Shown here in pieces: positions 1-64,000 of a stretch of 64,000 bases of DNA (position 1 is the first letter of the stretch; each line of letters begins with the position of its first letter). A model generated the notes under the pieces. That model searched no databases and was not told the origin of the DNA. It saw nothing but the letters and a program-made list of their open reading frames with translations. The position numbers and the translations under genes are program-made. The stretch lies in assembly GCA_009667805.1 (NCBI GenBank), contig CM019071.1, positions 49,296,693-49,360,692 on the forward strand, read 5' to 3'. This DNA is from Leptobrachium leishanense. Its lineage: Eukaryota; Chordata; Amphibia; Anura; Megophryidae.

Positions 1-379
1 ACCACGATAGGGACCCGTGGTCGCATGGCGATACCATACGTGAAATAATTGTTTCATAAGGTGTGGAAGTGGTTGACGAGGTCCTAAACGTTAATAGTAG
101 AGGGCAGTGAAGGCGACGGAGGGTATAAAAGCGACTTGGTGGTTGAGAAAAGTTGTCTACAGTAAGTAGGCCATAATATAGCACAATTAGTAGATTTTTT
201 TTTTGTATGTAAAACTTTAAACAGGATAAATAACGCACATCTGAACCCGACCACCTCTGACGACGATGAGGAAAGGCGTTTCTCGCTGTTCTATCTCGCT
301 CTTCGCATTAAAGACTTGTACAGTACGTCAACCTACTAACCGTACATTTGTTTTGCTTTACATGCTGGGGTTGTATCGG

Positions 380-411
380 CCAATCGGATACCTTCATAAA
401 GCATATATATA
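380..411 (+). promoter_or_regulatory. CCAAT and TATA elements of gene 1
   Basis: CCAAT at 380-384 and TATATATA at 404-411 lie 55-85 bases before the start codon at 466. The block from CCAAT through 'ggtgttaggacactgg' to the ATG recurs before the other first exons at 19398, 30130, 44641 and (TATA only) 60545, which supports a real core promoter with a 5' UTR of roughly 30 bases. Confidence 0.6.
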
Positions 412-465
412 GGTGTCGTGTTTACGTAGAGGTGTTAGGACACTGGTGGTGGCTTTGGTGTAGAC

Positions 466-588
466 ATGGCGCCGTTCAGTGCAACATGCCTTGTGTTCTT
501 CTTCACAGGATGTACCGGAGGAAGCTATAATAATCCCAATCCTACTGCAGAAGAAGAAAGCCCACCTCCTCTCCCGGAGAAAAAGCAG
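466..588 (+). CDS. Gene 1 exon 1: signal peptide and spacer
   Basis: 41 codons ending at donor CAG|gtaccg, phase 0. The start is a short MAPFSATCLVFFF-type hydrophobic signal core, followed by an acidic, proline-rich stretch ending PLPEKKQ. The same exon, with the same start and phase, opens the later units. Confidence 0.75.
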
Positions 589-3500
589 GTACCGGTATTT
601 TACTGTGTCTCTCAGCTGTCCACCTTCAGAACCTCTCTAGAGCTTCTTCTATATGTTCCTCTACACCTTCTTGTAATCTTTTAAATTTTTTATAGTTTCG
701 TAACAAAATTTTAAAGTTCATCAAGATAATTGTGACAGTTGTTTATTTAGTGTTAAAGTACATTTTATCCACTTTTTGTGGTTCCTTCAAAGAAACAAAA
801 TTGTCACCTCATCGCCCTATCCATATAGGATATCTTTGTAAGGTCTCCTCTATCATTGTGAGGACGACCATGAGGTCTGTTGAGCACTAGGACTGTGTGA
901 TAGTACAAGGTTTGGGGATTTTAATTTATTAGATATTGATTCCTTTCTCCCCATTAGGGTTGCCCCCAGGAGTGTCGATGCCCCGTGAACCCCAAATGTC
1001 CCCCAGGAAGTCCCCTGGTACAGGATACCTGTGGATGTGGGTGCAAGGTATGCGCTGGTGGCTTCTCCTCGGTCTGTGATGGACTTAGACCATGCGACGC
1101 CACCCAAAATCTGACCTGTCACTATTTGTGGCGCAAAGAAGAAGACCTCGGATATTGCAATGGTCAGTAGTGACACAACCAGTGTTTCCTTGTCCTGTCC
1201 ACCCGCCTACGACATTCTCCTTCCTCTGCTTCTCTGTTTAATGCTCCCCCCTCTCTTCTGACACTTAAATCTACTGATTCTCATAAATACCCTCTTCATG
1301 AGTCTCAGTTGACACCTCTTTCCTTCTTCTCGACTCCCTATCGGACACACTTACTGTCTCTCGTTCTATCATGTTTCTTCAAGGTTCTCCTCCTCTAAGG
1401 ATAGTCATATTTTCATCTCCCATTTTCTTTTCTGATCTTCTTTCTCCATAGTTGAAATATTAATTCTTCTGTTTCTACTTTTTCAAAGTTCTTCTTGTCC
1501 ATTTATTGCAATTCCTTCTCATCATCCTTCCTTCTTGACCTCCAACTCCATAACCACATTGTTTTTTCTTCCCTGCTCGGTTCACAGATCTCGATTGACA
1601 CCTCGTTTCTTCTTTGTCTCATTCTGCCTCCTCTGTTATCTTCACAATTCTTCTTCTGTCAGAGCCGTTTGCTTGTCTATGCGGAAGGTGGCCTACTCAC
1701 CACCACCACCAACCCTACATGCCGATTCTCGGCTGTTTCCTTCACCCACATTTCTACATGTTGTCCACTAGGTCTACCTGGTCGTCCATCCTCTTCCTGC
1801 TTGTCCAACCCAACACCAACATTCTAGTGCAATGTTTATTTCTCTATTTTTACCTAAATTGACACTTTCTTTTCTGCCTTTTTTTCTATCCCCATAGTCA
1901 TCAGAGAATATCGGTCCTGTTTCCGCAACGGTGCTGAGGTCAGACACGGTGATGCGTTCGTTGACGGCTGCACGGCTCGATGCGTCTGTGACAATGGAAA
2001 CTTTAAGTGTGAGCCCCTTTGTGAAATTCCTGCCCCACCTCTTCTTCACTACTGCACCAAAATGCATTTAGAGAAAGGTAAGACGGGTTCTTTTGGGTCA
2101 AGTTTATAGAAAATCAGTGGAATATGCAGAGTGATAGTAGAAACAAGTCTCTGCTGGTCTGTTCATTAACAGGACATTATAAAGGCCAAAAGTTAATTTA
2201 TTGAGGCTACAACACAAGAAAAGTCAGTTGGGTTGACCTAACACTTATTTGGATTCATAGTGATGGGATCATGCTAGAAAATCCCCCAGAATATTCTGAA
2301 TATAACAATTAATGTATAATATTATTTTTTTTTAATACAAAGAGAAATCTGATTATTGATTTGGAGCCACGAAGGAATATTCATATAATAATATAATATA
2401 TGATAATCCCGCAGTTCGGTTTTCTTGGATGGATTATTTTGATACTTATTGCTTTATTAGAGAGAGTTAACAGTCAGGTATTCTGCTCATTTCAGAGCCC
2501 GGGCAATGCTGCAAGGAATGGTCATGCAGCGGTTATAAAACTGCAGCGGCATCTCGGGAACATCTAACACTCGTCGAGGATCCCACAACAAAAAGCCAAG
2601 GTAAAATGATGATAAGCGGCAGTGGGACTTCTCTCTTCTTGCTCCCTTCTCTCTGAGATCACTTCACCATCATCCTTGTCCTCTACCTCCATGGCAACCC
2701 TATACCTTCTTTCCTTATTCTCCTGGTCAACCTCCTCCTTGGCCACATTATTCCTTTTACACCATTTTCCTGGTTCTCGTCCTACTTGGCCGCCTCATTC
2801 TTTCATCGCAGCTTTCTTCTTATCTCTGGTTCTTCATGGTCTTCTCCTTTCTTCTCTTCACTTGCCACATCTCCATGGGCATGTCTTTCTTTCTACCAGT
2901 TTCTCTCTCCACGTCTACTCCTTTCCACTCCTCTGCTCTCCTCGTTGTCACACTCTTTATCTTTCTCTCCTCCTCTCAGTCTCATCTTGTCCAGCACTTT
3001 ATGGAGTATCTTATTTTCCCTCTTTTTTAACTTTTATTTTCCTCTTATGTCTTTGCGGTAGACAGGACACCTTGTTTTGTTGACGGGAAGGAATATTTAC
3101 AAGATCATGCACCCCACTGTCCAGCAACTCGACCAGAGCCAGTGCCTGACTGCGTGGAGATGCATTTAGAGTCCGGTAAGAGAAGTCCCTACGACGTAAA
3201 ATAAATCAATTATTTATTATGCTTTTAAGATGTACAGTTTAAATCTGTGAATAAATGATTGGGGGCGGTAGGCGGGCGGAAAGATACTAAAACGGGAGCT
3301 GGTGATGTTGGTTTTAACTAAAAAGGAAATGGTGGTGACTGGACGAGATCAAGATGGACTTGGGAGGGTGGTCTAGTGGGGGCAAAGGTCAAACGTTGTG
3401 CTAATCGTCTTTTTTTTCCTTCTCTTTCTCTTCAGTCCCAGGACTGTGCTGCAAGAAATGGAAATGCAATAAATATGGCACCAAGGAAAATCAAGAGTAT

Positions 3501-6500
3501 CTGAGAGAGATGGAAGCCAGACTTAATCTTAATGTCCCAGGTGAGAGTTAGACTCCTTGGTGAAGCTCCTCCTTATGGATCTCCTTCTTGGTCTTGCTCA
3601 TCTGTTCTTTTCTGTTCCACCGTGTTTGGTCCCTTCCTAAACTTCACTCACCAATTGCATACTCTATCAGGGTAATTCAAAGAGATCCGAATTGTGGCTG
3701 AAAGGTAACCGAACAGTGAAAATCAGCGTTCGGTTACCTTTCCTGGCCATTCGGCTATCCAGAGAGCAGGCAGTTCGCCAAATCCTGGCGAATTGCCTGC
3801 ACATACGGTGCCTGTTCGGTGCCTGTTCGAGGGCAGTGAAATCCCCATGAAAAAGCACTGCTTCGTCTATTCAGAGAACACAAAACATCAGTGATAGGTT
3901 GCCGAAATGCCCTGCCATTCGGTGGTTTAATTCGGCAGGTTTATTCAGGCGAATCCCATAGGCTTCAATGTTAAAAATATTCCCGTTTTAATTCAATATC
4001 TAATAAACCGTTGATTATAATATTCTGCAGTAAAAAGTCTCTTTATTTATAGATTTTTTAGGATCTTTTAGGCATTTTTGGGGATTTTTTTGTCAATCTT
4101 TTTTCCGTTTTTACGTTTTTCTGTAACAGCCCCTTTTATTATCATTCATTGGATCTTAATGTGTAAATTCCAGACATTTTCGTTCTGTAATTTCTTTGCA
4201 AACAGCGTTTCACTTTTCAAACATTCGAGCGTACTGTTTTTTTTTTCCACTCCATTCGTCTGCGGTGTCGGGTTTTTCCGGCGGCTGCTCTGCGCTGTGA
4301 TCGGTGGCTGCTCGGGTTTCTCCGGCGTGTTCGGTGGGGTTAATCCAGATGTTTTTGCGGGTTTCAGGGTGCATTCAACGGGTTTCGCGGTGAGTTTTCG
4401 TCGGGTTTGCGGTGACTTTTCCCTGCACTACGACGGCCCTGTGGTGCTTGCTGAATACACCGCAGGGTCGCCAAAATGGGATCGCCAAATCGCGCCGAAT
4501 TGAAGAGAACGAAAAGTCACCGAATGTGCGGTGACTTTTCGATTCTCTTTGAATTACCCTGTGAGGTTTTCTTCTCCATCACCTCCTCATTTTCATTTTC
4601 TATGATTTCAACCCTTGTTCTCTACCTTGTTCCTCAGCATCTCATCCTTCTAATTCTGTTATACTCAACCTCCATTTTTTCATCTGCCTTATTTCCACCT
4701 CCTTATTATTGTCTCGTTATCGTCCTCCATTTTTTTCATGTTGACTTTCCTCCTTCAGACTCTTCCTAACCACTCGTCCTTTTGCAATCTCGTCACACTT
4801 TCTTCGCTCATATCAATTCCAGTATTCTCTACCTTATTCTTCTCCTGTTCCTCAACATCTCATCCTTCTAGATCTCTGATATTCCCATCCATTTATTGCA
4901 TCTGTCTTCCGTCCACCTCCCTTTATTGTCATCATCATTGACTTTCCTCCATCCTATCCACTCACTGTATTGCAGGCCGTTCATACATTTCTACGTTCTT
5001 CATACAATTCCAGAATTTTCCTTCTCTTTTCAGTCGTCATCAGAAAGTTTCACTCCTGTTTTAACGACAGCACTGAAATTCGGCACGGCCAGAGATTCCA
5101 GCAAGGTTGTGCATTTGACTGTCACTGCTCCGATGGACTCAAAATTTGCAGGGTCCTCTGCCCTCCTGCTCTTCCAGATTATCTCCCCAACTGCATCGAT
5201 TTTCGTGAAGTGTCGGGTAAGAAGCAAATCCTGCATTGAAACCGAAACATACTCACAGGGTTATTCAGAGAAAGGTGAAACTCTGGAGAACCTTTGGAGA
5301 AGTGAGAATTTTAGGTCAAAATAGCCAAAGCAGAAAAATTCTCCCATTTATCTCACTTTCCAAATTGGATATTTTGACCATGAATTTTCACTTCTCCAAA
5401 AGTTCTCCAGAGTTTCACCTTTCTCTGAATAACCCTGTCTAGGTTATTAAGAGAAAGGTGAAAACCAGGAGAATTGTCAGGAGAAAAGAACAATCTAGAC
5501 CAAAAAGGCGATTTGGAAAGTGAGATAACTAGGAGAATTTTTCTGGTTTGGCTATTTTGACCTAGAATTTTCACTTCTCCAAAGGTTCTCCAGAGTTTCA
5601 CCTTTCTCTGAATAGACCATACTATTTTATTTTGGACAATTGGAGGCTCTGAATTTGGATGCCTGTGATGGAAGAGGATCAGGCTGAATGTGACGTGGTC
5701 TATAATTCTGTGCCTGCTACGTGTGTCACAATGATTATGTGGAAAGTATGGGTATTATGGGATGAATATTTACTCACTCATTAACCATTTATTTGGTTAT
5801 TACTGGAGAAAACCAGGGCAATAAAGAGGCAGCGTGCAGTACGGGGAGATATAAAGAGGCAGTGTGCAGCGCGGGGAGATATAAAAAGGCAGCATGCAGC
5901 ACGGGGAGATATAAAGAGGCAGCGTGCAGCACGGGGAGATATAAAGAGGCAGCGTGCAGTGCGGAGAGATATAAAGAGGCAGCGTGCAGTGCGGGGAGAT
6001 ATAAAGAGGCAACGTGCAGCACGGGGAGATATAAAGAGGCAGCGTGCAGCACGGGGAGATATAAAGAGGCAGCGTGCAGTGCGGAGAGATATAAAGAGGC
6101 AGCGTGCAGTGCGGGGAGATATAAAGAGGCAGCGTGCAGCGTGGGGAGATATAAAAAGGCAGCGTGCAGCGCGGGGAGTTATAAAGAGGCAGCGTGCAGC
6201 ATGGGGAGATATAAAGAGGCAGCGTGCAGCGTGGGGAGATATAAAAAGGCAGCGTGCAGTGCGGGGAGATATAAAGAGGCAGCGAGCAGCATGGGGAAAT
6301 ATAAAGAGGCAGCGTGCAGAACGGGGAGATATAAAGAGGCAGCGTGCAGCGCGGGGAGATATAAAAAGGCAGCGTGCAGCGCGGGGAGTTATAAAGAGGC
6401 AGCGTGCAGCATGGGGAGATATAAAGAGGCAGCTTGCAGTGCGGGGAGATATACAGAGGAAGCGTGCAGAGTGGGGAGATATACAGAGGCAACGTGCAGT

Positions 6501-9500
6501 GCGGGGAGATATAAAGAGGCAGCGTGCAGCGTGGGGTGATATAAAGAGGGATGAAGCAGTGACGGCGTAAAATAACCCAAACTGAAGGGAACACTCTATT
6601 AAAAATACAGTTCCCTTTTATTGCCGTCATATATTTGTGCAGATCCTGCTGACAGCCTCTGCCCAATTAAATCATTTTTTTCCTTTTTTTGTGTGATTTT
6701 ACTCCCCTTTTGTCTCTCCCCGTGCGCTGCTCCTTCTCCTCGGCCCACGGACTCCCAAACCCAGAAGTCTCTGAAGCTTTTCTGCGCAATTCGTGCTCCT
6801 AGGCAAGTTGTGTAGGAACCGCAAATTGTGCAGCACTACAGGAATTGTACACTTTACGTACACAAGTTCCGTAGTGCCCGCACAGAGCGGTGGATCGAAG
6901 CTGCACGCGCATGCACAGATCTGATCCATCGACTGTCTCTTTGAAAACGCTCTCTACAGCGATTGGTCTCAGAGGGTGATGTCGGCCGCTCTGTGTGTGT
7001 GTGACATCACTAGTGACCGATCTGGTGACCGGCAGATGGGAAATCCAAAATCCCAGCTGCTGGTGACACGAGGTGGGGTGGAGGAAACTCTTGTAACTAA
7101 CCCGGCCATTTCTCCAGATTTGGGGGAGCTGGGTAGGACTCTACACATCCTGACCACTTTAATACTGTTCACTGAAGGAGCGATGAGATGGGAAAGAGAA
7201 ACACAAATTAAATGCAAATGGTGGATAGAGCGCTCATTTATGAGCTCTGAACCATGGGGGGATCACACATCATTAGGGCTGAATGTACCAGCTGGAGTAG
7301 AGGTAGCATCACTACAAGATAACCGTGGAGACCATGGAGTCACAGGTTCAAATCCTGGCAATCCTTTCCAGTAAGTGTCCATGGGCAAGACACCTAACGG
7401 TACATACTCGCCACCCAGGGCATACTGAAAACAAGAGAAATCTCAACGGATCCTTCCTGGAAAAATACTTTCTCAAAAAAAAAAAGAATGGTTGAGCTGA
7501 AGGAATACTGGCGTTGAAAAGTTTTAAATTATTTAGCAAATTTGGCCTAAAAGTTGCAACTGTGGGTAAAAATCCAGGTTTAGATTTATGAATAATCTTA
7601 CAATTAAGTAAGAGCTGCTGTTGTGGGACGTTTGTACGTGATGCACGTCTTTTAGACACATGCTGACCCTCATATCTGGATGTGTTCCTAGGAAATGTTT
7701 CTTTAAAACTGAAAAAAGGGAATATGCTTCATAAATAGGGCAAGAAAACGAAAAAAAAACTCATTCTGGCTACAAATCATTCCTCTCTGTCTGTCCAGAG
7801 CCAGGAGCCTGCTGCAAGCAATGGAAATGCACGAAATATAAAGGTGTGGACGACAAAACCACCATCAAGGCGCAGAATCACCAGACCAGTGAGGCCAAGG
7901 TGGCGGATGCTCTTCAAGTCCGTGAAGGTATAACAAGCAGTGGTACAGTGTTGCTAATGGGGATTAGAGTTCATTAACACTTGAGGGACCTGGTTTTCAG
8001 TCTCTGAGCTGCCGGTTCCTGCGGTGAGGAGATCGGGCTGTGAAGAGGTCTCAGCAAAGTGAGCTTTATTATTGAAATAGCACATATAGCCAAGTAGTAG
8101 TCCAGGCGGGAGGTGATGAGGGGGTGAACCAGTAGTTTGATGGAAAGAGGGGTTATTAATGGCCGGATTTTTGCAACGTTACAAAGGTGACAGCTAGTAG
8201 AGCTCAGGATATGGGGTCAGGTAAAGGAGAGAGCAGAAATGAATTGTAGTGACACTTCAGTACAGAAAATGTGTGTTGGTATTTTTTGGAAGCTGCATTG
8301 CTAATAATCTCATTATGATCACTACAAATCCCCAAAAGCAGGAGATCTCACCATTTATTATCTGACTGCAGCACTTTTACTGACACAAAGGCCATTTCTG
8401 TCTGTATGCTGATAATGCAGACCCCGTGCAACCAGGAGATCTCACCATTTTATTATCTGTCTGCATTACATTTACTGGCACAAAGGACAATTCTGCCTTT
8501 TATGTTGATAATGCAGACCCTGTGTGACACTGTGTGAGACAAGGGACGCCAGGTAGACCTTACAGCCTTTCACCCCAGCGATATTTCTACCTCTATGCTG
8601 ATAATGCAGACCAGTGTGACATTGTGCCAGATATTGTGCCTGCATTAGGATGACCTGATCATCTTTCCTCTTCTTACTTGTCCAACCCAACATTTTCCCA
8701 AATCCTCATTTTCCGTGCCGCCCTTTTCTTTTTTCCCTCTCTATAGTCATCAGAGAATATCGGTCTTGTTTCAACAACGGTACTGAGATCGGTCACGGTG
8801 ATACATTTGACTACGGCTGCACGGCTCGATGCGCCTGTGACGACGGACACTTTAAGTGCGAGCCCATTTGTAAAACGTTTGCTCCACCTCTCATTCATGG
8901 CTGCAGCAAACTGCACTTAGAGAAAGGTAAGACGGGTCCAGAATCAGGATATGTAAGACACATGTAGCTATGTTGACATTAAATTTGAAGTCTTCTATAG
9001 GTAGGCAGCATATGTCTATCACCATCGTTAAGGTAACTAGACCGGGGGGAGATCAGACATATCGTCCTAGGTCTCTGATGGGAAGTCTAGGCACCTCAGA
9101 TGTTTTGAAGCTACATGTCCCATGATGCTCCGACAGGCTTAAAGGGACACTGCTAGAGGTATGCATTAGTTTCGATACCAATCGCAATTCATTTGAAAAC
9201 TTCTTAATTCGTATTGCGGAAGTACTTCCGAAGTAAAGAATTGATTTCATCTGAATTGAAACAAGAACAAAATGGTATATAATGAATTTGATTCGTTATG
9301 CTGTTTCACAAGAGAACCATTTATTAAATGATCCCTGAGCAGGATTTGATTCATCAGGGTTTTATTTAGTGATTCGAAATGCGTATCGAATAGATCCCAA
9401 CTTACATTACATACAAGTACTAAAGCAAACAACATTATGAATCGCATCAGATTCGTTTGACTGTTTCTCAAAGCACCCTGTCCCTGTAAATTGGCCTGTG

Positions 9501-12500
9501 GTGCTGAATCTATTGTCAGCACCACAGGCCAATGGACAGCTCAACATTTAACCCTAGCTTTGCCTTTTAGCGGCAGGATTTGATTTATTTGGGTTTTCTT
9601 TAGTGATCCGAAATTTGAATCAATATCAAATATCGAATCGATCATAAATTACAATGGGGTTTTAAGTGATCCGATATACCAAATGAAATAACAAAACTAA
9701 ATTACAAAACGAAATAACAAAAACTAAATTATTTTGAAACTAAACAAATTTTCCAGCCGTGCAAACCTCTAGACACTACCACATCCATAAGCTGTTACCT
9801 GATTACTTGTGCATTACACATAAAAGTACATTATAAAACACATTATAAACCACATGCTGATGTTTTTTTTTCTTTGTTTGAAGTAATTTCATGTAAAATG
9901 GAAAAATAAAGTTTCCCATGATGCAACGTTTACCAAAATTTGTGCAAACGTTTTACTTTACTGCTGTGGTTTATCTCATACAGTATTTAACAGTTAATTA
10001 GGTGGAGGGAATGTTTAGATAAAGCTGAAGGGGGTGTATTGTGTTCTCCAGGCTACCTGAGATAAGAGCTGGCAGCTGAATGAGAGAAGACAGGGAGCTT
10101 AAAATCCTGAAAATTCCGTCCAATGATAAATAAAATCCTGAAAATTACGTCCAATGATAATGTATAGACAGGGCTCGATAAAGATCTTTATGGGCTTGGA
10201 GCTGAAGGTTTTGGTGGGTAGTGGTTTTGGCGTGAAAGGACAGCTAGGTGCACTGTATGTCGCTGGACAGACAGACCAACAGCGCTCTGTTTTGTTTTGT
10301 GCCCCCGTTTCCTGCTTTGTGCCCCCTCTTGGCTTTATGTCCTGACTTGTTAATGCCGACGGACCTGAGCTCCTTTATGCGCCAGCACAATGTGGACAGC
10401 ACATGCCGTGGCCCTATTTCAGACTGTTTCTCTCTGTGAGTAACAATCAGGTATTCTGCTCTTTTTTTTGATGTTCAGGGCAAGGACAATGTTGCGAGAA
10501 CTGGTCATGCAAAGAATATAATGCTGAGGATACCCAATCATCCCAGGGAAGTCTAATTGTCTTCTTTAGCATCAAGGAAGGAGGCTCTTCCTATGAAACC
10601 CAAGGTAAAAGGATGAGAAGCGGCGTTGGGACCTCTCTCTTCTTGCTCCTTTTTCTCCAAGACCTCCTCATTCTTTCTAAACCATATTCCTCTCTATTTA
10701 CATCCACTATATTCTTTCTTTACCGCAGTCTTACAGTATCTTCTCCCACATGACCATCATATTTTTTCATTGCCGTCTTCCTGGTTCCCCTCCTCCGAGG
10801 CGACGCTACTCCTTCTGCACCTTCCTCCTGGTCATATTCCTTCTTTACCATCTTCATTTTGCTCTTCTCCTTCCTGTATTCTTCTCCATTCTCCTGGTCC
10901 TTCTCCAGGGTGACCTCGTTCTTTATTCTCATCTCTCGTTCTTCATGGTCTTCTGCTTTCTTCTCACCTCTCCACGGCCATATCTTTCTATCTACCAGTT
11001 TCTCTTAGTCCACGTCAACCTTTCTATTCCTCCTTTCTTTGTGTTCACACTTCATATCTCTTTCCTCCTCTCCTCATCTCGCCCAATGCTTTATGGAGTG
11101 TCTTATTTTCCTCTTATGTCTTTTCCGTAGTCGACGCGACACGTCAGTCTTGCTTCGTTGACGGAAAGGAAATTTTACATGGTCAAAAATTTAAGGATGG
11201 CTGCAGATATCTCTGTATCTGTTCGAATGGCAAAGGCTTGTGTTTACCCCTCTGTCCACCAACCCAACCAGAGCCAGTGCCCGGCTGTGTGGAGATGCAT
11301 TTAGAGTCCGGTAAGAGAAGTCCCCACGATGAAAAGTTTATCCAATTATTATTCGTGTTACGGGAAGATGTACAGTTCGTGTCATACCAGGTTTGCAGAG
11401 CCGTGAATAAATGACCAGGGGTGGGAGACGGGCGGAAAGAAACCGGTGGGAGCTGGTAATGTTGGTTGAAGCTAAACTTGCATATCTCTTTTTCTTCAGT
11501 CCCAGGACGGTGCTGCAAAAAATGGAAATGCAAGGAATATAAAGCAGTGGACACCCAGGAACCTGTGGAGGATCTGAGCGAGTTGGAAACCAGACTTAGT
11601 CTTAACGCCCCAGGTGAGATTTAGACTCATTGATGGATCACCTTCATCTTTCTCCTCTTCTCATGTCCCTTTTCTCTTTCCGTCATCCATGTCTGGTCTC
11701 TCCCTAAACTCCATTTACCTTTTTATACCTTGATTGTTTATGTCCATTCCTTTGCATTCGTTCTTCTCCAACACCTCCTCTTTGCTTTGTTTGATTTCCA
11801 CCCTTGATCTCTTCTACCCTGTTCCTCTACGGTTCTTCAACATCTCGTCCTTCTAAATCTTTGCTATTCTCTTCCATTTTTACAGAAAGGGAAAGTCTGT
11901 ACTTATGGCACCACCTCTTTATGAGAGAGCAAATGCTATTTCTGGCAGCAGTGATAAAACAGTAGTATCAAGCAGCAAACAAAGTTGCATAAAGTGCAAT
12001 ATATAGCAATGGTAAAACAACAAATGTCATAAACAATCCCTGTAAAATTAGTTATAGCAGCAGTGTTAGGTTGCAGCAATAAATAGCATCAAGTGATCCA
12101 CTTGCAATCTTATATGTGCAAATGTTCAAATTTGCAAGCTGATGTGCAAACTTGTAAAGAAAGGGAAAGTCTGTACTTATGGTGCCACCTGTTGGCTCTT
12201 TATGAGAGCGGAAATCCCATTTCTGGCAGCAGTGATAAAACACAGTAATATCAAGCAGCAAACAAAGTTGCATAAAGTGCTGTATATAGAAATGCTAAAA
12301 CAACAAATGTCATAAACACTCCCTGTAAAATTAGTTATAGCAGCAGTGTTAGGTAGCAGTAATACATGACATCAAGTGTATCCACTTGCAATCTTATATG
12401 TGCAAATGTGCAAAACTTGCAAGCTGGTGTGCAAACTTCGCAAAATATGTGCAGCATAAACCAGTTCGTTTAAAGTGCATCTGTGCAGTGTTTAGCAAGT

Positions 12501-15500
12501 GATAGCGCAACTAGAGTAGTTGATTCTATGAATAATGATAAACACTGTTAAAATTCACTCTGCAAAAGTCACAAAACACATGAGATTGTGCGCATAAAAT
12601 AGAAGTTAAAATCAGTCCATTTGTATCATAAAAAGTGCATAAGTGCAAAGCTGCGATGCGGATTGTGTAATTCATAAGGTGAGCAGAATACAGCAGCTGG
12701 TTATGCTCACAAGTAGTGGTATATCCCAAACCACAAAAGTCTCATGTAGGGGGGGGGTTATGAGCAAAGTCAGCGCTTCCTTCTGGTTATTCCTTCGTTA
12801 GATGGAAAACAATTCGATAGGCCTTCAGCGATGGTCTGAGTTGCAAGAGTGCCAATGATTCAGTGTCCTCGATCAGACACTCGATATGCAGGCTGCTGGC
12901 AGCTTGGGTAGGGAATGCCAGATTTCTTTGGTGGAGATGCAGGGCTTTGCAGAATCCTATAGCATAAGGGATCCCAGTGACACTGACTGAGGAAGTGGTG
13001 ACATACAGCGAAACGCGTTTCAGTGTACTCTGCTGTTATGATTGATTTTATTTGATTCATTTAGTAATAAAACGTTTATCACATCTGTGAGCGTTTTTTC
13101 CATTTTTCCTTTGCTGCTGAGGTTACATTTCCAGAGCATCAGCCTGCTCAAACTTTGCTACAAACTTTGCTGGGAACAGGCACTGGGATCCCTTATGCCA
13201 GCCCTCAAAATTTCCACTCGCCTGCTGGCATTTGGCGAGTGGAAATTATCTGAGGGCGAGTGGGGCGGACTGACCCGTGCTAGTGCCAGGTTCGGTGTGC
13301 CGCCGCCTTTATTCAAAGCTACGGTATCGGACTCTTGGAGTCCGAATCCGGAGCTGTCTCTGATCGGTGCTGCCCCCTCCCGCGCGGCCCGTGATGTCTG
13401 TGTTTGCGGGTCACCTGCCCACCCATGTGATGCATCATACACTGCGAGTGTGCGATGCATCACATAGGAGGGATCACGTGACGCGCGGGAGGGGGCGGAA
13501 CCACTGCAGCGTGCCATTCCCAGACTCGTGTTATGAGTGTGGGAGGCACGCTGCAGCCAGGGGCGGATCCAGGAGGGAAAAAAAGCCGCTGATATGGAGC
13601 TTGGCCACTCGCCTGGGATGAGAACCACGTGACCGGCTGAGCGGCTGGTCAGGTGGTTCCCGGCGAGCGACCAAGCTGCATATCAGTGGCCGCTCACCCC
13701 CTTGGGACAGCTGAAGAATGCTGGCGGGTGGAGGTGAGAGCTGGGGGCTATACACTCACCCATGTATGAGTTCAAGTGAGCTGGGGCTATATACCCATGT
13801 GTGAGCTGGAGCATATCCATGAGCTGGGGCAAATCCATGAGCTGGGGCAAATCCATGAGCTGGGGCAGTATATCCATGTTCTGGGGCATATCCATGAGCT
13901 GGGGCAGTATATCCATGAGCTGGGGCAGTATATCCATGAGCTGGGGCATATCCATGTTCTGGGGCATATCCATGAGCTGGGGCAAATCCATGAGCTGGGG
14001 CAAATCCATGAGCTGGGGCATATCCATGAGCTGGGGCAGTGTATCCATGAGCTGGGGCAAATCCATGAGCTGGGGCATATCCATGAGCTGGGGCATATCC
14101 ATGAGCTGGGGCAGTATATCCATGTTCTGGGGCATATCCATGAGCTGGGGCAGTATATCCATGAGCTGGGGCAGTATATCCATGTTCTGGGGCATGTCCA
14201 TGAGCTGGGGCAGTATATCCGTGAGCTGGGGCAAATCCATGAGCTGGGGCATATCCATGTTCTGGGACATTATCCATGTTCTGGGACATTATCCATGAGC
14301 TGGGGCATATCCATGTGTGAGCTGGGGCATATCCATGTTCTGGGGCATATCCATGTGCTGGGGCATATCCATGTGCTGGGGCATATCCATGTTCTGGGGC
14401 ATATCCATGAGCTGGGGCAGTATCCATGAGCTGGGGCAGTATCTATGTGCTGGGGCATATCCATGTTCTGGGACATTATCCATGTTCTGGGACATTATCC
14501 ATGAGCTGGGGCATATCCATGTGCTGGGGCATATCCATGTGCTGGGGCATATCCATGTTCTGGGGCATATCCATGTGCTGGGGCAGTATCCATGTGCTGG
14601 GGCATATCCATGAGCTGCGGCATATCCATGAGCTGGGGCAGTATCTATGTGCTGGGGCATATCCATGTTCTGGACATTATCCATGTTCTGGGACATTATC
14701 CATGAGCTGGGGCATATCCATGTGCTGGGGCATATCCATGTGCTGGGGCATATCCATGTTCTGGGGCATATCCATGTGCTGGGGCAGTATCCATGTGCTG
14801 GGGCATATCCATGAGCTGCGGCATATCCATGAGCTGGGGCATATCCATGAGCTGGGGCAGTATCCATGTGCTGGGGCAGTATCCATGAGCTGGGGGCATT
14901 TTTATATGAGGTCTGTTCTTATTGGAAACCTGTGCCTATGTAAGGAGACCTGTGACTATTTAAGGGGACCTGTGCCAATGTAATTAACATTAATTGTTAA
15001 TGTTATTTATTTTTGTAACTTTATTCTGAATAAAACATTTAACTGTCATTTTGTAAGATATTTTAAGAGGGCGTGTTTAGGGGAGGAGTTAAGGGCGGGG
15101 CTAAGGGCAGGGGATAGGTGGGGCAACTGGTGGCGAGTAACTCTTAATGTCTGGCTAGTAGCTTGGGACTTGGAATTTTGAGCCCTGCCTTATGCCATAG
15201 GATTCTGCATAGCCCTGCATCTCCACCAACAAAGAAGGGAAATCTGGCATTCCCTACCCAAGCTGCCAGCGGCCTGCATATCGAGTGTCTGATCGAGGAC
15301 ACTGAATCATAGGCACTCTTGCAACTCAGACCATTGCTGAAGGCCTATCGAATTGTTTTCCATCTAACGAAGGAATAACCAGAAGGAAGCGCTGACTTTG
15401 CTCATAACCTCCCCTCTTCCATTTTTACATCTGCCTTTATTGTCATCGTCCCTTACTTTCGTCCTTCAGACCTTTCCTAACCACTCTCTGTATTGCCGTC

Positions 15501-17750
15501 TCTTCGTTCCTTATAATCATGGCCAGTGCCACCCCAGGCATCTTGTTTGGGGCCTCTGGCCACGTTTTCATTGCCATACCTCCTTATACTCCATCTTTTT
15601 TCACTCAGAGGTACACATACCGGCCCTCACACTGGTCTTCCCCAAATAGACACCCCTGTCCCCTCTCGTCCCAGATACCCACCTCCTCTCCCCCAGATAT
15701 ACACCCTCGCCCCCGAGATAGACCACTATCACCCCATGTCATTGCTTACTTGGAGGTGGGGGCCTCTTACTTTGGAGCTCTTCACTCTATTCACCCGATG
15801 CATGATAGCGACCAGAGTTTGTCCGTTGCTGATACGACTTATCATACGGCAGGTGTCGGCAGTGGCACGGGGTCCTGGGCGTGTGCCCTGCAGACCCGTT
15901 TTTAACACCAGATTTCTCCTTCTCTTCTCAGTCGTCGTAAGTAAGTTTCGCTCCTGTTTTTCTGGCGGCTCTGAAATCCGACATCGCCAGCGTTTCCAGG
16001 AAGGTTGTGTGGGGAGCTGCCTGTGCCACGACGGGAGGGCTGGGTGCGTGTCCCTCTGCCCTCCTTATATTGCAGTTCATGAGGCTGGCTGCATCGATAT
16101 GCGTCAAGTGGCAGGTGAGGAACCAGTCCTGTACCGAAAGGGAAACGTTTAATAACTATGGATGACTGGAAGCGCCGAATGTGCAGCCGGTAGAAAAAAA
16201 TGGTCATGTTGAACATGTGGGAGTTATGGGATGAACATTGACTCACTCGTTAACCATTTGGGTGCGTTAATGGGTTAACACCATCATTTTTGGGTGGGAA
16301 TGCTCTTCCTCTGGACAAAATATGTGAAGGGTTAGAGAAGAGAAAACAAGGGATCGGACAGGTGAGACGTGAGAAGAGGGAGACACCGGAGAAAGAAAGG
16401 GCGATACGGGTGGAGTGACGGCACATTGGGCGAGCTGAAGGATTATGGGAGTCGGGAATTGTGTACGTTTCAGCATCTTGTGCCTAAAATTTTAGCTTTA
16501 GAATAATTTCCCTTTTCCCATTTTATCAATAAACCCCTGTATGGTAAGATGGCATGCTGGGAAAACTAGAGGGTATATCTATTGTTATTATCGTCCTCAT
16601 TTATATGGCGCCAACAGTTTCCGCAGCGCTTTACAATAACCAAAGGGAACAAGATACAGATAGACGGACATAGGGTGGAGACGAGGTGTCTTTAAAAATG
16701 GGAATATGCATGAAAAATGGGGCATGGAAACAAGTAGCCACCGTGGCATCATTCCTCTCTGTCCGCCCAGTGCCAGGAAAATGCTGCAAGGAATGGAAAT
16801 GCCTGAAATATCAACAGGTGGAAGGAGACGTCACCGTGGAGACTCTGTATCACCCGACCAGCGAGGACGAGGTGGATGATACTGTCCAAGTCAAAGGAGT
16901 AAAAAGTAGAAGAAGCAGCAGAGAGGCTCCTCATACAGGTACAGGGCGGCTAATGGGGATTAGAGTCCATCAACACTTGAGGGACCTGTTTTTGGGTCAC
17001 CTTTGAGCTGCTGATGTCTGCGGTGCGGACACAGGGCAAGAAAGGATCTCAGCAAAGCGAGTTGTATTAGGCGACTGTGCAGGGATTAGGGGCCTGAGAG
17101 ACGACACAGAGCCATCCTGGGAAACACAGTGATCTATGTCTGTGTTATACAGAGAGGACACAATACAGGGAGTCTGAGATTCACCAATATGTCTGCATTA
17201 CACATAATACACAGAGAGGATACAATACAGGGAGTCTGGGATTTGCTGATATGTCTGCGATACACATAATACACAGAGGACACAATACAGGGAACTTGGG
17301 ATTTACTGATATGTATGCGTGCCTTACACATAATGCAGAGAGGACACAATACAGGGAGTCTGGGATTCACTGACATGTCTGTGTTACACATTATACAGAG
17401 AGGACACAATACAGGGAGTCTGGGATTCACTAGCATGTCTGTTACACATTATACAGGGAGGACACAATACAGGGAGTCTGGGATTACAGATAATAACATG
17501 ATAAAAGTTCTTCTTTAATTCTTGCTCCTCAGCTGGCGACACTTCTGTGGTCCAAACATCTTCATGCGACATGGAACCCACGGAGTGGACGCCATGTTCC
17601 CGCCCCTGTGGTCTTGGACGGTCCACAAGGGTAACCTATGATCCGGAGAGCTGCAGCCCACAAGCAGAGAAGAGACGGTGCATGGTCAAGCCGTGCAGGG
17701 CCGAAAACAGCAACGCGAGCTACAGGGAGAGGAGGATGATCAGGGGATAA
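466..17750 (+). CDS. Gene 1: CCN-like secreted protein with six VWC modules and a terminal TSP1 module (15 exons)
   Basis: Joining 15 exons (466-588, 958-1162, 1898-2077, 2496-2600, 3062-3175, 3436-3540, 5034-5216, 7799-7927, 8747-8926, 10479-10604, 11131-11310, 11500-11613, 15932-16114, 16771-16938, 17533-17750) gives 2313 nt with no internal stop, about 770 residues. Order: signal peptide (about 1-20), acidic/proline-rich spacer, 12-cysteine IGFBP domain (42-109), VWC a-b-c (110-381), VWC a-b-c (382-698), TSP1 (about 699-755), short basic tail. IGFBP-VWC-TSP1 order with phase-1 introns is the CCN family plan; ending after TSP1 without a cystine knot recalls CCN5. Six VWC modules instead of one, each cut by an intron, is not the known CCN layout. 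Likely secreted and matrix- or growth-factor-binding, by family analogy. The second module lacks four cysteines. Assembly from exons is my inference; transcripts were not available. Confidence 0.78.
958..1162 (+). CDS. Gene 1 exon 2: IGFBP domain
   Basis: Acceptor attag|GGT, phase 0 in, phase 1 out at AATG|gtcagt. It encodes 12 cysteines in IGFBP spacing with [19 protein letters not shown]. Canonical CCN proteins have a GCGCC-K-V-C-A core; here a glycine separates the cysteine pair. One N-glycosylation site (NLT). Retention of the next intron would add GQ and a stop. Confidence 0.8.
1163..1897 (+). other. Intron 2 of gene 1, pyrimidine-rich
   Basis: About 0.7 kb of C+T-rich sequence on the + strand, without a recognisable exon or element. 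The 3' part (CTTGTCCAACCCAACA near 1799) matches sequence before the a-type N-half at 8747, and in part those at 32003, 34323 and 45698. Confidence 0.5.
1898..2077 (+). CDS. Gene 1 exon 3: VWC module 1 (type a), N-half
   Basis: 180 nt, phase 1-1, after catag| and ending GAAAG|gtaaga. Encodes VIREYRSC then seven cysteines in VWC spacing (C..C-x3-C-x-C..C-x3-C..C). The other three VWC cysteines lie on the next exon. Confidence 0.8.
2496..2600 (+). CDS. Gene 1 exon 4: VWC module 1 (type a), C-half
   Basis: 105 nt, phase 1-1, acceptor ttcag| and donor CAAG|gtaaaa. Begins EPGQCCKEWSC, the three closing VWC cysteines, followed by a hydrophilic linker. Confidence 0.75.
2601..3061 (+). repeat. Pyrimidine-rich, tccatgg-containing intron between a and b modules
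   Basis: CT-rich imperfect repeat with recurring 'ttcctggt...ctccatgg' motifs. Equivalent introns at 10605-11130, 36590-37548 and 48905-49721 carry the same low-order repeat. Open frames here on either strand reflect composition, not genes. Confidence 0.5.
3062..3175 (+). CDS. Gene 1 exon 5: VWC module 2 (type b), N-half with internal deletion
   Basis: 114 nt instead of the 180 nt of its three sister exons (11131, 37549, 49722). The 66-nt deletion is in frame (22 codons) and removes the segment with cysteines 2-5; DRTPCFVDGKEY and PEPVPDCVEMHLES flank it. Splice sites look intact (gcggtag|, TCCG|gtaaga). The module could be misfolded, or tolerated as in human CCN6, whose VWC lacks four cysteines. 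Confidence 0.65.
3436..3540 (+). CDS. Gene 1 exon 6: VWC module 2 (type b), C-half
   Basis: 105 nt, phase 1-1, cttcag| to CCAG|gtgaga. Encodes [11 protein letters not shown] and a charged linker (REMEARLNLNVP) that is helix-prone in all type b copies. Confidence 0.75.
3668..4561. mobile_element. Palindrome-ended MITE, CAGGGTAATTC family
   Basis: Begins CAGGGTAATTCAAAGAGA (3668) and ends with the complementary TCTCTTTGAATTACCCTG (4561). Inner sequence is also partly self-complementary around AAGTCACCG/CGGTGAC. No coding capacity seen. I could not identify a clear target-site duplication. Confidence 0.6.
5034..5216 (+). CDS. Gene 1 exon 7: VWC module 3 (type c), N-half
   Basis: 183 nt, phase 1-1, ttttcag| to GTCGG|gtaaga. 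Encodes VVIRKFHSC and seven cysteines in VWC spacing; NDST is a possible N-glycosylation site. A pair of short palindromic MITEs starts 39 bases after the donor. Confidence 0.78.
5256..5437. mobile_element. Short palindromic MITE (CAGGGTTATTCAGAG)
   Basis: 182-bp near-perfect inverted repeat: CAGGGTTATTCAGAGAAAGG at the left, CCTTTCTCTGAATAACCCTG at the right. Related copies at 5440, 56116 and 60825. Confidence 0.65.
5440..5618. mobile_element. Second, adjacent copy of the palindromic MITE
   Basis: Starts CTAGGTTATTAAGAGAAAGG two bases after the previous copy and ends CCTTTCTCTGAATAGACC. Ends are more diverged. The head-to-tail pairing suggests insertion next to, or recombination with, the first copy. 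Confidence 0.5.
5821..6550. repeat. 30-bp minisatellite, about 24 copies
   Basis: Unit ATAAAGAGGCAGCGTGCAGC + GCGGGGAGAT with mostly point variants. Period 30 is divisible by three and free of stops in several frames, so long repetitive frames are open on both strands; they are not genes. Lies in intron 7 of gene 1. Confidence 0.9.
6600..7290. other. Intronic sequence without recognised feature
   Basis: Between the minisatellite and the SINE. Slightly GC-richer with CpG-containing words and no splice-flanked cysteine-rich exon. Nothing specific identified. Confidence 0.4.
7292..7480 (+). mobile_element. tRNA-derived SINE copy
   Basis: A perfect-looking Pol III B box GGTTCAAATCC at 7345-7355, an A-box-like GTAGCATCAC about 40 bases upstream, then a 'gggcaagacacctaac' body and the tail 'gagaaatctcaa..ggatccttcctgg' ending in A-runs. 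The same tail occurs at 29690, 33590, 35890, 44180 and 48410. Confidence 0.6.
7799..7927 (+). CDS. Gene 1 exon 8: VWC module 3 (type c), C-half
   Basis: 129 nt, phase 1-1, gtccag| to GAAG|gtataa. Encodes EPGACCKQWKCTKY. The linker is the most diverged among the c-type C-halves and lacks the [12 protein letters not shown] segment and basic run of the others. Confidence 0.72.
7928..8330 (-). mobile_element. Old L2-like relic after the first c module
   Basis: Sequence 'gagctgccggtttctgcggtg..' and 'tagtagtccaggcgggaggtgatg' matches the spacer that follows the c-type C-halves at 16938, 19819, 42567 and 56753, and parallels the 3' part of the L2 element at 38.9-42.1 kb. Strongly decayed. Confidence 0.5.
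8332..8650. repeat. About 108-bp tandem repeat, three diverged copies
   Basis: Repeated 'ggagatctcaccatttattatctg...gctgataatgcagacc' blocks near 8340, 8430 and 8540-8640. Directly precedes VWC exon 9. Confidence 0.6.
8747..8926 (+). CDS. Gene 1 exon 9: VWC module 4 (type a), N-half
   Basis: 180 nt, phase 1-1, ctatag| to AAAG|gtaaga. [19 protein letters not shown] with seven cysteines and an NGT glycosylation site. It lies only about 0.8 kb after the first c module, with no signal or IGFBP exon between. Confidence 0.8.
9154..9772. mobile_element. Non-autonomous hAT-like element
   Basis: Terminal inverted repeat TAGAGGTATGCA / TGCAAACCTCTA with flanking 8-bp direct repeats GACACTGC and GACACTAC (one mismatch). 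AT-rich interior of 'gaaatcgaa' words without a transposase frame. TIR and 8-bp duplication are hAT hallmarks. Confidence 0.6.
10150..10435. repeat. Dispersed repeat shared with 36060-36265
   Basis: Contains 'cgctggacagacagac', 'gttaatgccgacggacctgagctcctttatgcgcc' and 'ccgtggccctatttcagactgt', repeated with few changes in gene 3 before the equivalent exon. It also starts near CAGGGCTC, so a DNA element is possible; class not determined. Confidence 0.5.
10479..10604 (+). CDS. Gene 1 exon 10: VWC module 4 (type a), C-half
   Basis: 126 nt, phase 1-1, gttcag| to CCAAG|gtaaaa. [16 protein letters not shown] plus a serine-rich linker. Confidence 0.75.
11131..11310 (+). CDS. Gene 1 exon 11: VWC module 5 (type b), N-half
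   Basis: 180 nt, phase 1-1, ccgtag| to TCCG|gtaaga. [18 protein letters not shown] with all seven cysteines, so the full-length reference for the shortened exon 5. Confidence 0.8.
11500..11613 (+). CDS. Gene 1 exon 12: VWC module 5 (type b), C-half
   Basis: 114 nt, phase 1-1, cttcag| to CCCAG|gtgaga. [19 protein letters not shown] followed by the acidic/leucine linker of type b. Confidence 0.76.
11885..12440. repeat. About 270-bp tandem duplication inside the composite element
   Basis: 'gaaagggaaagtctgtactt' recurs at about 11885 and 12157, with the following 'gcagcagtgataaaac..catcaagcagcaaacaaagttg' in both copies. Confidence 0.7.
12981..13025 (+). ncRNA. Candidate degenerate hammerhead ribozyme motif
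   Basis: CACTGA (12981) pairs with TCAGTG (13020-13025), enclosing the core CTGAGGA (12987-12993), a hairpin with loop GACAT, GAAA (13010-13013) and CGCGTT. Layout fits a minimal type I hammerhead with a two-base-pair stem III, as reported for Penelope-like elements. Stem II has a mismatch and an unpaired A, so activity is doubtful. Confidence 0.35.
13199..15187. mobile_element. hAT-type element carrying a minisatellite
   Basis: Ends CAGCCCTCAAAATTTCCA and GGAATTTTGAGCCCTG are near inverse complements, flanked by perfect 8-bp duplications CCTTATGC (13191-13198, 15188-15195). A 167-bp deletion version of the same element lies at 23944-24110. No transposase frame is seen; the interior is mostly minisatellite. 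Confidence 0.7.
13803..14895. repeat. 18-21-bp minisatellite (ccatgagctggggcatat)
   Basis: Over 50 units of ATCCATGAGCTGGGGCAT with variants (gttctgg, gtgctgg) and a longer form with an extra 'gta/tat'. Multiples of three keep several frames open on both strands; these frames are artefacts. Confidence 0.88.
15430..15931 (+). other. Intronic sequence before exon 13
   Basis: The first and last parts match type c introns elsewhere. The middle (about 15515-15900) is GC-richer, lacks counterparts in the sister introns and has overlapping open frames of unknown meaning. It may be a decayed insertion. Confidence 0.35.
15932..16114 (+). CDS. Gene 1 exon 13: VWC module 6 (type c), N-half
   Basis: 183 nt, phase 1-1, tctcag| to GGCAG|gtgagg. 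VVVSKFRSCFSGGSEIRH with seven cysteines. The preceding intron holds the 3.5 kb Penelope-like/hAT composite. Confidence 0.78.
16580..16690 (-). mobile_element. L2-like LINE 3' end fragment
   Basis: 'gcgccaacagtttccgcagcgctttacaat' followed by the 'agatagacggacatagg' type tail matches the 3' end of the L2 element near 38935-39000. Lies just before exon 14. Confidence 0.6.
16771..16938 (+). CDS. Gene 1 exon 14: VWC module 6 (type c), C-half
   Basis: 168 nt, phase 1-1, cgcccag| to TACAG|gtacag. VPGKCCKEWKC, then [17 protein letters not shown] and a basic run KSRRSSR before TSP1, in the protease-sensitive hinge position of CCN proteins. Confidence 0.77.
17137..17487. repeat. About 61-bp tandem repeat, six copies
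   Basis: Unit around 'agaggacacaatacaggg' + 'agtctgggattcactgatatgtctgcgttacacataatac'. Lies in the last intron of gene 1, ending about 45 bases before the TSP1 exon. Confidence 0.8.
17533..17750 (+). CDS. Gene 1 exon 15: TSP1 module, C-terminal tail and stop
   Basis: Acceptor cctcag|, phase 1. The TSP1 module has six cysteines: SSCDMEPTEWTPCSRPCG, GLGRSTRVTYD and RRCMVKPC, a close match to CCN TSP1 domains. The tail contains NAS (possible N-glycan) and RERR followed by MIRG and stop TAA (17748-17750). No cystine-knot exon is seen downstream. It is the only TSP1 exon I find in the window. Confidence 0.85.
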
Positions 17751-17810
17751 GGAGCGCGGCGGCGGCTGAAGGCAGGACATCTTCTCCCAGAAGATGTGCG
17801 ACTGAGCATA

Positions 17811-17856
17811 ATTAAAGCGAAAATATTGTGTTTTTCTTTTTTGGCAGCTTATTAAA
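17811..17856 (+). terminator. Probable polyadenylation signals of gene 1
   Basis: ATTAAA at 17811-17816, 61 bases after the stop, and again at 17851-17856. Both are the common variant hexamer; T-rich sequence lies between them. Confidence 0.5.
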
Positions 17857-17859
17857 CCT

Positions 17860-18437
17860 GAGCGTCAGGGTCTTATGAAATCAAGGAAATCAAGGCAACA
17901 TGTAACCTGTCCCTGAAATCGACCTCCTGACACCTTTAGGGGAAATGTATCTGGATAGCGCATGAATAATATGTTTATTTAGCTTTCCCATGTCTTAAAG
18001 GGACAGTCTAGGCACCTGCCCATTCAATGGAATATCTCCGGAAGGTTCCAGGGCCTTTGAGGGAATCGCTGGTCACTAATTAAAGCGGGGGGGGGGGTTA
18101 ACGCTTCTATTACCAGAGAAATACATTTCCGTTTCAATATGCAGCGTTTTTACATTTATGCGCATCACACACACGCACTCAGGTCTCGCTGAGAGAGATG
18201 TCGGCGCTACTGGTCTTTTTACATTAATTTTGCTTCAGCTACAGAATTAAAAGCGTAAATCAAGAAATTAGGCGAGTCGCAGGATTTCTCCGGCTCCCTA
18301 TTTTGGGTTAGAGAAAAACGTGCAATTTTCTTTATAATTTAAAAAAATTAAAAAAAAAGGGGTGCAATAAACCTAAGATCCTGCATGCGCAAAACTATAT
18401 GGTGTGCATTAAATTTAACATCTATAATTATCGTTAT
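17860..18437. other. Gene 1 downstream sequence, nothing recognised
   Basis: AT-rich flank after the polyadenylation signals; contains G-run and A-run tracts only. Confidence 0.4.
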
Positions 18438-18439
18438 CG

Positions 18440-19115
18440 TGTGTGAGTTTTATTGCTGTGGAGCTCTGTGATACGTTCGTACACACTGCACATTACTGTG
18501 AGTTTTATTTGGAGCTGTGTGATACGTTCATACACACTGCACATTACTGTGAGTTTTAGTTGGAGCTCTGTGATGCGTTCGTACACACCGCACATTACTG
18601 TGAGTTTTATTTGGAGCTGTGTGATACGCTCATACACACTGCACATTACTGTGAGTTTTATTGCTGTGGAGCTCTGTGATACACTCATACACACTGCACA
18701 TTACTGTGAGTTTTAGTTGGAGCTCTGTGATACACTCATACACACTGCACATTACTGTGAGTTTTATTTGGAGCTCTGTGATACACTCCTACACACCGCA
18801 CATTACTGTGAGCTTTATTGCTGTGAAGCTCTGTGATACACTCATACATACTGCACATTACTGTGAGTTTTATTGCTGTGGAGCACTGTGATAAACTCAT
18901 ACACACTGCACATTACTGTGAGTTTTATTGCTGTGGAGGTCTGTGATACACTCATACACACCGCACATTACTGTGAGCTTTATTGCTGTGGAGCTCTGTG
19001 ATACACTCATACACACCGCACATTACTGTGAGCTTTATTGCTGTGGAGCACTGTGATAAACTCATACACACTGCACATTACTGTGAGTTTTTTTGCTGTG
19101 GAGCTCTGTGATACA
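18440..19115. repeat. 52-59-bp tandem repeat, 12 copies
   Basis: Unit 'gtgagttttattgctgtgga' + 'gctctgtgatacactcatacacactgcacattact'. Twelve occurrences of 'gcacattact'. Unit length changes by presence or absence of 'ttgctg'. Separates gene 1 from the next promoter copy. Confidence 0.88.
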
Positions 19116-19397
19116 GAAAAGTGAATTGGTTTTGGAGAAAAGTTTTCTACAGTTAGTGGGCCTTAGTATAACACAATTAGATTTGTTTTTTAATAAAACT
19201 TTTAAAAAGTATAAATAACACATATCTGACCTTACCTGAACCCAACCACCTCTGCCGGCAATAAGGAAAGAAAGGCGGCCCTTGCTGCTCATCGCTTTAT
19301 CTCACGCTCCAGATTCCAGACTCATACACACCACATTAACCGTCCATCTGTTTTGCATTCAGATACTTTTTTATGCTTTACATGCTTAGGGTATTGG

Positions 19398-19436
19398 CCA
19401 ATCAGATCACTTTCAGAAAGCATATATACATATATA
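19398..19436 (+). promoter_or_regulatory. Promoter copy of the fused pseudogene
   Basis: CCAAT at 19398-19402 and TATATA at 19431-19436, followed by the conserved 'aggacactggtggtggcttt' leader. It retains both boxes better than genes 3 and 4. Confidence 0.5.
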
Positions 19437-19490
19437 GGTGTTGTGCTTACGGAGGGGCATTAGGACACTGGTGGTGGCTTTGGTGAAGAC

Positions 19491-19819
19491 ATGGGGCCTT
19501 ACAGTGTAACATGCATTCCGTTCGTCTCCATAGTATGTGCCACAGCAAACCATACCGGTCCCGATTCTTCTGCAGAAAAAGAAAGACCACCTCGTCTGAA
19601 AAAAGTGGAATAAGCATGAAAAATAGGGCATGCAAATAAATGGCCACTGTGGCTACAAGTCAAGCCTCTCTGTCTGCCCAGTGCAAGGAGAGTGCTGTGG
19701 ACGGGCCGGCAATGTCACCCTGGAGACACTGTATCACCGGACAAGCATGGACAGGGTGGATGATACTGTCCAAGTTCATGGAGGAAGAATAAGAAGCAGC
19801 AGAGAGGCTCCTAATACAG
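19491..19819 (+). pseudogene. Deletion-fused unit: first exon joined to c-type C-half
   Basis: ATG at 19491 opens a first exon similar to the others (MGPYSVTC...), but after 40 codons it reads into the intron that normally precedes the c-type C-half and stops at TAA 19611-19613. The C-half follows at 19682-19819 (VQGECC, then [12 protein letters not shown]) with its acceptor and donor, but has lost the EWKC part. IGFBP and all other VWC exons are deleted. A 40-residue secreted peptide is conceivable, since the promoter and start are intact, but I favour a pseudogene. Confidence 0.7.
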
Positions 19820-19900
19820 GTATAGGGCGACTAATGGGGATTAGAGTTCATTAACGCTTGAGGGACGTGTTTTTTGGTCACCTCTGAGCTGCATGTTTCT

Positions 19901-21568
19901 TTTTTTTTTTTTTTTTTGTGTTTAAAGTTTTTTATTTTGGAACAAAGTCAGCAAAACAAAGAAAATGGCCTCGCAGGGCCAAAACTAGTCATCTGTGTAA
20001 AAGAAAATGGCCACAATTTGTCAGCTTAAAAGACATCAAAAATACGAACTGATTAGCATTGCAGTAGGATAATCAAAAAAGAGTCCTCTGAAAAACAACC
20101 AAAATAACGCTTATGTGGGTGAAAGGGAGAGAGGATGAAACAATAATACAAAGCGTCCTCAGAAAATGTCTGAAGTGTCCCAGCAGAAGGGGGGGAGTTT
20201 GGGGGGGGGAATGCATCAATAAACAAATATTCTCAGCATGTGGGGGAAAAATGAGGGATGGGGTGTGAGAAGCAAAAAGGGTCACCAAGAAAGTCAGCAT
20301 GAAATCAGCGTGAAAATTAAAACGTCAGCATATAATCCTTTTAAATCCGATTGAAAAAACAAAAACAAAAAGTCAGCTGTATACGCAGAAGAAACGTTGT
20401 CATGGTAGGGGAGCTCAGCATTATAGTGTAGGCCGGGAACAGAACATAAAACGGCATCAAAAAAGGCAATCAGATAGGGCGGCAAAGTCGCCTCAACCCG
20501 TATCCCGGAACATAAGGGGGACCAATGCCCCCGGCCGAACGTATGGGAGGCATCGTGGGACACCATGGCCTCCAATCTCACAGCAGGGACGCCGGGCTTC
20601 TTTCCACCGCGTGGTCCCCGTAGCCCCTCCAGCCATAGTACCTCGCCAGGAGGGTTCCAGCTTCTTAGCAGTGGACAGTCCACGAGGTGTGTACCGCGTC
20701 GTCCTGTTCTCGGCCATCTCTTCCCCCTCCGTACCTCGAACAGGACCCGCAGGCACCATCGTCGGCCCATCCAGCGCCACGCGGTCCAGCGGCCCATGCC
20801 AAGCAGACTCACCAGAACCGCCCGGCAGCAACAATACCTCCGCCTCCCGCAAGGTAAGCCGTACTCACCGGGGGTCCGGGTCACCCTCCATGTTGCAGTC
20901 ATCTACGGTCCCGCCATCAGGCACATCCAGTGTCCCTCCGAACTCCGTCAGCTTCATCCCGGGCGGGGGACTCGTACCACCGCAGCTTCTCAGCATGGGG
21001 ACGTCGGTCTCGTCTCCCATATTCCACTCGTCATCCCCTCGCTTCCCCAGAACCTTCATCAGCCGGCGCCATATACCCCGTGTAAGCGGGCTCTCTTCGT
21101 CTCCAGGCAGTGACGCGAGGCACGCCTCGAGGTCCTCCAACACGGCTCCCAACGATCGGTGGGTGGTTGGGCAGGCCAGCCGTCGCCAGTCCGCATCCAC
21201 CCCCACAAGCTTTGCCGTGGCCCCAGAAGCAGCAACCAGAGGACAGGGGCCCTCCATCCTCACGGCCCGCCGCCACCTGGAACCTCAAGAAGGGGGTCGA
21301 GGAAGGACCAGCACGTGCAGGCACGGAAGCCCAGGCCCCAAGATGGCCGCCGGCAGGTCGAGCTCCGCAGATACGTGGGGGGTGTCTCTGGTCCGGAGAG
21401 GGGGACAAGACGGTCTCCGGACAGCTCTAGTCCATTGGCCAGCCACCCTGGAACCTTTAAAGTAGAAAAATTCTCTTTTAAATGTTGGCTGGAGGTCCCT
21501 AATGTCGGCAGATGTGCGGAGCTCCAACAGAGCACGTCCACCTCCGCTGGTAGCCAGCCACGCCCCCC
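19901..21568 (-). mobile_element. ORF1-only L1-like retroposon, copy 1
   Basis: Poly-T at its + strand left end (a poly-A tail on the minus strand) and 16-bp target duplications TGAGCTGCATGTTTCT (19885-19900) and TGAGCTGCAGGTTTCT (21569-21584). The 5' end reads GGGGGGCGTGGCTGGC on the minus strand. Frames are broken. Inner sequence resembles copy 2 at 57.9-59.8 kb. No reverse transcriptase found in 1.7 kb. Confidence 0.65.
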
Positions 21569-21821
21569 TGAGCTGCAGGTTTCTGCGGTGCGGAGATTGG
21601 ACTGTGATGGGGTCTTAGCAAAGTGGTCTTTATTACTGATATAGCACCAGTAGCCATGTAGTAGTCACGATGTTGGGTGATGAGAGATGAACCTGTGGTA
21701 TGGTGGCATCAGAGTTCAGGAAAGGCTGGATTTTTGCAATGTTGTGAAGGCGAAAGAATTTAAAGTTCTGGATATGGGGGAGTTTGAAAGAAAGAGCAGA
21801 GTCAAGAGTGACCCCAAACCA

Positions 21822-21848
21822 GAAGCAGCAGAGAGACTTCTCAAACAG
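21822..21848 (+). pseudogene. Relic 3' end of another c-type C-half exon
   Basis: AGAAGCAGCAGAGAGACTTC + TCAAACAG|gtactgggcggc matches the end and donor of the c-type C-halves at 16938 and 42567. The rest of this unit is lost. Shows that one more copy once lay here. Confidence 0.55.
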
Positions 21849-21849
21849 G

Positions 21850-23060
21850 TACTGGGCGGCTTATGGGAACTAGAGTCCATTGCCAATTGATTGACCTGTT
21901 TTCGGTCTTCTCTGAGCTGCTGGTTTCTGCAGTGCTGAGACTGGGCTGTGACGGCATCTCAGTAAAGTCGGTTGTATCAATGTAATAGCACCAGTAGCCA
22001 TGTAGTAGTAAACATGGAGGATGATGGGGAATAAGCCAGTAGATTGGTGCGATCAGGTGTTAAAAATGGCCGTATTTTTGCGATAATGTGAAGGTGACAG
22101 TTTTTAGAAAGAGCCCGGATATGTGGGTGACGGAAAGAGCAGAGTCAAGAGTGACCCCAAAGCGAATGGAGCAGACTTGTGATGCTCACGTACATAAATT
22201 GCATAGAATCAGTCATAGTTTGGGGTTAACTTTATTAAAAGTAACATTTGCATAATTTTTGTATTACTCTATTAATGTTCTTGACACTTCTTGGGGTCGA
22301 TTCATTTTTCTTACATTATCGTCTTTTCCGCCCTTACTCATTTCACTGACTCGAGGTAAGCTCGCATCAATTCAGACCATGAGGTTGTGTTAAAAATCTA
22401 GGACCTGATCACGTCTTGGATGTTAAAGGCAAGTCACAAATGGAAACGACCGAAACGCTTTGCCAGCAGGTCGAGTCATAATACTTTTGAGACGCACCTT
22501 GATAACACCAGCAGTACTAAACGCCATTGGTGTTATCAGCTCCAGTAGTCCATAGGACTACATGGAGATAGACGTGATCTCAAGTGAGCTCAATCCAGTC
22601 CGGGTGGTGAATTGATACACGGAGGAACACTGGGAATTATTTGTACGCAGTGTACCTCTGCCCACAGAGTGAGGAAGCAGTGGATCCAGCTGTTCTCTGC
22701 ACTGAGGGATCTGAGGTGAGTATGGGGTTTTTGGGTGGGTTTAGGTTTATGTGTTATGTGATTGTGCTGAAGCGAAATCACTTGAAACCAGCGTTAAAAG
22801 ACGTTATTCAACCCTGAATAATGTCAGGTGCAGATGGAGAGCGAAGTGGTTGGCTTAGATCATTCTCCATTTGCTTGGAGCACATTAGCATCTCCCATGC
22901 AAAGTATAGGAGATGCTAATGTACAGTAACCTGACGCAACATTCGAAATGCAAGCTCATCTTGAATGGAATAGGATAAGTTAAAAAAATTAGCACAGTGC
23001 TCCAGCCATTATGTCGTGCAGCTCAAGCGCTGTGCTTTTCGTCCAGGTTGTGATCTGGCC
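21850..23060. repeat. Spacer shared with 42568-43740
   Basis: The L2 relic ('tgatggggaat.agccagtaga'), then 'cttgacacttcttggggtc', 'gaggtaagctcgcatcaatt' and 'atctgaggtgagtatggg' recur in order after gene 3's last exon. Shows that these two spacers are copies of one duplicated segment. Confidence 0.6.
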
Positions 23061-23935
23061 CCTACTTGTTGGAACCAGAATTGTGTTTTTATTTTTTCCT
23101 TATACAACGCATCATTTTTCTATTTTTTTTACCTAGAAATAAAGACAACATCATTTTTAGAATCATCAACACATTTAAAATAAAACCAGTTCAAATTATG
23201 TTTTTCTCTCATTTACTAGTCCAGAGGAAGGCAAAATTACTTGGACATATCTCTAGTAGAACGTCTTATGCAAGAAATTCCTTCCTGACCCCATATGAAG
23301 GCGGCTGGTTCTACAGTAACTCTGCCCCTGGACTTAAATTCTATTTAATTATAGATACTTAAATCAAGGTTATGCAACCCTGGATCTCCGGATGCCCCAG
23401 AGCCAAATGTCCCACAAAGCTCGGCCAACCTATAGACTGAATGAACACAGCCCCAAAACACTGTAAGGGCCAGGTCTGCTGACCCCTGACTATGATGGAA
23501 AATGATCTTTTGGACAAGAAAAGGATTGAGAACCAAGGATCAATGCAAGGTATGACAAGCTCCGAAAAATGCATAACCTAACCCTGACGCAGCAAACAAG
23601 CAAGTCCATGCTTCTCTGATGTAATCCCTCACAATGCCCCACAGAGGTCATCCTTTGCTTTGTTCTTCATCTGTTAAGTTGCTCCTCATGCCTTGAGTTG
23701 CTCCTTGCTTCATTCCCCTCAGTCCCGAAATGACTCGATGCAGCATTGTTTACTCGACGTAGCCATTCTGGACCTAAAGAAGTTGACGTTCTCATGGGAT
23801 ACTCTAGATTTCAGGATGTGTTTGGATCGAGGGATGGCTTTTGGAGAATCGAGGTGATGACGGTTTATTTGAAGCAGAGAGAAACATTGCCAGAGATGAG
23901 AGAGCGGTTGACGATGTGGACCAGCAGTGGAGATA
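23061..23935. other. Spacer without recognised feature
   Basis: AT-rich sequence between the duplicated spacer and the small hAT element. No splice-flanked cysteine-rich exon on either strand. Confidence 0.35.
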
Positions 23936-23943
23936 ATGTAGAG

Positions 23944-24110
23944 CAGGCCTCAAAATTTCCACTCGCCTGCTCGCCTTTGGCGAGTGGAAATAACATGAGG
24001 GCGAGTAGGAATGCAGAGGCAGGGCAGGATAAGGGGTTAGGTGGGGCAACTAGTGGCGAGTAACTCTTAAGGCCTGGCTAGTAGCTTGGGACTTTAAATT
24101 TTGAGCCCTG
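23944..24110. mobile_element. 167-bp hAT MITE
   Basis: CAGGCCTCAAAATTTCCACT at the left and AAATTTTGAGCCCTG at the right with perfect 8-bp duplications ATGTAGAG (23936-23943, 24111-24118). A short form of the 13199-15187 element without the minisatellite. Confidence 0.75.
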
Positions 24111-24672
24111 ATGTAGAGGAAAGATGAGGGAGGAGGTGTGAATCATTAGGGTCTAGAAAGTGTTTAAAGTGGTTTGTGGACGATAAGAGGTGGTGACCTT
24201 CATCCTCGGTACCTGGTACTAAGTGGAAGTGGGTGCAAAGCAGCTGCGGGTTGTCGGGTGGTGTGTATATGTTTTTGGGGCAATAATATATTGTTTCTTA
24301 TGGTGTTGATTTTGTCTTGGAAGTGATCAGTAGAGGGGAGTAGAGGGGGCTGGAGGGCACCACAGAAACAAATTGATGGAGAAAAAAAGATCATACGATA
24401 ACACCATTAGTAGACATTTTCATAGAGCTAATAGAAGGGTAAATGGCATAGAGGTGACTTTCCTTTGATCCAGCCTTCTCTGTTGAGAAGGAAAGGCGTC
24501 TCCTGCTGTTCATCCTGTTATCTCGCTCTCTGCAGGATTCCAATTGTTCTTGGTTTCATGCCACATGACCTGCCGAAACATCACTAGCAATCTGTTTTCT
24601 TCATTCTCTTCGTGCAGCAGACAACAGATTGGTGTTAGGTGTTAGGACACTGGCGGTGGCTTTGGTGTAGAC

Positions 24673-24798
24673 ATGTGGCCATGCAGTGCAAAATGCCTTG
24701 TGTTCTTCTGTATAGTATTCACTGCGTCAAACCACGGGGCCGCATCTCATCCCCCCGCAGAAAAAGAAAAACAACCTCGTCCCCTGGAGAAAAAGGAG
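24673..24798 (+). CDS. Gene 2 exon 1: signal peptide and spacer
   Basis: 42 codons, donor GGAG|gtaagg, phase 0. MWPCSAKCLVFFCIVFTASN is a plausible signal peptide; the spacer ends PRPLEKKE as in gene 5. Confidence 0.65.
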
Positions 24799-27736
24799 GT
24801 AAGGTTATCTAGCTGTCTCTCGGCTGTCCTTCTTCAGACCTTCTCTAGAACTTCTTCTTGTTTTTATGTGTTGGAAAACTAAACATATTTTTTAAAGTGA
24901 TACAGTAGTTGTGAAAATCCTCTCTATAGTGTTAAAGTTCACTTTATCCACTTTTGTGGCTCATGGAAGGACATGCAAGAGCTCGGAGAAGGAGCTTGGT
25001 CTACTCTGAATGTTCCTTCAAGGAGAAGCCGACATTTTCTCTCCGTATTGGTGAAGTAGATATTTTTAGGGTCTTCTCTATTGTTTTGAAGAAGACACTG
25101 AGGTCTATTGAGCACTAGAACTGAGTGATATGCACGGTTTGGGAGAGGTTAACTTAATTTATTAGATGCTGATTCCTTTCTCTCTGTTAGGGTTGTCCTA
25201 AGGTCTGTCGATGCCCCGTGAACCCAACATGTCCCCCAGGAAGTCCCCTGGTAGCAGACACCTGTGGATGTGGATGCAAGGTATGCGCTGTAGGTCTACA
25301 CTCACCCTGTGATGGATTTAGACCCTGCGAAGCCTCCCAATATCTGACCTGTGACTATTTGAGGGGTCCAAAAAAACACGTCGGAATTTGCCATGGTCAG
25401 TAGTGACAACCAATGTTTATGTATTTTTCTGTTCCTACCTGTGATATTGTCCTTCCTCAGCTTCTCTAATTGCTTCCTCATCTTCTGACACTTAAATCCA
25501 CTTATTCTCATCAATAACAGATCTGATATTTAATCATGGTAGTTTAAGTGATGTTCTAGGCATGATTTTTCTTCATATTTTCTCCAACATCGTGTAAAAC
25601 CATGTTTATATTTCCTACCTTTCCTCTTTCCCTGACATTGTTGCCTTTTTTTTTTCTTGACTTCCTTTTTGGTTCCGTTTTGGTTCCTCTGTACTCTCCG
25701 TCTGGTCCTTCTTCTCCATAACAGCCTTATTCTCTCTTATTTACTTCAAGGTCCCCTTGGTCCATTATAAACCCGTTTCCTTCTCATCGACATTCATCCA
25801 GACATCCTTCTGCAAAGAGAAATTAATTGTAGTCTCCTATACATTTTTTGATTTGTTATTTATAAGAGTATACATACATATCCATAGCATTAAATAAAAA
25901 AACTCCATTACATTTGTGATCACAGAGATAATAGCCACCGATTGTAGACAATAGTCTAACCAGAGGAACCACCAACAGGAAACAGGAAGCCATGGAGAAT
26001 GCCCCTTAGCTGGATCTACCCTCAGGGCCAAGCTGGCAGATAGAGCCATAGGTTTCTACCCAGCATGGCATGCATGAGACCCATCCTATGCCCCCAAGCC
26101 CTTTATATAAAAAAGAAAATAAATACAACAAAAAACCTCCACAACTTGCTCGATGCACACCCTGTAGAGTTTCACAAAAATATTATTTCAACATTGCAGT
26201 GTCTACAGCAACATCTGATAAACCAAGGACTCGGTTGTCAAAAATATGTAGCTCGAGCCTCGTTGGCTTAAAGGGCCAGTACCACCAAAAAAATGAAATG
26301 TCCTTATTGTGTTTATTTGATGTTACTGATATCGTATCTGTGATTTGTTTTTCTCTTGTATGTTTAGTTATGAAAATATTTTCCTCTATATGTGTCACTG
26401 GGCGCATCCATTGTGTGATATTTTCCTCTATATGTGTCACTGGGTGCATCCATTGTGTGATATTTTCCTCTATATGTGTCACTGGGTGCATCCATGTGTG
26501 ATATTTCCTTCTATATGTTTCACTGGTGCATCCATTTGTGATATTCCCTCTATATGTGTCACTGGGTGCATCCATGTTGTGATATTTTCCTCTAATGTCA
26601 CTGGGTGCATCCATTGTGTGATATTTTCCTCTATATGTGTCACTGGGAGCATCCAGTGTGTGATATTTTCCTCTATATATGTCACTGGGTGCATCCATTG
26701 TGTGATATTTTCCTCTATATGTGTCACTGGGTGCATCCATTGTGTGATATTTTCCTCTATATGTGTCACTGGGTGCATCCATTGTGTGATATTTTCCTCT
26801 ATATGTTTCACTGGGTGCATCCATTGTGTGATATTTTCCTCTATATGTGTCACTGGTGCATCCATTGTGTGTATTTTTCCTCTATATGTCACTGGGTGCA
26901 TCCATTGTGTGATATTTCCTCTATATGTTGTCACTGGGAGCATCCAGTGTGTGATATTTTCCTCTATATATGTCACTGGGTGCATCCATTGTGTGATATT
27001 TTCCTCTATATGTGTCACTGCGCGCATCCATTGTGTGTATTTTTCCTCTGTATGTGTCACTGGGCGCATCCATTGTGTGATATTTTCCTCTATATGTGTC
27101 ACTGCGCGCATCCATTGTGTGATATTTTCCTCTGTATGTGTCACTGGGAGCATCCAGTGTGTGATATTTTCCTCTATATGTGTCACTGGGTGCATCCATT
27201 GTGTGATATTTCCTCTATATGTGTCACTGGGTGCATCCGTTGTGTTTTGATATTTTCTTCTATATGTGTCACTGGGTGCATCCATTGTTGATATTTTCTC
27301 TATATGTGTCACTGGGCGCATCCATTGTGTGATATTTTCCTCTATATGTGTCACTGGGCGCATCCATTGTGTGATATTTTTGTTGTAAACTGTCCCCCCC
27401 AGTATCTTTCCATCACTTGCTCCTCACTGTGTGGCTTTGGCCTTTGAATGGAGTGAATGAATTGTGTGATAAATATCTTCTCGTCTTGAAGCACATAAGC
27501 AGCTCTTATAGACCCGCAATGGCCCTCACGCCTCAACGTGTTTTTAAGAAGTTGGTCTCTCTGTTTGCCCAGTGTCAGGACAGAGCTGCAAGGAATATAA
27601 ATTCCTGAAATATCTACCTGTGGGCAGCAACATCACCTTGGAGTCTCTGTATTACCGGACAAGCGAGGACGAGGTGGATCACACTGTTACAGCTCATGGG
27701 GGAAAAACGAGAAGAAGGAGAGAGACGTCTCATTAG
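24673..27736 (+). CDS. Gene 2: truncated unit, signal + IGFBP + decayed c-type C-half
   Basis: Exons 24673-24798, 25191-25395 and 27573-27736 join in frame to 164 codons and a TAG stop at 27734-27736. The signal and IGFBP exons are intact (all 12 cysteines). All a, b and c N-half exons are missing; a 42-bp tandem array fills the space. The final exon keeps acceptor and frame but its CCKEWKC core reads QSCKEYKF and the usual CATACAG end is CATTAG, giving the stop. CCAAT/TATA boxes of the other units are absent upstream. It may be a pseudogene, or a minimal secreted IGFBP-domain protein. Confidence 0.5.
25191..25395 (+). CDS. Gene 2 exon 2: IGFBP domain
   Basis: 205 nt, gttag|GGT to CATG|gtcagt. 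[20 protein letters not shown] and [13 protein letters not shown] with 12 cysteines. The NLT glycosylation site of other copies is YLT here. Intron retention gives CHGQ-stop. Confidence 0.7.
25400..26375. other. Gene 2 intron without recognised exons
   Basis: Pyrimidine-rich first part as in other IGFBP-VWC introns, then about 0.5 kb AT-rich sequence of unknown origin. The expected a-type N-half is absent. Confidence 0.4.
26376..27378. repeat. 42-bp tandem repeat, about 24 copies
   Basis: Unit 'gatattttcctctatatgtg' + 'tcactgggtgcatccattgtgt' with small deletions. Period divisible by three keeps long frames open on both strands; not coding. Occupies the place of the lost VWC exons. Confidence 0.9.
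27573..27736 (+). pseudogene. Gene 2 decayed c-type C-half
   Basis: Acceptor gcccag| kept. VSGQSCKEYKF replaces the CCKEWKC core; [17 protein letters not shown] still matches. TAG at 27734 stands just before the GTACAG donor. Confidence 0.65.
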
Positions 27737-27739
27737 GTA

Positions 27740-29040
27740 CAGGGCGGGTATTGGGGACTAAAGTTCATTAAAACTCGACGGACCTGTTTTTTCGATTGTC
27801 TCAGAGCTTCTGGCTCTGCAGTGTGGATATCGGACTGAGGGGGGTTCCACAAAATGGACCTTATTACCATAATAGCACCAGTAGCCAAGCAGTAGTCAAG
27901 ATGGAGGTGATGAAAGAATGGGCTAATAGCTTGGTGGCATCAAGGGTCAGGAATGGCTGGATATTGGCAATGTTATGAAAGTGTCAGGTTTTAGAAAAAG
28001 TCTGGATATCGATGAGGGGTGGGGGAAATAGAGTGCAGAGTCATGAGTGTCCCCGACTCCGAAGCAGTGGACGTTGGCAAAGGAAATAGTCTGGTGCCAT
28101 CAAAAGTAAGGGAGATGTTATGGTGGATGGTTGAGTTAGTAGGAGGAATAGGTAACAGCTCTGTGTTAGCCTTGTTAGTCTTTAGGTGGTGGGAGGTTGT
28201 GGCCATCTCAAGCCCTCTTCTTTCATCATCCCCTACTTTCCACATAACCAGAGACAGACTCTTGTCAACTACGAATTGAGTCAACTTGGCATGTACGTCT
28301 TCGTTTTTACGTTGCTCTTTCTTCTCATCTTCGGCTTCCGATGGTTTGCCCAGGATGGTTAGTTTAAGTTTCACAAGACACGCAGACTTGTAATTCCTAA
28401 GTCTCCATCGAAGCAATGTCTGCTCCTCTGGTCTCCAATGTTTCTTCTGGACCCGTAACCTGCCTGCTACCCTCTGGAGTGTAAGGTGGTGGTCAAGAGA
28501 GTTGAAGGCAACTGACATGTCCAGGTAGAGAAGTATCGAGAAGTGTCCTTTGGTTTTAGTTAAGCGTAGGTCATTGGCGACTTTAGAGGGATGGTTTCAA
28601 TGGAGTGGTGTTGACACAAAGCAGATTGTAGAGGGTTTAGTCGGTAGTTGGAGGAGAGTAAGCCTCTTAAACAGTTGTGTACAGGCCTTTCGAGGAGACT
28701 TTTAGGGTGCAGTGACATGGGGTGGTAGTTGTCAGGGGAGGTGAGGTCAGGGATGATTATAGGTGATCACTGCATATTCGAAGGAGAGTGGAGCAACACT
28801 AGGGGCGAGAGGGCAGTTGTGTGCATCAGTATTGGGGATAAAGAAGAATGATGTGAATGAAAAGGGTCTAAAAAGCGGGTAGTGAGAATAATAAGGGGTG
28901 GTGGGTGGTGCCCTCCATCCTTGACGCTGAGGCAAAGTAGCAGAGGGTGGAAGGTGCTGGGGGTGGTGCGTATGTTTGGGATAATGATATGATGTTTCTT
29001 ATGGTGTTGATTTTGTTTTGGACATTAATGAAAGACCATA
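27740..29040 (-). mobile_element. L2-like LINE relic after gene 2
   Basis: Minus-strand fragments of reverse transcriptase resembling the L2 at 39-42 kb: SVAFNSLDHHLTLQ (compare [14 protein letters not shown]) and TSHHLKTNKANTELLPIPP. Frames are broken. The end 'cttatggtgttgattttg' recurs near 24300 and 60250. Confidence 0.65.
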
Positions 29041-29071
29041 GAAAAAGATAATTATAAGAGTTATAAAGTAC

Positions 29072-30040
29072 GGCCCCTATTACATTCCTCGCGCATTTGG
29101 TTTTGCGTGCGCAAATGCGCATTTGCACGAGGGGCAAAACCCTTTGCGCTGAACGTCATATTACAACGTTCGCGCAAACGATGCACATTATCGTTTAACG
29201 CGGATGGACCTGCGCGAGCGTGATGAACTGCGCGCATCCCATACTTAACATTGTGAGCGCAAATGCGTTGGTGCGCTGGTACACGGATGGTATTACAATC
29301 GATGCGCATCTTTTTACGAACGACGTTTGCGCGCATTTTTAACGTCTTTGAAAAGCTGGTGGTAACTGCAAATCGGAACGTTCTGGCCGAAACGAAAAAC
29401 ACCAGCATGAAAAAAAAAAATACTGCACAGTATAGTTTACACATTCTACACATACCCAAACAATAAAATTGTGAATTCGTGTGTGTTTTTTTTTATTGCT
29501 GTACGCATATATACTAGCATACCTCGGTACAGAATGACCTGTAAACATGTAACATAGTAACTATATTACTTACATATTTATTTTCCGCTTTAAATCTGTA
29601 TATATTTGTTTTTTTTATATCTTGCATTTTTTGTATTTCTGTAACCATTCAATGTTCTTGACCCCATACTGAAAACCAGAGAAATCTCAATGTATCCGTC
29701 CTGATAAAATCCTTTATTAATAAATATTACTTATTTACTTTGACAGGCGCAAAAACTTAAGTGAGTCAATTAAGGTAAATGATGTCAATTAAGGTTCTTA
29801 ATTCTGGTCGGTGAATCCCGCGAAAAAACAGTCCGCGCACTGGTTTACGTGCGCTACGTTACTGCCCGCGTATAACTCTTCGTTTTGCGCGTCGTTTTTA
29901 CGAACGTTATTTTCTGACGGATGAGAAAATGCGTTCGGATCGTAATACCACGTTAATTTTCGCGCGATAACGCTGTACGGATGCGCTCAAAAAAATTTGC
30001 GCTGCGTGAACGAAATTGTGCGAAGAATGTAATAGGGGCC
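29072..30040. mobile_element. Non-autonomous DNA element GGCCCCTATTACATTC
   Basis: 16-bp terminal inverted repeats GGCCCCTATTACATTC (29072-29087) and GAATGTAATAGGGGCC (30025-30040). CpG-rich 'gcgcaaatgcg' interior. A SINE-like piece (about 29507-29735) is nested inside; it is absent from the copies at 32.4 and 34.7 kb. Confidence 0.7.
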
Positions 30041-30129
30041 AAAAAAAATTAATGGTTAAAGAGCACATAGGTGACTTTTCGAGAACCCAACAATATATAT
30101 AAATATACTCTGCATGCTGTGGGCATCGA

Positions 30130-30163
30130 CCAATCAGATTCCTTTCTGTAAACGTAGTTATAG
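30130..30163 (+). promoter_or_regulatory. Promoter of gene 3 with weakened TATA
   Basis: CCAAT 30130-30134 is kept. The TATA box of gene 1 is replaced by GTTATAGG at 30158-30164. The identical change precedes gene 4. Confidence 0.5.
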
Positions 30164-30218
30164 GTGCTGTGTTTACGGAGAGGTGTTAGGACACTGGTGT
30201 GGTGACTTTGTTGTAGAC

Positions 30219-30344
30219 ATGGGGCCTTACAGTGTAACATGCCTTGTGTTCTTCTTTATAGTATACACCGCATCAGACAAGTGGGTCGCATTTCACCCCC
30301 CCACAAAAAAAGAAACACAACGTCATCCACTGGATAGAAAGGAG
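30219..30344 (+). CDS. Gene 3 exon 1: signal peptide and spacer
   Basis: 42 codons, [20 protein letters not shown], donor GGAG|gtaccg, phase 0. Intron 1 is only 117 bases, against 370-540 in genes 1, 2 and 5; gene 4 shares the short form. Confidence 0.7.
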
Positions 30345-33300
30345 GTACCGTTGTCTTACTTTCTTTCTCAACTGTCCTTTTTCAGACCACTTCTAGTGAT
30401 GGTACCAGGTTTGGGAAATAATGTTTTATTCATTGGAGGCTGATTCCTTCCTCTCTGTTAGGGTTGTCCTAAGGCCTGTCGATGCCCTGTGAACCCAACA
30501 TGTGCTCCAGGACGTCCCCTAGTAATGGACACGTGTGGATGTGGGTGCAAGGTATGCGCTGTAGGCTGGATCTCACAATGTGATGGATTTAGACCCTGCG
30601 ATGCCTCCCAGAATCTGACCTGTTTGTATTTTGAGGGCCCATACCTTGGAGTTTGCAATGGTCAGTAGTGGCAACCAACGTTTCTGTGTCCTGCCTACCT
30701 GTCCGCGATACTCTCCTTCCTCTGCGTCTCCGTCTAATTGTTCCCCCCTCTTATGACACTTAAATCCACTGATTCTCCTGAAAACCTCAGTCGGTGTCCT
30801 GTCTTCTCGCTGTGGTCCTCCTCCATTGTCTCTTCATCCATTCTTCTCTCTCTCCGTAACCACTTTGTCTTCCTTCACCGCACTCTTTCCCTTCACTTGT
30901 CTGTGGTGCTGTCTCGGTTCAGCCCAATGTGCAGTGAATAAAGTGGAATAAGCAGGTATTCTGTGATATAAATGGAAAAGGTTTAATAAACAAGACACAG
31001 AACGAGGTGGCTGTCGAGACAGGAAATAGAGCACAGACTGGATACACTAAACACTAGAGACAAAGGGGCAAAGCAGAAAAAGGGCCGAGTAATGGACACA
31101 GAGGGAACTTACAGATACCGGATAGACAATACAGGAGAAGGGCTGGGTAACAGGCAGGTGGACAGGACAGGAAATGGGCTGAATGCCAGACAGAGCTAAA
31201 AGACAAATAAGTCGATTACAAGGGCGAAACACAAGAGTCCAGCGATATGGGGTAACAGAATCTAAGAATACTATAAATCCACGACAAAATATAGGCCGAG
31301 GGTTCACAATAAGGAGAGGGTCTTTGGAGCGCATGGCAGAGGTTCTTGGAACAAAGGCAGAGTTACGTCTACGTGGTTTCAGAGGGATTGATCTATAGGC
31401 AACGTCCAGTGTCAAATCCAAAGGTCTCGGGCCGGTGGTGAGCAAGCAAACTGGGCCACGGATCTGGTAGACGCGATACAAAATATCAGGCGTCTTGCCG
31501 GTTGTCAGGAAAACTGAACACTGAGAAATAGCAATGCAAAAGCAAAGCACTATGGGTGCTCCATCCTTTAATAGGCAAGAAGTAGGCCAGTGATGAGAGC
31601 ACCTGTATGTGTTATGGGAGAAACCAGGGCTAAGAGCAAGGCATGACATGAAGGGTGCTATTAGAGTTCCAAGGGTGGAGCAGCACCGCACTTGCCTTTC
31701 CTATGGCGCCGGCGGCTAGGAACGTGACAGGAGCTTCCTCATTCTATCTTCTGTCTTGGATTTTTTTCCAGTCCCTTCACTGATCGTATTTTCACTCAGT
31801 TCCCTTGAATTCCCTCTCCATCGCCAGACACCTCAATTCATCCGGCTGTTTCATCTGGTTCTTTTCACCACCTCCATACATCTTGCCCAATAGGTCGACC
31901 CGGTCTTCATACTTGTCCGACCCAACACTCAAGCGCAATCTCTAGTTTTCTATTTTTTTCCTAAACCGGTGCTTTCTGTTCTGCCTTGTTTTCCCCCCAT
32001 AGTCATCAGAGATTATCGGTCCTGTTTCAACAAAGGAAATGAGGTCGTTCACGGTGAGTCGTTCTATCACGGCTGCACGGCTCGATGTGTTTGTGACGAC
32101 GGAAAGTTGAAGTGCGAGTCCTTCTGTCGAAAATACGACCCACCTCTCGTCGATGGCTGCAGCAAACTGCGCTTTGAAAAAGGTAAGACGGGAAGACTGG
32201 TTCTTTTGGGTCTGAATTATAGCAAATCATGAATTTCTGGGGACAAAACTCTGATGAAATTTTAAGTACTTTATATGTAGCCATGTCTACCACCAGCAAG
32301 AAGGAAGAAAGTAGATCAGGGTGAGGTCAGACATATCATCGTAGGTCAAGCCTTGTGGCATTATCAGTGGAGATTTATCACCGTCCTAGGCTCAGTTCTG
32401 ATGGTGGAGCTTTGGATCTAAAAGCTACCGATATAGGGCTCTATTACAATATTCACGCTAACGTTTGCACCTGCGCAAAAACGCATTAACGCGAGGGGCA
32501 AAACCCTTTGCGCTGAACGTCATATTACAATGTCAGTGCAACAAACGTGCGTATACGTCTATACCGCGTGAACCTGTACGAACCCTGTGCGAAGCTTCCT
32601 GTGCGCGCGCTTCCTGCGTACTTTGTTCGCGCACTATACTTAACATTGTAAGCGCAAATGCGTTTGTGCGCTGGTACGCGGATGGTATTACAATCTATGC
32701 GCAGTTTGTAACGCACAGCCATTGCGCGCATAATTTTAGCGACTCCTAAAAGCTGGTGTTAATGGCAAATCTGAACGTCCTGGCCAAACCCAAATACATC
32801 AGCCCAAAAAAAAAAAATACGCAGCAAAGTTTAGTTACACATTCTACACATACCCAAACAATAAAATGGAGAAGTTGTGTGTGCCTTTATTATTGCTACA
32901 GCATATATGCGCAGATTGACTTTGACAGGCACAAAAACTTAACATGAGACAATTAAGGTTCTTAATTCTGATTGGCTGAATCACGTGAAAAAAACAGTCC
33001 GCACACTGATTTCTGCACGCAACAATACTGCGCGCGCGTTTTTGCCCGTCCGTTTTACGTGCGTTATTTTTTGACGGATGAAAAAATGTGCGAGGATTGC
33101 TATCTGCATTATCACAAACCTCATTCACTTTCCACAGCATTCTCCATCACAGAGTGACCTCCATTCCTCCCCTCTGCTGCCCCAACCCACCCTCCCAGAG
33201 CTGGTCCCTAATTTCAGGCATCCTTTCCAGCTGTCTCCACTTCTCTCCCTAATCACCCTTACTAAGCCCAAAAAAATCTGGTCCATTTCATGCAATCCCT

Positions 33301-36300
33301 CTGACCACCAGTTTCACCTCCCTCTGCTCCCATTTGTTTCTGTTACCCATGTCCCTTAGAGTGTAAGCTCATGGATGTCTGCCTGAGCTTTTTGTTTTAA
33401 AGTGATATATAACCTGGACAGTTATCTGATGTCCAGGGTTATTTCCTCTTGTATCATGTAAGTCTGCTGTTTGTGCATCCCCATTGTAAAGCGCTATGTA
33501 ATTTGTTGGCGCTGTATAAGTACTTGAAACTGTAACTTTGTATTTCTGTAACCACTCAATGTTCTTGAACCCAGGACATACTTGAAAACGAGAGAAATCT
33601 CAATGTATCCTTCCTGGTAAAATCCTTTATAAATAAATAAATAAATAATACCAGCTTGATTTACACGTGTTAACGTTTGACGCTTCATGCAAAAATTCAC
33701 GCGTTGTGCATGCATTTTTGTCAAATCCAGTGTCAAATCCAAAGGTCTCGGGCCGGTGGTGAGCAAGCAAACTGGGCCACGGATCTGGTAGACACGATAC
33801 AAAATATCAGGCGTCTTGCCGGTTGTCAGGAAAACTGAACACTGAGAAATAGCAATGCAAAAGCAAAGCACTATGGGTGCTCCATCCTTTAATAGGCAAG
33901 AAGTAGGCCAGTGATGAGAGCACCTGTATGTGTTATGGGAGAAACCAGGGCTAAGAGCAAGGCATGACATGAAGGGTGCTATTAGAGTTCCAAAGGTGGA
34001 GCAGCACCGCACTTGCCTTTCCTATGGCGCCGGCGGCTAGGAACGTGACAGGAGCTTCCTCATTCTATCTTCTGTCTTGGATTTTTTTCCAGTCCCTTCA
34101 CTGATCGTATTTTCACTCAGTTCCCTTGAATTCCCTCTCCATCGCCAGACACCTCAATTCATCCGGCTGTTTCATCTGGTTCTTTTCACCACCTCCATAC
34201 ATCTTGCCCAATAGGTCGACCCGGTCTTCATACTTGTCCGACCCAACACTCAAGTGCAATCTCTAGTTTTCTATTTTTTTCCTAAACCGGTGCTTTCTGT
34301 TCTGCCTTGTTTCCCCCCATAGTCATCAGAGAATATCGGTCCTGTTTCAACAAAGGAAATGAGGTCGTTCACGGTGAGTCGTTCTATCACGGCTGCACGG
34401 CTCGATGTGTTTGTGACGACGGAAAGTTGAAGTGCGAGTCCTTCTGTCGAAAATACGACCCACCTCTCGTCGATGGCTGCAGCAAACTGCGCTTTGAAAA
34501 AGGTAAGACGGGAAGACTGGTTCTTTTGGGTCTGAATTATAGCAAATCATGGATTTCTGGGGACAAAACTCTGATGAAATTTTAAGTACTTTATATGTAG
34601 CCATGTCTACCACCAGCAAGAAGGAAGAAAGTAGATCAGGGTGAGGTCAGACATATCATCGTAGGTCAAGCCTTGTGGCATTATCAGTGGAGATTTATCA
34701 CCGTCCTAGGCTCAGTTCTGATGGTGGAGCTTTGGATCTAAAAGCTACCGATATAGGGCTCTATTACAATATTCACGCTAACGTTTGCACCTGCGCAAAA
34801 ACGCATTAACGCGAGGGGCAAAACCCTTTTGCGCTGAACGTCATATTACAATGTCAGTGCAACAAACGTGCGTATACGTCTACCGCGGGTGAACCTGTGC
34901 GAACCCTGTGCGAGCTTCCTGTACTGCGCGCGTCCTATACTTAACATTGTAAGCGCAAATGCGTTTGTGCGCTGGTACGCGGATGGTATTACAATCTATG
35001 CGCAGTTTGTAACGCACAGCCATTGCGCGCATAATTTTAGCGACTCCTAAAAGCTGGTGTTAATGGCAAATCTGAACGTCCTGGCCAAACGCAAATACAT
35101 CAGCCCAAAAAAAAAACTACGCAGCAAAGTTTAGTTACACATTCTACACATACCCAAACAATAAAATGGAGAAGTTGTGTGTGCCTTTATTATTGCTGCA
35201 GCATATATGCGCAGATTGACTTTGACAGGCACAAAAACTTAACGTGAGACAATTAAGGTTCTTAATTCTGATTGGCTGAATCGCGTGAAAAAAAACAGTT
35301 TGCACACTGATTTCTGCACGCAACAATACTGCGCGCGCGTTTTTGCCCGTCCGTTTTACGTGCGTTATTTTTTGACGGATGAAAAAATGTGCGAGGATTG
35401 CTATCTGCATTATCACAAACCTCATTCACTTTCCACAGCATTCTCCATCACAGAGTGACCTCCATTCCTCCCCTCTGCTGCCCCAACCCACCCTCCCAGA
35501 GCTGGTCCCTAATTTCAGGCATCCTTTCCAGCTGTCTCCACTTCTCTCCCTAATCACCCTTACTAAGCCCAAAAAAATCTGGTCCATTTCATGCAATCCC
35601 TCTGACCACCAGTTTCACCTTCCCTCTGCTCCCATTTGTTTCTGTTACCCATGTCCCTTAGAGTGTAAGCTCATGGGATGTCTGCCTGAGCTTTTTGTTT
35701 AAAGTGATATATAACCTGGACAGTTATCTGATGTCCAGGGTTATTTCCTCTTGTATCATGTAAGTCTGCTGTTTGTGCATCCCCATTGTAAAGCGCTATG
35801 TAATTTGTTGGCGCTGTATAAGTACTTGAAACTGTAACTTTGTATTTCTGTAACCACTCAATGTTCTTGAACCCAGGACATACTTGAAAATGAGAGAAAT
35901 CTCAATGTATCCTTCCTGGTAATATCCATTATAAATAAATAAATAAATAATACCAGCTTGATTTACACGTGTTAACGTTTGACGCTTCATGCAAAAATTC
36001 ACGCGTTGTGCATGCATTTTTGCGTAAAGAATGTAATAGGGCCCATATTGTTTTATATATCCAGACAGCTTGGTACATTGTATGTCGCTGGACAGACAGA
36101 CTGACATGACTCCGTTTTGTTTTGTGCCCCCATTTCTTGCTTTTTTGCCCTCACTTGCCTTTATGTCCCAACTCCCAACTTGTTAATGCCGATGGACCTG
36201 AGCTCCTTTATGCGCCAGCACAATGTGGACAGCACATGCCGTGGCCCTATTTCAGACTGTGGGCCTAGAGCCACAGCTCCAATAGCCCCTATGTTAATCC

Positions 36301-39300
36301 AGCCCTATATATATTATATATATATTACAGGATATACAAAATAGAGAGAAAATGCCTGTTTACGCTCCATCATCAAATCCCATAGTTTGTCGTTCCTGGA
36401 TGGATTATTTTGATATCTCTCTCTGAGTAACAATCAGGTATTCTGCTCTTTTTTGATGTTCAGGGTACGGAAACTGTTGCGAGAACTGGTCATGCAAAGA
36501 ATATAATGCTACGGATACCCTGTCACCCCACGGAAGACTAACTGTCCTCAAGAGCATCAAGGAAGGAAGATCTCCTTCTACAACCCAAGGTAAAAGGATA
36601 AGAGGTGGCGGTGGGACTTCTCTTTTTCTGTTCCTTTTACAATGACATTGCCTCATTCTTTCAAAAACATCTTCATGGACCTTTCCATTGTCTCCCAGTA
36701 CCTTCCAGTGAGAAAAGAGGTTTGTGAGGGTCCTGAGAACGAGCAACGGCACTAGGGGCCTGCTCTACAGTGGGGCCGGCACAGGTCTCACAGCTGGCTT
36801 TAGCTCGATTGTGCCATTACAGGGACAACTGCTCCATATGCAAATCATACTGCTACACCCAGAAAGGGCGGCCAGTATTGAAATGCCAAGAATGTCATCC
36901 CTGCATAAGATGCAGCAACCCCTGACGATCGCTTCTCCCAGTATTTTCATCTTCATGATGGCCTCACTTTCTTCATCACCATCTTCCTGGTCCTCCTCCT
37001 CCATAGTCACCCTATTCCTTCTTCACCATCTTCCTGGTCCTCATCCTCCATGGTCACCCTATTCCTTCTTCACCATATTCCTGGTCCTCCTCCTCCATGG
37101 TCACCCTATTCCTTCTTCACCATATTCCTGGTCCTCCTCCTCCATGTTCACCCTATTCCTTCTTCACCATCTTCCTGGTCCTTCTCCTCCATGGCCAACG
37201 TGTTCTTATTCCCCATCTTCATAGATCTCCCGCAACAAGGAGTCCCTTTTTCTTCTTCACTGTCTCCCTGGTTCTCATCCTCCATGGCCACCTCATTCTT
37301 TCTAAACAGCTGTCTTCTCATCTCTCATTCTTCATAGTCTTCTCCTCTCTTCACTTACAACATCTCCGTGGCCATATCTTTCTATCTACCAGTTTCTCTT
37401 TCTCCATGTCTACTACTCTTCTGTTCTCTTCTTATCACACTCCGTATCTCTTTCTCCTCCTTTCTTTATCATCTCGTCCAGCACTTTAAGAAGCGTCTTA
37501 TTTTCCCTCTTTTTTAACCTTTATTTTCCTCTCGTGTCTTTTCCGTAGTCGACGCGACGCGTCAGTCTTGCTTTATTGACGGGAAGGAAATTTTACATGG
37601 TCAGAAATTTAAGGATGGCTGCAGACATCTCTGTATCTGTGCGAATGGAAGCGGCTTGTGTATACCCCTGTGTCCACCAACCCAACCAGAGCCAGTGGCC
37701 GACTGCGTGGAGATGCAATTAGAGTCCGGTAAGAGAAGTCCCTATGACGAAAAGGAAATCCAATTATTATTCATGATACTGGAAGATGTACGGTTTGCGT
37801 CATACCGGGTTTGCAGAGCCGTGAATGAATGACTGGGGGTGGTAGATGGATGGAAGGAAACTGATGGGAGATGGTAATGTTGGTTGGAACTAACCAGGAA
37901 ATGGTGGTGACTGAAGGAGATCGACCAGGACTAGTAGACGAAAGAGGCCAAAATTGTGCTAATTATTTGGTTTCCTTCTCCTTCTCTTCAGTCCCGGGAC
38001 TTTGCTGCAAGAAATGGAAATGCAAGGAGTACAAAGCCATGGACACCAAGGTATCTCCAGAAGATCTGAGAGAATTGGAAGCCAATCTTAGTCTTAGCAT
38101 CCCAGGTGAGAGTTAGACTCATTGGCGGAGCTCCTTTTTATGGATCTCCTTCTTTTCTTTGTTCTCTGGACTTTTCTCGTTCCTCTTTCTTCCCGGCCAT
38201 TCTGTCCTCCACGTCTGGGCTTTTCCTAAACACCATTTACTATTTTTTTCATTGATTTGCGTCTAGTTTCTGAGCTTCTTCTTCTCCATCACCTCCTTGT
38301 TCTATATTTTCTGTTTCCACTCTGGTTCGCTACCATGTACCCACTACCTGTTCTGTTCCTCAACATCTCGTCCTTCTAATCTCTGTTACGCCGCTCTGTC
38401 TTTTCTTCTACCTTCCTTTGTTGTTGTCATCCTCCCTTTTTACGTTGACGCTTTTCCTCCGGGTCCTTCCTTTCCACCTTCTGTATCGCAGGCTCTTCGT
38501 TCTATTCAGTTGCAGGATTCTCCTTCTCTTTTCAGTCGTCGTCAGAATGTATCGCTCCTGTTTTCTCGACGGCCCTGAAATTCTTCACCGTCAAGAAGTG
38601 CTGTGGGATAAATGTATGGGGAGATGTGAATGCATCGATGGGGCCATTGCTGTGCACGTCCCCCTGCCCTGATCATATTCGGGCTCCTGACCCTGGCTGC
38701 ATCAATTCACGTCTAGTGTTTGGTAAGAAGCAAATCCTGCATTGACACAGTAACATTCTGTGCTCTATTCCAAGCCGCGTGTAAACTTAACCAGAGCTGT
38801 TGTAACTCAACCAACTCCATAGATGTAGGGCCTTATTCCATAGTTGTTGATATAATGGGGATGTAAGCAGGATAATGTGAGCGTGCAGATTTTCCCTTAC
38901 CATCTTTTATTATTATTATTATTATTCTTTATTTATAAAGCGCCAGCATATTCCGCAGCGCTGTACAATAGGCACAGTATAGACAGGGTTACAATACATT
39001 GAACAACATTTGACAAACAGTACAGGAGGAGATGAGGGCCCTATTCCCGTAGGAACTCACAATCTGGGAGGGTTGGGGTTGGAAACAGGAGGAGAGGACT
39101 GTAAGGTGAGAGTGATTGATGGTTGTGTCAGTGAGTTGGGTGGTAGGCTTCCCTAAATAGGAATGTTTTAAGGAGCGTTTGAAGGAAGAGAAGTTAGGGG
39201 AAAGTCTGACAGCACGAGGGAGAGCGTTCCAGAGAGTGGGGGCTGCGCGTGAGAAATCCTGCAGTCTATCATGGGAAGAGGTGATGCGGGGAGAAGCTAG

Positions 39301-42300
39301 GCGCAGGTCACTGTTTGACCTTAGGGAGCGGGCCGGGGTGTATTTGGTGATTAGTGAGGACAGGTAGTGGGGAGCTGAGTTAGTGAGGGTTTTGTAGGTA
39401 AGGATAAGGATTTTGAACTTAATTCTGCAGTGGATGGGGAGCCAGTGAAGGGACTCGCAGAGGGGAGCGGCAGAGACAGAGCGGCGGGTGAGGTGAATTA
39501 GCCTGGCGGAGGCGTTCAGGATGGATTGTAGGGGGGAGAGGCGGGACAGAGGGAGGCCAGATAAGAGATTATTGCAATAGTCGAGTCGGGAGATTACCAG
39601 GGCGTGTATGAGTTGTTTTGTGGTGACAGCGGTAAGAAATGGCCGAATTCGGGAATATTACGCAGTTGGTATCGGCAGGAGGAGGAAAGAGACTTGATGT
39701 GGGGGATGAAGGAAAGAGCAGAGTCAAGTGTAACTCCAAGACAGCGAACTTGGTTTGATGGGAAATGGTGATACCCTCCACCGTGATAGAGAAGTCAGGA
39801 GGTGGGGAGGCATTGGAGGGAGGAATAAGTAGGAGTTCAGTCTTTGACATGTTGATCTTTAGGTGGTGGGAGGCCATCCAGGAGGAGATGCCAGATAAAC
39901 AGTCACTGACTTTTGAAAGGACAGGGAGAGAGAATCAGGGGTAGAGAGGTAGATCTGAGTGTCATCAGCGTAGAGGTGGTAATTGAAGCCAAAGCTGTTG
40001 ATGATTTTGCCCAGGGAGGAGGTGTAGATGGAAAAGAGCAGAGGACCAAGGACAGAGCCTTGAGGTACACCAACAGATAGAGGCAATGAGGAGGAGGAGT
40101 TTCCAGCAAAGGACACACAGAAGGACCTGTTGGATAAATAGGATTCGACCCAAGCGAGTGCTGTGTCACCGAGACCCAGAGAGTTGAGGGTCTGTAGAAG
40201 GAGGGGGTGGTCAACAGTGTCAAAAGCAGCCGAGAGGTCGAGCAGGATGAGAATAGAATAGTGGCCGTGTTTTTTAGCAGTTAGGAGGTCGTTGGTGACT
40301 TTGGTGAGGGCAGTTTCAGTTGAGTGTAGGGGACGGAAGCCAGATTGCAGGGGGTCAAGTAGGGAATTGGAGGACAGGAAGAGGGAGAGGCGGTTGAAGA
40401 CTAGTTTTTCTAAGAGCTTTGATGTGAAGGGAAGCAGGGATACAGGGCGGTAGTTGGATGGAGAGTTGGGATCGAGGGATGGTTTCTTTAGTAAAGGGGT
40501 AACTAGCGCGTGTTTGAAGGCGGATGGAAAGGAGCCAGTGGAGAGAGATAGGTTGAAGATGTGTGTGAGAGCAGGGGTGAGGGAGGAGGAGAGGGGAGGA
40601 ATTAGATGTGAGGGAATGGGGTCGAGCGGGCAAGTGGTGAGATGTGAGGAGGACAATAAGGAATTGACTTCCTCCTCAGTGGTTGGGAGGAAGCGGACAG
40701 AGGGTGGCAGAGGGGACCTCTGGAGTGGAGGTGGCAGATAACTATCTTGTGTTGGGATGTTGCGTCTGATAGTTAGAGTTTTACTGAAGAAGTAGTCTGC
40801 CAGGTCTTGAGCGCTGAAGGCAGCTGTGGGGAGGTGCAGGTGGGTAGAGGAGGGTGTTGAAGGTGGACCAGAGCCGTTTAGGGTTGGAGGACAGCGTAGA
40901 TATAAGAGATGAGAAGAAGGATTGTTTGGCCAAGTGGAGGGCAGAGGTGTATGACCGGAGAATAAACTTGAAGTGAACAAAATCAGCTTCAGAGCGGGAT
41001 TTCCTCCAGGCACGCTCTGCTGTGCGGGAGCATCTTTGCACGTAGCGTGTCTGGAGGGTGTGCCAGGGCTGAAGCTGGCGGCGTGGGGCCTTACAGAGTC
41101 GAAGAGGAGCAAGAGTGTCTAGAGCAGAGATAAGAGTAGTGTTGTAGTGATTAGTGGCAGCATCAGGGCAGGTGAAGGATGAGGTATGAGGGAGGTGGTG
41201 AAGTAGGTTGGAGAATTGATGGGGGTCCACAGCATGTAGATTTCTGCGAGTGTGTGTGCGGGGTGGGGGAGCAGGGTGTTTAGGAAGTCCAGATAGGTTG
41301 AAAGAGAGAAGGTGGTGGTCAGAGATGGGGAAAGGGCGACAGTTGAACTCAGAAATGGAGCAGAGGTTGGAAAAGACAAGGTCAATAGTGTGACCATCGC
41401 GGTGGGTAGGGAGGAGGGAGGATTGTGTGAGTCCAAGGGAGGACGTGAGTGAAAGAAGTTTGGAGGCAGCAGGGGCGGAAGGATCATCAATGGGAATGTT
41501 GAAGTCCCAGAGAATTAGGCATGGAAGATTAGAAGACAGGAAGTGAGAGAGCCAGGTAGCAAAGTGGTCAAAGAACTGGGAGGTTGGTCCCGGTGGGCGG
41601 TAGATGACTGCCACCCTGAGAGCCAGAGGAGAGAACAGGCGGATGCAGTGTGTCTCGAAGGAGGAGAAGGAGAGGGATGGGGGTGGAGGGAGATGCTGGT
41701 AGGTGCAGGTGGGAGAGAGCAGGAGTCCGACCCCGCCACCATTTCTCTCACCCGGTCTGGGGGTATGGCTCAAGTGTAGACCTCCATGTGAGAGAGCAGC
41801 AACGGAGGCCGTGTCAGAGGGAGTTAGCCAGGTTTCAGTTAAAGCTAGGAGGTTGAAGGAGTTTGAAAGGAAGAGGTCATGGATTGCTGTGAGTTTGTTG
41901 CACACAGAGCGAGCGTTCCAGAGGGCGCAGGAGAAAGAGGACAGGCGCTGAGGGATTATGGGAATGAGGTTGCTGGGCTTGCAGGGAGGTGATTTATGTG
42001 CGATGGAGATAGGATGAGAGGGAAGTATTGGATGTGTTGTGGGGCCAGGGTTAGGAGATATGTCACCTGAATAGAGTAACAGCAGGAGGGTGAGAAAGAA
42101 AAATACCATCTGCATTTTACCATCCGTATTCCGTGGTAGGTGCTTTATTATCACCCTCAGGATGAAGCACATGCCTGCCTGGTACTAGCTGTGGTGCTTC
42201 ATGCCACTGTGGGTAACGGCTCATGGAGTCCATAGGACTCCATGGAGCGTTGCGTGTCCTGGCCGCAAGTTCGCTCCCGCAATAACGCAAAGCAACGCAG

Positions 42301-42567
42301 TGGAAGACTAGGAACTATTTGTTCCCAGTCTCACTCTGCTCCTGATGAGAGGAAGCGCCGGATCGGGCAGCCCTCTTCACTCATTCATTTCTGTCCGCCC
42401 AGTGCCAGGAGAATGCTGCTTGCAAAGGAAATGCATGAAATATCAACCCGTGGACGGCAACATCACCGTGGAGACCCTGTATCACCGGACCAGTGAGGAC
42501 GAGGTGGATGATACTGTCCAAGTCCATGAAAGAAAAAGAAGAAGCAGCAGAGTGGCTTCTCATACAG
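30219..42567 (+). CDS. Gene 3: signal, IGFBP, one a-b-c VWC set with duplicated a N-half and a frameshift
   Basis: Exons 30219-30344, 30462-30660, 32003-32182, 34323-34502 (duplicate), 36464-36589, 37549-37728, 37992-38105, 38536-38722, 42403-42567. Signal, IGFBP, a and b modules are open and in phase. The c N-half is 187 nt, one base too many, and shifts to a TGA at 38670-38672. Because flanking exons are phase 1-1, skipping that exon would restore the frame. The c C-half has CCLQRKC in place of CCKEWKC. An L2 LINE occupies the last intron. No TSP1 exon follows. Likely a decaying or alternatively spliced gene; it and gene 4 are recent copies. Confidence 0.6.
30462..30660 (+). CDS. Gene 3 exon 2: IGFBP domain
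   Basis: 199 nt, two codons shorter than the sister exons; all 12 cysteines kept. Differs from gene 4 mainly after CAV: WISQCDG and [11 protein letters not shown]. Confidence 0.72.
30910..31729 (-). mobile_element. Solo LTR-like element
   Basis: 820 bp beginning TG and ending CA, with the minus strand reading TGTCACGTTCCTAGCC at the start and a TTTATTAAACC polyadenylation-like motif near its end. Flanks GGTGC / GGAGC look like a 5-bp target duplication; gene 4 has the uninterrupted site. Part of it is copied again at 33.73-34.05 kb. Confidence 0.55.
32003..32182 (+). CDS. Gene 3 a-type VWC N-half, first copy
   Basis: 180 nt, phase 1-1. [20 protein letters not shown] with seven cysteines. 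Differs from the second copy by Asp for Glu in the opening motif. Confidence 0.72.
32433..33720. mobile_element. DNA element (GGCCCC family) interrupted by SINE/L2-tail sequence
   Basis: Starts GGGCTCTATTACAATATTC. Interior matches 29.1-30.0 kb. Around 33110-33650 lies an insertion with 'gagtgtaagctcatgg' and 'attgtaaagcgctatgtaa', a SINE/L2-type 3' end. The right end is cut by the duplication junction. Confidence 0.55.
33726..36022 (+). repeat. 2.3 kb direct tandem duplication, copy 2
   Basis: Second copy with the same parts: LTR remnant, a-type N-half, DNA element. It continues to the native element end GAATGTAATAGGGCCC near 36029-36044, showing that the junction fell inside the element. 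Confidence 0.85.
34323..34502 (+). CDS. Gene 3 a-type VWC N-half, second copy
   Basis: 180 nt, phase 1-1, [15 protein letters not shown]. If both copies were spliced in, the protein would have two N-halves before one C-half and thus an unpaired VWC half; mutually exclusive use is more sensible. Confidence 0.7.
36464..36589 (+). CDS. Gene 3 a-type VWC C-half
   Basis: 126 nt, phase 1-1, gttcag| to CCAAG|gtaaaa. [20 protein letters not shown] with an NAT glycosylation site. Confidence 0.74.
36955..37295. repeat. Pyrimidine-rich minisatellite in the a-b intron
   Basis: Imperfect 45-51-bp unit 'ttcctggtcctcctcctcca' + 'tggtcaccctattccttcttcaccata'. Related tract at 49050-49480. Confidence 0.7.
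37549..37728 (+). CDS. Gene 3 b-type VWC N-half
   Basis: 180 nt, phase 1-1. [18 protein letters not shown], seven cysteines, ends CVEMQLESG. Confidence 0.78.
37992..38105 (+). CDS. Gene 3 b-type VWC C-half
   Basis: 114 nt, phase 1-1, cttcag| to CCAG|gtgaga. [19 protein letters not shown] and linker [17 protein letters not shown]. Confidence 0.77.
38536..38722 (+). pseudogene. Gene 3 c-type VWC N-half with +1 frameshift
   Basis: Begins [18 protein letters not shown] in frame. An extra base near 38650 (gattgctgtgc region, compared with gtta-tgtgc of gene 4) shifts reading to TGA at 38670. Splice sites remain. Total 187 nt against 183 in sisters. Confidence 0.7.
38906..42103 (-). mobile_element. 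L2-like LINE, nearly full length, frameshifted
   Basis: 8-bp target duplications TACCATCT (38898-38905, 42104-42111) set the limits, 3198 bp. On the minus strand the pol frame enters with [15 protein letters not shown], then endonuclease ([28 protein letters not shown]), reverse transcriptase ([55 protein letters not shown]) and a C-terminal part ([10 protein letters not shown]). At least two frameshifts (about 40850 and 39880) disable it. The 3' end is an (ATA/AAT)n tract after the GCGCTG...TTATAAATAAAG tail. Any ATG upstream of 42103 is host sequence, so the copy is slightly 5'-truncated. Confidence 0.82.
42403..42567 (+). CDS. Gene 3 c-type VWC C-half
   Basis: 165 nt, phase 1-1, gcccag| to ACAG|gtacgg. 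[11 protein letters not shown] (Trp lost), [18 protein letters not shown], then ERKRRSSR with a furin-type RKRR. Confidence 0.68.
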
Positions 42568-43740
42568 GTACGGGGCGGCTAATGGGAATTAGAGTCCATT
42601 GCCAATTGATTGACCTGTTTTTCGGTCATCACCGGTTTCTGCAGAGATCGGGCTGTGACGGCATCTCAGCAAAGTCGGTTGTATTACTGTAATAGCACCA
42701 GTAGCCATGTAGTATTAAATATGGAGGATGATGGGGAATGAGCCAGTAGATTGTTGGGATCAGGCGTTAGAAATGGCCGTATTTTTGCAATGATATGAAG
42801 GTGACAGTTTTTAGAAAGAGTCTGAATATGGGGGTGACGGAAAGAGCAGAGTGGAGGGTGACCCCAAAGCGAATGGAGCAGACTAGTTATGCTCACGTGC
42901 ATAAATTGTGTAGAATCTGTCATGGGTTGAGGTTAGCTTTTATTAAAAGTAATAGTTGCATAAATATTTGTATTACTTTGTTCATTTTCTTGACGCCATT
43001 TAGGGTAGATTCATTTTTCTTACATTATCGTCTTTTCCGCCCCTACTCATTTCACTGACTCGAGGTAAACTCGCATCAATTCCGACCATAAGGTTGTGTT
43101 AAAAATCTAGGACCTGATCACATCTTGGATGTTAAAGGCAAGTCACAAATGTAAAACCACCGAGACGCTTTGCCAGCAGGTCAAAATCATAATACATTCG
43201 AAACGCACCTTGATAACACCAGCAGCACTAAACGCCGTTGGACATGGAGATGGACATGACCTTGTGTGACCTCCAGCCGGTCAAGGTGGTGGATTGATAC
43301 ACGGAGGAACACTGGGAACTATTTGTTTACAGTGTACCTCTGCCCGCTGTGTAAGGAAGCGGCAGATCGAGCTGCTCTCTGCACCGGGAGATCTGAGGTG
43401 AGTACCGGTATGGGATTTTTAGGTGGGTTTTAGTTTGTGTGTTATGTGTTTGTTCTGAAGCGAAATCACTTAACACCAGGGTTGAAAGATATTATTCAAA
43501 CCTGAGTAACGTTAGACACAGATGGAGATTGAGCTGGTTGCAATAGCTTGTTCTCCATCTGGTCGGGGCACATTAGCGCCTCCCATGCAAAGTATAGGAG
43601 ACATCAATGTACAGTAACCAGGTGCTACATCAGAGCTGAGCTTGCGTCTCAAATGGAATAGGATGAGTTAAAAATTAGCAGGGCTCAAGCCGTTATGCTT
43701 TGCTCCTGCTTGTTGTAACCACCATCTTTTAAGTTTTTTT
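42568..43740. repeat. Spacer between genes 3 and 4 (L2 relic and duplicated segment)
   Basis: Follows gene 3's last exon. Matches 21850-23060 in order and orientation. No TSP1 exon: no W-x-x-C / C-G-x-G pattern in any frame. Confidence 0.55.
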
Positions 43741-43744
43741 ATTT

Positions 43745-44551
43745 TTTACGACACAAATTGGTGCGCTGGTACGCGGATGGTATTACAATCGATGCGCATC
43801 TTTTTACGAACGACGTTTGCGCGCATAATTTTAACGTCTTTGAAAAGCTGGTGGTAACTGCAAATCGGAACGTTCTGGCCGAAGCGAAAAACACCAGCAT
43901 GAAAAAAAAATACTGCACAGTATAGTTACACATTCTACACATACCCAAACAATAAAATTGTGAATTTGTGTGTGTTTTTTTTTATTGCTGCAGCATATAT
44001 ACTAGCATACCTCGGTACAGAATGCACCTGTAAACATGTAACATAGTAACTATATTACTTACATATTTATTTTCCGCTTTAATCTGTATATTTGTGTTTT
44101 GTTTTTAATATCTTGCATTTATTACATTGTATTTCTGTAACCATTCAATGTTCTTGACCCCAGGACATACTGAAAACCAGAGAAATCTCAATGTATCCGT
44201 CCTGATAAAATCCTTTATAAATAAATAAATATATACTCAGATTTACTTTGACAGGCGCAAAAACTTAAGTGAGTCAATTAAGGTAAATTGATGTCAATTA
44301 AGGTTCTTAATTCTGATTGGTCGAATCCCGCGAACAAAACAGTCCGCGCACTGATTTACGTGCGCTACGTTACTGCCCGCGTATAACTCTTCGTTTTGCG
44401 CGTCGTTTTTACGAACGTTATTTTTTGACGGATGAGAAAATGCGTTCGGATCGTAATACCACGTTAATTTTGGCGCGATAACGCTGTACGGATGCGCTCA
44501 AAAAAATTTGCGCTGCGTGAACGAAATTGTGCGAAGAATGTAATAGGGGCC
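43745..44551. mobile_element. 5'-truncated GGCCCC-family DNA element with nested SINE
   Basis: Right end GAATGTAATAGGGGCC (44536-44551). Nearly identical to 29.26-30.04 kb, including the nested insert with 'cctgtaaacatgtaacatag'. The left end is missing. Confidence 0.65.
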
Positions 44552-44640
44552 AAAAAATTGTAATGGTTAAAGAGCACATAGGTGACTTTTCGAGAACCCA
44601 ACAATATATATAAATATACTCTGCATGCTGTGGGCATCGG

Positions 44641-44673
44641 CCAATCAGATTCCTTTCTGTAAACGTAGTTATA
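44641..44673 (+). promoter_or_regulatory. Promoter of gene 4 with weakened TATA
   Basis: CCAAT at 44641-44645 and GTTATAGG around 44668, as in gene 3. Confidence 0.5.
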
Positions 44674-44727
44674 GGTGCTGTGTTTACGGAGAGGCGTTAG
44701 GACACTGGCGGTGGCTTTGTTGTAGAC

Positions 44728-44853
44728 ATGGGGCCTTACAGTGTAACATGCCTTGTGTTCTTCTTTATAGTATACACCGAATCAGTCAAGTGGGTCGCAT
44801 TTCACCCCCCCACAAAAAAAGAAACACAACGTCATCCACTGGATAGAAAGGAG
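44728..44853 (+). CDS. Gene 4 exon 1: signal peptide and spacer
   Basis: 42 codons, almost identical to gene 3 (Ala to Glu and Asp to Val near the cleavage region, ...VYTESVKW). Donor GGAG|gtaccg. Confidence 0.72.
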
Positions 44854-47800
44854 GTACCGTTGTCTTACTTTCTTTCTCAACTGTCCTCCTTCAGACCACT
44901 TCTAGTGATGGTACCAGGTTTGGGAAATAATGTTTTATTTATTGGAGGCTGATTCCTTCCTCTCTGTTAGGGTTGTCCTAAGGCCTGTCGATGCCCTGTG
45001 AAACCCACATGTGCTCCAGGAAGTCCCCTAGTAATGGACACGTGTGGATGTGGGTGCAAGTTATGCGCTGTAGACAGGCTCTCCCCCTGTGATGGATTTA
45101 GACCCTGTGACGCCTCCCAGAATCTGACCTGTGACTATTCGCGAGGGCAGAAGAAAAACCTTGGAATGTGTAATGGTCAGTAGTGGCAAACAATGTTTTC
45201 GTGTGTCCGTGTCCTGCCTACCTGTCCGTGATATTCTCCTACCTCCTTTGCTTCTCCGTCTAATTGTTCCCCCCCCCTCTTATGACACTTAACCTCAGAG
45301 GGTGTTGTGTCTTCTCGCTGTGGTCCTCCTCCATTGTCACCTTATCCATTCTTCTCTCTCTCCATAATCACATTGTCTTCCTTCACCACACTCTTTCTCT
45401 TCATTCTTCTTTGGAGCTTCCTCATTCTATCACCCGTCTTGGATTTTTTTCCAGTTCCTATACTGATCGTATTTTCACTCTGTGCCCTTGAATTCCCTCT
45501 CCATCGCCAGACACCTCAATTCTTCTTGGCTGTCTCCTCTGTTTTTTTTCACCACCTTCATACGTCTTGCCCACTAGGTCGACCCGGTCGTCTATCCTCT
45601 TCGTATGTCTCCGACCCAACACTCAAGTGCAATCTCTAGTTTTCTATTTTTTTTCCTAAACCGGTGCTTTCTGTTCTGCCTTGTTTTCCCCCCATAGTCA
45701 TCAGAGAATATCGGTCCTGTTTCAACAAAGGTAATGAGGTCGTTCACGGTGAGTCGTTCTATCACGGCTGCGCGGCTCGATGTGATTGTGACGACGGAAA
45801 GTTGAAGTGCGAGTCCTTCTGTCGAAAATACGACCCACCTCTGATCGATGGCTGCAGCAAACTGCGCTTAAAGAAAGGTAAGACGGGTTCTTTTGGGTCT
45901 AAATGTTAGGAAATCATGAATATGCAGTTCTGGAGACAATATGCAGATGAAGTTTTAAGTACTTTATATGTAGCATGTCAACCACCTAGGTGGTAGCTAG
46001 ATCAGGGTGAGGTCAGACATATCATCGTAGGTCAAGCCTCGTGGCATTATCAGTGGAGATTTATCACTGTCCTAGGCTCAGCTCTGGTGGTGGAGCTTTG
46101 GATCTAAAATCCTGTTGTGGAGCTTCTCACAGCGACACCAGGGAGCTCTATATCTAACTCTGTGTGTCTGTGTGATATTAATCAGCAGATAAAACGGGGG
46201 GAAGAATTTAGGACACAGACGATAAAAGAAGTAAGAGCAAAGGAGTTACAGTGAGATATGGATAAAAGAGCAAAGGTATATGGAAATGAACATGGATAGT
46301 GTGAACATCGCTGGTGGCCTGTTCATGAACAGGACTGTATAAGGCACACAAAAGGATCTATTCAGGCTACAGCAAAAGAAAAATTATGGAATTCTTTTGC
46401 CTGGATAGGTTGGAGCTTCCTAGAAAAACACAATCTGTATATTTTGGATATAACAGTATAGGCTGGGGCCACACAGGTGCACTAAGTGCCCCCCCCACAG
46501 CATCCATCATAGCGTTTCGATGGACCAGCTGGGAGGACCACACGATATACCGTGGATGGTGCAGCAGCTGTGGATTTTCTCTCCCCATTGAGCCGCTACA
46601 ATGGACATCAGATGGGTCTACAAAGTTTGATTCCCCATAGGAAGCTCACGCTTTATAGAGGGCAAGGTGGCCACACGGGTGTCCGTGTAGTAGATGGGCT
46701 TGATCCTCATTTTCATACAGAGCACCACAGTTATGGAATAACCTTCCACACACCATCAAATCTTCCCCCAGTCTTAAGTCACTCAAGAGCTCCCTATTAA
46801 CATACCTCAATACGGAATGCACCTGTAAACATGTAACATAGTGACTATATACAGAATGCACCTGTAAACATGTAACATAGTGACTATATACAGAATGCAC
46901 CTGTAAACATGTAACACAGTGACTATATACAGAATGCACCTGTAAACATGTAACATAGTGACTATATACAGAATGCACCTGTAAACATGTAACATAGTGA
47001 CTATATACAGAATGCACCTGTAAACATGTAACACAGTGACTATATACAGAATGCACCTGTAAACATGTAACACAGTGACTATATACAGAATGCACCTGTA
47101 AACATGTAACATAGTGACTATATACAGAATGCACCTGTAAACATGTAACATAATGACTATATACAGAATGCACCTGTAAACATGTAACATAGTGACTATA
47201 TACAGAATGCTCCTGTAAACATGTAACATAGTGACTATATACAGAATGCGCCTGTAAACATGTAACATAGTGACTATATACAGAATGCACCTGTAAACAT
47301 GTAACAGTGACTATATACAGAATGCACCTGTAAACATGTAACGTAGTGACTATATACAGAATGCACCTGTAAACATGTAACGTAGTGACTATATACAGAA
47401 TGCACCTGTAAACATGTAACAGTGACTATATACAGAATGCACCTGTAAACATGTAACAGTGACTATATACAGAATGCACCTGTAAACATGTAACATAGTG
47501 ACTATATACAGAATGCACCTGTAAACATGTAACATAGTGACTATATACAGAATGCACCTGTAAACATGTAACAGTGACTATATACAGAATGCACCTGTAA
47601 ACATGTAACAGTGACTATATACAGAATGCACCTGTAAACATGTAACACAGTGACTATATACAGAATGCACCTGTAAACATGTAACAGTGACTATATACAG
47701 AATGCACCTGTAAACATGTAACATAGTGACTATATACAGAATGCGCCTGTAAACATGTAACAGTGACTATATACAGAATGCGCCTGTAAACATGTAACAC

Positions 47801-50800
47801 AGTGACTATATACAGAATGCACCTGTAAACATGTAACAGTGACTATATACAGAATGCACCTGTAAACATGTAACACAGTGACTATATACAGAATGCACCT
47901 GTAAACATGTAACAGTGACTATATACAGAATGCACCTGTAAACATGTAACATAGTGACTATATACAGAATGCGCCTGTAAACATGTAACAGTGACTATAT
48001 ACAGAATGCGCCTGTAAACATGTAACACAGTGACTATATACAGAATGCGCCTGTAAACATGTAACATAGTCACTATATACAGAATGCTCCTGTAAACATG
48101 TAACATAGTGACTGTATACAGAATGCACCTGTAAACATGTAGGGCAGTATTACAAAGCTGGTGCTAACTTAACCAGAGCTGTTAACATAACACCTCCATA
48201 GGCTATAATGGCTCTGGGAAGTTTACAACAGCTCTGGTTAAGTTAGCACCAAGTGTGTAATATAGCCCGTAACATAGTGACTATATTACTTACATATTTA
48301 TTTTGTGTTAATCTATATATTTGTGTTTTGTTCTTAATATCCTGTATTTATTACTTTGTATTTCTGTAACAATTCAATGCTCTTGAACCCAGGACATACT
48401 TAAAAATGAGAGAAATCTCAATGTATCCTTCCTGGTAAAATACTTTGGGGTCATATTACATAGTTGGTGCTAACTTAACCAGAGCTGGTGTAAACTTCCC
48501 AGAGCCATTATATTCTATGGAGGTTTTAAGTTTACAACAGCTCTGGTTAAGTTAGCACCAGCTTTGTAATATTGCCCTTGATAAATAAATAAATAAATTC
48601 TCGCAGATGTTGTCTCTGCACCCGTGTGAAAAAAAGTGTTGCTCCAATGAGAAATATTATTATTATGATTAAATCCAAACAGCGGCCGGAAAAGCGTTAC
48701 ATTTTGCATCTTCGGCAAACTCTGGCTCTCTTTGGATGAACATCTCAGTAACAATCGAGAATTATGTTCTTTTTTGATATTTAGAGCAGTGCTGCGAGCA
48801 TTGGAAATGCACAGAACGTACCGCTACCGATACCAAGTCATCCCAGGATAGTCTGATAGTCCTCAAGAGCATCAAGAAAGGAAGATCTCCTTCTAAAACT
48901 CAAGGTAAAAGGATGAGAAATGGCAATGGGACTTCTCTTTCTGTTCCTTTTACACCAAGCCTCATTCCTTCAACAAGATCTTCATGGACCTTTTCCTTTG
49001 TGATCACTGTGACCATTCTCTTCATTGTCTCCAAATATCTTCGACTTGATGGCCTCATTTTGTCATGACCATCTTCCTGGCCCTTCTCTTCCATGGACAC
49101 CATATTTCTTCTTCACCATCTTTCTGGTTCTCCTGCTCCGTGTTCACCAATTTTTTAAAAACTTTCTTCCCATTCTCCTCTTCCATGGCCACGGTATACC
49201 TTCTGCACCATCTTCCTGGTCATTCTCCTCCATGGCCAATGTATTCCTTCTTCACTATCATCCTGGTGCTTCTCCTTCATGGCCATGTATTACTTCTTCC
49301 ATATTCTCCTGGATCTCCTCCTACACAATTCTCGTGGTCCTCCTCTCTATGGTCCTCCTCTCTATGGTCATCCTATTTCTTCTTCGCCATATTCCTGGTC
49401 CTTCTCCTTCATGGCCAACATATTCCTTTGTCGTCTTCTTCCTGGTTCGACTCCTCTTCCATGGCCACCTTATTCCTTCTTTACAGATTTATTCTTATCT
49501 ATTGTTCTTCATGGTCTTCTGCTTTCTACATCTCCAGGACCATATCATTCCTTCAACCAGTTTCTATTTCTCCATGTCTACTCCTTTCTACTCCTCCACT
49601 CTCTTCTTTTCACACTCTGTATCTCTTTCTTGTCCTCTCTTTCTCATCTCACCCAACACTTTATGGAGCGTCTTATTTCCCTCTTTTTATCCTTTATTTC
49701 CCTCTTATGTCTTTTCCGTAGTCAATGCGACGCGTCAATCTTGCTTTGTTGATGGGAAGGAAATTTTACATGGTCAGAAATTTAAGGATGGCTGCAGACA
49801 TTTTTGTATCTGTTCGAATGGAAGCGGCTTGTGTTTACCCCTCTGTCTGCCAACCGAACCAGAGCCAGTGGCCGGCTGCGTAGAGATGCAATTAGAGGCC
49901 GGTAAGAGAAGTCCCCACGACGAAAAGGAAATCCAATTATTCATGATACTGGAAGATGTACAGTTTGCGTCATACCGGGTTTGCAGAGCCGTGAATGAAT
50001 GACTGGGGGTGGTAGACGGATGGACGGAAGGAAACTGATGGGATATGGTAATGTTGGTTGGAACTAAGCAGGAAATGGTGGTGACTGATGGAGATCGAGA
50101 AGGTCTTGTAAGATGGGACTAGTTGAGGAAAAAGTTCAAGAATTGTGTTAATTATTTGGTTTCCTTCTCTTCAGTTCCGGGACTTTGCTGCAAGAAATGG
50201 AAATGCATGAAGTATAAATCCGTGGACACCAAGGTATCTCCTGAAGATCTGAGAGAATTGGAAGCCAATCTTAGTCTTAACGCCCCAGGTAAGCGCATTG
50301 GTAAAGCTCCTCTTTATGGATCTCCTTCTTTTCCTTGTTCTCTGCGCTTTTCTCGTTTTTCTTTCTTCCCGGCCATTCTGTCCTCCCCGTCTGGGCTCTT
50401 CCTAAACACCATTTACATGTTTTCATTGAAGATTTTCGTCTCGTTTCTGAGCTTTTACTTCTCCATCAAGTCTCATTCCATTAAATTCTGTTTCCACACT
50501 TGTTCTCTACCTGGTTGCGCTATAGTTCCTCAACACCTCGTCCTCCTAAATCTCTGTTATTCGGCGTTCTGTCTTTTCTTCTGCTTTCCTTCCACATCCC
50601 TTTGTTGTCATCATCCTCCCGTTTTACGTTGACCCTTTTCCTTCGGGTCCTTCCTTTCCACCCTCTGTATTGCAGGCTCTTCGTTCTATTCAATTCCAGA
50701 ATTCTTCTTCTCTTTTCAGTCGTCATCAGAAAGCATCGCTCCTGTTTTTCCGACGGCTCTGAAATTCGTCACCGTCAAGAATTCCAGTTGGGTTGTGTGG

Positions 50801-53800
50801 GGAGATGTGAATGCAAAGATGGGGCCGTTATGTGCGTGTCCCTCTGCCCACCTTCTTTCCCAGCTCCTGTCCCTGGCTGCATCGATATGGATAAAGTGGC
50901 AGGTAAGAAGCAAATCCTGCATTGGGACAGTAACATTTTGTGCTCTATTCCAACCCACATGTAAACTTAACCAGAGTTGTTGTACTAGATAGACGTAGGA
51001 CCCTATTCCATAGTTTTTGGTAAAATGGAGATGGTAAACCGGATAATTACTCTTGCAGATTTTCCTTACTGTCTGCATTTTACCGGCGTTACTCCGAGGT
51101 AGTTGTTTTAATACGGCCTAGTTCCAGAATGAAGTGCAAGGCTGCCTGATACCACCAGTGGCGCTCCACGTACCTGTGGACATCGGCTCATGGAGTCTAT
51201 AATACTCAATGGAGCTTTGAGCATCCTGACTCGATGTGCAACAGTGCGAGACTAGGAACTATTTGTTTCCAGTCTCACTCTGCTCCCGACGACAGGAAGC
51301 GGCAGATCAGGCCACCCTTTTCACCGTGGGATGAGAGGTGAGTATGAGATTTAATAGGGGAGGGGGTTGCAAAGCATGTTATTTTAAGAATCACTTAACA
51401 CCAGCTTTCAGGAGTCGGTATTTCACAGCGGAATAATGTGTCCCGTGTGGAAGCGCAAGCTACGTTGGAATAGCCAGCGCTTCCACGCGGAGCTGCACAT
51501 TAACGCCTCCCATACTAAGTATAGGAGATGTTAATGTCCAGTAACCTCGTGCAGGGAAACGCTACATTCCAGGAGCAAGCTCAACTTGCAGAAGGAATGG
51601 AATAGAGATTGCCCTCAATAAAAGAACTGCAGGAGACGCCATTAGGGTTATTCAGAGAGCAGCGAAATCTCAACGACATCGCACGGTTTGGTCAAATTCG
51701 CCCACGCTGCTGTGAATTCAGCATTTACCGCAGGGGCCCCAAAGTACAGCGAATAACATACCGAACGCATCCAGAAAACCGCCGCAAAACCGTCAAATCG
51801 ATCCGAAAAAAAGCAGACGACTCACCGAGCAGAACGTCGACCAGGCGCCGGAAAAAGCCGACAAGCCACCGATGAGGGGTAAAAAAAAACAAACTAAAAA
51901 CATCGCAACTTTCAAAACACGTTTGCAAAAAGCTACTGCATGAAAATGCCTGGAAATAACATATGAGGTCCTATGAATAATAATAAAAAGGTCTGTTACA
52001 GAAACAAAACACCGTTTTAAAAGAAGAGCGGGAAAAAAACATTCGCCGAAAAAATCCGGAAAAATGCCTTAAAAATACCAATAAATAAATAGACTTTTTG
52101 CTGCAAATGAAAAGAATAAACGGTTTATTAGATATTGGATAAAAACGGGAATATTTTTAGCATTGAAAGCTATTGGGATTCGCCTGAATAAACCTGCCGA
52201 ATGAAACCACTGAACAGCAGGGCATTTCACTGACATTTCTCCGCTGTTCGGTGTCTGTGAATAGATTAACCATTGCTTCTCTATGGGGGATTTCACTGTC
52301 GCCGAAGAACAACATATTTCGCTGGCAATTTGCTGATACTTGGCGAACTGTTATACACATAGAAAGAAAAGAATCTGAACAATAGTTCAGATATAGTATA
52401 GATATAGACATATAGACATGCTGTGCAGCCCCTTGTGAGGACACGCTGGGACATGCTGCGCAGTAGACATGTGCACAGCACAAAATTTCGTTTTGAACTA
52501 ATGCATTAGTACTAAAATGCAATTTATTTAGTTGCTAAAGAAATTCGTTTTCAGTTCTTTAGTATGAAAACTAATTTCATTCATCCGAAAACCAGTGGAT
52601 ACAATTTACTATTGTAGTGGCTCCTCAGAGGGCTGAGATCGCTCCTTGTTACAGTATCTCTCACTCTCAGCACAATGTGGGCCATATTACATAGTTGATG
52701 CTAACATAACTAGAGCTGTTGTAAACTTCCCTGAGCCATTATAGCCTATGGAGGTTTTCAGTTTACAACAGTTAGCACCAACATTGTAATATGGCCCCGT
52801 GTCAGGCAAAGCTGTTACAGTAACTGACTGCTGCTCATCACAGCGCTCAGAGTTTCAGTAAAACTAGTAAATAATATTTTTATATATAAGAGGTTAGAAC
52901 AATATTCTTTCCTTGTTTAACTGAAACTCTGAGCGCTGTTACAGTCAGTTACTGTAACAGCTGAGTCTGATACATTGTACTGAGAGATTATGTAACAAGC
53001 AGCTGATCTCAGCGCTCACAGCCACTGGATTTAAAGGGCTAAAAAAAAAAGGCTCCTCTCTGTATAATGTATAGAACATCCTCCTGCATTAATTAATGCC
53101 CCTCTCTGTATAGAACATCCTACTGCATTGGCATGTGGAGGGTGCAGAACTTTGGATGTTGCGATCTTCAATGCTGGTCTCCTTCACTCATCAATGTAAT
53201 ATCACAAAAAGGACTGAAACTAAAATGTAGTGCATTTTATTTTAGTTTCTTTCGTTTTTTGTACTGAGCAGTTTCGTATCTCTTGAGTCAAACAAAAACT
53301 AAATTATCCCAAAATTCGAACTAAATCGTTTTAGTACTAAAACGAATGCACATGTCTACTGCGCAGCCCCTGTGAGGGACACGCTAGGACATTCTATATA
53401 TAGATACAGATGTTTACAGCGTTGTAATCAGAGATTAGAACATAACTGAAATGAAGCATTAGAATTCGCAAGGGAATGAACCTTTTACATCATACGATTC
53501 TTAGGCAATTATAACCTCCTGGATCAAGTTATTTACTGCATTCCAAATACATCCTTGTGGTTAAGGTTTACTATCGATTTACGAATCATTCCATATTGGT
53601 TAACGGCTGTAATTTATCGAACTAGATAGATTTGCTACAGGTTCCACTGTTGGCTAAGTAACTTGGTACAACAGCCGTTCTCTTGATCCACAGGATCTTA
53701 TAAAGAAACCTTTCAATTGAGCTAAGTACATTGCCTCACATCACTTTGTCTATATTTTTTAAATGTATGGTTTTTTATGTCATGTGTGTCCAATAAAATA

Positions 53801-56788
53801 GAGTTAGGAGAGAGGTTTGGAGCCTCATACGGTTTAATTAAGGTACTATATCTGAACTATTGTTCAGATTCTTTTCTTTCTATGTGTATACTAGCTTTCA
53901 AGGTTTAATCTTTTAACATAGTACCTATTGGCCTCACTTGTTTGTTTTGTTTTTGTTGACTCTACTTGGCGAACTGCCCTTCTTTCTCAATGGCCGAATG
54001 GCCACGAAAATGCATCGTATGGGAGAAATTCACTATTTGGTGCAATTTGGTGGCCAGTTCCGCTCTCTTTGAATAACCTTGTATGCGTAATGTTATGTGT
54101 AAAATACTGTGACATGCTGCTCACTGCCTGTGAGGGACACTCTGTGACATGCTGTGCAGCCCCTTGTGAGGGAAACGCTGGGACATGCAGTGCAGCCCCT
54201 GTGAGGGACACGCTGGGACATGCTGCTCAGTGCCTGTGAGGGACGCTCTGTGACATGCTGTGCAGCCCCTTGTGAGGGACACGCTGGGACATGCTGCTCA
54301 GTGCCTGTGAGGGACACTCTGTGACATGCTGTGCAGCCCCTGTGAGGAACACGCTGGGACATGCTGCGCAGCCCCTGTGAGGGACACGCTAGGATATTCT
54401 GCACAGCACCTGTGACGGACTCGCTATGACATGCTGCACAGCCCCTGTGAGGGACATGCTGGGACATGTTGCACAGCGCTTGTGAGGGACACGCTGGGGC
54501 ATGCTGCACAGCTCCTGTGAGGGACACGCTGTGACATGCTGCACAGCACCTCTGAGAGACACGCTGGGATACATTGCGCAGTGCATGTGAGGACACTCTG
54601 GGATATATTGCGCAGCGCCTGTGATGGACACTCTGTGATATATTGCGCAGCTCCTATGATGGACACTCTGGGATATATTGCGCAGCGCATGTGAGGGACA
54701 CTCTGGGATATATTGTGCAGCGCATGTGAGGGACACTCTGGGATATATTGCGCAGCGCCTGTGACGGACACTCTGGGATATATTACGTAGCACATGTGAG
54801 GGACACTCTGGGATATATTGCGCAGCGCATGTGAGGGACACTCTGGGATATATTGCGCAGTGCCTGTGACGGACACTCTGGGATACATTGCACAGCGCCT
54901 GTGACGGACACTCTGGGATATATTGCGCAGCGCATGTGAGGGACACTCTGGGATATATTGCGCAGTGCCTGTGAGGGACACTCTGGGATATATTACGTAG
55001 CGCATGTGAGGGACACTCTGGGATATATTGCGCAGCGCATGTGAGGGACACTCTGGGATATATTGCGCAGCGCATGTGAGGACACTCTGGGATATATTGC
55101 GCAGCGCCTGTGATGGACACTCTGTGATATATTGCGCAGCTCCTATGATGGACACTCTGGGATATATTGCGCAGCGCATGTGAGGGACACTCTGGGATAT
55201 ATTGTGCAGCGCATGTGAGGGACACTCTGGGATATATTGCGCAGCGCCTGTGACGGACACTCTGGGATATATTACGTAGCGCATGTGAGGGACACTCTGG
55301 GATATATTGCGCAGCGCATGTGAGGGACACTCTGGGATATATTGCGCAGTGCCTGTGACGGACACTCTGGGATACATTGCACAGCGCCTGTGACGGACAC
55401 TCTGGGATATATTGCGCAGCGCATGTGAGGGACACTCTGGGATATATTGCGCAGTGCCTGTGAGGGACACTCTGGGATATATTGCGCAGCGCATGTGAGG
55501 GACACTCTGGGATATATTGTGCAGCGCATGTGAGGGACACTCTGGGATATATTGCGCAGTGCCTGTGAAGGACACTCTGGGATATATTGCGCAGCGCCTG
55601 TGACGGACACTCTGGGATATATTACGTAGCGCATGTGAGGGACACTCTGGGATATATTGCGCAGCGCATGTGAGGGACACTCTGGGATATATTACGTAGC
55701 GCATGTGAGGGACACTCTGGGATATATTGCGCAGCGCATGTGAGGGACACTCTGGGATATATTGCACAGCGCATGTGAGGGACACTCTGGGACATATTGC
55801 GCAGTGCCTGTGACGGACACTCTGGGATATATTGCGCAGCGCCTGTGATGGACACTCTGGGATATATTACGTAGCGCATGTGAGGGACACTCTGGGATAT
55901 ATTGCGCAGCGCATGTGAGGGACACTCTGGGATATATTGCGCAGCGCCTGTGAGGGACACTCTGGGATATATTACGTAGCGCATGTGAGGGACACTCTGG
56001 GATATATTGCGCAGCGCATGTGAGGGACACTCTGGGAAATACTGTGTAGCGCCAGTGAGGGACATGCTGCGACATACTGAGTGGGACATGCTGCACAGCA
56101 CCAGGGAGAGACATGCAGGTATATTCAAAAAAAGGTGAAGCTCAGGCGAATGACTGGAGAAGTGAAAATTCTAGGTCAAAATAGCCAAACCAGAAACATT
56201 CTCCCAGTTATCTCACTTTCCAAATCAGCTATTTGGTCTAGATTGTTCTCTTCTCCTGCCAGTTCTCCTGGTTTTCACCTTTCTCTGAATAACCCTGATG
56301 GTGATGATACATACTACGCAGTGCCAGCAGGTCCCTCTCTGGTGCTGTGGGATTCACTGCAGGGACGGAGGAACGCTGGACAGGAGCAGGTAAGTAAATA
56401 TTCACAAAGTCCAGAAAGCTTGATGCTCAGACCGTCTATCACAGATATGAAGTTCTTTTAGACCCCTGATGACCTCAGACCTGGACGGGATTTTGGGAAA
56501 TGAGTCTTTAAAATTGGTAAATGTGAATATGCTTGAAGTATGAAAACGGCAAGTACCCCCTGTGGCTGCACATCATTCCTCTCTGTCCACCCAGTGCCAG
56601 GACAATGCTGCAAGGAATGGAAATGCACGAAATATCAACCCGTGGACGGTAACATCACCGTGGAGACTCTGTATCACCGGACCAGCGAGGATGAGGTGGA
56701 TGACACAGTCTATGAAAAAAAAAGAAGACACATCAGAGAGGCTTCTCGTACAGGTACAGGGCGGCTAATGGGAATTAGAGTCCATTGA
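44728..56788 (+). CDS. Gene 4: CCN-like protein with signal, IGFBP and three VWC modules
   Basis: Exons 44728-44853, 44971-45175, 45698-45877, 48785-48904, 49722-49901, 50175-50288, 50720-50902, 56595-56753 join without stops. If the last exon is read past its donor it ends TGRLMGIRVH and TGA at 56786-56788, total 433 codons. Modules: signal (1-20), IGFBP (43-110), VWC a (111-210), b (211-308), c (309-422), each with full cysteines. This is the cleanest single-set unit. No TSP1 or cystine-knot exon follows before gene 5, so the 3' end is uncertain: read-through stop, or splicing to an exon outside the window. Confidence 0.7.
44971..45175 (+). CDS. Gene 4 exon 2: IGFBP domain
   Basis: 205 nt. 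[37 protein letters not shown] glycosylation site, 12 cysteines. Ends MCNG|gtcagt. Confidence 0.78.
45698..45877 (+). CDS. Gene 4 a-type VWC N-half
   Basis: 180 nt, phase 1-1. [20 protein letters not shown], seven cysteines; ends LRLKKG. Confidence 0.8.
45878..46800. other. Gene 4 intron, first part
   Basis: The first 250 bases match the equivalent gene 3 introns (32183, 34503). The rest to 46800 includes 'aggctggggccacacaggtgc' and further unidentified, probably repeat-derived sequence. Confidence 0.4.
46805..48140. repeat. 35-39-bp satellite derived from the SINE/MITE interior, over 30 copies
   Basis: Unit 'gtgactatatacagaatgca' + 'cctgtaaacatgtaacata', in two lengths with or without 'cata/caca'. 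A single copy of this segment is present in the insert at 29.52 and 44.00 kb, so the array arose by local amplification. Frames open on the minus strand are artefacts. Confidence 0.88.
48142..48268. mobile_element. Palindromic MITE (gtgctaacttaaccagagctg), copy 1
   Basis: 127-bp inverted repeat GGGCAGTATTACAAAGCTGG ... AGTGTGTAATATAGCCC. Inserted within the last satellite unit with GTA on both sides. Confidence 0.65.
48447..48577. mobile_element. Palindromic MITE (gtgctaacttaaccagagctg), copy 2
   Basis: Inverted repeat from GGGGTCATATTACATAG to CTTTGTAATATTGCCC, interrupting the SINE tail between 'taaaatacttt' and 'ataaataaat'. Confidence 0.65.
48785..48904 (+). CDS. Gene 4 a-type VWC C-half
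   Basis: 120 nt, phase 1-1, atttag| to TCAAG|gtaaaa. GEQCCEHWKCTERTATDT; two codons shorter at its start than gene 3. Confidence 0.74.
49722..49901 (+). CDS. Gene 4 b-type VWC N-half
   Basis: 180 nt, phase 1-1. [18 protein letters not shown] gains an NAT glycosylation site by Asp to Asn. Seven cysteines. Confidence 0.79.
50175..50288 (+). CDS. Gene 4 b-type VWC C-half
   Basis: 114 nt, phase 1-1, cttcag| to CCAG|gtaagc. [19 protein letters not shown]. Confidence 0.78.
50720..50902 (+). CDS. Gene 4 c-type VWC N-half
   Basis: 183 nt, phase 1-1, tttcag| to GGCAG|gtaaga. VVIRKHRSCFSDGSEIRHRQ, seven cysteines; reference for the frameshifted gene 3 exon. Confidence 0.8.
50985..51600. mobile_element. 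Degenerate DNA element shared with gene 3 and other spacers
   Basis: 'ccctattccatagtttttgg...' through 'aactatttgtttccagtctcactctgctcc' to 'cattaacgcctcccatactaagtataggag'. Matches sequence around the L2 insertion (38830-38900 and 42112-42360) and parts of 22.6-22.9 kb. Confidence 0.45.
52464..53358. mobile_element. hAT-like element with perfect 8-bp target duplication
   Basis: TAGACATGTGCAC / GTGCATTCG..TGCACATGTCTA-type ends, flanked by CTGCGCAG (52456-52463, 53359-53366). It sits in a short piece of the 35-bp satellite. A smaller MITE (52679-52797) is nested in it. Confidence 0.7.
52679..52797. mobile_element. Palindromic MITE, copy 3
   Basis: GGGCCATATTACATAGTTG ... CATTGTAATATGGCCC, same family as 48142 and 48447, here with a degraded centre. 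Confidence 0.6.
54105..56105. repeat. 35-bp satellite, about 57 copies, with a 489-bp higher-order repeat
   Basis: Unit 'tgtgagggacactctgggat' + 'atattgcgcagcgca'. A block from about 54584 recurs from 55073, including the rare 'ctcctatgatgg' variant, so 14 units were duplicated as one. The minus strand lacks stops and gives frames over 380 codons; these are artefacts. Confidence 0.9.
56116..56297. mobile_element. Palindromic MITE (CAGGGTTATTCAGAG family)
   Basis: CAGGTATATTCAAAAAAAGG at the left, CCTTTCTCTGAATAACCCTG at the right; inner 'tctagattgttctcttctcc' as in the copies at 5440 and 60825. Confidence 0.65.
56595..56753 (+). CDS. Gene 4 c-type VWC C-half
   Basis: 159 nt, phase 1-1, acccag| to ACAG|gtacag. 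[37 protein letters not shown], then EKKRRH. Reading past the donor gives TGRLMGIRVH and TGA at 56786. Confidence 0.76.
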
Positions 56789-56789
56789 C

Positions 56790-57715
56790 CTTTGAGGGAC
56801 TGGTTTTTCGGGCATCTCTGAGCTGCTGGTTTCTTCGGTGTGGAGATTGAGCTATGACGGCATCTCAGCAAAGTGGCTTTATTACTGTAACAGCACCAGT
56901 GGCCAAGATGAAGGATGATGGGGAATGAGCCAGTATTTGGTGGGATCAGACGTTGGGAATGATGTTTACATGTTATGAAGGTGATGGTTTTTCGAAAGAG
57001 CCTGGATATGGGGGTGACGGAAAGAGTGGAGTCAAGAATGGCAGGTCCAAGGCAGCGGGTTTTAGGCGGTAAAGAGATATATTGATGCCTTCAACCACCA
57101 ATGGAGATGTTCGGGCAGATGGTTGAGTTAGTAAGAAGAACAAGGAACAGCCCCTGTAGACTTTGACTGCTGAGAGAGGTCAGGACATGACGGGTAAATG
57201 TGGATGTCGTCTGCATAGAGATGGTTTTGAAGGCCAAGAGAATTGATTAGCTTGCTGAAGGAGGACATGTTGGATAAAATGAAGAAAGGAGCCCAAGACT
57301 GAACCTTGGTGATCCCAAGGGTATAATCGGTCGTAATACGGACATTAAAGGCAAGATGCAAATGGAAAACAGCAGACGCAAATCTTTTTCCATCTGTGCT
57401 CTGCCTTTAGCGTCTAAGTTGTGATCAGGCTCTGGATGTTTATATATTGAATTTACATTGAAAAGTGCAGCCGCGAGAGACGATACGCGATCCGAATCCG
57501 AATCTCCATGAAAACTCCAGATAACCCTCAATTGAATCTTCTGTACTGAAAATGGCTGGAGATAGGTCGAAAAAAGGTCCTGATTTTGGTCACTTATGGC
57601 CTTATTTAGTAGGTTGTATTCTGACCACTCGAGGAGGTTTGAGGTTAGAGGGTGCAGTGACATTGGGCTGTAGTCAGGGCTGCCATCAGGGGGGTGTCAG
57701 CCCATGACATGTTCA
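56790..57715 (-). mobile_element. L2-like LINE relic after gene 4
   Basis: Minus-strand fragments LINSLGLQNHLYADDIHIY (RT motif) and LTSNLLEWSEYNLLNKAI (compare [17 protein letters not shown]). Broken frames. Continues at 59895 beyond the L1-like insertion. Confidence 0.65.
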
Positions 57716-57931
57716 GGGGCCAAGTGGCTTCATAAGGCCCTGACTCTTTCCAAGCCTTGTGCAGTTTGTCCACGTGTCACAGTGCTCAGTCTCTCCAAGC
57801 CACACAAGACTGGCCCGCCAAAATGTCAACAGAAGTACCAGCAGGTCAGGATGTATCATCTGGGGCCGATAAGCGCACTTTGAGGCAGCGATCAATATGG
57901 TCTGCACCATGTAGAGCTGTAGACCATATGC

Positions 57932-59812
57932 TTTTTTTTTTTTTTTTTTTTTTTTGTATTTCAAAATTTTATTTTGCAATAAACGAAGGGTCACAGACTG
58001 ACCAGCCAGGTGGCCTCACAGGGCCAGATAAGACATGCTCAGAGAAATCACATAAAACATAAAAAGGGGATCTCAAAAGAAACTGCAGAATATCAAAAAT
58101 TGGGGGAGGGGATACAATAACAGGGGGGATGTATAAACTCGTCAGGAGGGTCGATCCAGCAAGAGCAAAACAGAGCGATGGAGTTCGCTGGGGGGCACCA
58201 GGAAAACAAAAAGAAGAAAAAAAAAAAAAAAAAAAAAAAGGAGAGGGGGAAAGGGTAGTGAGGGACTGCCAAATATATTGTGGTATTCCTGGCTCACCCC
58301 GGCAACCTTGAAGGAACTGAGGGCCATGGAAGAGGCCACTTGGCCGGGAGACCTGGGGCCAAAAGGGTGGACAGAGCCTAGGTAGTCACCCTAGTGGCTC
58401 GCCCAGGCTGCTTCCCAATGTCCTACACAAAAAAAAAATAAAAAAAATAAGAAGAGGGGGCTTAAGTCCCAGTGCTCCAAACGAACACCAGACGAACACC
58501 ACTATACCCAAAAATTCAGCAGGCATGACCATAAAATCAGTCAGGAGAACATAAAAAGGGGGGAACAAAAAGTAAGAGGATAGGAACAGATAGCAGACAT
58601 GAATAAGGGGGGTTAATTCACAGACATCAGTGAGGGGGTGTCATCAGGGGGGGTAGACCATCAGCATCAAATGGGGGGGGTCTCGTCAAAAGAAAAGCGT
58701 TAGCCGATCCATCCGAAGTCCAGCATATAGGCCTTAGCCAGTGTCACGAAACTCGAGGGGGACCAAAGAGTCAGCCCATTTAGGCCCAGCGATCGGGAAA
58801 CTAAGGCACAACATTTCCCTGCACCCTCCACTAGCTCCGCAGGGGAAGAAAATCCCACAGCACTCCGCTCCAAGTGTAAGGGAAAAGATCCTCTGCATCA
58901 CCATCTCCCGTGATGTCACGTTAGGGTGCCAGACCTCCGCAGCAGAAAGGCCCAAATTTCCAAGAGACACCGCAGTCTCGGCAATCAGTGTCTCAGCTGG
59001 CCGCCCGACTGCTGCGGCATGCAACTTATCATCCTCCGCCAGCAGCCTGGAGTCCTGCATTGTCCCGGCGCTCCCGGGGCACCGCTCTCCATCCTCCTCT
59101 GCGGCAGAGCAGCCAGCTGCCAGGGCCACGGTCGACGTATCTTCTGGCCAGTCTGCGACAGCTCGACACGAGGCCGCCTCCAACCGGGAGCTCACCTCCA
59201 CAACCGCAGCTCTCACCTCCTGGAAATCCGCCTTCCACAGCGTGCGGAACTCCGCTATGAGGCGCCAGACCTCCCCCCTCGTAAGCGGGCACAAGTCATC
59301 AGGACGCTCGATAACAGCCGTCACCGCAGAAGAGGAAGCAGGCTCCACTAAGGCTTCGACATCCCGCTGGTGGGGGCCCTCCATCAAGCAGGACCCTCTG
59401 CCAATCCACTCCGCCATCAGGTCACTCCTCAAATCAGGTAAGATTACCCCAGGGGGAGAGTCGGCGACTCCCGCACAGGCTTCCAAGATGGCCACCTCCG
59501 GCTAGGCCGCAAATATCTTCAGTGTGCTCAAACTCCACCGCAAACGGTAGATTGAGGGTTGCCTCGGGCCATAAATGATGCTCCAGCACAGCAGGAATTA
59601 AAATGACCCAGGCAACAGCTCTCCTGGACGGTGGGACGTGTATAATATTGCCAGAAAGGCCAGGTCTTCAGAGAGCTCCGCAGAAACACGTCCACACTCA
59701 TCCACTCACAGCTCCGCCCCCCCTGCTGAGCCATTTTAACCCCCAATGATCACTGGCTGCAGGAAGCTCAGATGATACTTGTCCCTCGGACTCCGTATCC
59801 CGTGACCCTCTC
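57932..59812 (-). mobile_element. ORF1-only L1-like retroposon, copy 2
   Basis: 15-bp target duplications GACCATATGCTTTTT (57922-57936, 59813-59827), a poly-A tail on the minus strand and 1.9 kb in between. One open minus-strand frame (59495 down to 58734, 253 codons) starts MAILEACAGVADSPPG and has a helical stretch ADFQEVRAAVVEVSSRLEA, suggesting an ORF1 coiled coil. No endonuclease or reverse transcriptase. ORF1-only L1 derivatives (HAL1) are known in mammals; this is an analogous case by inference. Confidence 0.6.
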
Positions 59813-59894
59813 GACCATATGCTTTTTATCCTCTTGCTCGAGGGGAAGAGGAGGCGAAATACTTTATTTTAAACTAGTTTACTACCATCGACAT

Positions 59895-60300
59895 CTAAAG
59901 GAAGGGGTCCTGACCAGTGGTGCAGGAAGGAGCCCAAGATTTCTGATGGCAGCCATGGCTGTAGTTGTCAGATGAGTTAAGGTCAATAAAGGACTTTTCG
60001 GGGAATTGGGTGGTCATTGCATGTTTGAGGGAGAGTGGAGCAACGCTAGGGGCGAGAGAGTGGTTGAAGGTGTGGAGCAGTAGAATAGAGGAAGGATGAG
60101 GGGACAGATATGAATGAATAGGGTCTAATGAGGAGGATAAGAGGTGGTGCCCTTCATCCTCGAAGCTGAGGCAAAGATGCAGAGGGTGGAAGGTGTAGCT
60201 GGTGGTTGGGGGTGGTGCGTATCTGTGGGTTAATGCTAAGATGTTTCTTATGGTGTCGATTTTGTTTTGTTCATTAATGGAAAAAGACCAAAGAAAAACA
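59895..60300 (-). mobile_element. L2-like LINE relic before gene 5
   Basis: Minus-strand LDPIHSYLSPHPSSILLLHT resembles [20 protein letters not shown] of the L2 at 40.5 kb. It stands just before the promoter, as at 24.1-24.4 and 28.9-29.0 kb. Confidence 0.65.
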
Positions 60301-60544
60301 CAAGTAATAGATTTAAAAAGAAAGACTTTTAAAGGGTAACGAGCACATAGTTGACTTTTCCTGACCCCAACCAGCTCTGTCGACGGCAAGAGAACGTGTC
60401 TCTTGTTACTCATCCTCTTATCTCGCTCCCTCCAAATGTTCCCGGTTTAAACCACATTTTAAACATTACCGTCCATCTGTTTTGTTATATATAGATATAC
60501 TCTGCATGCAGTGAGCATCGGCCATCGGCCACTTTCTTCGAGCG

Positions 60545-60552
60545 TATATATA
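60545..60552 (+). promoter_or_regulatory. TATA box of gene 5
   Basis: TATATATA 55 bases before the ATG at 60607. The CCAAT box is mutated: 'ggccatcggccac' stands at its place. Confidence 0.55.
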
Positions 60553-60606
60553 GGTGTCGTGTTTATGGAGAGGCGTCAGGACACTGGCGGTGGCTTTGTT
60601 GTAGAC

Positions 60607-60732
60607 ATGGGGTCGTGCAGTGCAACATGCCTTGTGTTCTTCTTTATAGTATATGCCACATCAGACCAGGGGGACGCATCTCAACCCCCCGCAGAAAAGG
60701 AAACACAACCTCGTCCCCTGGAGAAAAAGGAG
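60607..60732 (+). CDS. Gene 5 exon 1: signal peptide and spacer
   Basis: 42 codons, donor GGAG|gtaaga, phase 0; closest to gene 2 in the spacer. Confidence 0.7.
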
Positions 60733-63700
60733 GTAAGACGTTGTCTTAATGTTTTTCTTAACTGCCTCCTTCAGACCTTCTCTAGATCTTCTTCTGGTTT
60801 TTGAAACTTTGGAAAGAAAAGTACCAGGGTTATTCAGAGAAAGGTGAAAACCAGGAGAACTGGCAGGAGAAGAGAACAATCTAGACCAAATAGCTGATTT
60901 GGAAAGTGAGATAATTTTGACATCTCCAGTCATTCTTCAGGTTTTCACCTTTCTTTGAATAGACCTGAAAGTTTTTCAAAGTTCATAGAGAAATTTGAGA
61001 GCCTTCTTTGTACAGTGTTATAGTGTATTTTTCCGATTTGTGGCTCGTAGAAGAACATACTAGAGATTGGAGAAGGAGCTCGTCTTCTCCAGGTCTTCCT
61101 TCAAGGATAAACTGTCATTTTCTCACCGTATCGGTGTAGCAGATCTTTCTTTGGCCTCCTCGATCATTTTGAAGAAGACATTGAGGTCTGTTGAGCACCA
61201 GGACCGAGTGTTAGCACAAAGTTTGGAGATTTTTATTTTAATTTACGGAAAAATCTATTTGTTTCTCTCTGTAAGGGTTGTCCTAAGGTCTGCAAATGCC
61301 CCGTGAACCCTACATGTCCCCCAGGAAGTCCCCTGGTAGCAGACACCTGTGGATGTGGGTGCAAGGTATGCGCTGTAGGTCTAGACTCAACCTGTGATGG
61401 ATTCAGACCCTGTGACACCTCCCAAAATCTGACCTGTGACTATTTGCGAAGCCGAATGAAGAACCTTGGAGTTTGCCATGGTCAGTAGCAACAACCAATG
61501 TTTTTGTGTTTCATGATTACTGAATATGATATTAAATATCTTGAGTAATATTTTGGTCGCACTCAACTTTCCTCCTTTGTGTAAGTAAACATTCATCTTC
61601 ATATTTCCTCCATTTTCTTGTCTTTCCAATTCTCCGGCCATCATCCCCACCATTAACCTTTTCTTCTCCGCCATCTTTTTATACAACTATTTTACTTCGT
61701 CAGCACTATCTTCCTGGACCTTCATCTCCATATCAACCTCATTCTTTCCTCGTCTTCACTCTCTTCCAGGTTCTCCTTCTCCATGTCTTCTTGACTCCTT
61801 TTCATCTTCTGGTCTTCCTCCTCCATAACAATATAAGGGGCTATTCACAAAGAACTGAAATTCCATCGAACTTTCGGTGCTTTGCACTTTGATGCGCTTC
61901 GGCGATTCCATCTCGCTGACCCTTTAGTGAATTCACTGTAGTGCACCGAAGATGGAGTCGCTGAAGACCGCCGAACTGCAGGAAAAAATTTTTACGGAAC
62001 TCTCCTGTTCTCCTAATTGGTGTTTAAACCAATAAAAATGCATTAAAATTTGTCCGAATAATAAAAAAAAAGGTACTTTAAAAATATAATAAAACTGTCT
62101 GTTACAGAATAAAAAAAATGCCTTTTAAAAAAAATTGGGAATCAAAAATTTTGTCTAAAAACGAAAATACGAAAAGATGTTCTAAAAAATGAATAAAAAG
62201 GCTTTTTTTTGCTGAAAATGATAGGAACGAACTGTTTTAAAAAAAATTATATATTTTTTTAACATTCGCCAGTATTTGGTGACTTGACAGTTAAGTGAAT
62301 AAACGAACCGTCCCGAAATTCCACCGTAAGGTGACAAGTTTGCCACTTGGTGAATAACCCTTTTTTTTTTTACTATTCTCTCATCTCCGTTGATGTCTGT
62401 TTTCTTCTGGTCTTCTTCTCTCTCTTGTCCTGGTTCTCCATCTTATTCTACTTTCTCTATCCTTTTCATGGTTTCCTTCTCTAATGATATGCTCCATTCC
62501 TTCATGTCTCCGTGGTTCTTCATGTCACCTCGCATCATATTCTTGGTTTTCTTCTCAACGAGGTTCCTATTTACTGGAATATACATGTTCTTTCTCCACA
62601 GGCCTCAATGTGATTTTAGTTTGGTTTTTACCCTTTTCAATGTTCTGCTTCGCTGGAGATAACCAAGTCCTCCACCTTAATTTATGTCTTCTTTGTGGAC
62701 GTGCAGTTTATATCCTCTAGTTACGTCTTGTTCCTCATTCTCCATGAACACCTCAATCCATATTTGATCTTTCTTCTTGATACTCTACATCGTCCCTTTG
62801 TCCCTTCTTCCTTACTCCATTCACCAGTGATAACCCATTTCGATACTGGTACCGTCTTTCTTGACTTCCTTCTCCATAGCCAGCTCATTCTTTTCTCTAC
62901 ACCTTCATGAAGATTCTGCTTGACTGTAAAGATCTCATTATTTCTCCCCAGCCTCTTTCTTGTCCTCCTCCACCTTATTCAACCTTTTCTGTCGTCTTCA
63001 ACGTTTCCTTATCTAATAATATGCTCCTTTCCTTCACCTCTGTATTCTCTGTGGTCCTTCATCTCCACACCCATCTTGTTCTTAGTTTTCTTCCCTCATT
63101 GAGGTTCCTTCCTTCTCCAAAGCCCCCATGGTTTTTCTACCCTCTGTAAGGTTCTCCTTCACTGGAGATCGCAAATTTCTCCACCTTAATTTATGTCTTC
63201 TTTGTGGACATGTAGATTTTTCTTTTGTTACATCTTGTTTTTCATTCTCCATGGAAACACCTCAATCCTTATCTTCTTGTTACTCCTCTACATTGTCCCT
63301 TTGTTCGTTCTTCCTTATTTCCTTCACCATAGATAACCACCTCCACCGTCTTCACCTCTAATCTTCCTTTTCCATAGCCAGCTCATTCTTTTATCTACAC
63401 CCTCATGATGGTTTTTTCTATTCGCCAAAGATAACTCCTTCCACCTTCACTTTTTTCAGTCCTTCTTCCCTACAGTCACATCTTTTCTTTCCTTTTCTCT
63501 TTCTCTGTAGACACCTTGATCTATAGTCTGTCTTCTCCCTTTGGTCCTCCAGCACCATCTCATCCAGTCTACTCTTCATATGGCCCATGCCCCAGAATGG
63601 GCCCAGAGAAAGGATAACTATGTCTGCATTGATGAACATTTGAACCCCTATATCTCCAACTCCATAGCAGCTACAGGAGTGGTATCACTTGAAAGTAGTA

Positions 63701-64000
63701 TCACTGGAAAGGCCAGAGCATGGCCTTTCCAATGATGCAAAACATGACCAGGTTTTTATGTAGCAATAAAAATAAAATAATACAAATTTATTTTTTATTT
63801 TTCTAACGCAACAATATTTTTCACTTTTCAATTATAAAGGGAACAATGATGCACTACCAAATCATCTCAAGTGTGGAGGTGATGGCACAATCCAATATTA
63901 CGAATTGTTACATCAAAAACCTAAACAGCCGCACTGCAGTGAAGTGCACTGGGAGGGGCTTTGGAACCCTGCGTCACAAATCTTTACACCCCGCAAGGTC
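60607..64000 (+). CDS. Gene 5: signal and IGFBP exons of a further unit, continuing past the window
   Basis: Exons 60607-60732 and 61276-61480 give 110 residues: signal [20 protein letters not shown], spacer ending PRPLEKKE, and an intact 12-cysteine IGFBP domain (GCPKVCKCPVNPTCPPGSPL). Exon 2's acceptor is ctgtaag|GGT instead of ctgttag|. No VWC exon is found from 61481 to 64000; in gene 1 the first one lies 0.7 kb and in gene 3 1.3 kb downstream, so the gene either has an expanded intron here or has lost modules as gene 2 did. Confidence 0.6.
60825..60967. mobile_element. Palindromic MITE (CAGGGTTATTCAGAG family) in intron 1 of gene 5
   Basis: CAGGGTTATTCAGAGAAAGG at the left and CCTTTCTTTGAATAGACCTG at the right, with a central deletion compared with the 5256 and 56116 copies. 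Confidence 0.65.
61276..61480 (+). CDS. Gene 5 exon 2: IGFBP domain
   Basis: 205 nt, phase 0 in, phase 1 out, CATG|gtcagt. 12 cysteines, [13 protein letters not shown] and an NLTC glycosylation site. Confidence 0.75.
61836..62361. mobile_element. Palindrome-ended MITE (AGGGGCTATTCAC)
   Basis: Left AGGGGCTATTCACAAAG, right CTTGGTGAATAACCCTT; A-rich centre with 'gaactgaaattccatcg' and 'cgaaattccaccg' arms. Related to 3668-4561. Confidence 0.55.
62440..63420. repeat. Pyrimidine-rich block duplicated at about 510 bp
   Basis: 'ctccaccttaatttatgtct' + 'tctttgtgga' occurs at about 62668 and 63179; 'ccatagccagctcattcttt' at about 62873 and 63374; 'ctaatgatatgctcc' / 'ctaataatatgctcc' at about 62482 and 63013. 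The block is C+T-rich like the other VWC introns. Confidence 0.6.
63420..64000. other. Right edge of window, nothing recognised
   Basis: A purine/pyrimidine-mixed flank with an 'aataaaaataaaataatac' run near 63764; no splice-flanked cysteine-rich exon. Confidence 0.35.

Follow-up and report, generated by a model that had tools for sequence, protein, structure and literature searches.

CCN proteins are treated as a near-fixed vertebrate set with a single copy of each module, and the 64-kb stretch of Leptobrachium leishanense DNA analyzed here (the window) raises the question of which family would hold a row of genes with as many as six VWC modules each. We propose that the window probably carries a head-to-tail CCN gene array, within an amphibian CCN clade with multiplied VWC modules, whose products, predicted secreted proteins, are likely CT-less, CCN5-like restrainers of growth-factor/CCN signaling.

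Organization of the array

On the + strand, five units and one clear relic follow one another head to tail through the window; in each of the five, the signal exon and the IGFBP exon (starting at 958, 25191, 30462, 44971, and 61276) are intact. The original prediction had counted at least five units and two relics in one orientation; the five units and their orientation stand, but a second relic of the same kind was not found. Also present on the + strand are 13 front and 14 back VWC exons, 2 of the latter decayed, and a single TSP1 exon (17533-17750, + strand), with no second TSP1 in the other units of the 64-kb window. Signal, IGFBP, and VWC exons had been expected in every unit, which is true of the first two in all five but not of the VWC exons, as gene 2 has no VWC front exon in the window and gene 5 continues past the window end. 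The five are not equivalent, and full VWC sets are kept only in genes 1 and 4. Predicted L. leishanense UniRef proteins match the window at 99-100%, and one such model opens with a further unit, showing that the array extends upstream of the window.

When modules of eagle CCN1 were used as outside controls, the IGFBP query recovered the same five IGFBP exons at 59.7-66.2 bits and the TSP1 query recovered the same TSP1 exon at 49.3 bits, against maxima over 10 dinucleotide shuffles of 22.7 and 20.8 bits, respectively. With the real scores so far over the shuffle maxima, a chance origin of these matches was ruled out. A CT module gave no match of at least 28 bits in the window; the six CT matches listed, all with the Spea query, scored at most 20.0 bits, under the shuffle maxima of 24.6 and 23.5, and its presence there was rejected. 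Nor did the window hold an Rfam match, a flanking gene outside the array, or, in the long open reading frames at 20.3, 31.0, 58.7, and 59.9 kb, a Pfam match at E up to 0.5. It includes 28 rows of tandem repeats.

Gene 1 (466-17750, + strand) has 15 exons and 14 GT-AG introns, with an open frame of 770 codons ending in TAA; intron 1 is in phase 0 and introns 2 to 14 are in phase 1. Its modules run signal, IGFBP, six VWC, CCN-type TSP1, and stop, and the VWC modules are of types a, c, and b, arranged as a triplet that occurs twice. Five of the six are 64 residues long, as in CCNs, and have ten cysteines; the exception, the first VWC c, has an internal in-frame gap of 19 codons and has lost four cysteines.

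380..409, + strand, putative promoter-like boxes of gene 1 by consensus match (CCAAT at -86, TATATA at -62 from ATG)
466..588, + strand, exon 1, encoding the signal peptide and a short linker, with an internal phase-1 AG at 507-508
958..1162, + strand, IGFBP exon (PF00219, 29 bits, cut-off 28)
1898..2077, + strand, first VWC a, front exon
2496..2600, + strand, first VWC a, back exon and linker
3062..3175, + strand, first VWC c, front exon with the 19-codon gap
3436..3540, + strand, first VWC c, back exon
5034..5216, + strand, first VWC b, front exon
7799..7927, + strand, first VWC b, back exon
8747..8926, + strand, second VWC a, front exon
10479..10604, + strand, second VWC a, back exon
11131..11310, + strand, second VWC c, front exon
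11500..11613, + strand, second VWC c, back exon
15932..16114, + strand, second VWC b, front exon
16771..16938, + strand, second VWC b, back exon
17533..17750, + strand, last exon, CCN-type TSP1 (PF19035, E 1.2e-14) and stop codon; ATTAAA at 17811

Gene 4 has the order signal, IGFBP, and three VWC modules, all three of which have ten cysteines and a CCN-like length (62 residues in one, 64 in the others).

44728..44853, + strand, gene 4 signal exon with a phase-1 AG inside it at 44769-44770
44971..45175, + strand, gene 4 IGFBP exon
45698..45877, + strand, gene 4 VWC a, front exon
48785..48904, + strand, gene 4 VWC a, back exon
49722..49901, + strand, gene 4 VWC c, front exon
50175..50288, + strand, gene 4 VWC c, back exon
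50720..50902, + strand, gene 4 VWC b, front exon
56595..56753, + strand, gene 4 VWC b, back exon, with no TSP1 after it within the window
60607..60732, + strand, gene 5 signal exon
61276..61480, + strand, gene 5 IGFBP exon, the remainder of the gene lying beyond the window end

Between genes 1 and 4 lie the relic and genes 2 and 3. Both of these genes are damaged, and the UniRef proteins are predictions, observations that count against the explanation we favor.

19491..19610 (end approximate), + strand, relic copy of the signal exon, CCAAT/TATA boxes upstream, no donor found
19627..19851, + strand, decayed VWC back exon, in the relic open reading frame
24673..24798, + strand, gene 2 signal exon, without the conserved promoter boxes
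25191..25395, + strand, gene 2 IGFBP exon
27572..27700, + strand, gene 2 decayed VWC back exon
30219..30344, + strand, gene 3 signal exon
30462..30660, + strand, gene 3 IGFBP exon
32003..32182, + strand, first copy of the gene 3 VWC a front exon, within a 2.3-kb tandem duplication (97.8%)
34323..34502, + strand, second copy of the gene 3 VWC a front exon and the one included in UniRef model P0002
36464..36589, + strand, gene 3 VWC a, back exon
37549..37728, + strand, gene 3 VWC c, front exon
37992..38105, + strand, gene 3 VWC c, back exon
38535..38730, + strand, gene 3 VWC b front exon, carrying a frameshift, with its matches divided between two frames
42403..42567, + strand, gene 3 VWC b back exon, joined to gene 4 by UniRef model P0001

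CCN identity of the modules

Judged by module sequence, the window genes are related to CCN genes rather than to chordin or CRIM1. The last exon of gene 1 matches TSP1_CCN with an E value of 1.2e-14, bearing out the prediction that one unit ends in a CCN-type TSP1 module, and it is the only such module among the window units. The sole match of the gene 4 protein among PDB sequences at E up to 1 was the VWC module of CCN3 (E 8.9e-11). Together with the single amphibian clade recovered in three trees, these matches uphold the CCN identity, clustering, and VWC multiplication originally proposed. The IGFBP module has 12 cysteines and follows a signal peptide (the latter judged by eye); its exon scored 29 bits against Pfam PF00219 (cut-off, 28), although Pfam did not list this match for the complete proteins of genes 1 and 4, and Pfam VWC stayed under its cut-off in every protein scanned.

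The order signal, IGFBP, VWC, TSP1 is common to these genes and CCN1-CCN6, as are the 64-residue ten-cysteine VWC, the CCN-type TSP1, and, in amphibian relatives, the CT module. In contrast to the one VWC of CCN1-CCN6, there are six in gene 1 and three in gene 4; the C-x-C-C spacing of the IGFBP module is broken by an extra residue; CT, otherwise absent only in CCN5, is absent from the window and present in ten relatives, where it lacks two cysteines; and the genes form a head-to-tail cluster. Canonical CCN genes have five exons, with a VWC exon of 252 bp (PMC6610741, section 3.5), whereas gene 1 has 15 exons and places each VWC on two.

Amphibian relatives and the CCN5 question

Relatives were found in a caecilian, a salamander, and several frogs, so that the "lineage-specific expansion" first envisaged is not confined to one lineage. 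Eight named species lie outside Leptobrachium (P. cultripes, P. fuscus, Pelodytes, Spea, Rhinophrynus, Eleutherodactylus, Pleurodeles, and Geotrypetes), nine counting it. Compared here at the protein level, they mostly have CT plus one or two VWC modules, some have 2, 5, or 6 full VWC modules, and none came up as a gene cluster in this comparison. An already named family had been taken as the finding that would undo the prediction; relatives do sit in databases, but under ill-fitting automatic names (CYR61-like, kielin/chordin-like, CCN2-, CCN3-, or CCN5-like), and they fall into the same clade as the array, with the same IGFBP and CT marks. The extra IGFBP residue was found in 12/12 clade sequences and 0/11 outside, and the resulting motif, C-x-C-G-C-x-[VL]-C, is present in genes 1 and 4 and in the IGFBP exons of genes 2, 3, and 5. 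In the relatives, all 10 of the clade members with CT have lost two of its cysteines, one before knot Cys4 and the last one, which are present in 11/11 and 10/11 sequences outside; one of them may serve dimerization in other CCNs. The VWC module multiplied in pelobatoid frogs; in Leptobrachium, where it is carried on two-exon cassettes of phase 1, whole genes multiplied as well. An AlphaFold model of one relative had a mean pLDDT of 62.7, with low confidence between modules, and Foldseek matches were therefore used for single modules only. Among the matches listed from the open-licence PMC literature, none described a multi-VWC or amphibian-specific CCN group; this amphibian branch of the CCN family was apparently unrecognized before.

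The amphibian sequences formed one clade in each of three trees (support, 92.2/98, 99.9/100, and 100/100), and the VWC modules did so at 99.2/99; six CCN reference sequences were part of the comparison. The neighbor of the clade differed by tree and was weakly supported in each case: CCN5, all of CCN1-6, or a catfish CCN1-like protein. At the 5% level, the AU test rejected none of seven constrained topologies and singled out no nearest CCN. The clade may be a seventh CCN or a derivative of CCN5 or CCN1.

That the clade is not a line of its own but amphibian CCN5, or a duplicate of CCN5 that diverged fast, is a real possibility, albeit one we think somewhat doubtful. The clade was sister to human CCN5 at 71.2/72 in one tree, the constraint uniting it with CCN5 equaled the best tree (AU p 0.86), gene 1 stops after TSP1 without CT as CCN5 does, and several relatives are automatically named CCN5-like. 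However, the sister position was lost once VWC was added and is absent in two of the three trees, and CCN5 has one VWC. Moreover, ten relatives keep CT, whereas mammalian and Xenopus CCN5 lack it (zebrafish CCN5 has it), and Xenopus tropicalis has its own CCN5 (PMC6610741, Table 1). Paraphyly, with the frogs joined to CCN5 apart from the salamander and caecilian, was not rejected (AU p 0.10).

Copying, splicing, and decay

In genes 1 and 4, each VWC lies on two exons and all introns after the first are in phase 1, which allows modules or entire units to be duplicated, left out, or linked with the frame intact. Copying is seen at three levels: the a-c-b triplet in gene 1, whole units in the array, and the 2.3-kb duplication in gene 3. 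We considered whether the units form one long modular transcription unit, chained through the AG inside the signal exon into IGFBP-VWC chain proteins. Two of three UniRef models (P0006 and P0001) join units at this AG, all 6/6 signal exons retain it in the same phase, and the window has a single TSP1 with a stop. Such chaining nevertheless seems unlikely: P0006 opens with IGFBP read in a shifted frame and omits an exon, both ends of P0001 fall in sequence read as intron (either model may be an artifact), gene 1 has its own stop, and the AG sits in signal-core codons, which may be reason enough for its conservation.

Still less probable is that the array is mostly a pseudogene field in which gene 1 is perhaps a remnant and the others are decaying copies. 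The relic at 19.49 kb, the absence of VWC from gene 2, the frameshift in gene 3, and the tandem repeats would suit it, but gene 1 retains 15 exons, all splice signals, and its 770-codon frame, and dN/dS was below 1 in all 10 IGFBP exon pairs (0.22-0.61, without a significance test), which suggests purifying selection on these exons. Among VWC back-exon pairs, 5 of 18 had dN/dS above 1.

Proposed role

Chordin, BMPER, kielin/KCP, and CRIM1 also have rows of VWC modules, CRIM1 carries an IGFBP module as well, and two relatives are named kielin/chordin-like by NCBI, but a family of this type merely resembling CCN is hardly credible, and was rejected, given the TSP1_CCN module that those families lack, the 12-cysteine IGFBP module, the CCN-like VWC length and cysteines, the CCN3 match in PDB, the full CCN layout including CT in relatives, and the lack in gene 1 of a match at E up to 1 to their companion domains (antistasin, VWD, and CHRD).

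For the CCN array, the likeliest mode of action is predicted to be that of a CT-less, CCN5-like antagonist. Units carrying promoter-like boxes would be transcribed independently, the VWC row could act as a multivalent binder of matrix or TGF-β-type ligands, and the TSP1 of gene 1, exposed at the protein end, might compete with CCNs of full length in the way reported for mammalian CCN5. According to PMC10326224, CCN5, which lacks CT, opposes CCN2 action, and CT-less CCN2 behaves like CCN5; in work cited there, which counts against the proposed role, the CCN3 VWC failed to bind BMP2. Because most relatives keep TSP1 and CT, the proposed role would be limited to Leptobrachium.

Implications

With VWC multiplied and two CT cysteines dropped, the clade offers natural variants for asking what each CCN module does, and one frog, which also dropped CT and duplicated the gene in a row, adds more. 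Misleading database names would be corrected for what is apparently one group, and the clade is a candidate for pelobatoid frog traits. A joint reading is more speculative, and we regard it as improbable as a whole: an unnamed seventh CCN line of amphibians without the possible dimer cysteine, whose pelobatoid branch could be an open-ended modular system with VWC cassettes multiplying inside genes, and in which a 3' splice site hidden in signal-peptide codons could chain Leptobrachium units into very long IGFBP-VWC proteins. Under the same reading, the L. leishanense gene named bmper/sspo (PMC6895153), from the moustache-spine expression module, could be the array misnamed.

The array and its gene structures

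By six-frame reading, together with tblastn searches with exemplar exons, we found on the plus strand of the window five IGFBP exons, one TSP1 exon, and 13 front and 14 back exons of VWC modules, two of the back exons being decayed; none lay on the other strand. Queries with eagle CCN1 recovered the same five IGFBP exons (59.7 to 66.2 bits) and scored 49.3 bits on the same TSP1 exon, against maxima of 22.7 (IGFBP) and 20.8 (TSP1) bits in 10 dinucleotide shuffles. The TSP1 exon, which belongs to gene 1, matched the TSP1_CCN profile (E = 1.2e-14). The IGFBP module searched alone passed the Pfam cut-off narrowly (29 versus 28 bits) and was absent from the Pfam results of full-length scans, and the VWC modules fell below their cut-off (16.4 to 21.2 and 25.1 versus 27.6 bits). 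Three of the units lie as follows.

466-17750, plus strand: gene 1, 15 exons
19.49 kb, plus strand: relic, a decayed unit copy
44728-56753, plus strand: gene 4, eight exons

All 14 introns of gene 1 are GT-AG, with intron 1 in phase 0 and introns 2 to 14 in phase 1, and its frame of 770 codons ends at TAA, with ATTAAA at 17811. The module order is signal, IGFBP, VWC a-c-b-a-c-b and TSP1, with a 19-codon internal gap in the first c module. The vertebrate CCN genes displayed in PMC6610741 have five exons, and none of the six CCN genes it lists for Xenopus tropicalis has more than one VWC; gene 1 has 15 exons and six VWC modules. Gene 4 encodes signal, IGFBP and VWC a-c-b in 422 codons, and no TSP1 was found downstream of it within the window. 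In gene 3 the a front exon is doubled and b carries a frameshift; gene 2 retains the signal and IGFBP exons and one decayed back exon; gene 5 runs out of the window after IGFBP. DNA identity among module-bearing stretches is 64 to 98%, the closest pair being a 2.3-kb duplication in gene 3 (31405-33720 versus 33726-36022, 97.8%).

By consensus matching, gene 1, the relic and genes 3 and 4 each have a CCAAT box, at -86 to -93. TATATA occurs between -60 and -62 in gene 1, the relic and gene 5, but in genes 3 and 4 only at -125 and -123, respectively. Gene 2 lacks the conserved boxes, with only ATTGG at -45.

By the Nei-Gojobori method, and as values without significance tests, dN/dS was 0.22 to 0.61 for IGFBP exons (10/10 pairs), 0.36 to 0.76 for VWC a (all nine measurable pairs, the tenth having no synonymous change), 0.18 to 0.31 for VWC c (3/3) and 0.53 to 0.97 for VWC b (3/3). 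For back exons with linkers it was below 1 in 13 of 18 pairs and above 1 in the other five.

Database models and possible chaining of units

Three "VWFC domain-containing" proteins of L. leishanense were retrieved from UniRef, and their matches point to this species as the source of the window. P0006 (1003 aa) is 100% identical over 74% of gene 1 and starts with an additional unit upstream of the window. P0001 covers 85% of gene 4 at 99% identity; P0002 is a model of gene 3 and is 80% identical to gene 4. Two of the three models join unit to unit at an AG within the signal exon, which is kept, in phase 1, in 6/6 copies. The codons of the signal-peptide core (signal exons 466, 19491, 24673, 30219, 44728 and 60607) form a pyrimidine-rich tract ending in this AG and so make a possible in-frame 3' splice site within the signal exon. 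The chained models P0006 and P0001 may nevertheless be artefacts, because P0006 has its IGFBP frame shifted at the start and skips one front exon, and both the start and the end of P0001 fall in sequence read here as intron.

Relatives in other amphibians

A profile search listed 19 proteins, 13 in the clade group (the proposed amphibian CCN group) and six outside it; because it detects only relatives with shared short exact words, absence from this listing means little. The named relatives besides Leptobrachium come from eight species.

Relatives of the array genes (source; database name; full VWC modules)
Pelobates cultripes; CYR61-like; 2
P. fuscus; kielin/chordin-like; 5
Pelodytes ibericus; kielin/chordin-like; 6, plus a half module by eye
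Spea; CCN3-like; 1
Rhinophrynus; CCN5-like; 1
Eleutherodactylus; CCN5-like; 1
Pleurodeles; connective tissue growth factor; 2
Geotrypetes; CCN2-like; 2
P0011; -; 1
P0014; -; 2

P0011 and P0014 are probably transcripts, since their contigs of 1714 and 1997 bases enclose the whole reading frames. In P. cultripes, isoform P0004 is missing only the front part of a single VWC, and in Pelodytes the half module is without a back part; at the level of the proteins, this points to the same two-exon VWC split in both. VWC modules 1 to 4 of P. fuscus are identical and modules 3 to 6 of Pelodytes nearly so, arguing that VWC multiplication was recent there too.

In the AlphaFold model of P0003 from P. cultripes (mean pLDDT 62.7), single modules matched the CCN3 VWC (E = 1.3e-4, target TM 0.73), the CCN3 TSP1 (E = 0.016, TM 0.81) and the VWF CTCK (E = 0.0065, TM 0.58).

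Place among the CCN proteins

The tree of IGFBP, TSP1 and CT supported the clade at 92.2/98, with a provisional human CCN5 reference sequence as its sister (71.2/72). With the VWC nearest TSP1 added, the clade (99.9/100) stood next to CCN1-6 as a whole; with the first VWC added, it (100/100) was nested beside a catfish CCN1-like protein (67.4/62). All clade modules grouped in a VWC-only tree (99.2/99), built on 64 columns with more parameters than columns, and the Leptobrachium types each cohered (a, 99.7/100; c, 99.1/100; b, 87.2/90). The AU test rejected none of seven constrained topologies at 5%, the lowest p being 0.059 (CCN4/6), and gave p = 0.10 for frogs with CCN5 and salamander plus caecilian outside. 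The clade's position among the CCNs therefore differs from tree to tree; the amphibian clade is itself well supported in these trees, with paraphyly a formal possibility.

The IGFBP module has an extra residue (C-x-C-G-C) in 12/12 clade sequences and reads C-x-C-C in all 11 outside it (six of them provisional reference sequences). Both the CT cysteine before knot Cys4 and the cysteine after the last C-x-C are missing in 10/10 clade members; outside the clade, the former is present in 11/11 and the latter in 10/11, the exception being Penaeus (five of the 11 are provisional reference sequences). The paired loss fits the removal of one disulfide.

Proposed mode of action

Because its exons are symmetric and in phase 1, each module is a frame-neutral cassette, which would account for the repetition of the a-c-b triplet and for the exons that existing models skip. 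The gene 1 product is predicted to be secreted, with an exposed TSP1 at its end and no CT, the same ending as CCN5. CCN5 opposes the action of other CCNs, and CCN2 without CT behaves like CCN5 (PMC10326224). The row of VWC modules may strengthen binding to matrix or TGF-beta-type ligands; the CCN3 VWC showed no BMP2 binding in work cited by PMC10326224.

The main text of PMC9164646 yielded neither CCN nor CYR61, and that of PMC6895153 had no match for CYR61, CTGF, VWC or von Willebrand, its sole CCN match being a university name. The L. leishanense spine-linked expression module ME05 includes genes labelled bmper and sspo (PMC6895153, Fig. 6 legend). Under best-hit naming, either label could denote an array gene, which we take as a lead only. 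Both are names of multi-VWC proteins.

Other elements in the array

No Pfam domain matched two regions of long open frames within an E value of 0.5, long minisatellites (units of 18 to 55 bp) fill array introns and gaps, and a retrotransposon separates the two b exons of gene 3.

20314-21465, plus strand: long open frame
58738-59505, plus and minus strands: long open frames
5821-6549, 13802-14895, 18442-19115, 26376-27380, 46810-48141 and 54126-56064: long minisatellites
38989-42184, minus strand: non-LTR retrotransposon

The minisatellites may have aided unequal crossing-over. The retrotransposon encodes an endonuclease domain (PF03372, E = 3.9e-10) and, in the next open reading frame, a YADD-type reverse transcriptase motif recognized by eye; its first open reading frame contains a 10-residue stretch that resembles a 2A-type self-cleaving peptide.
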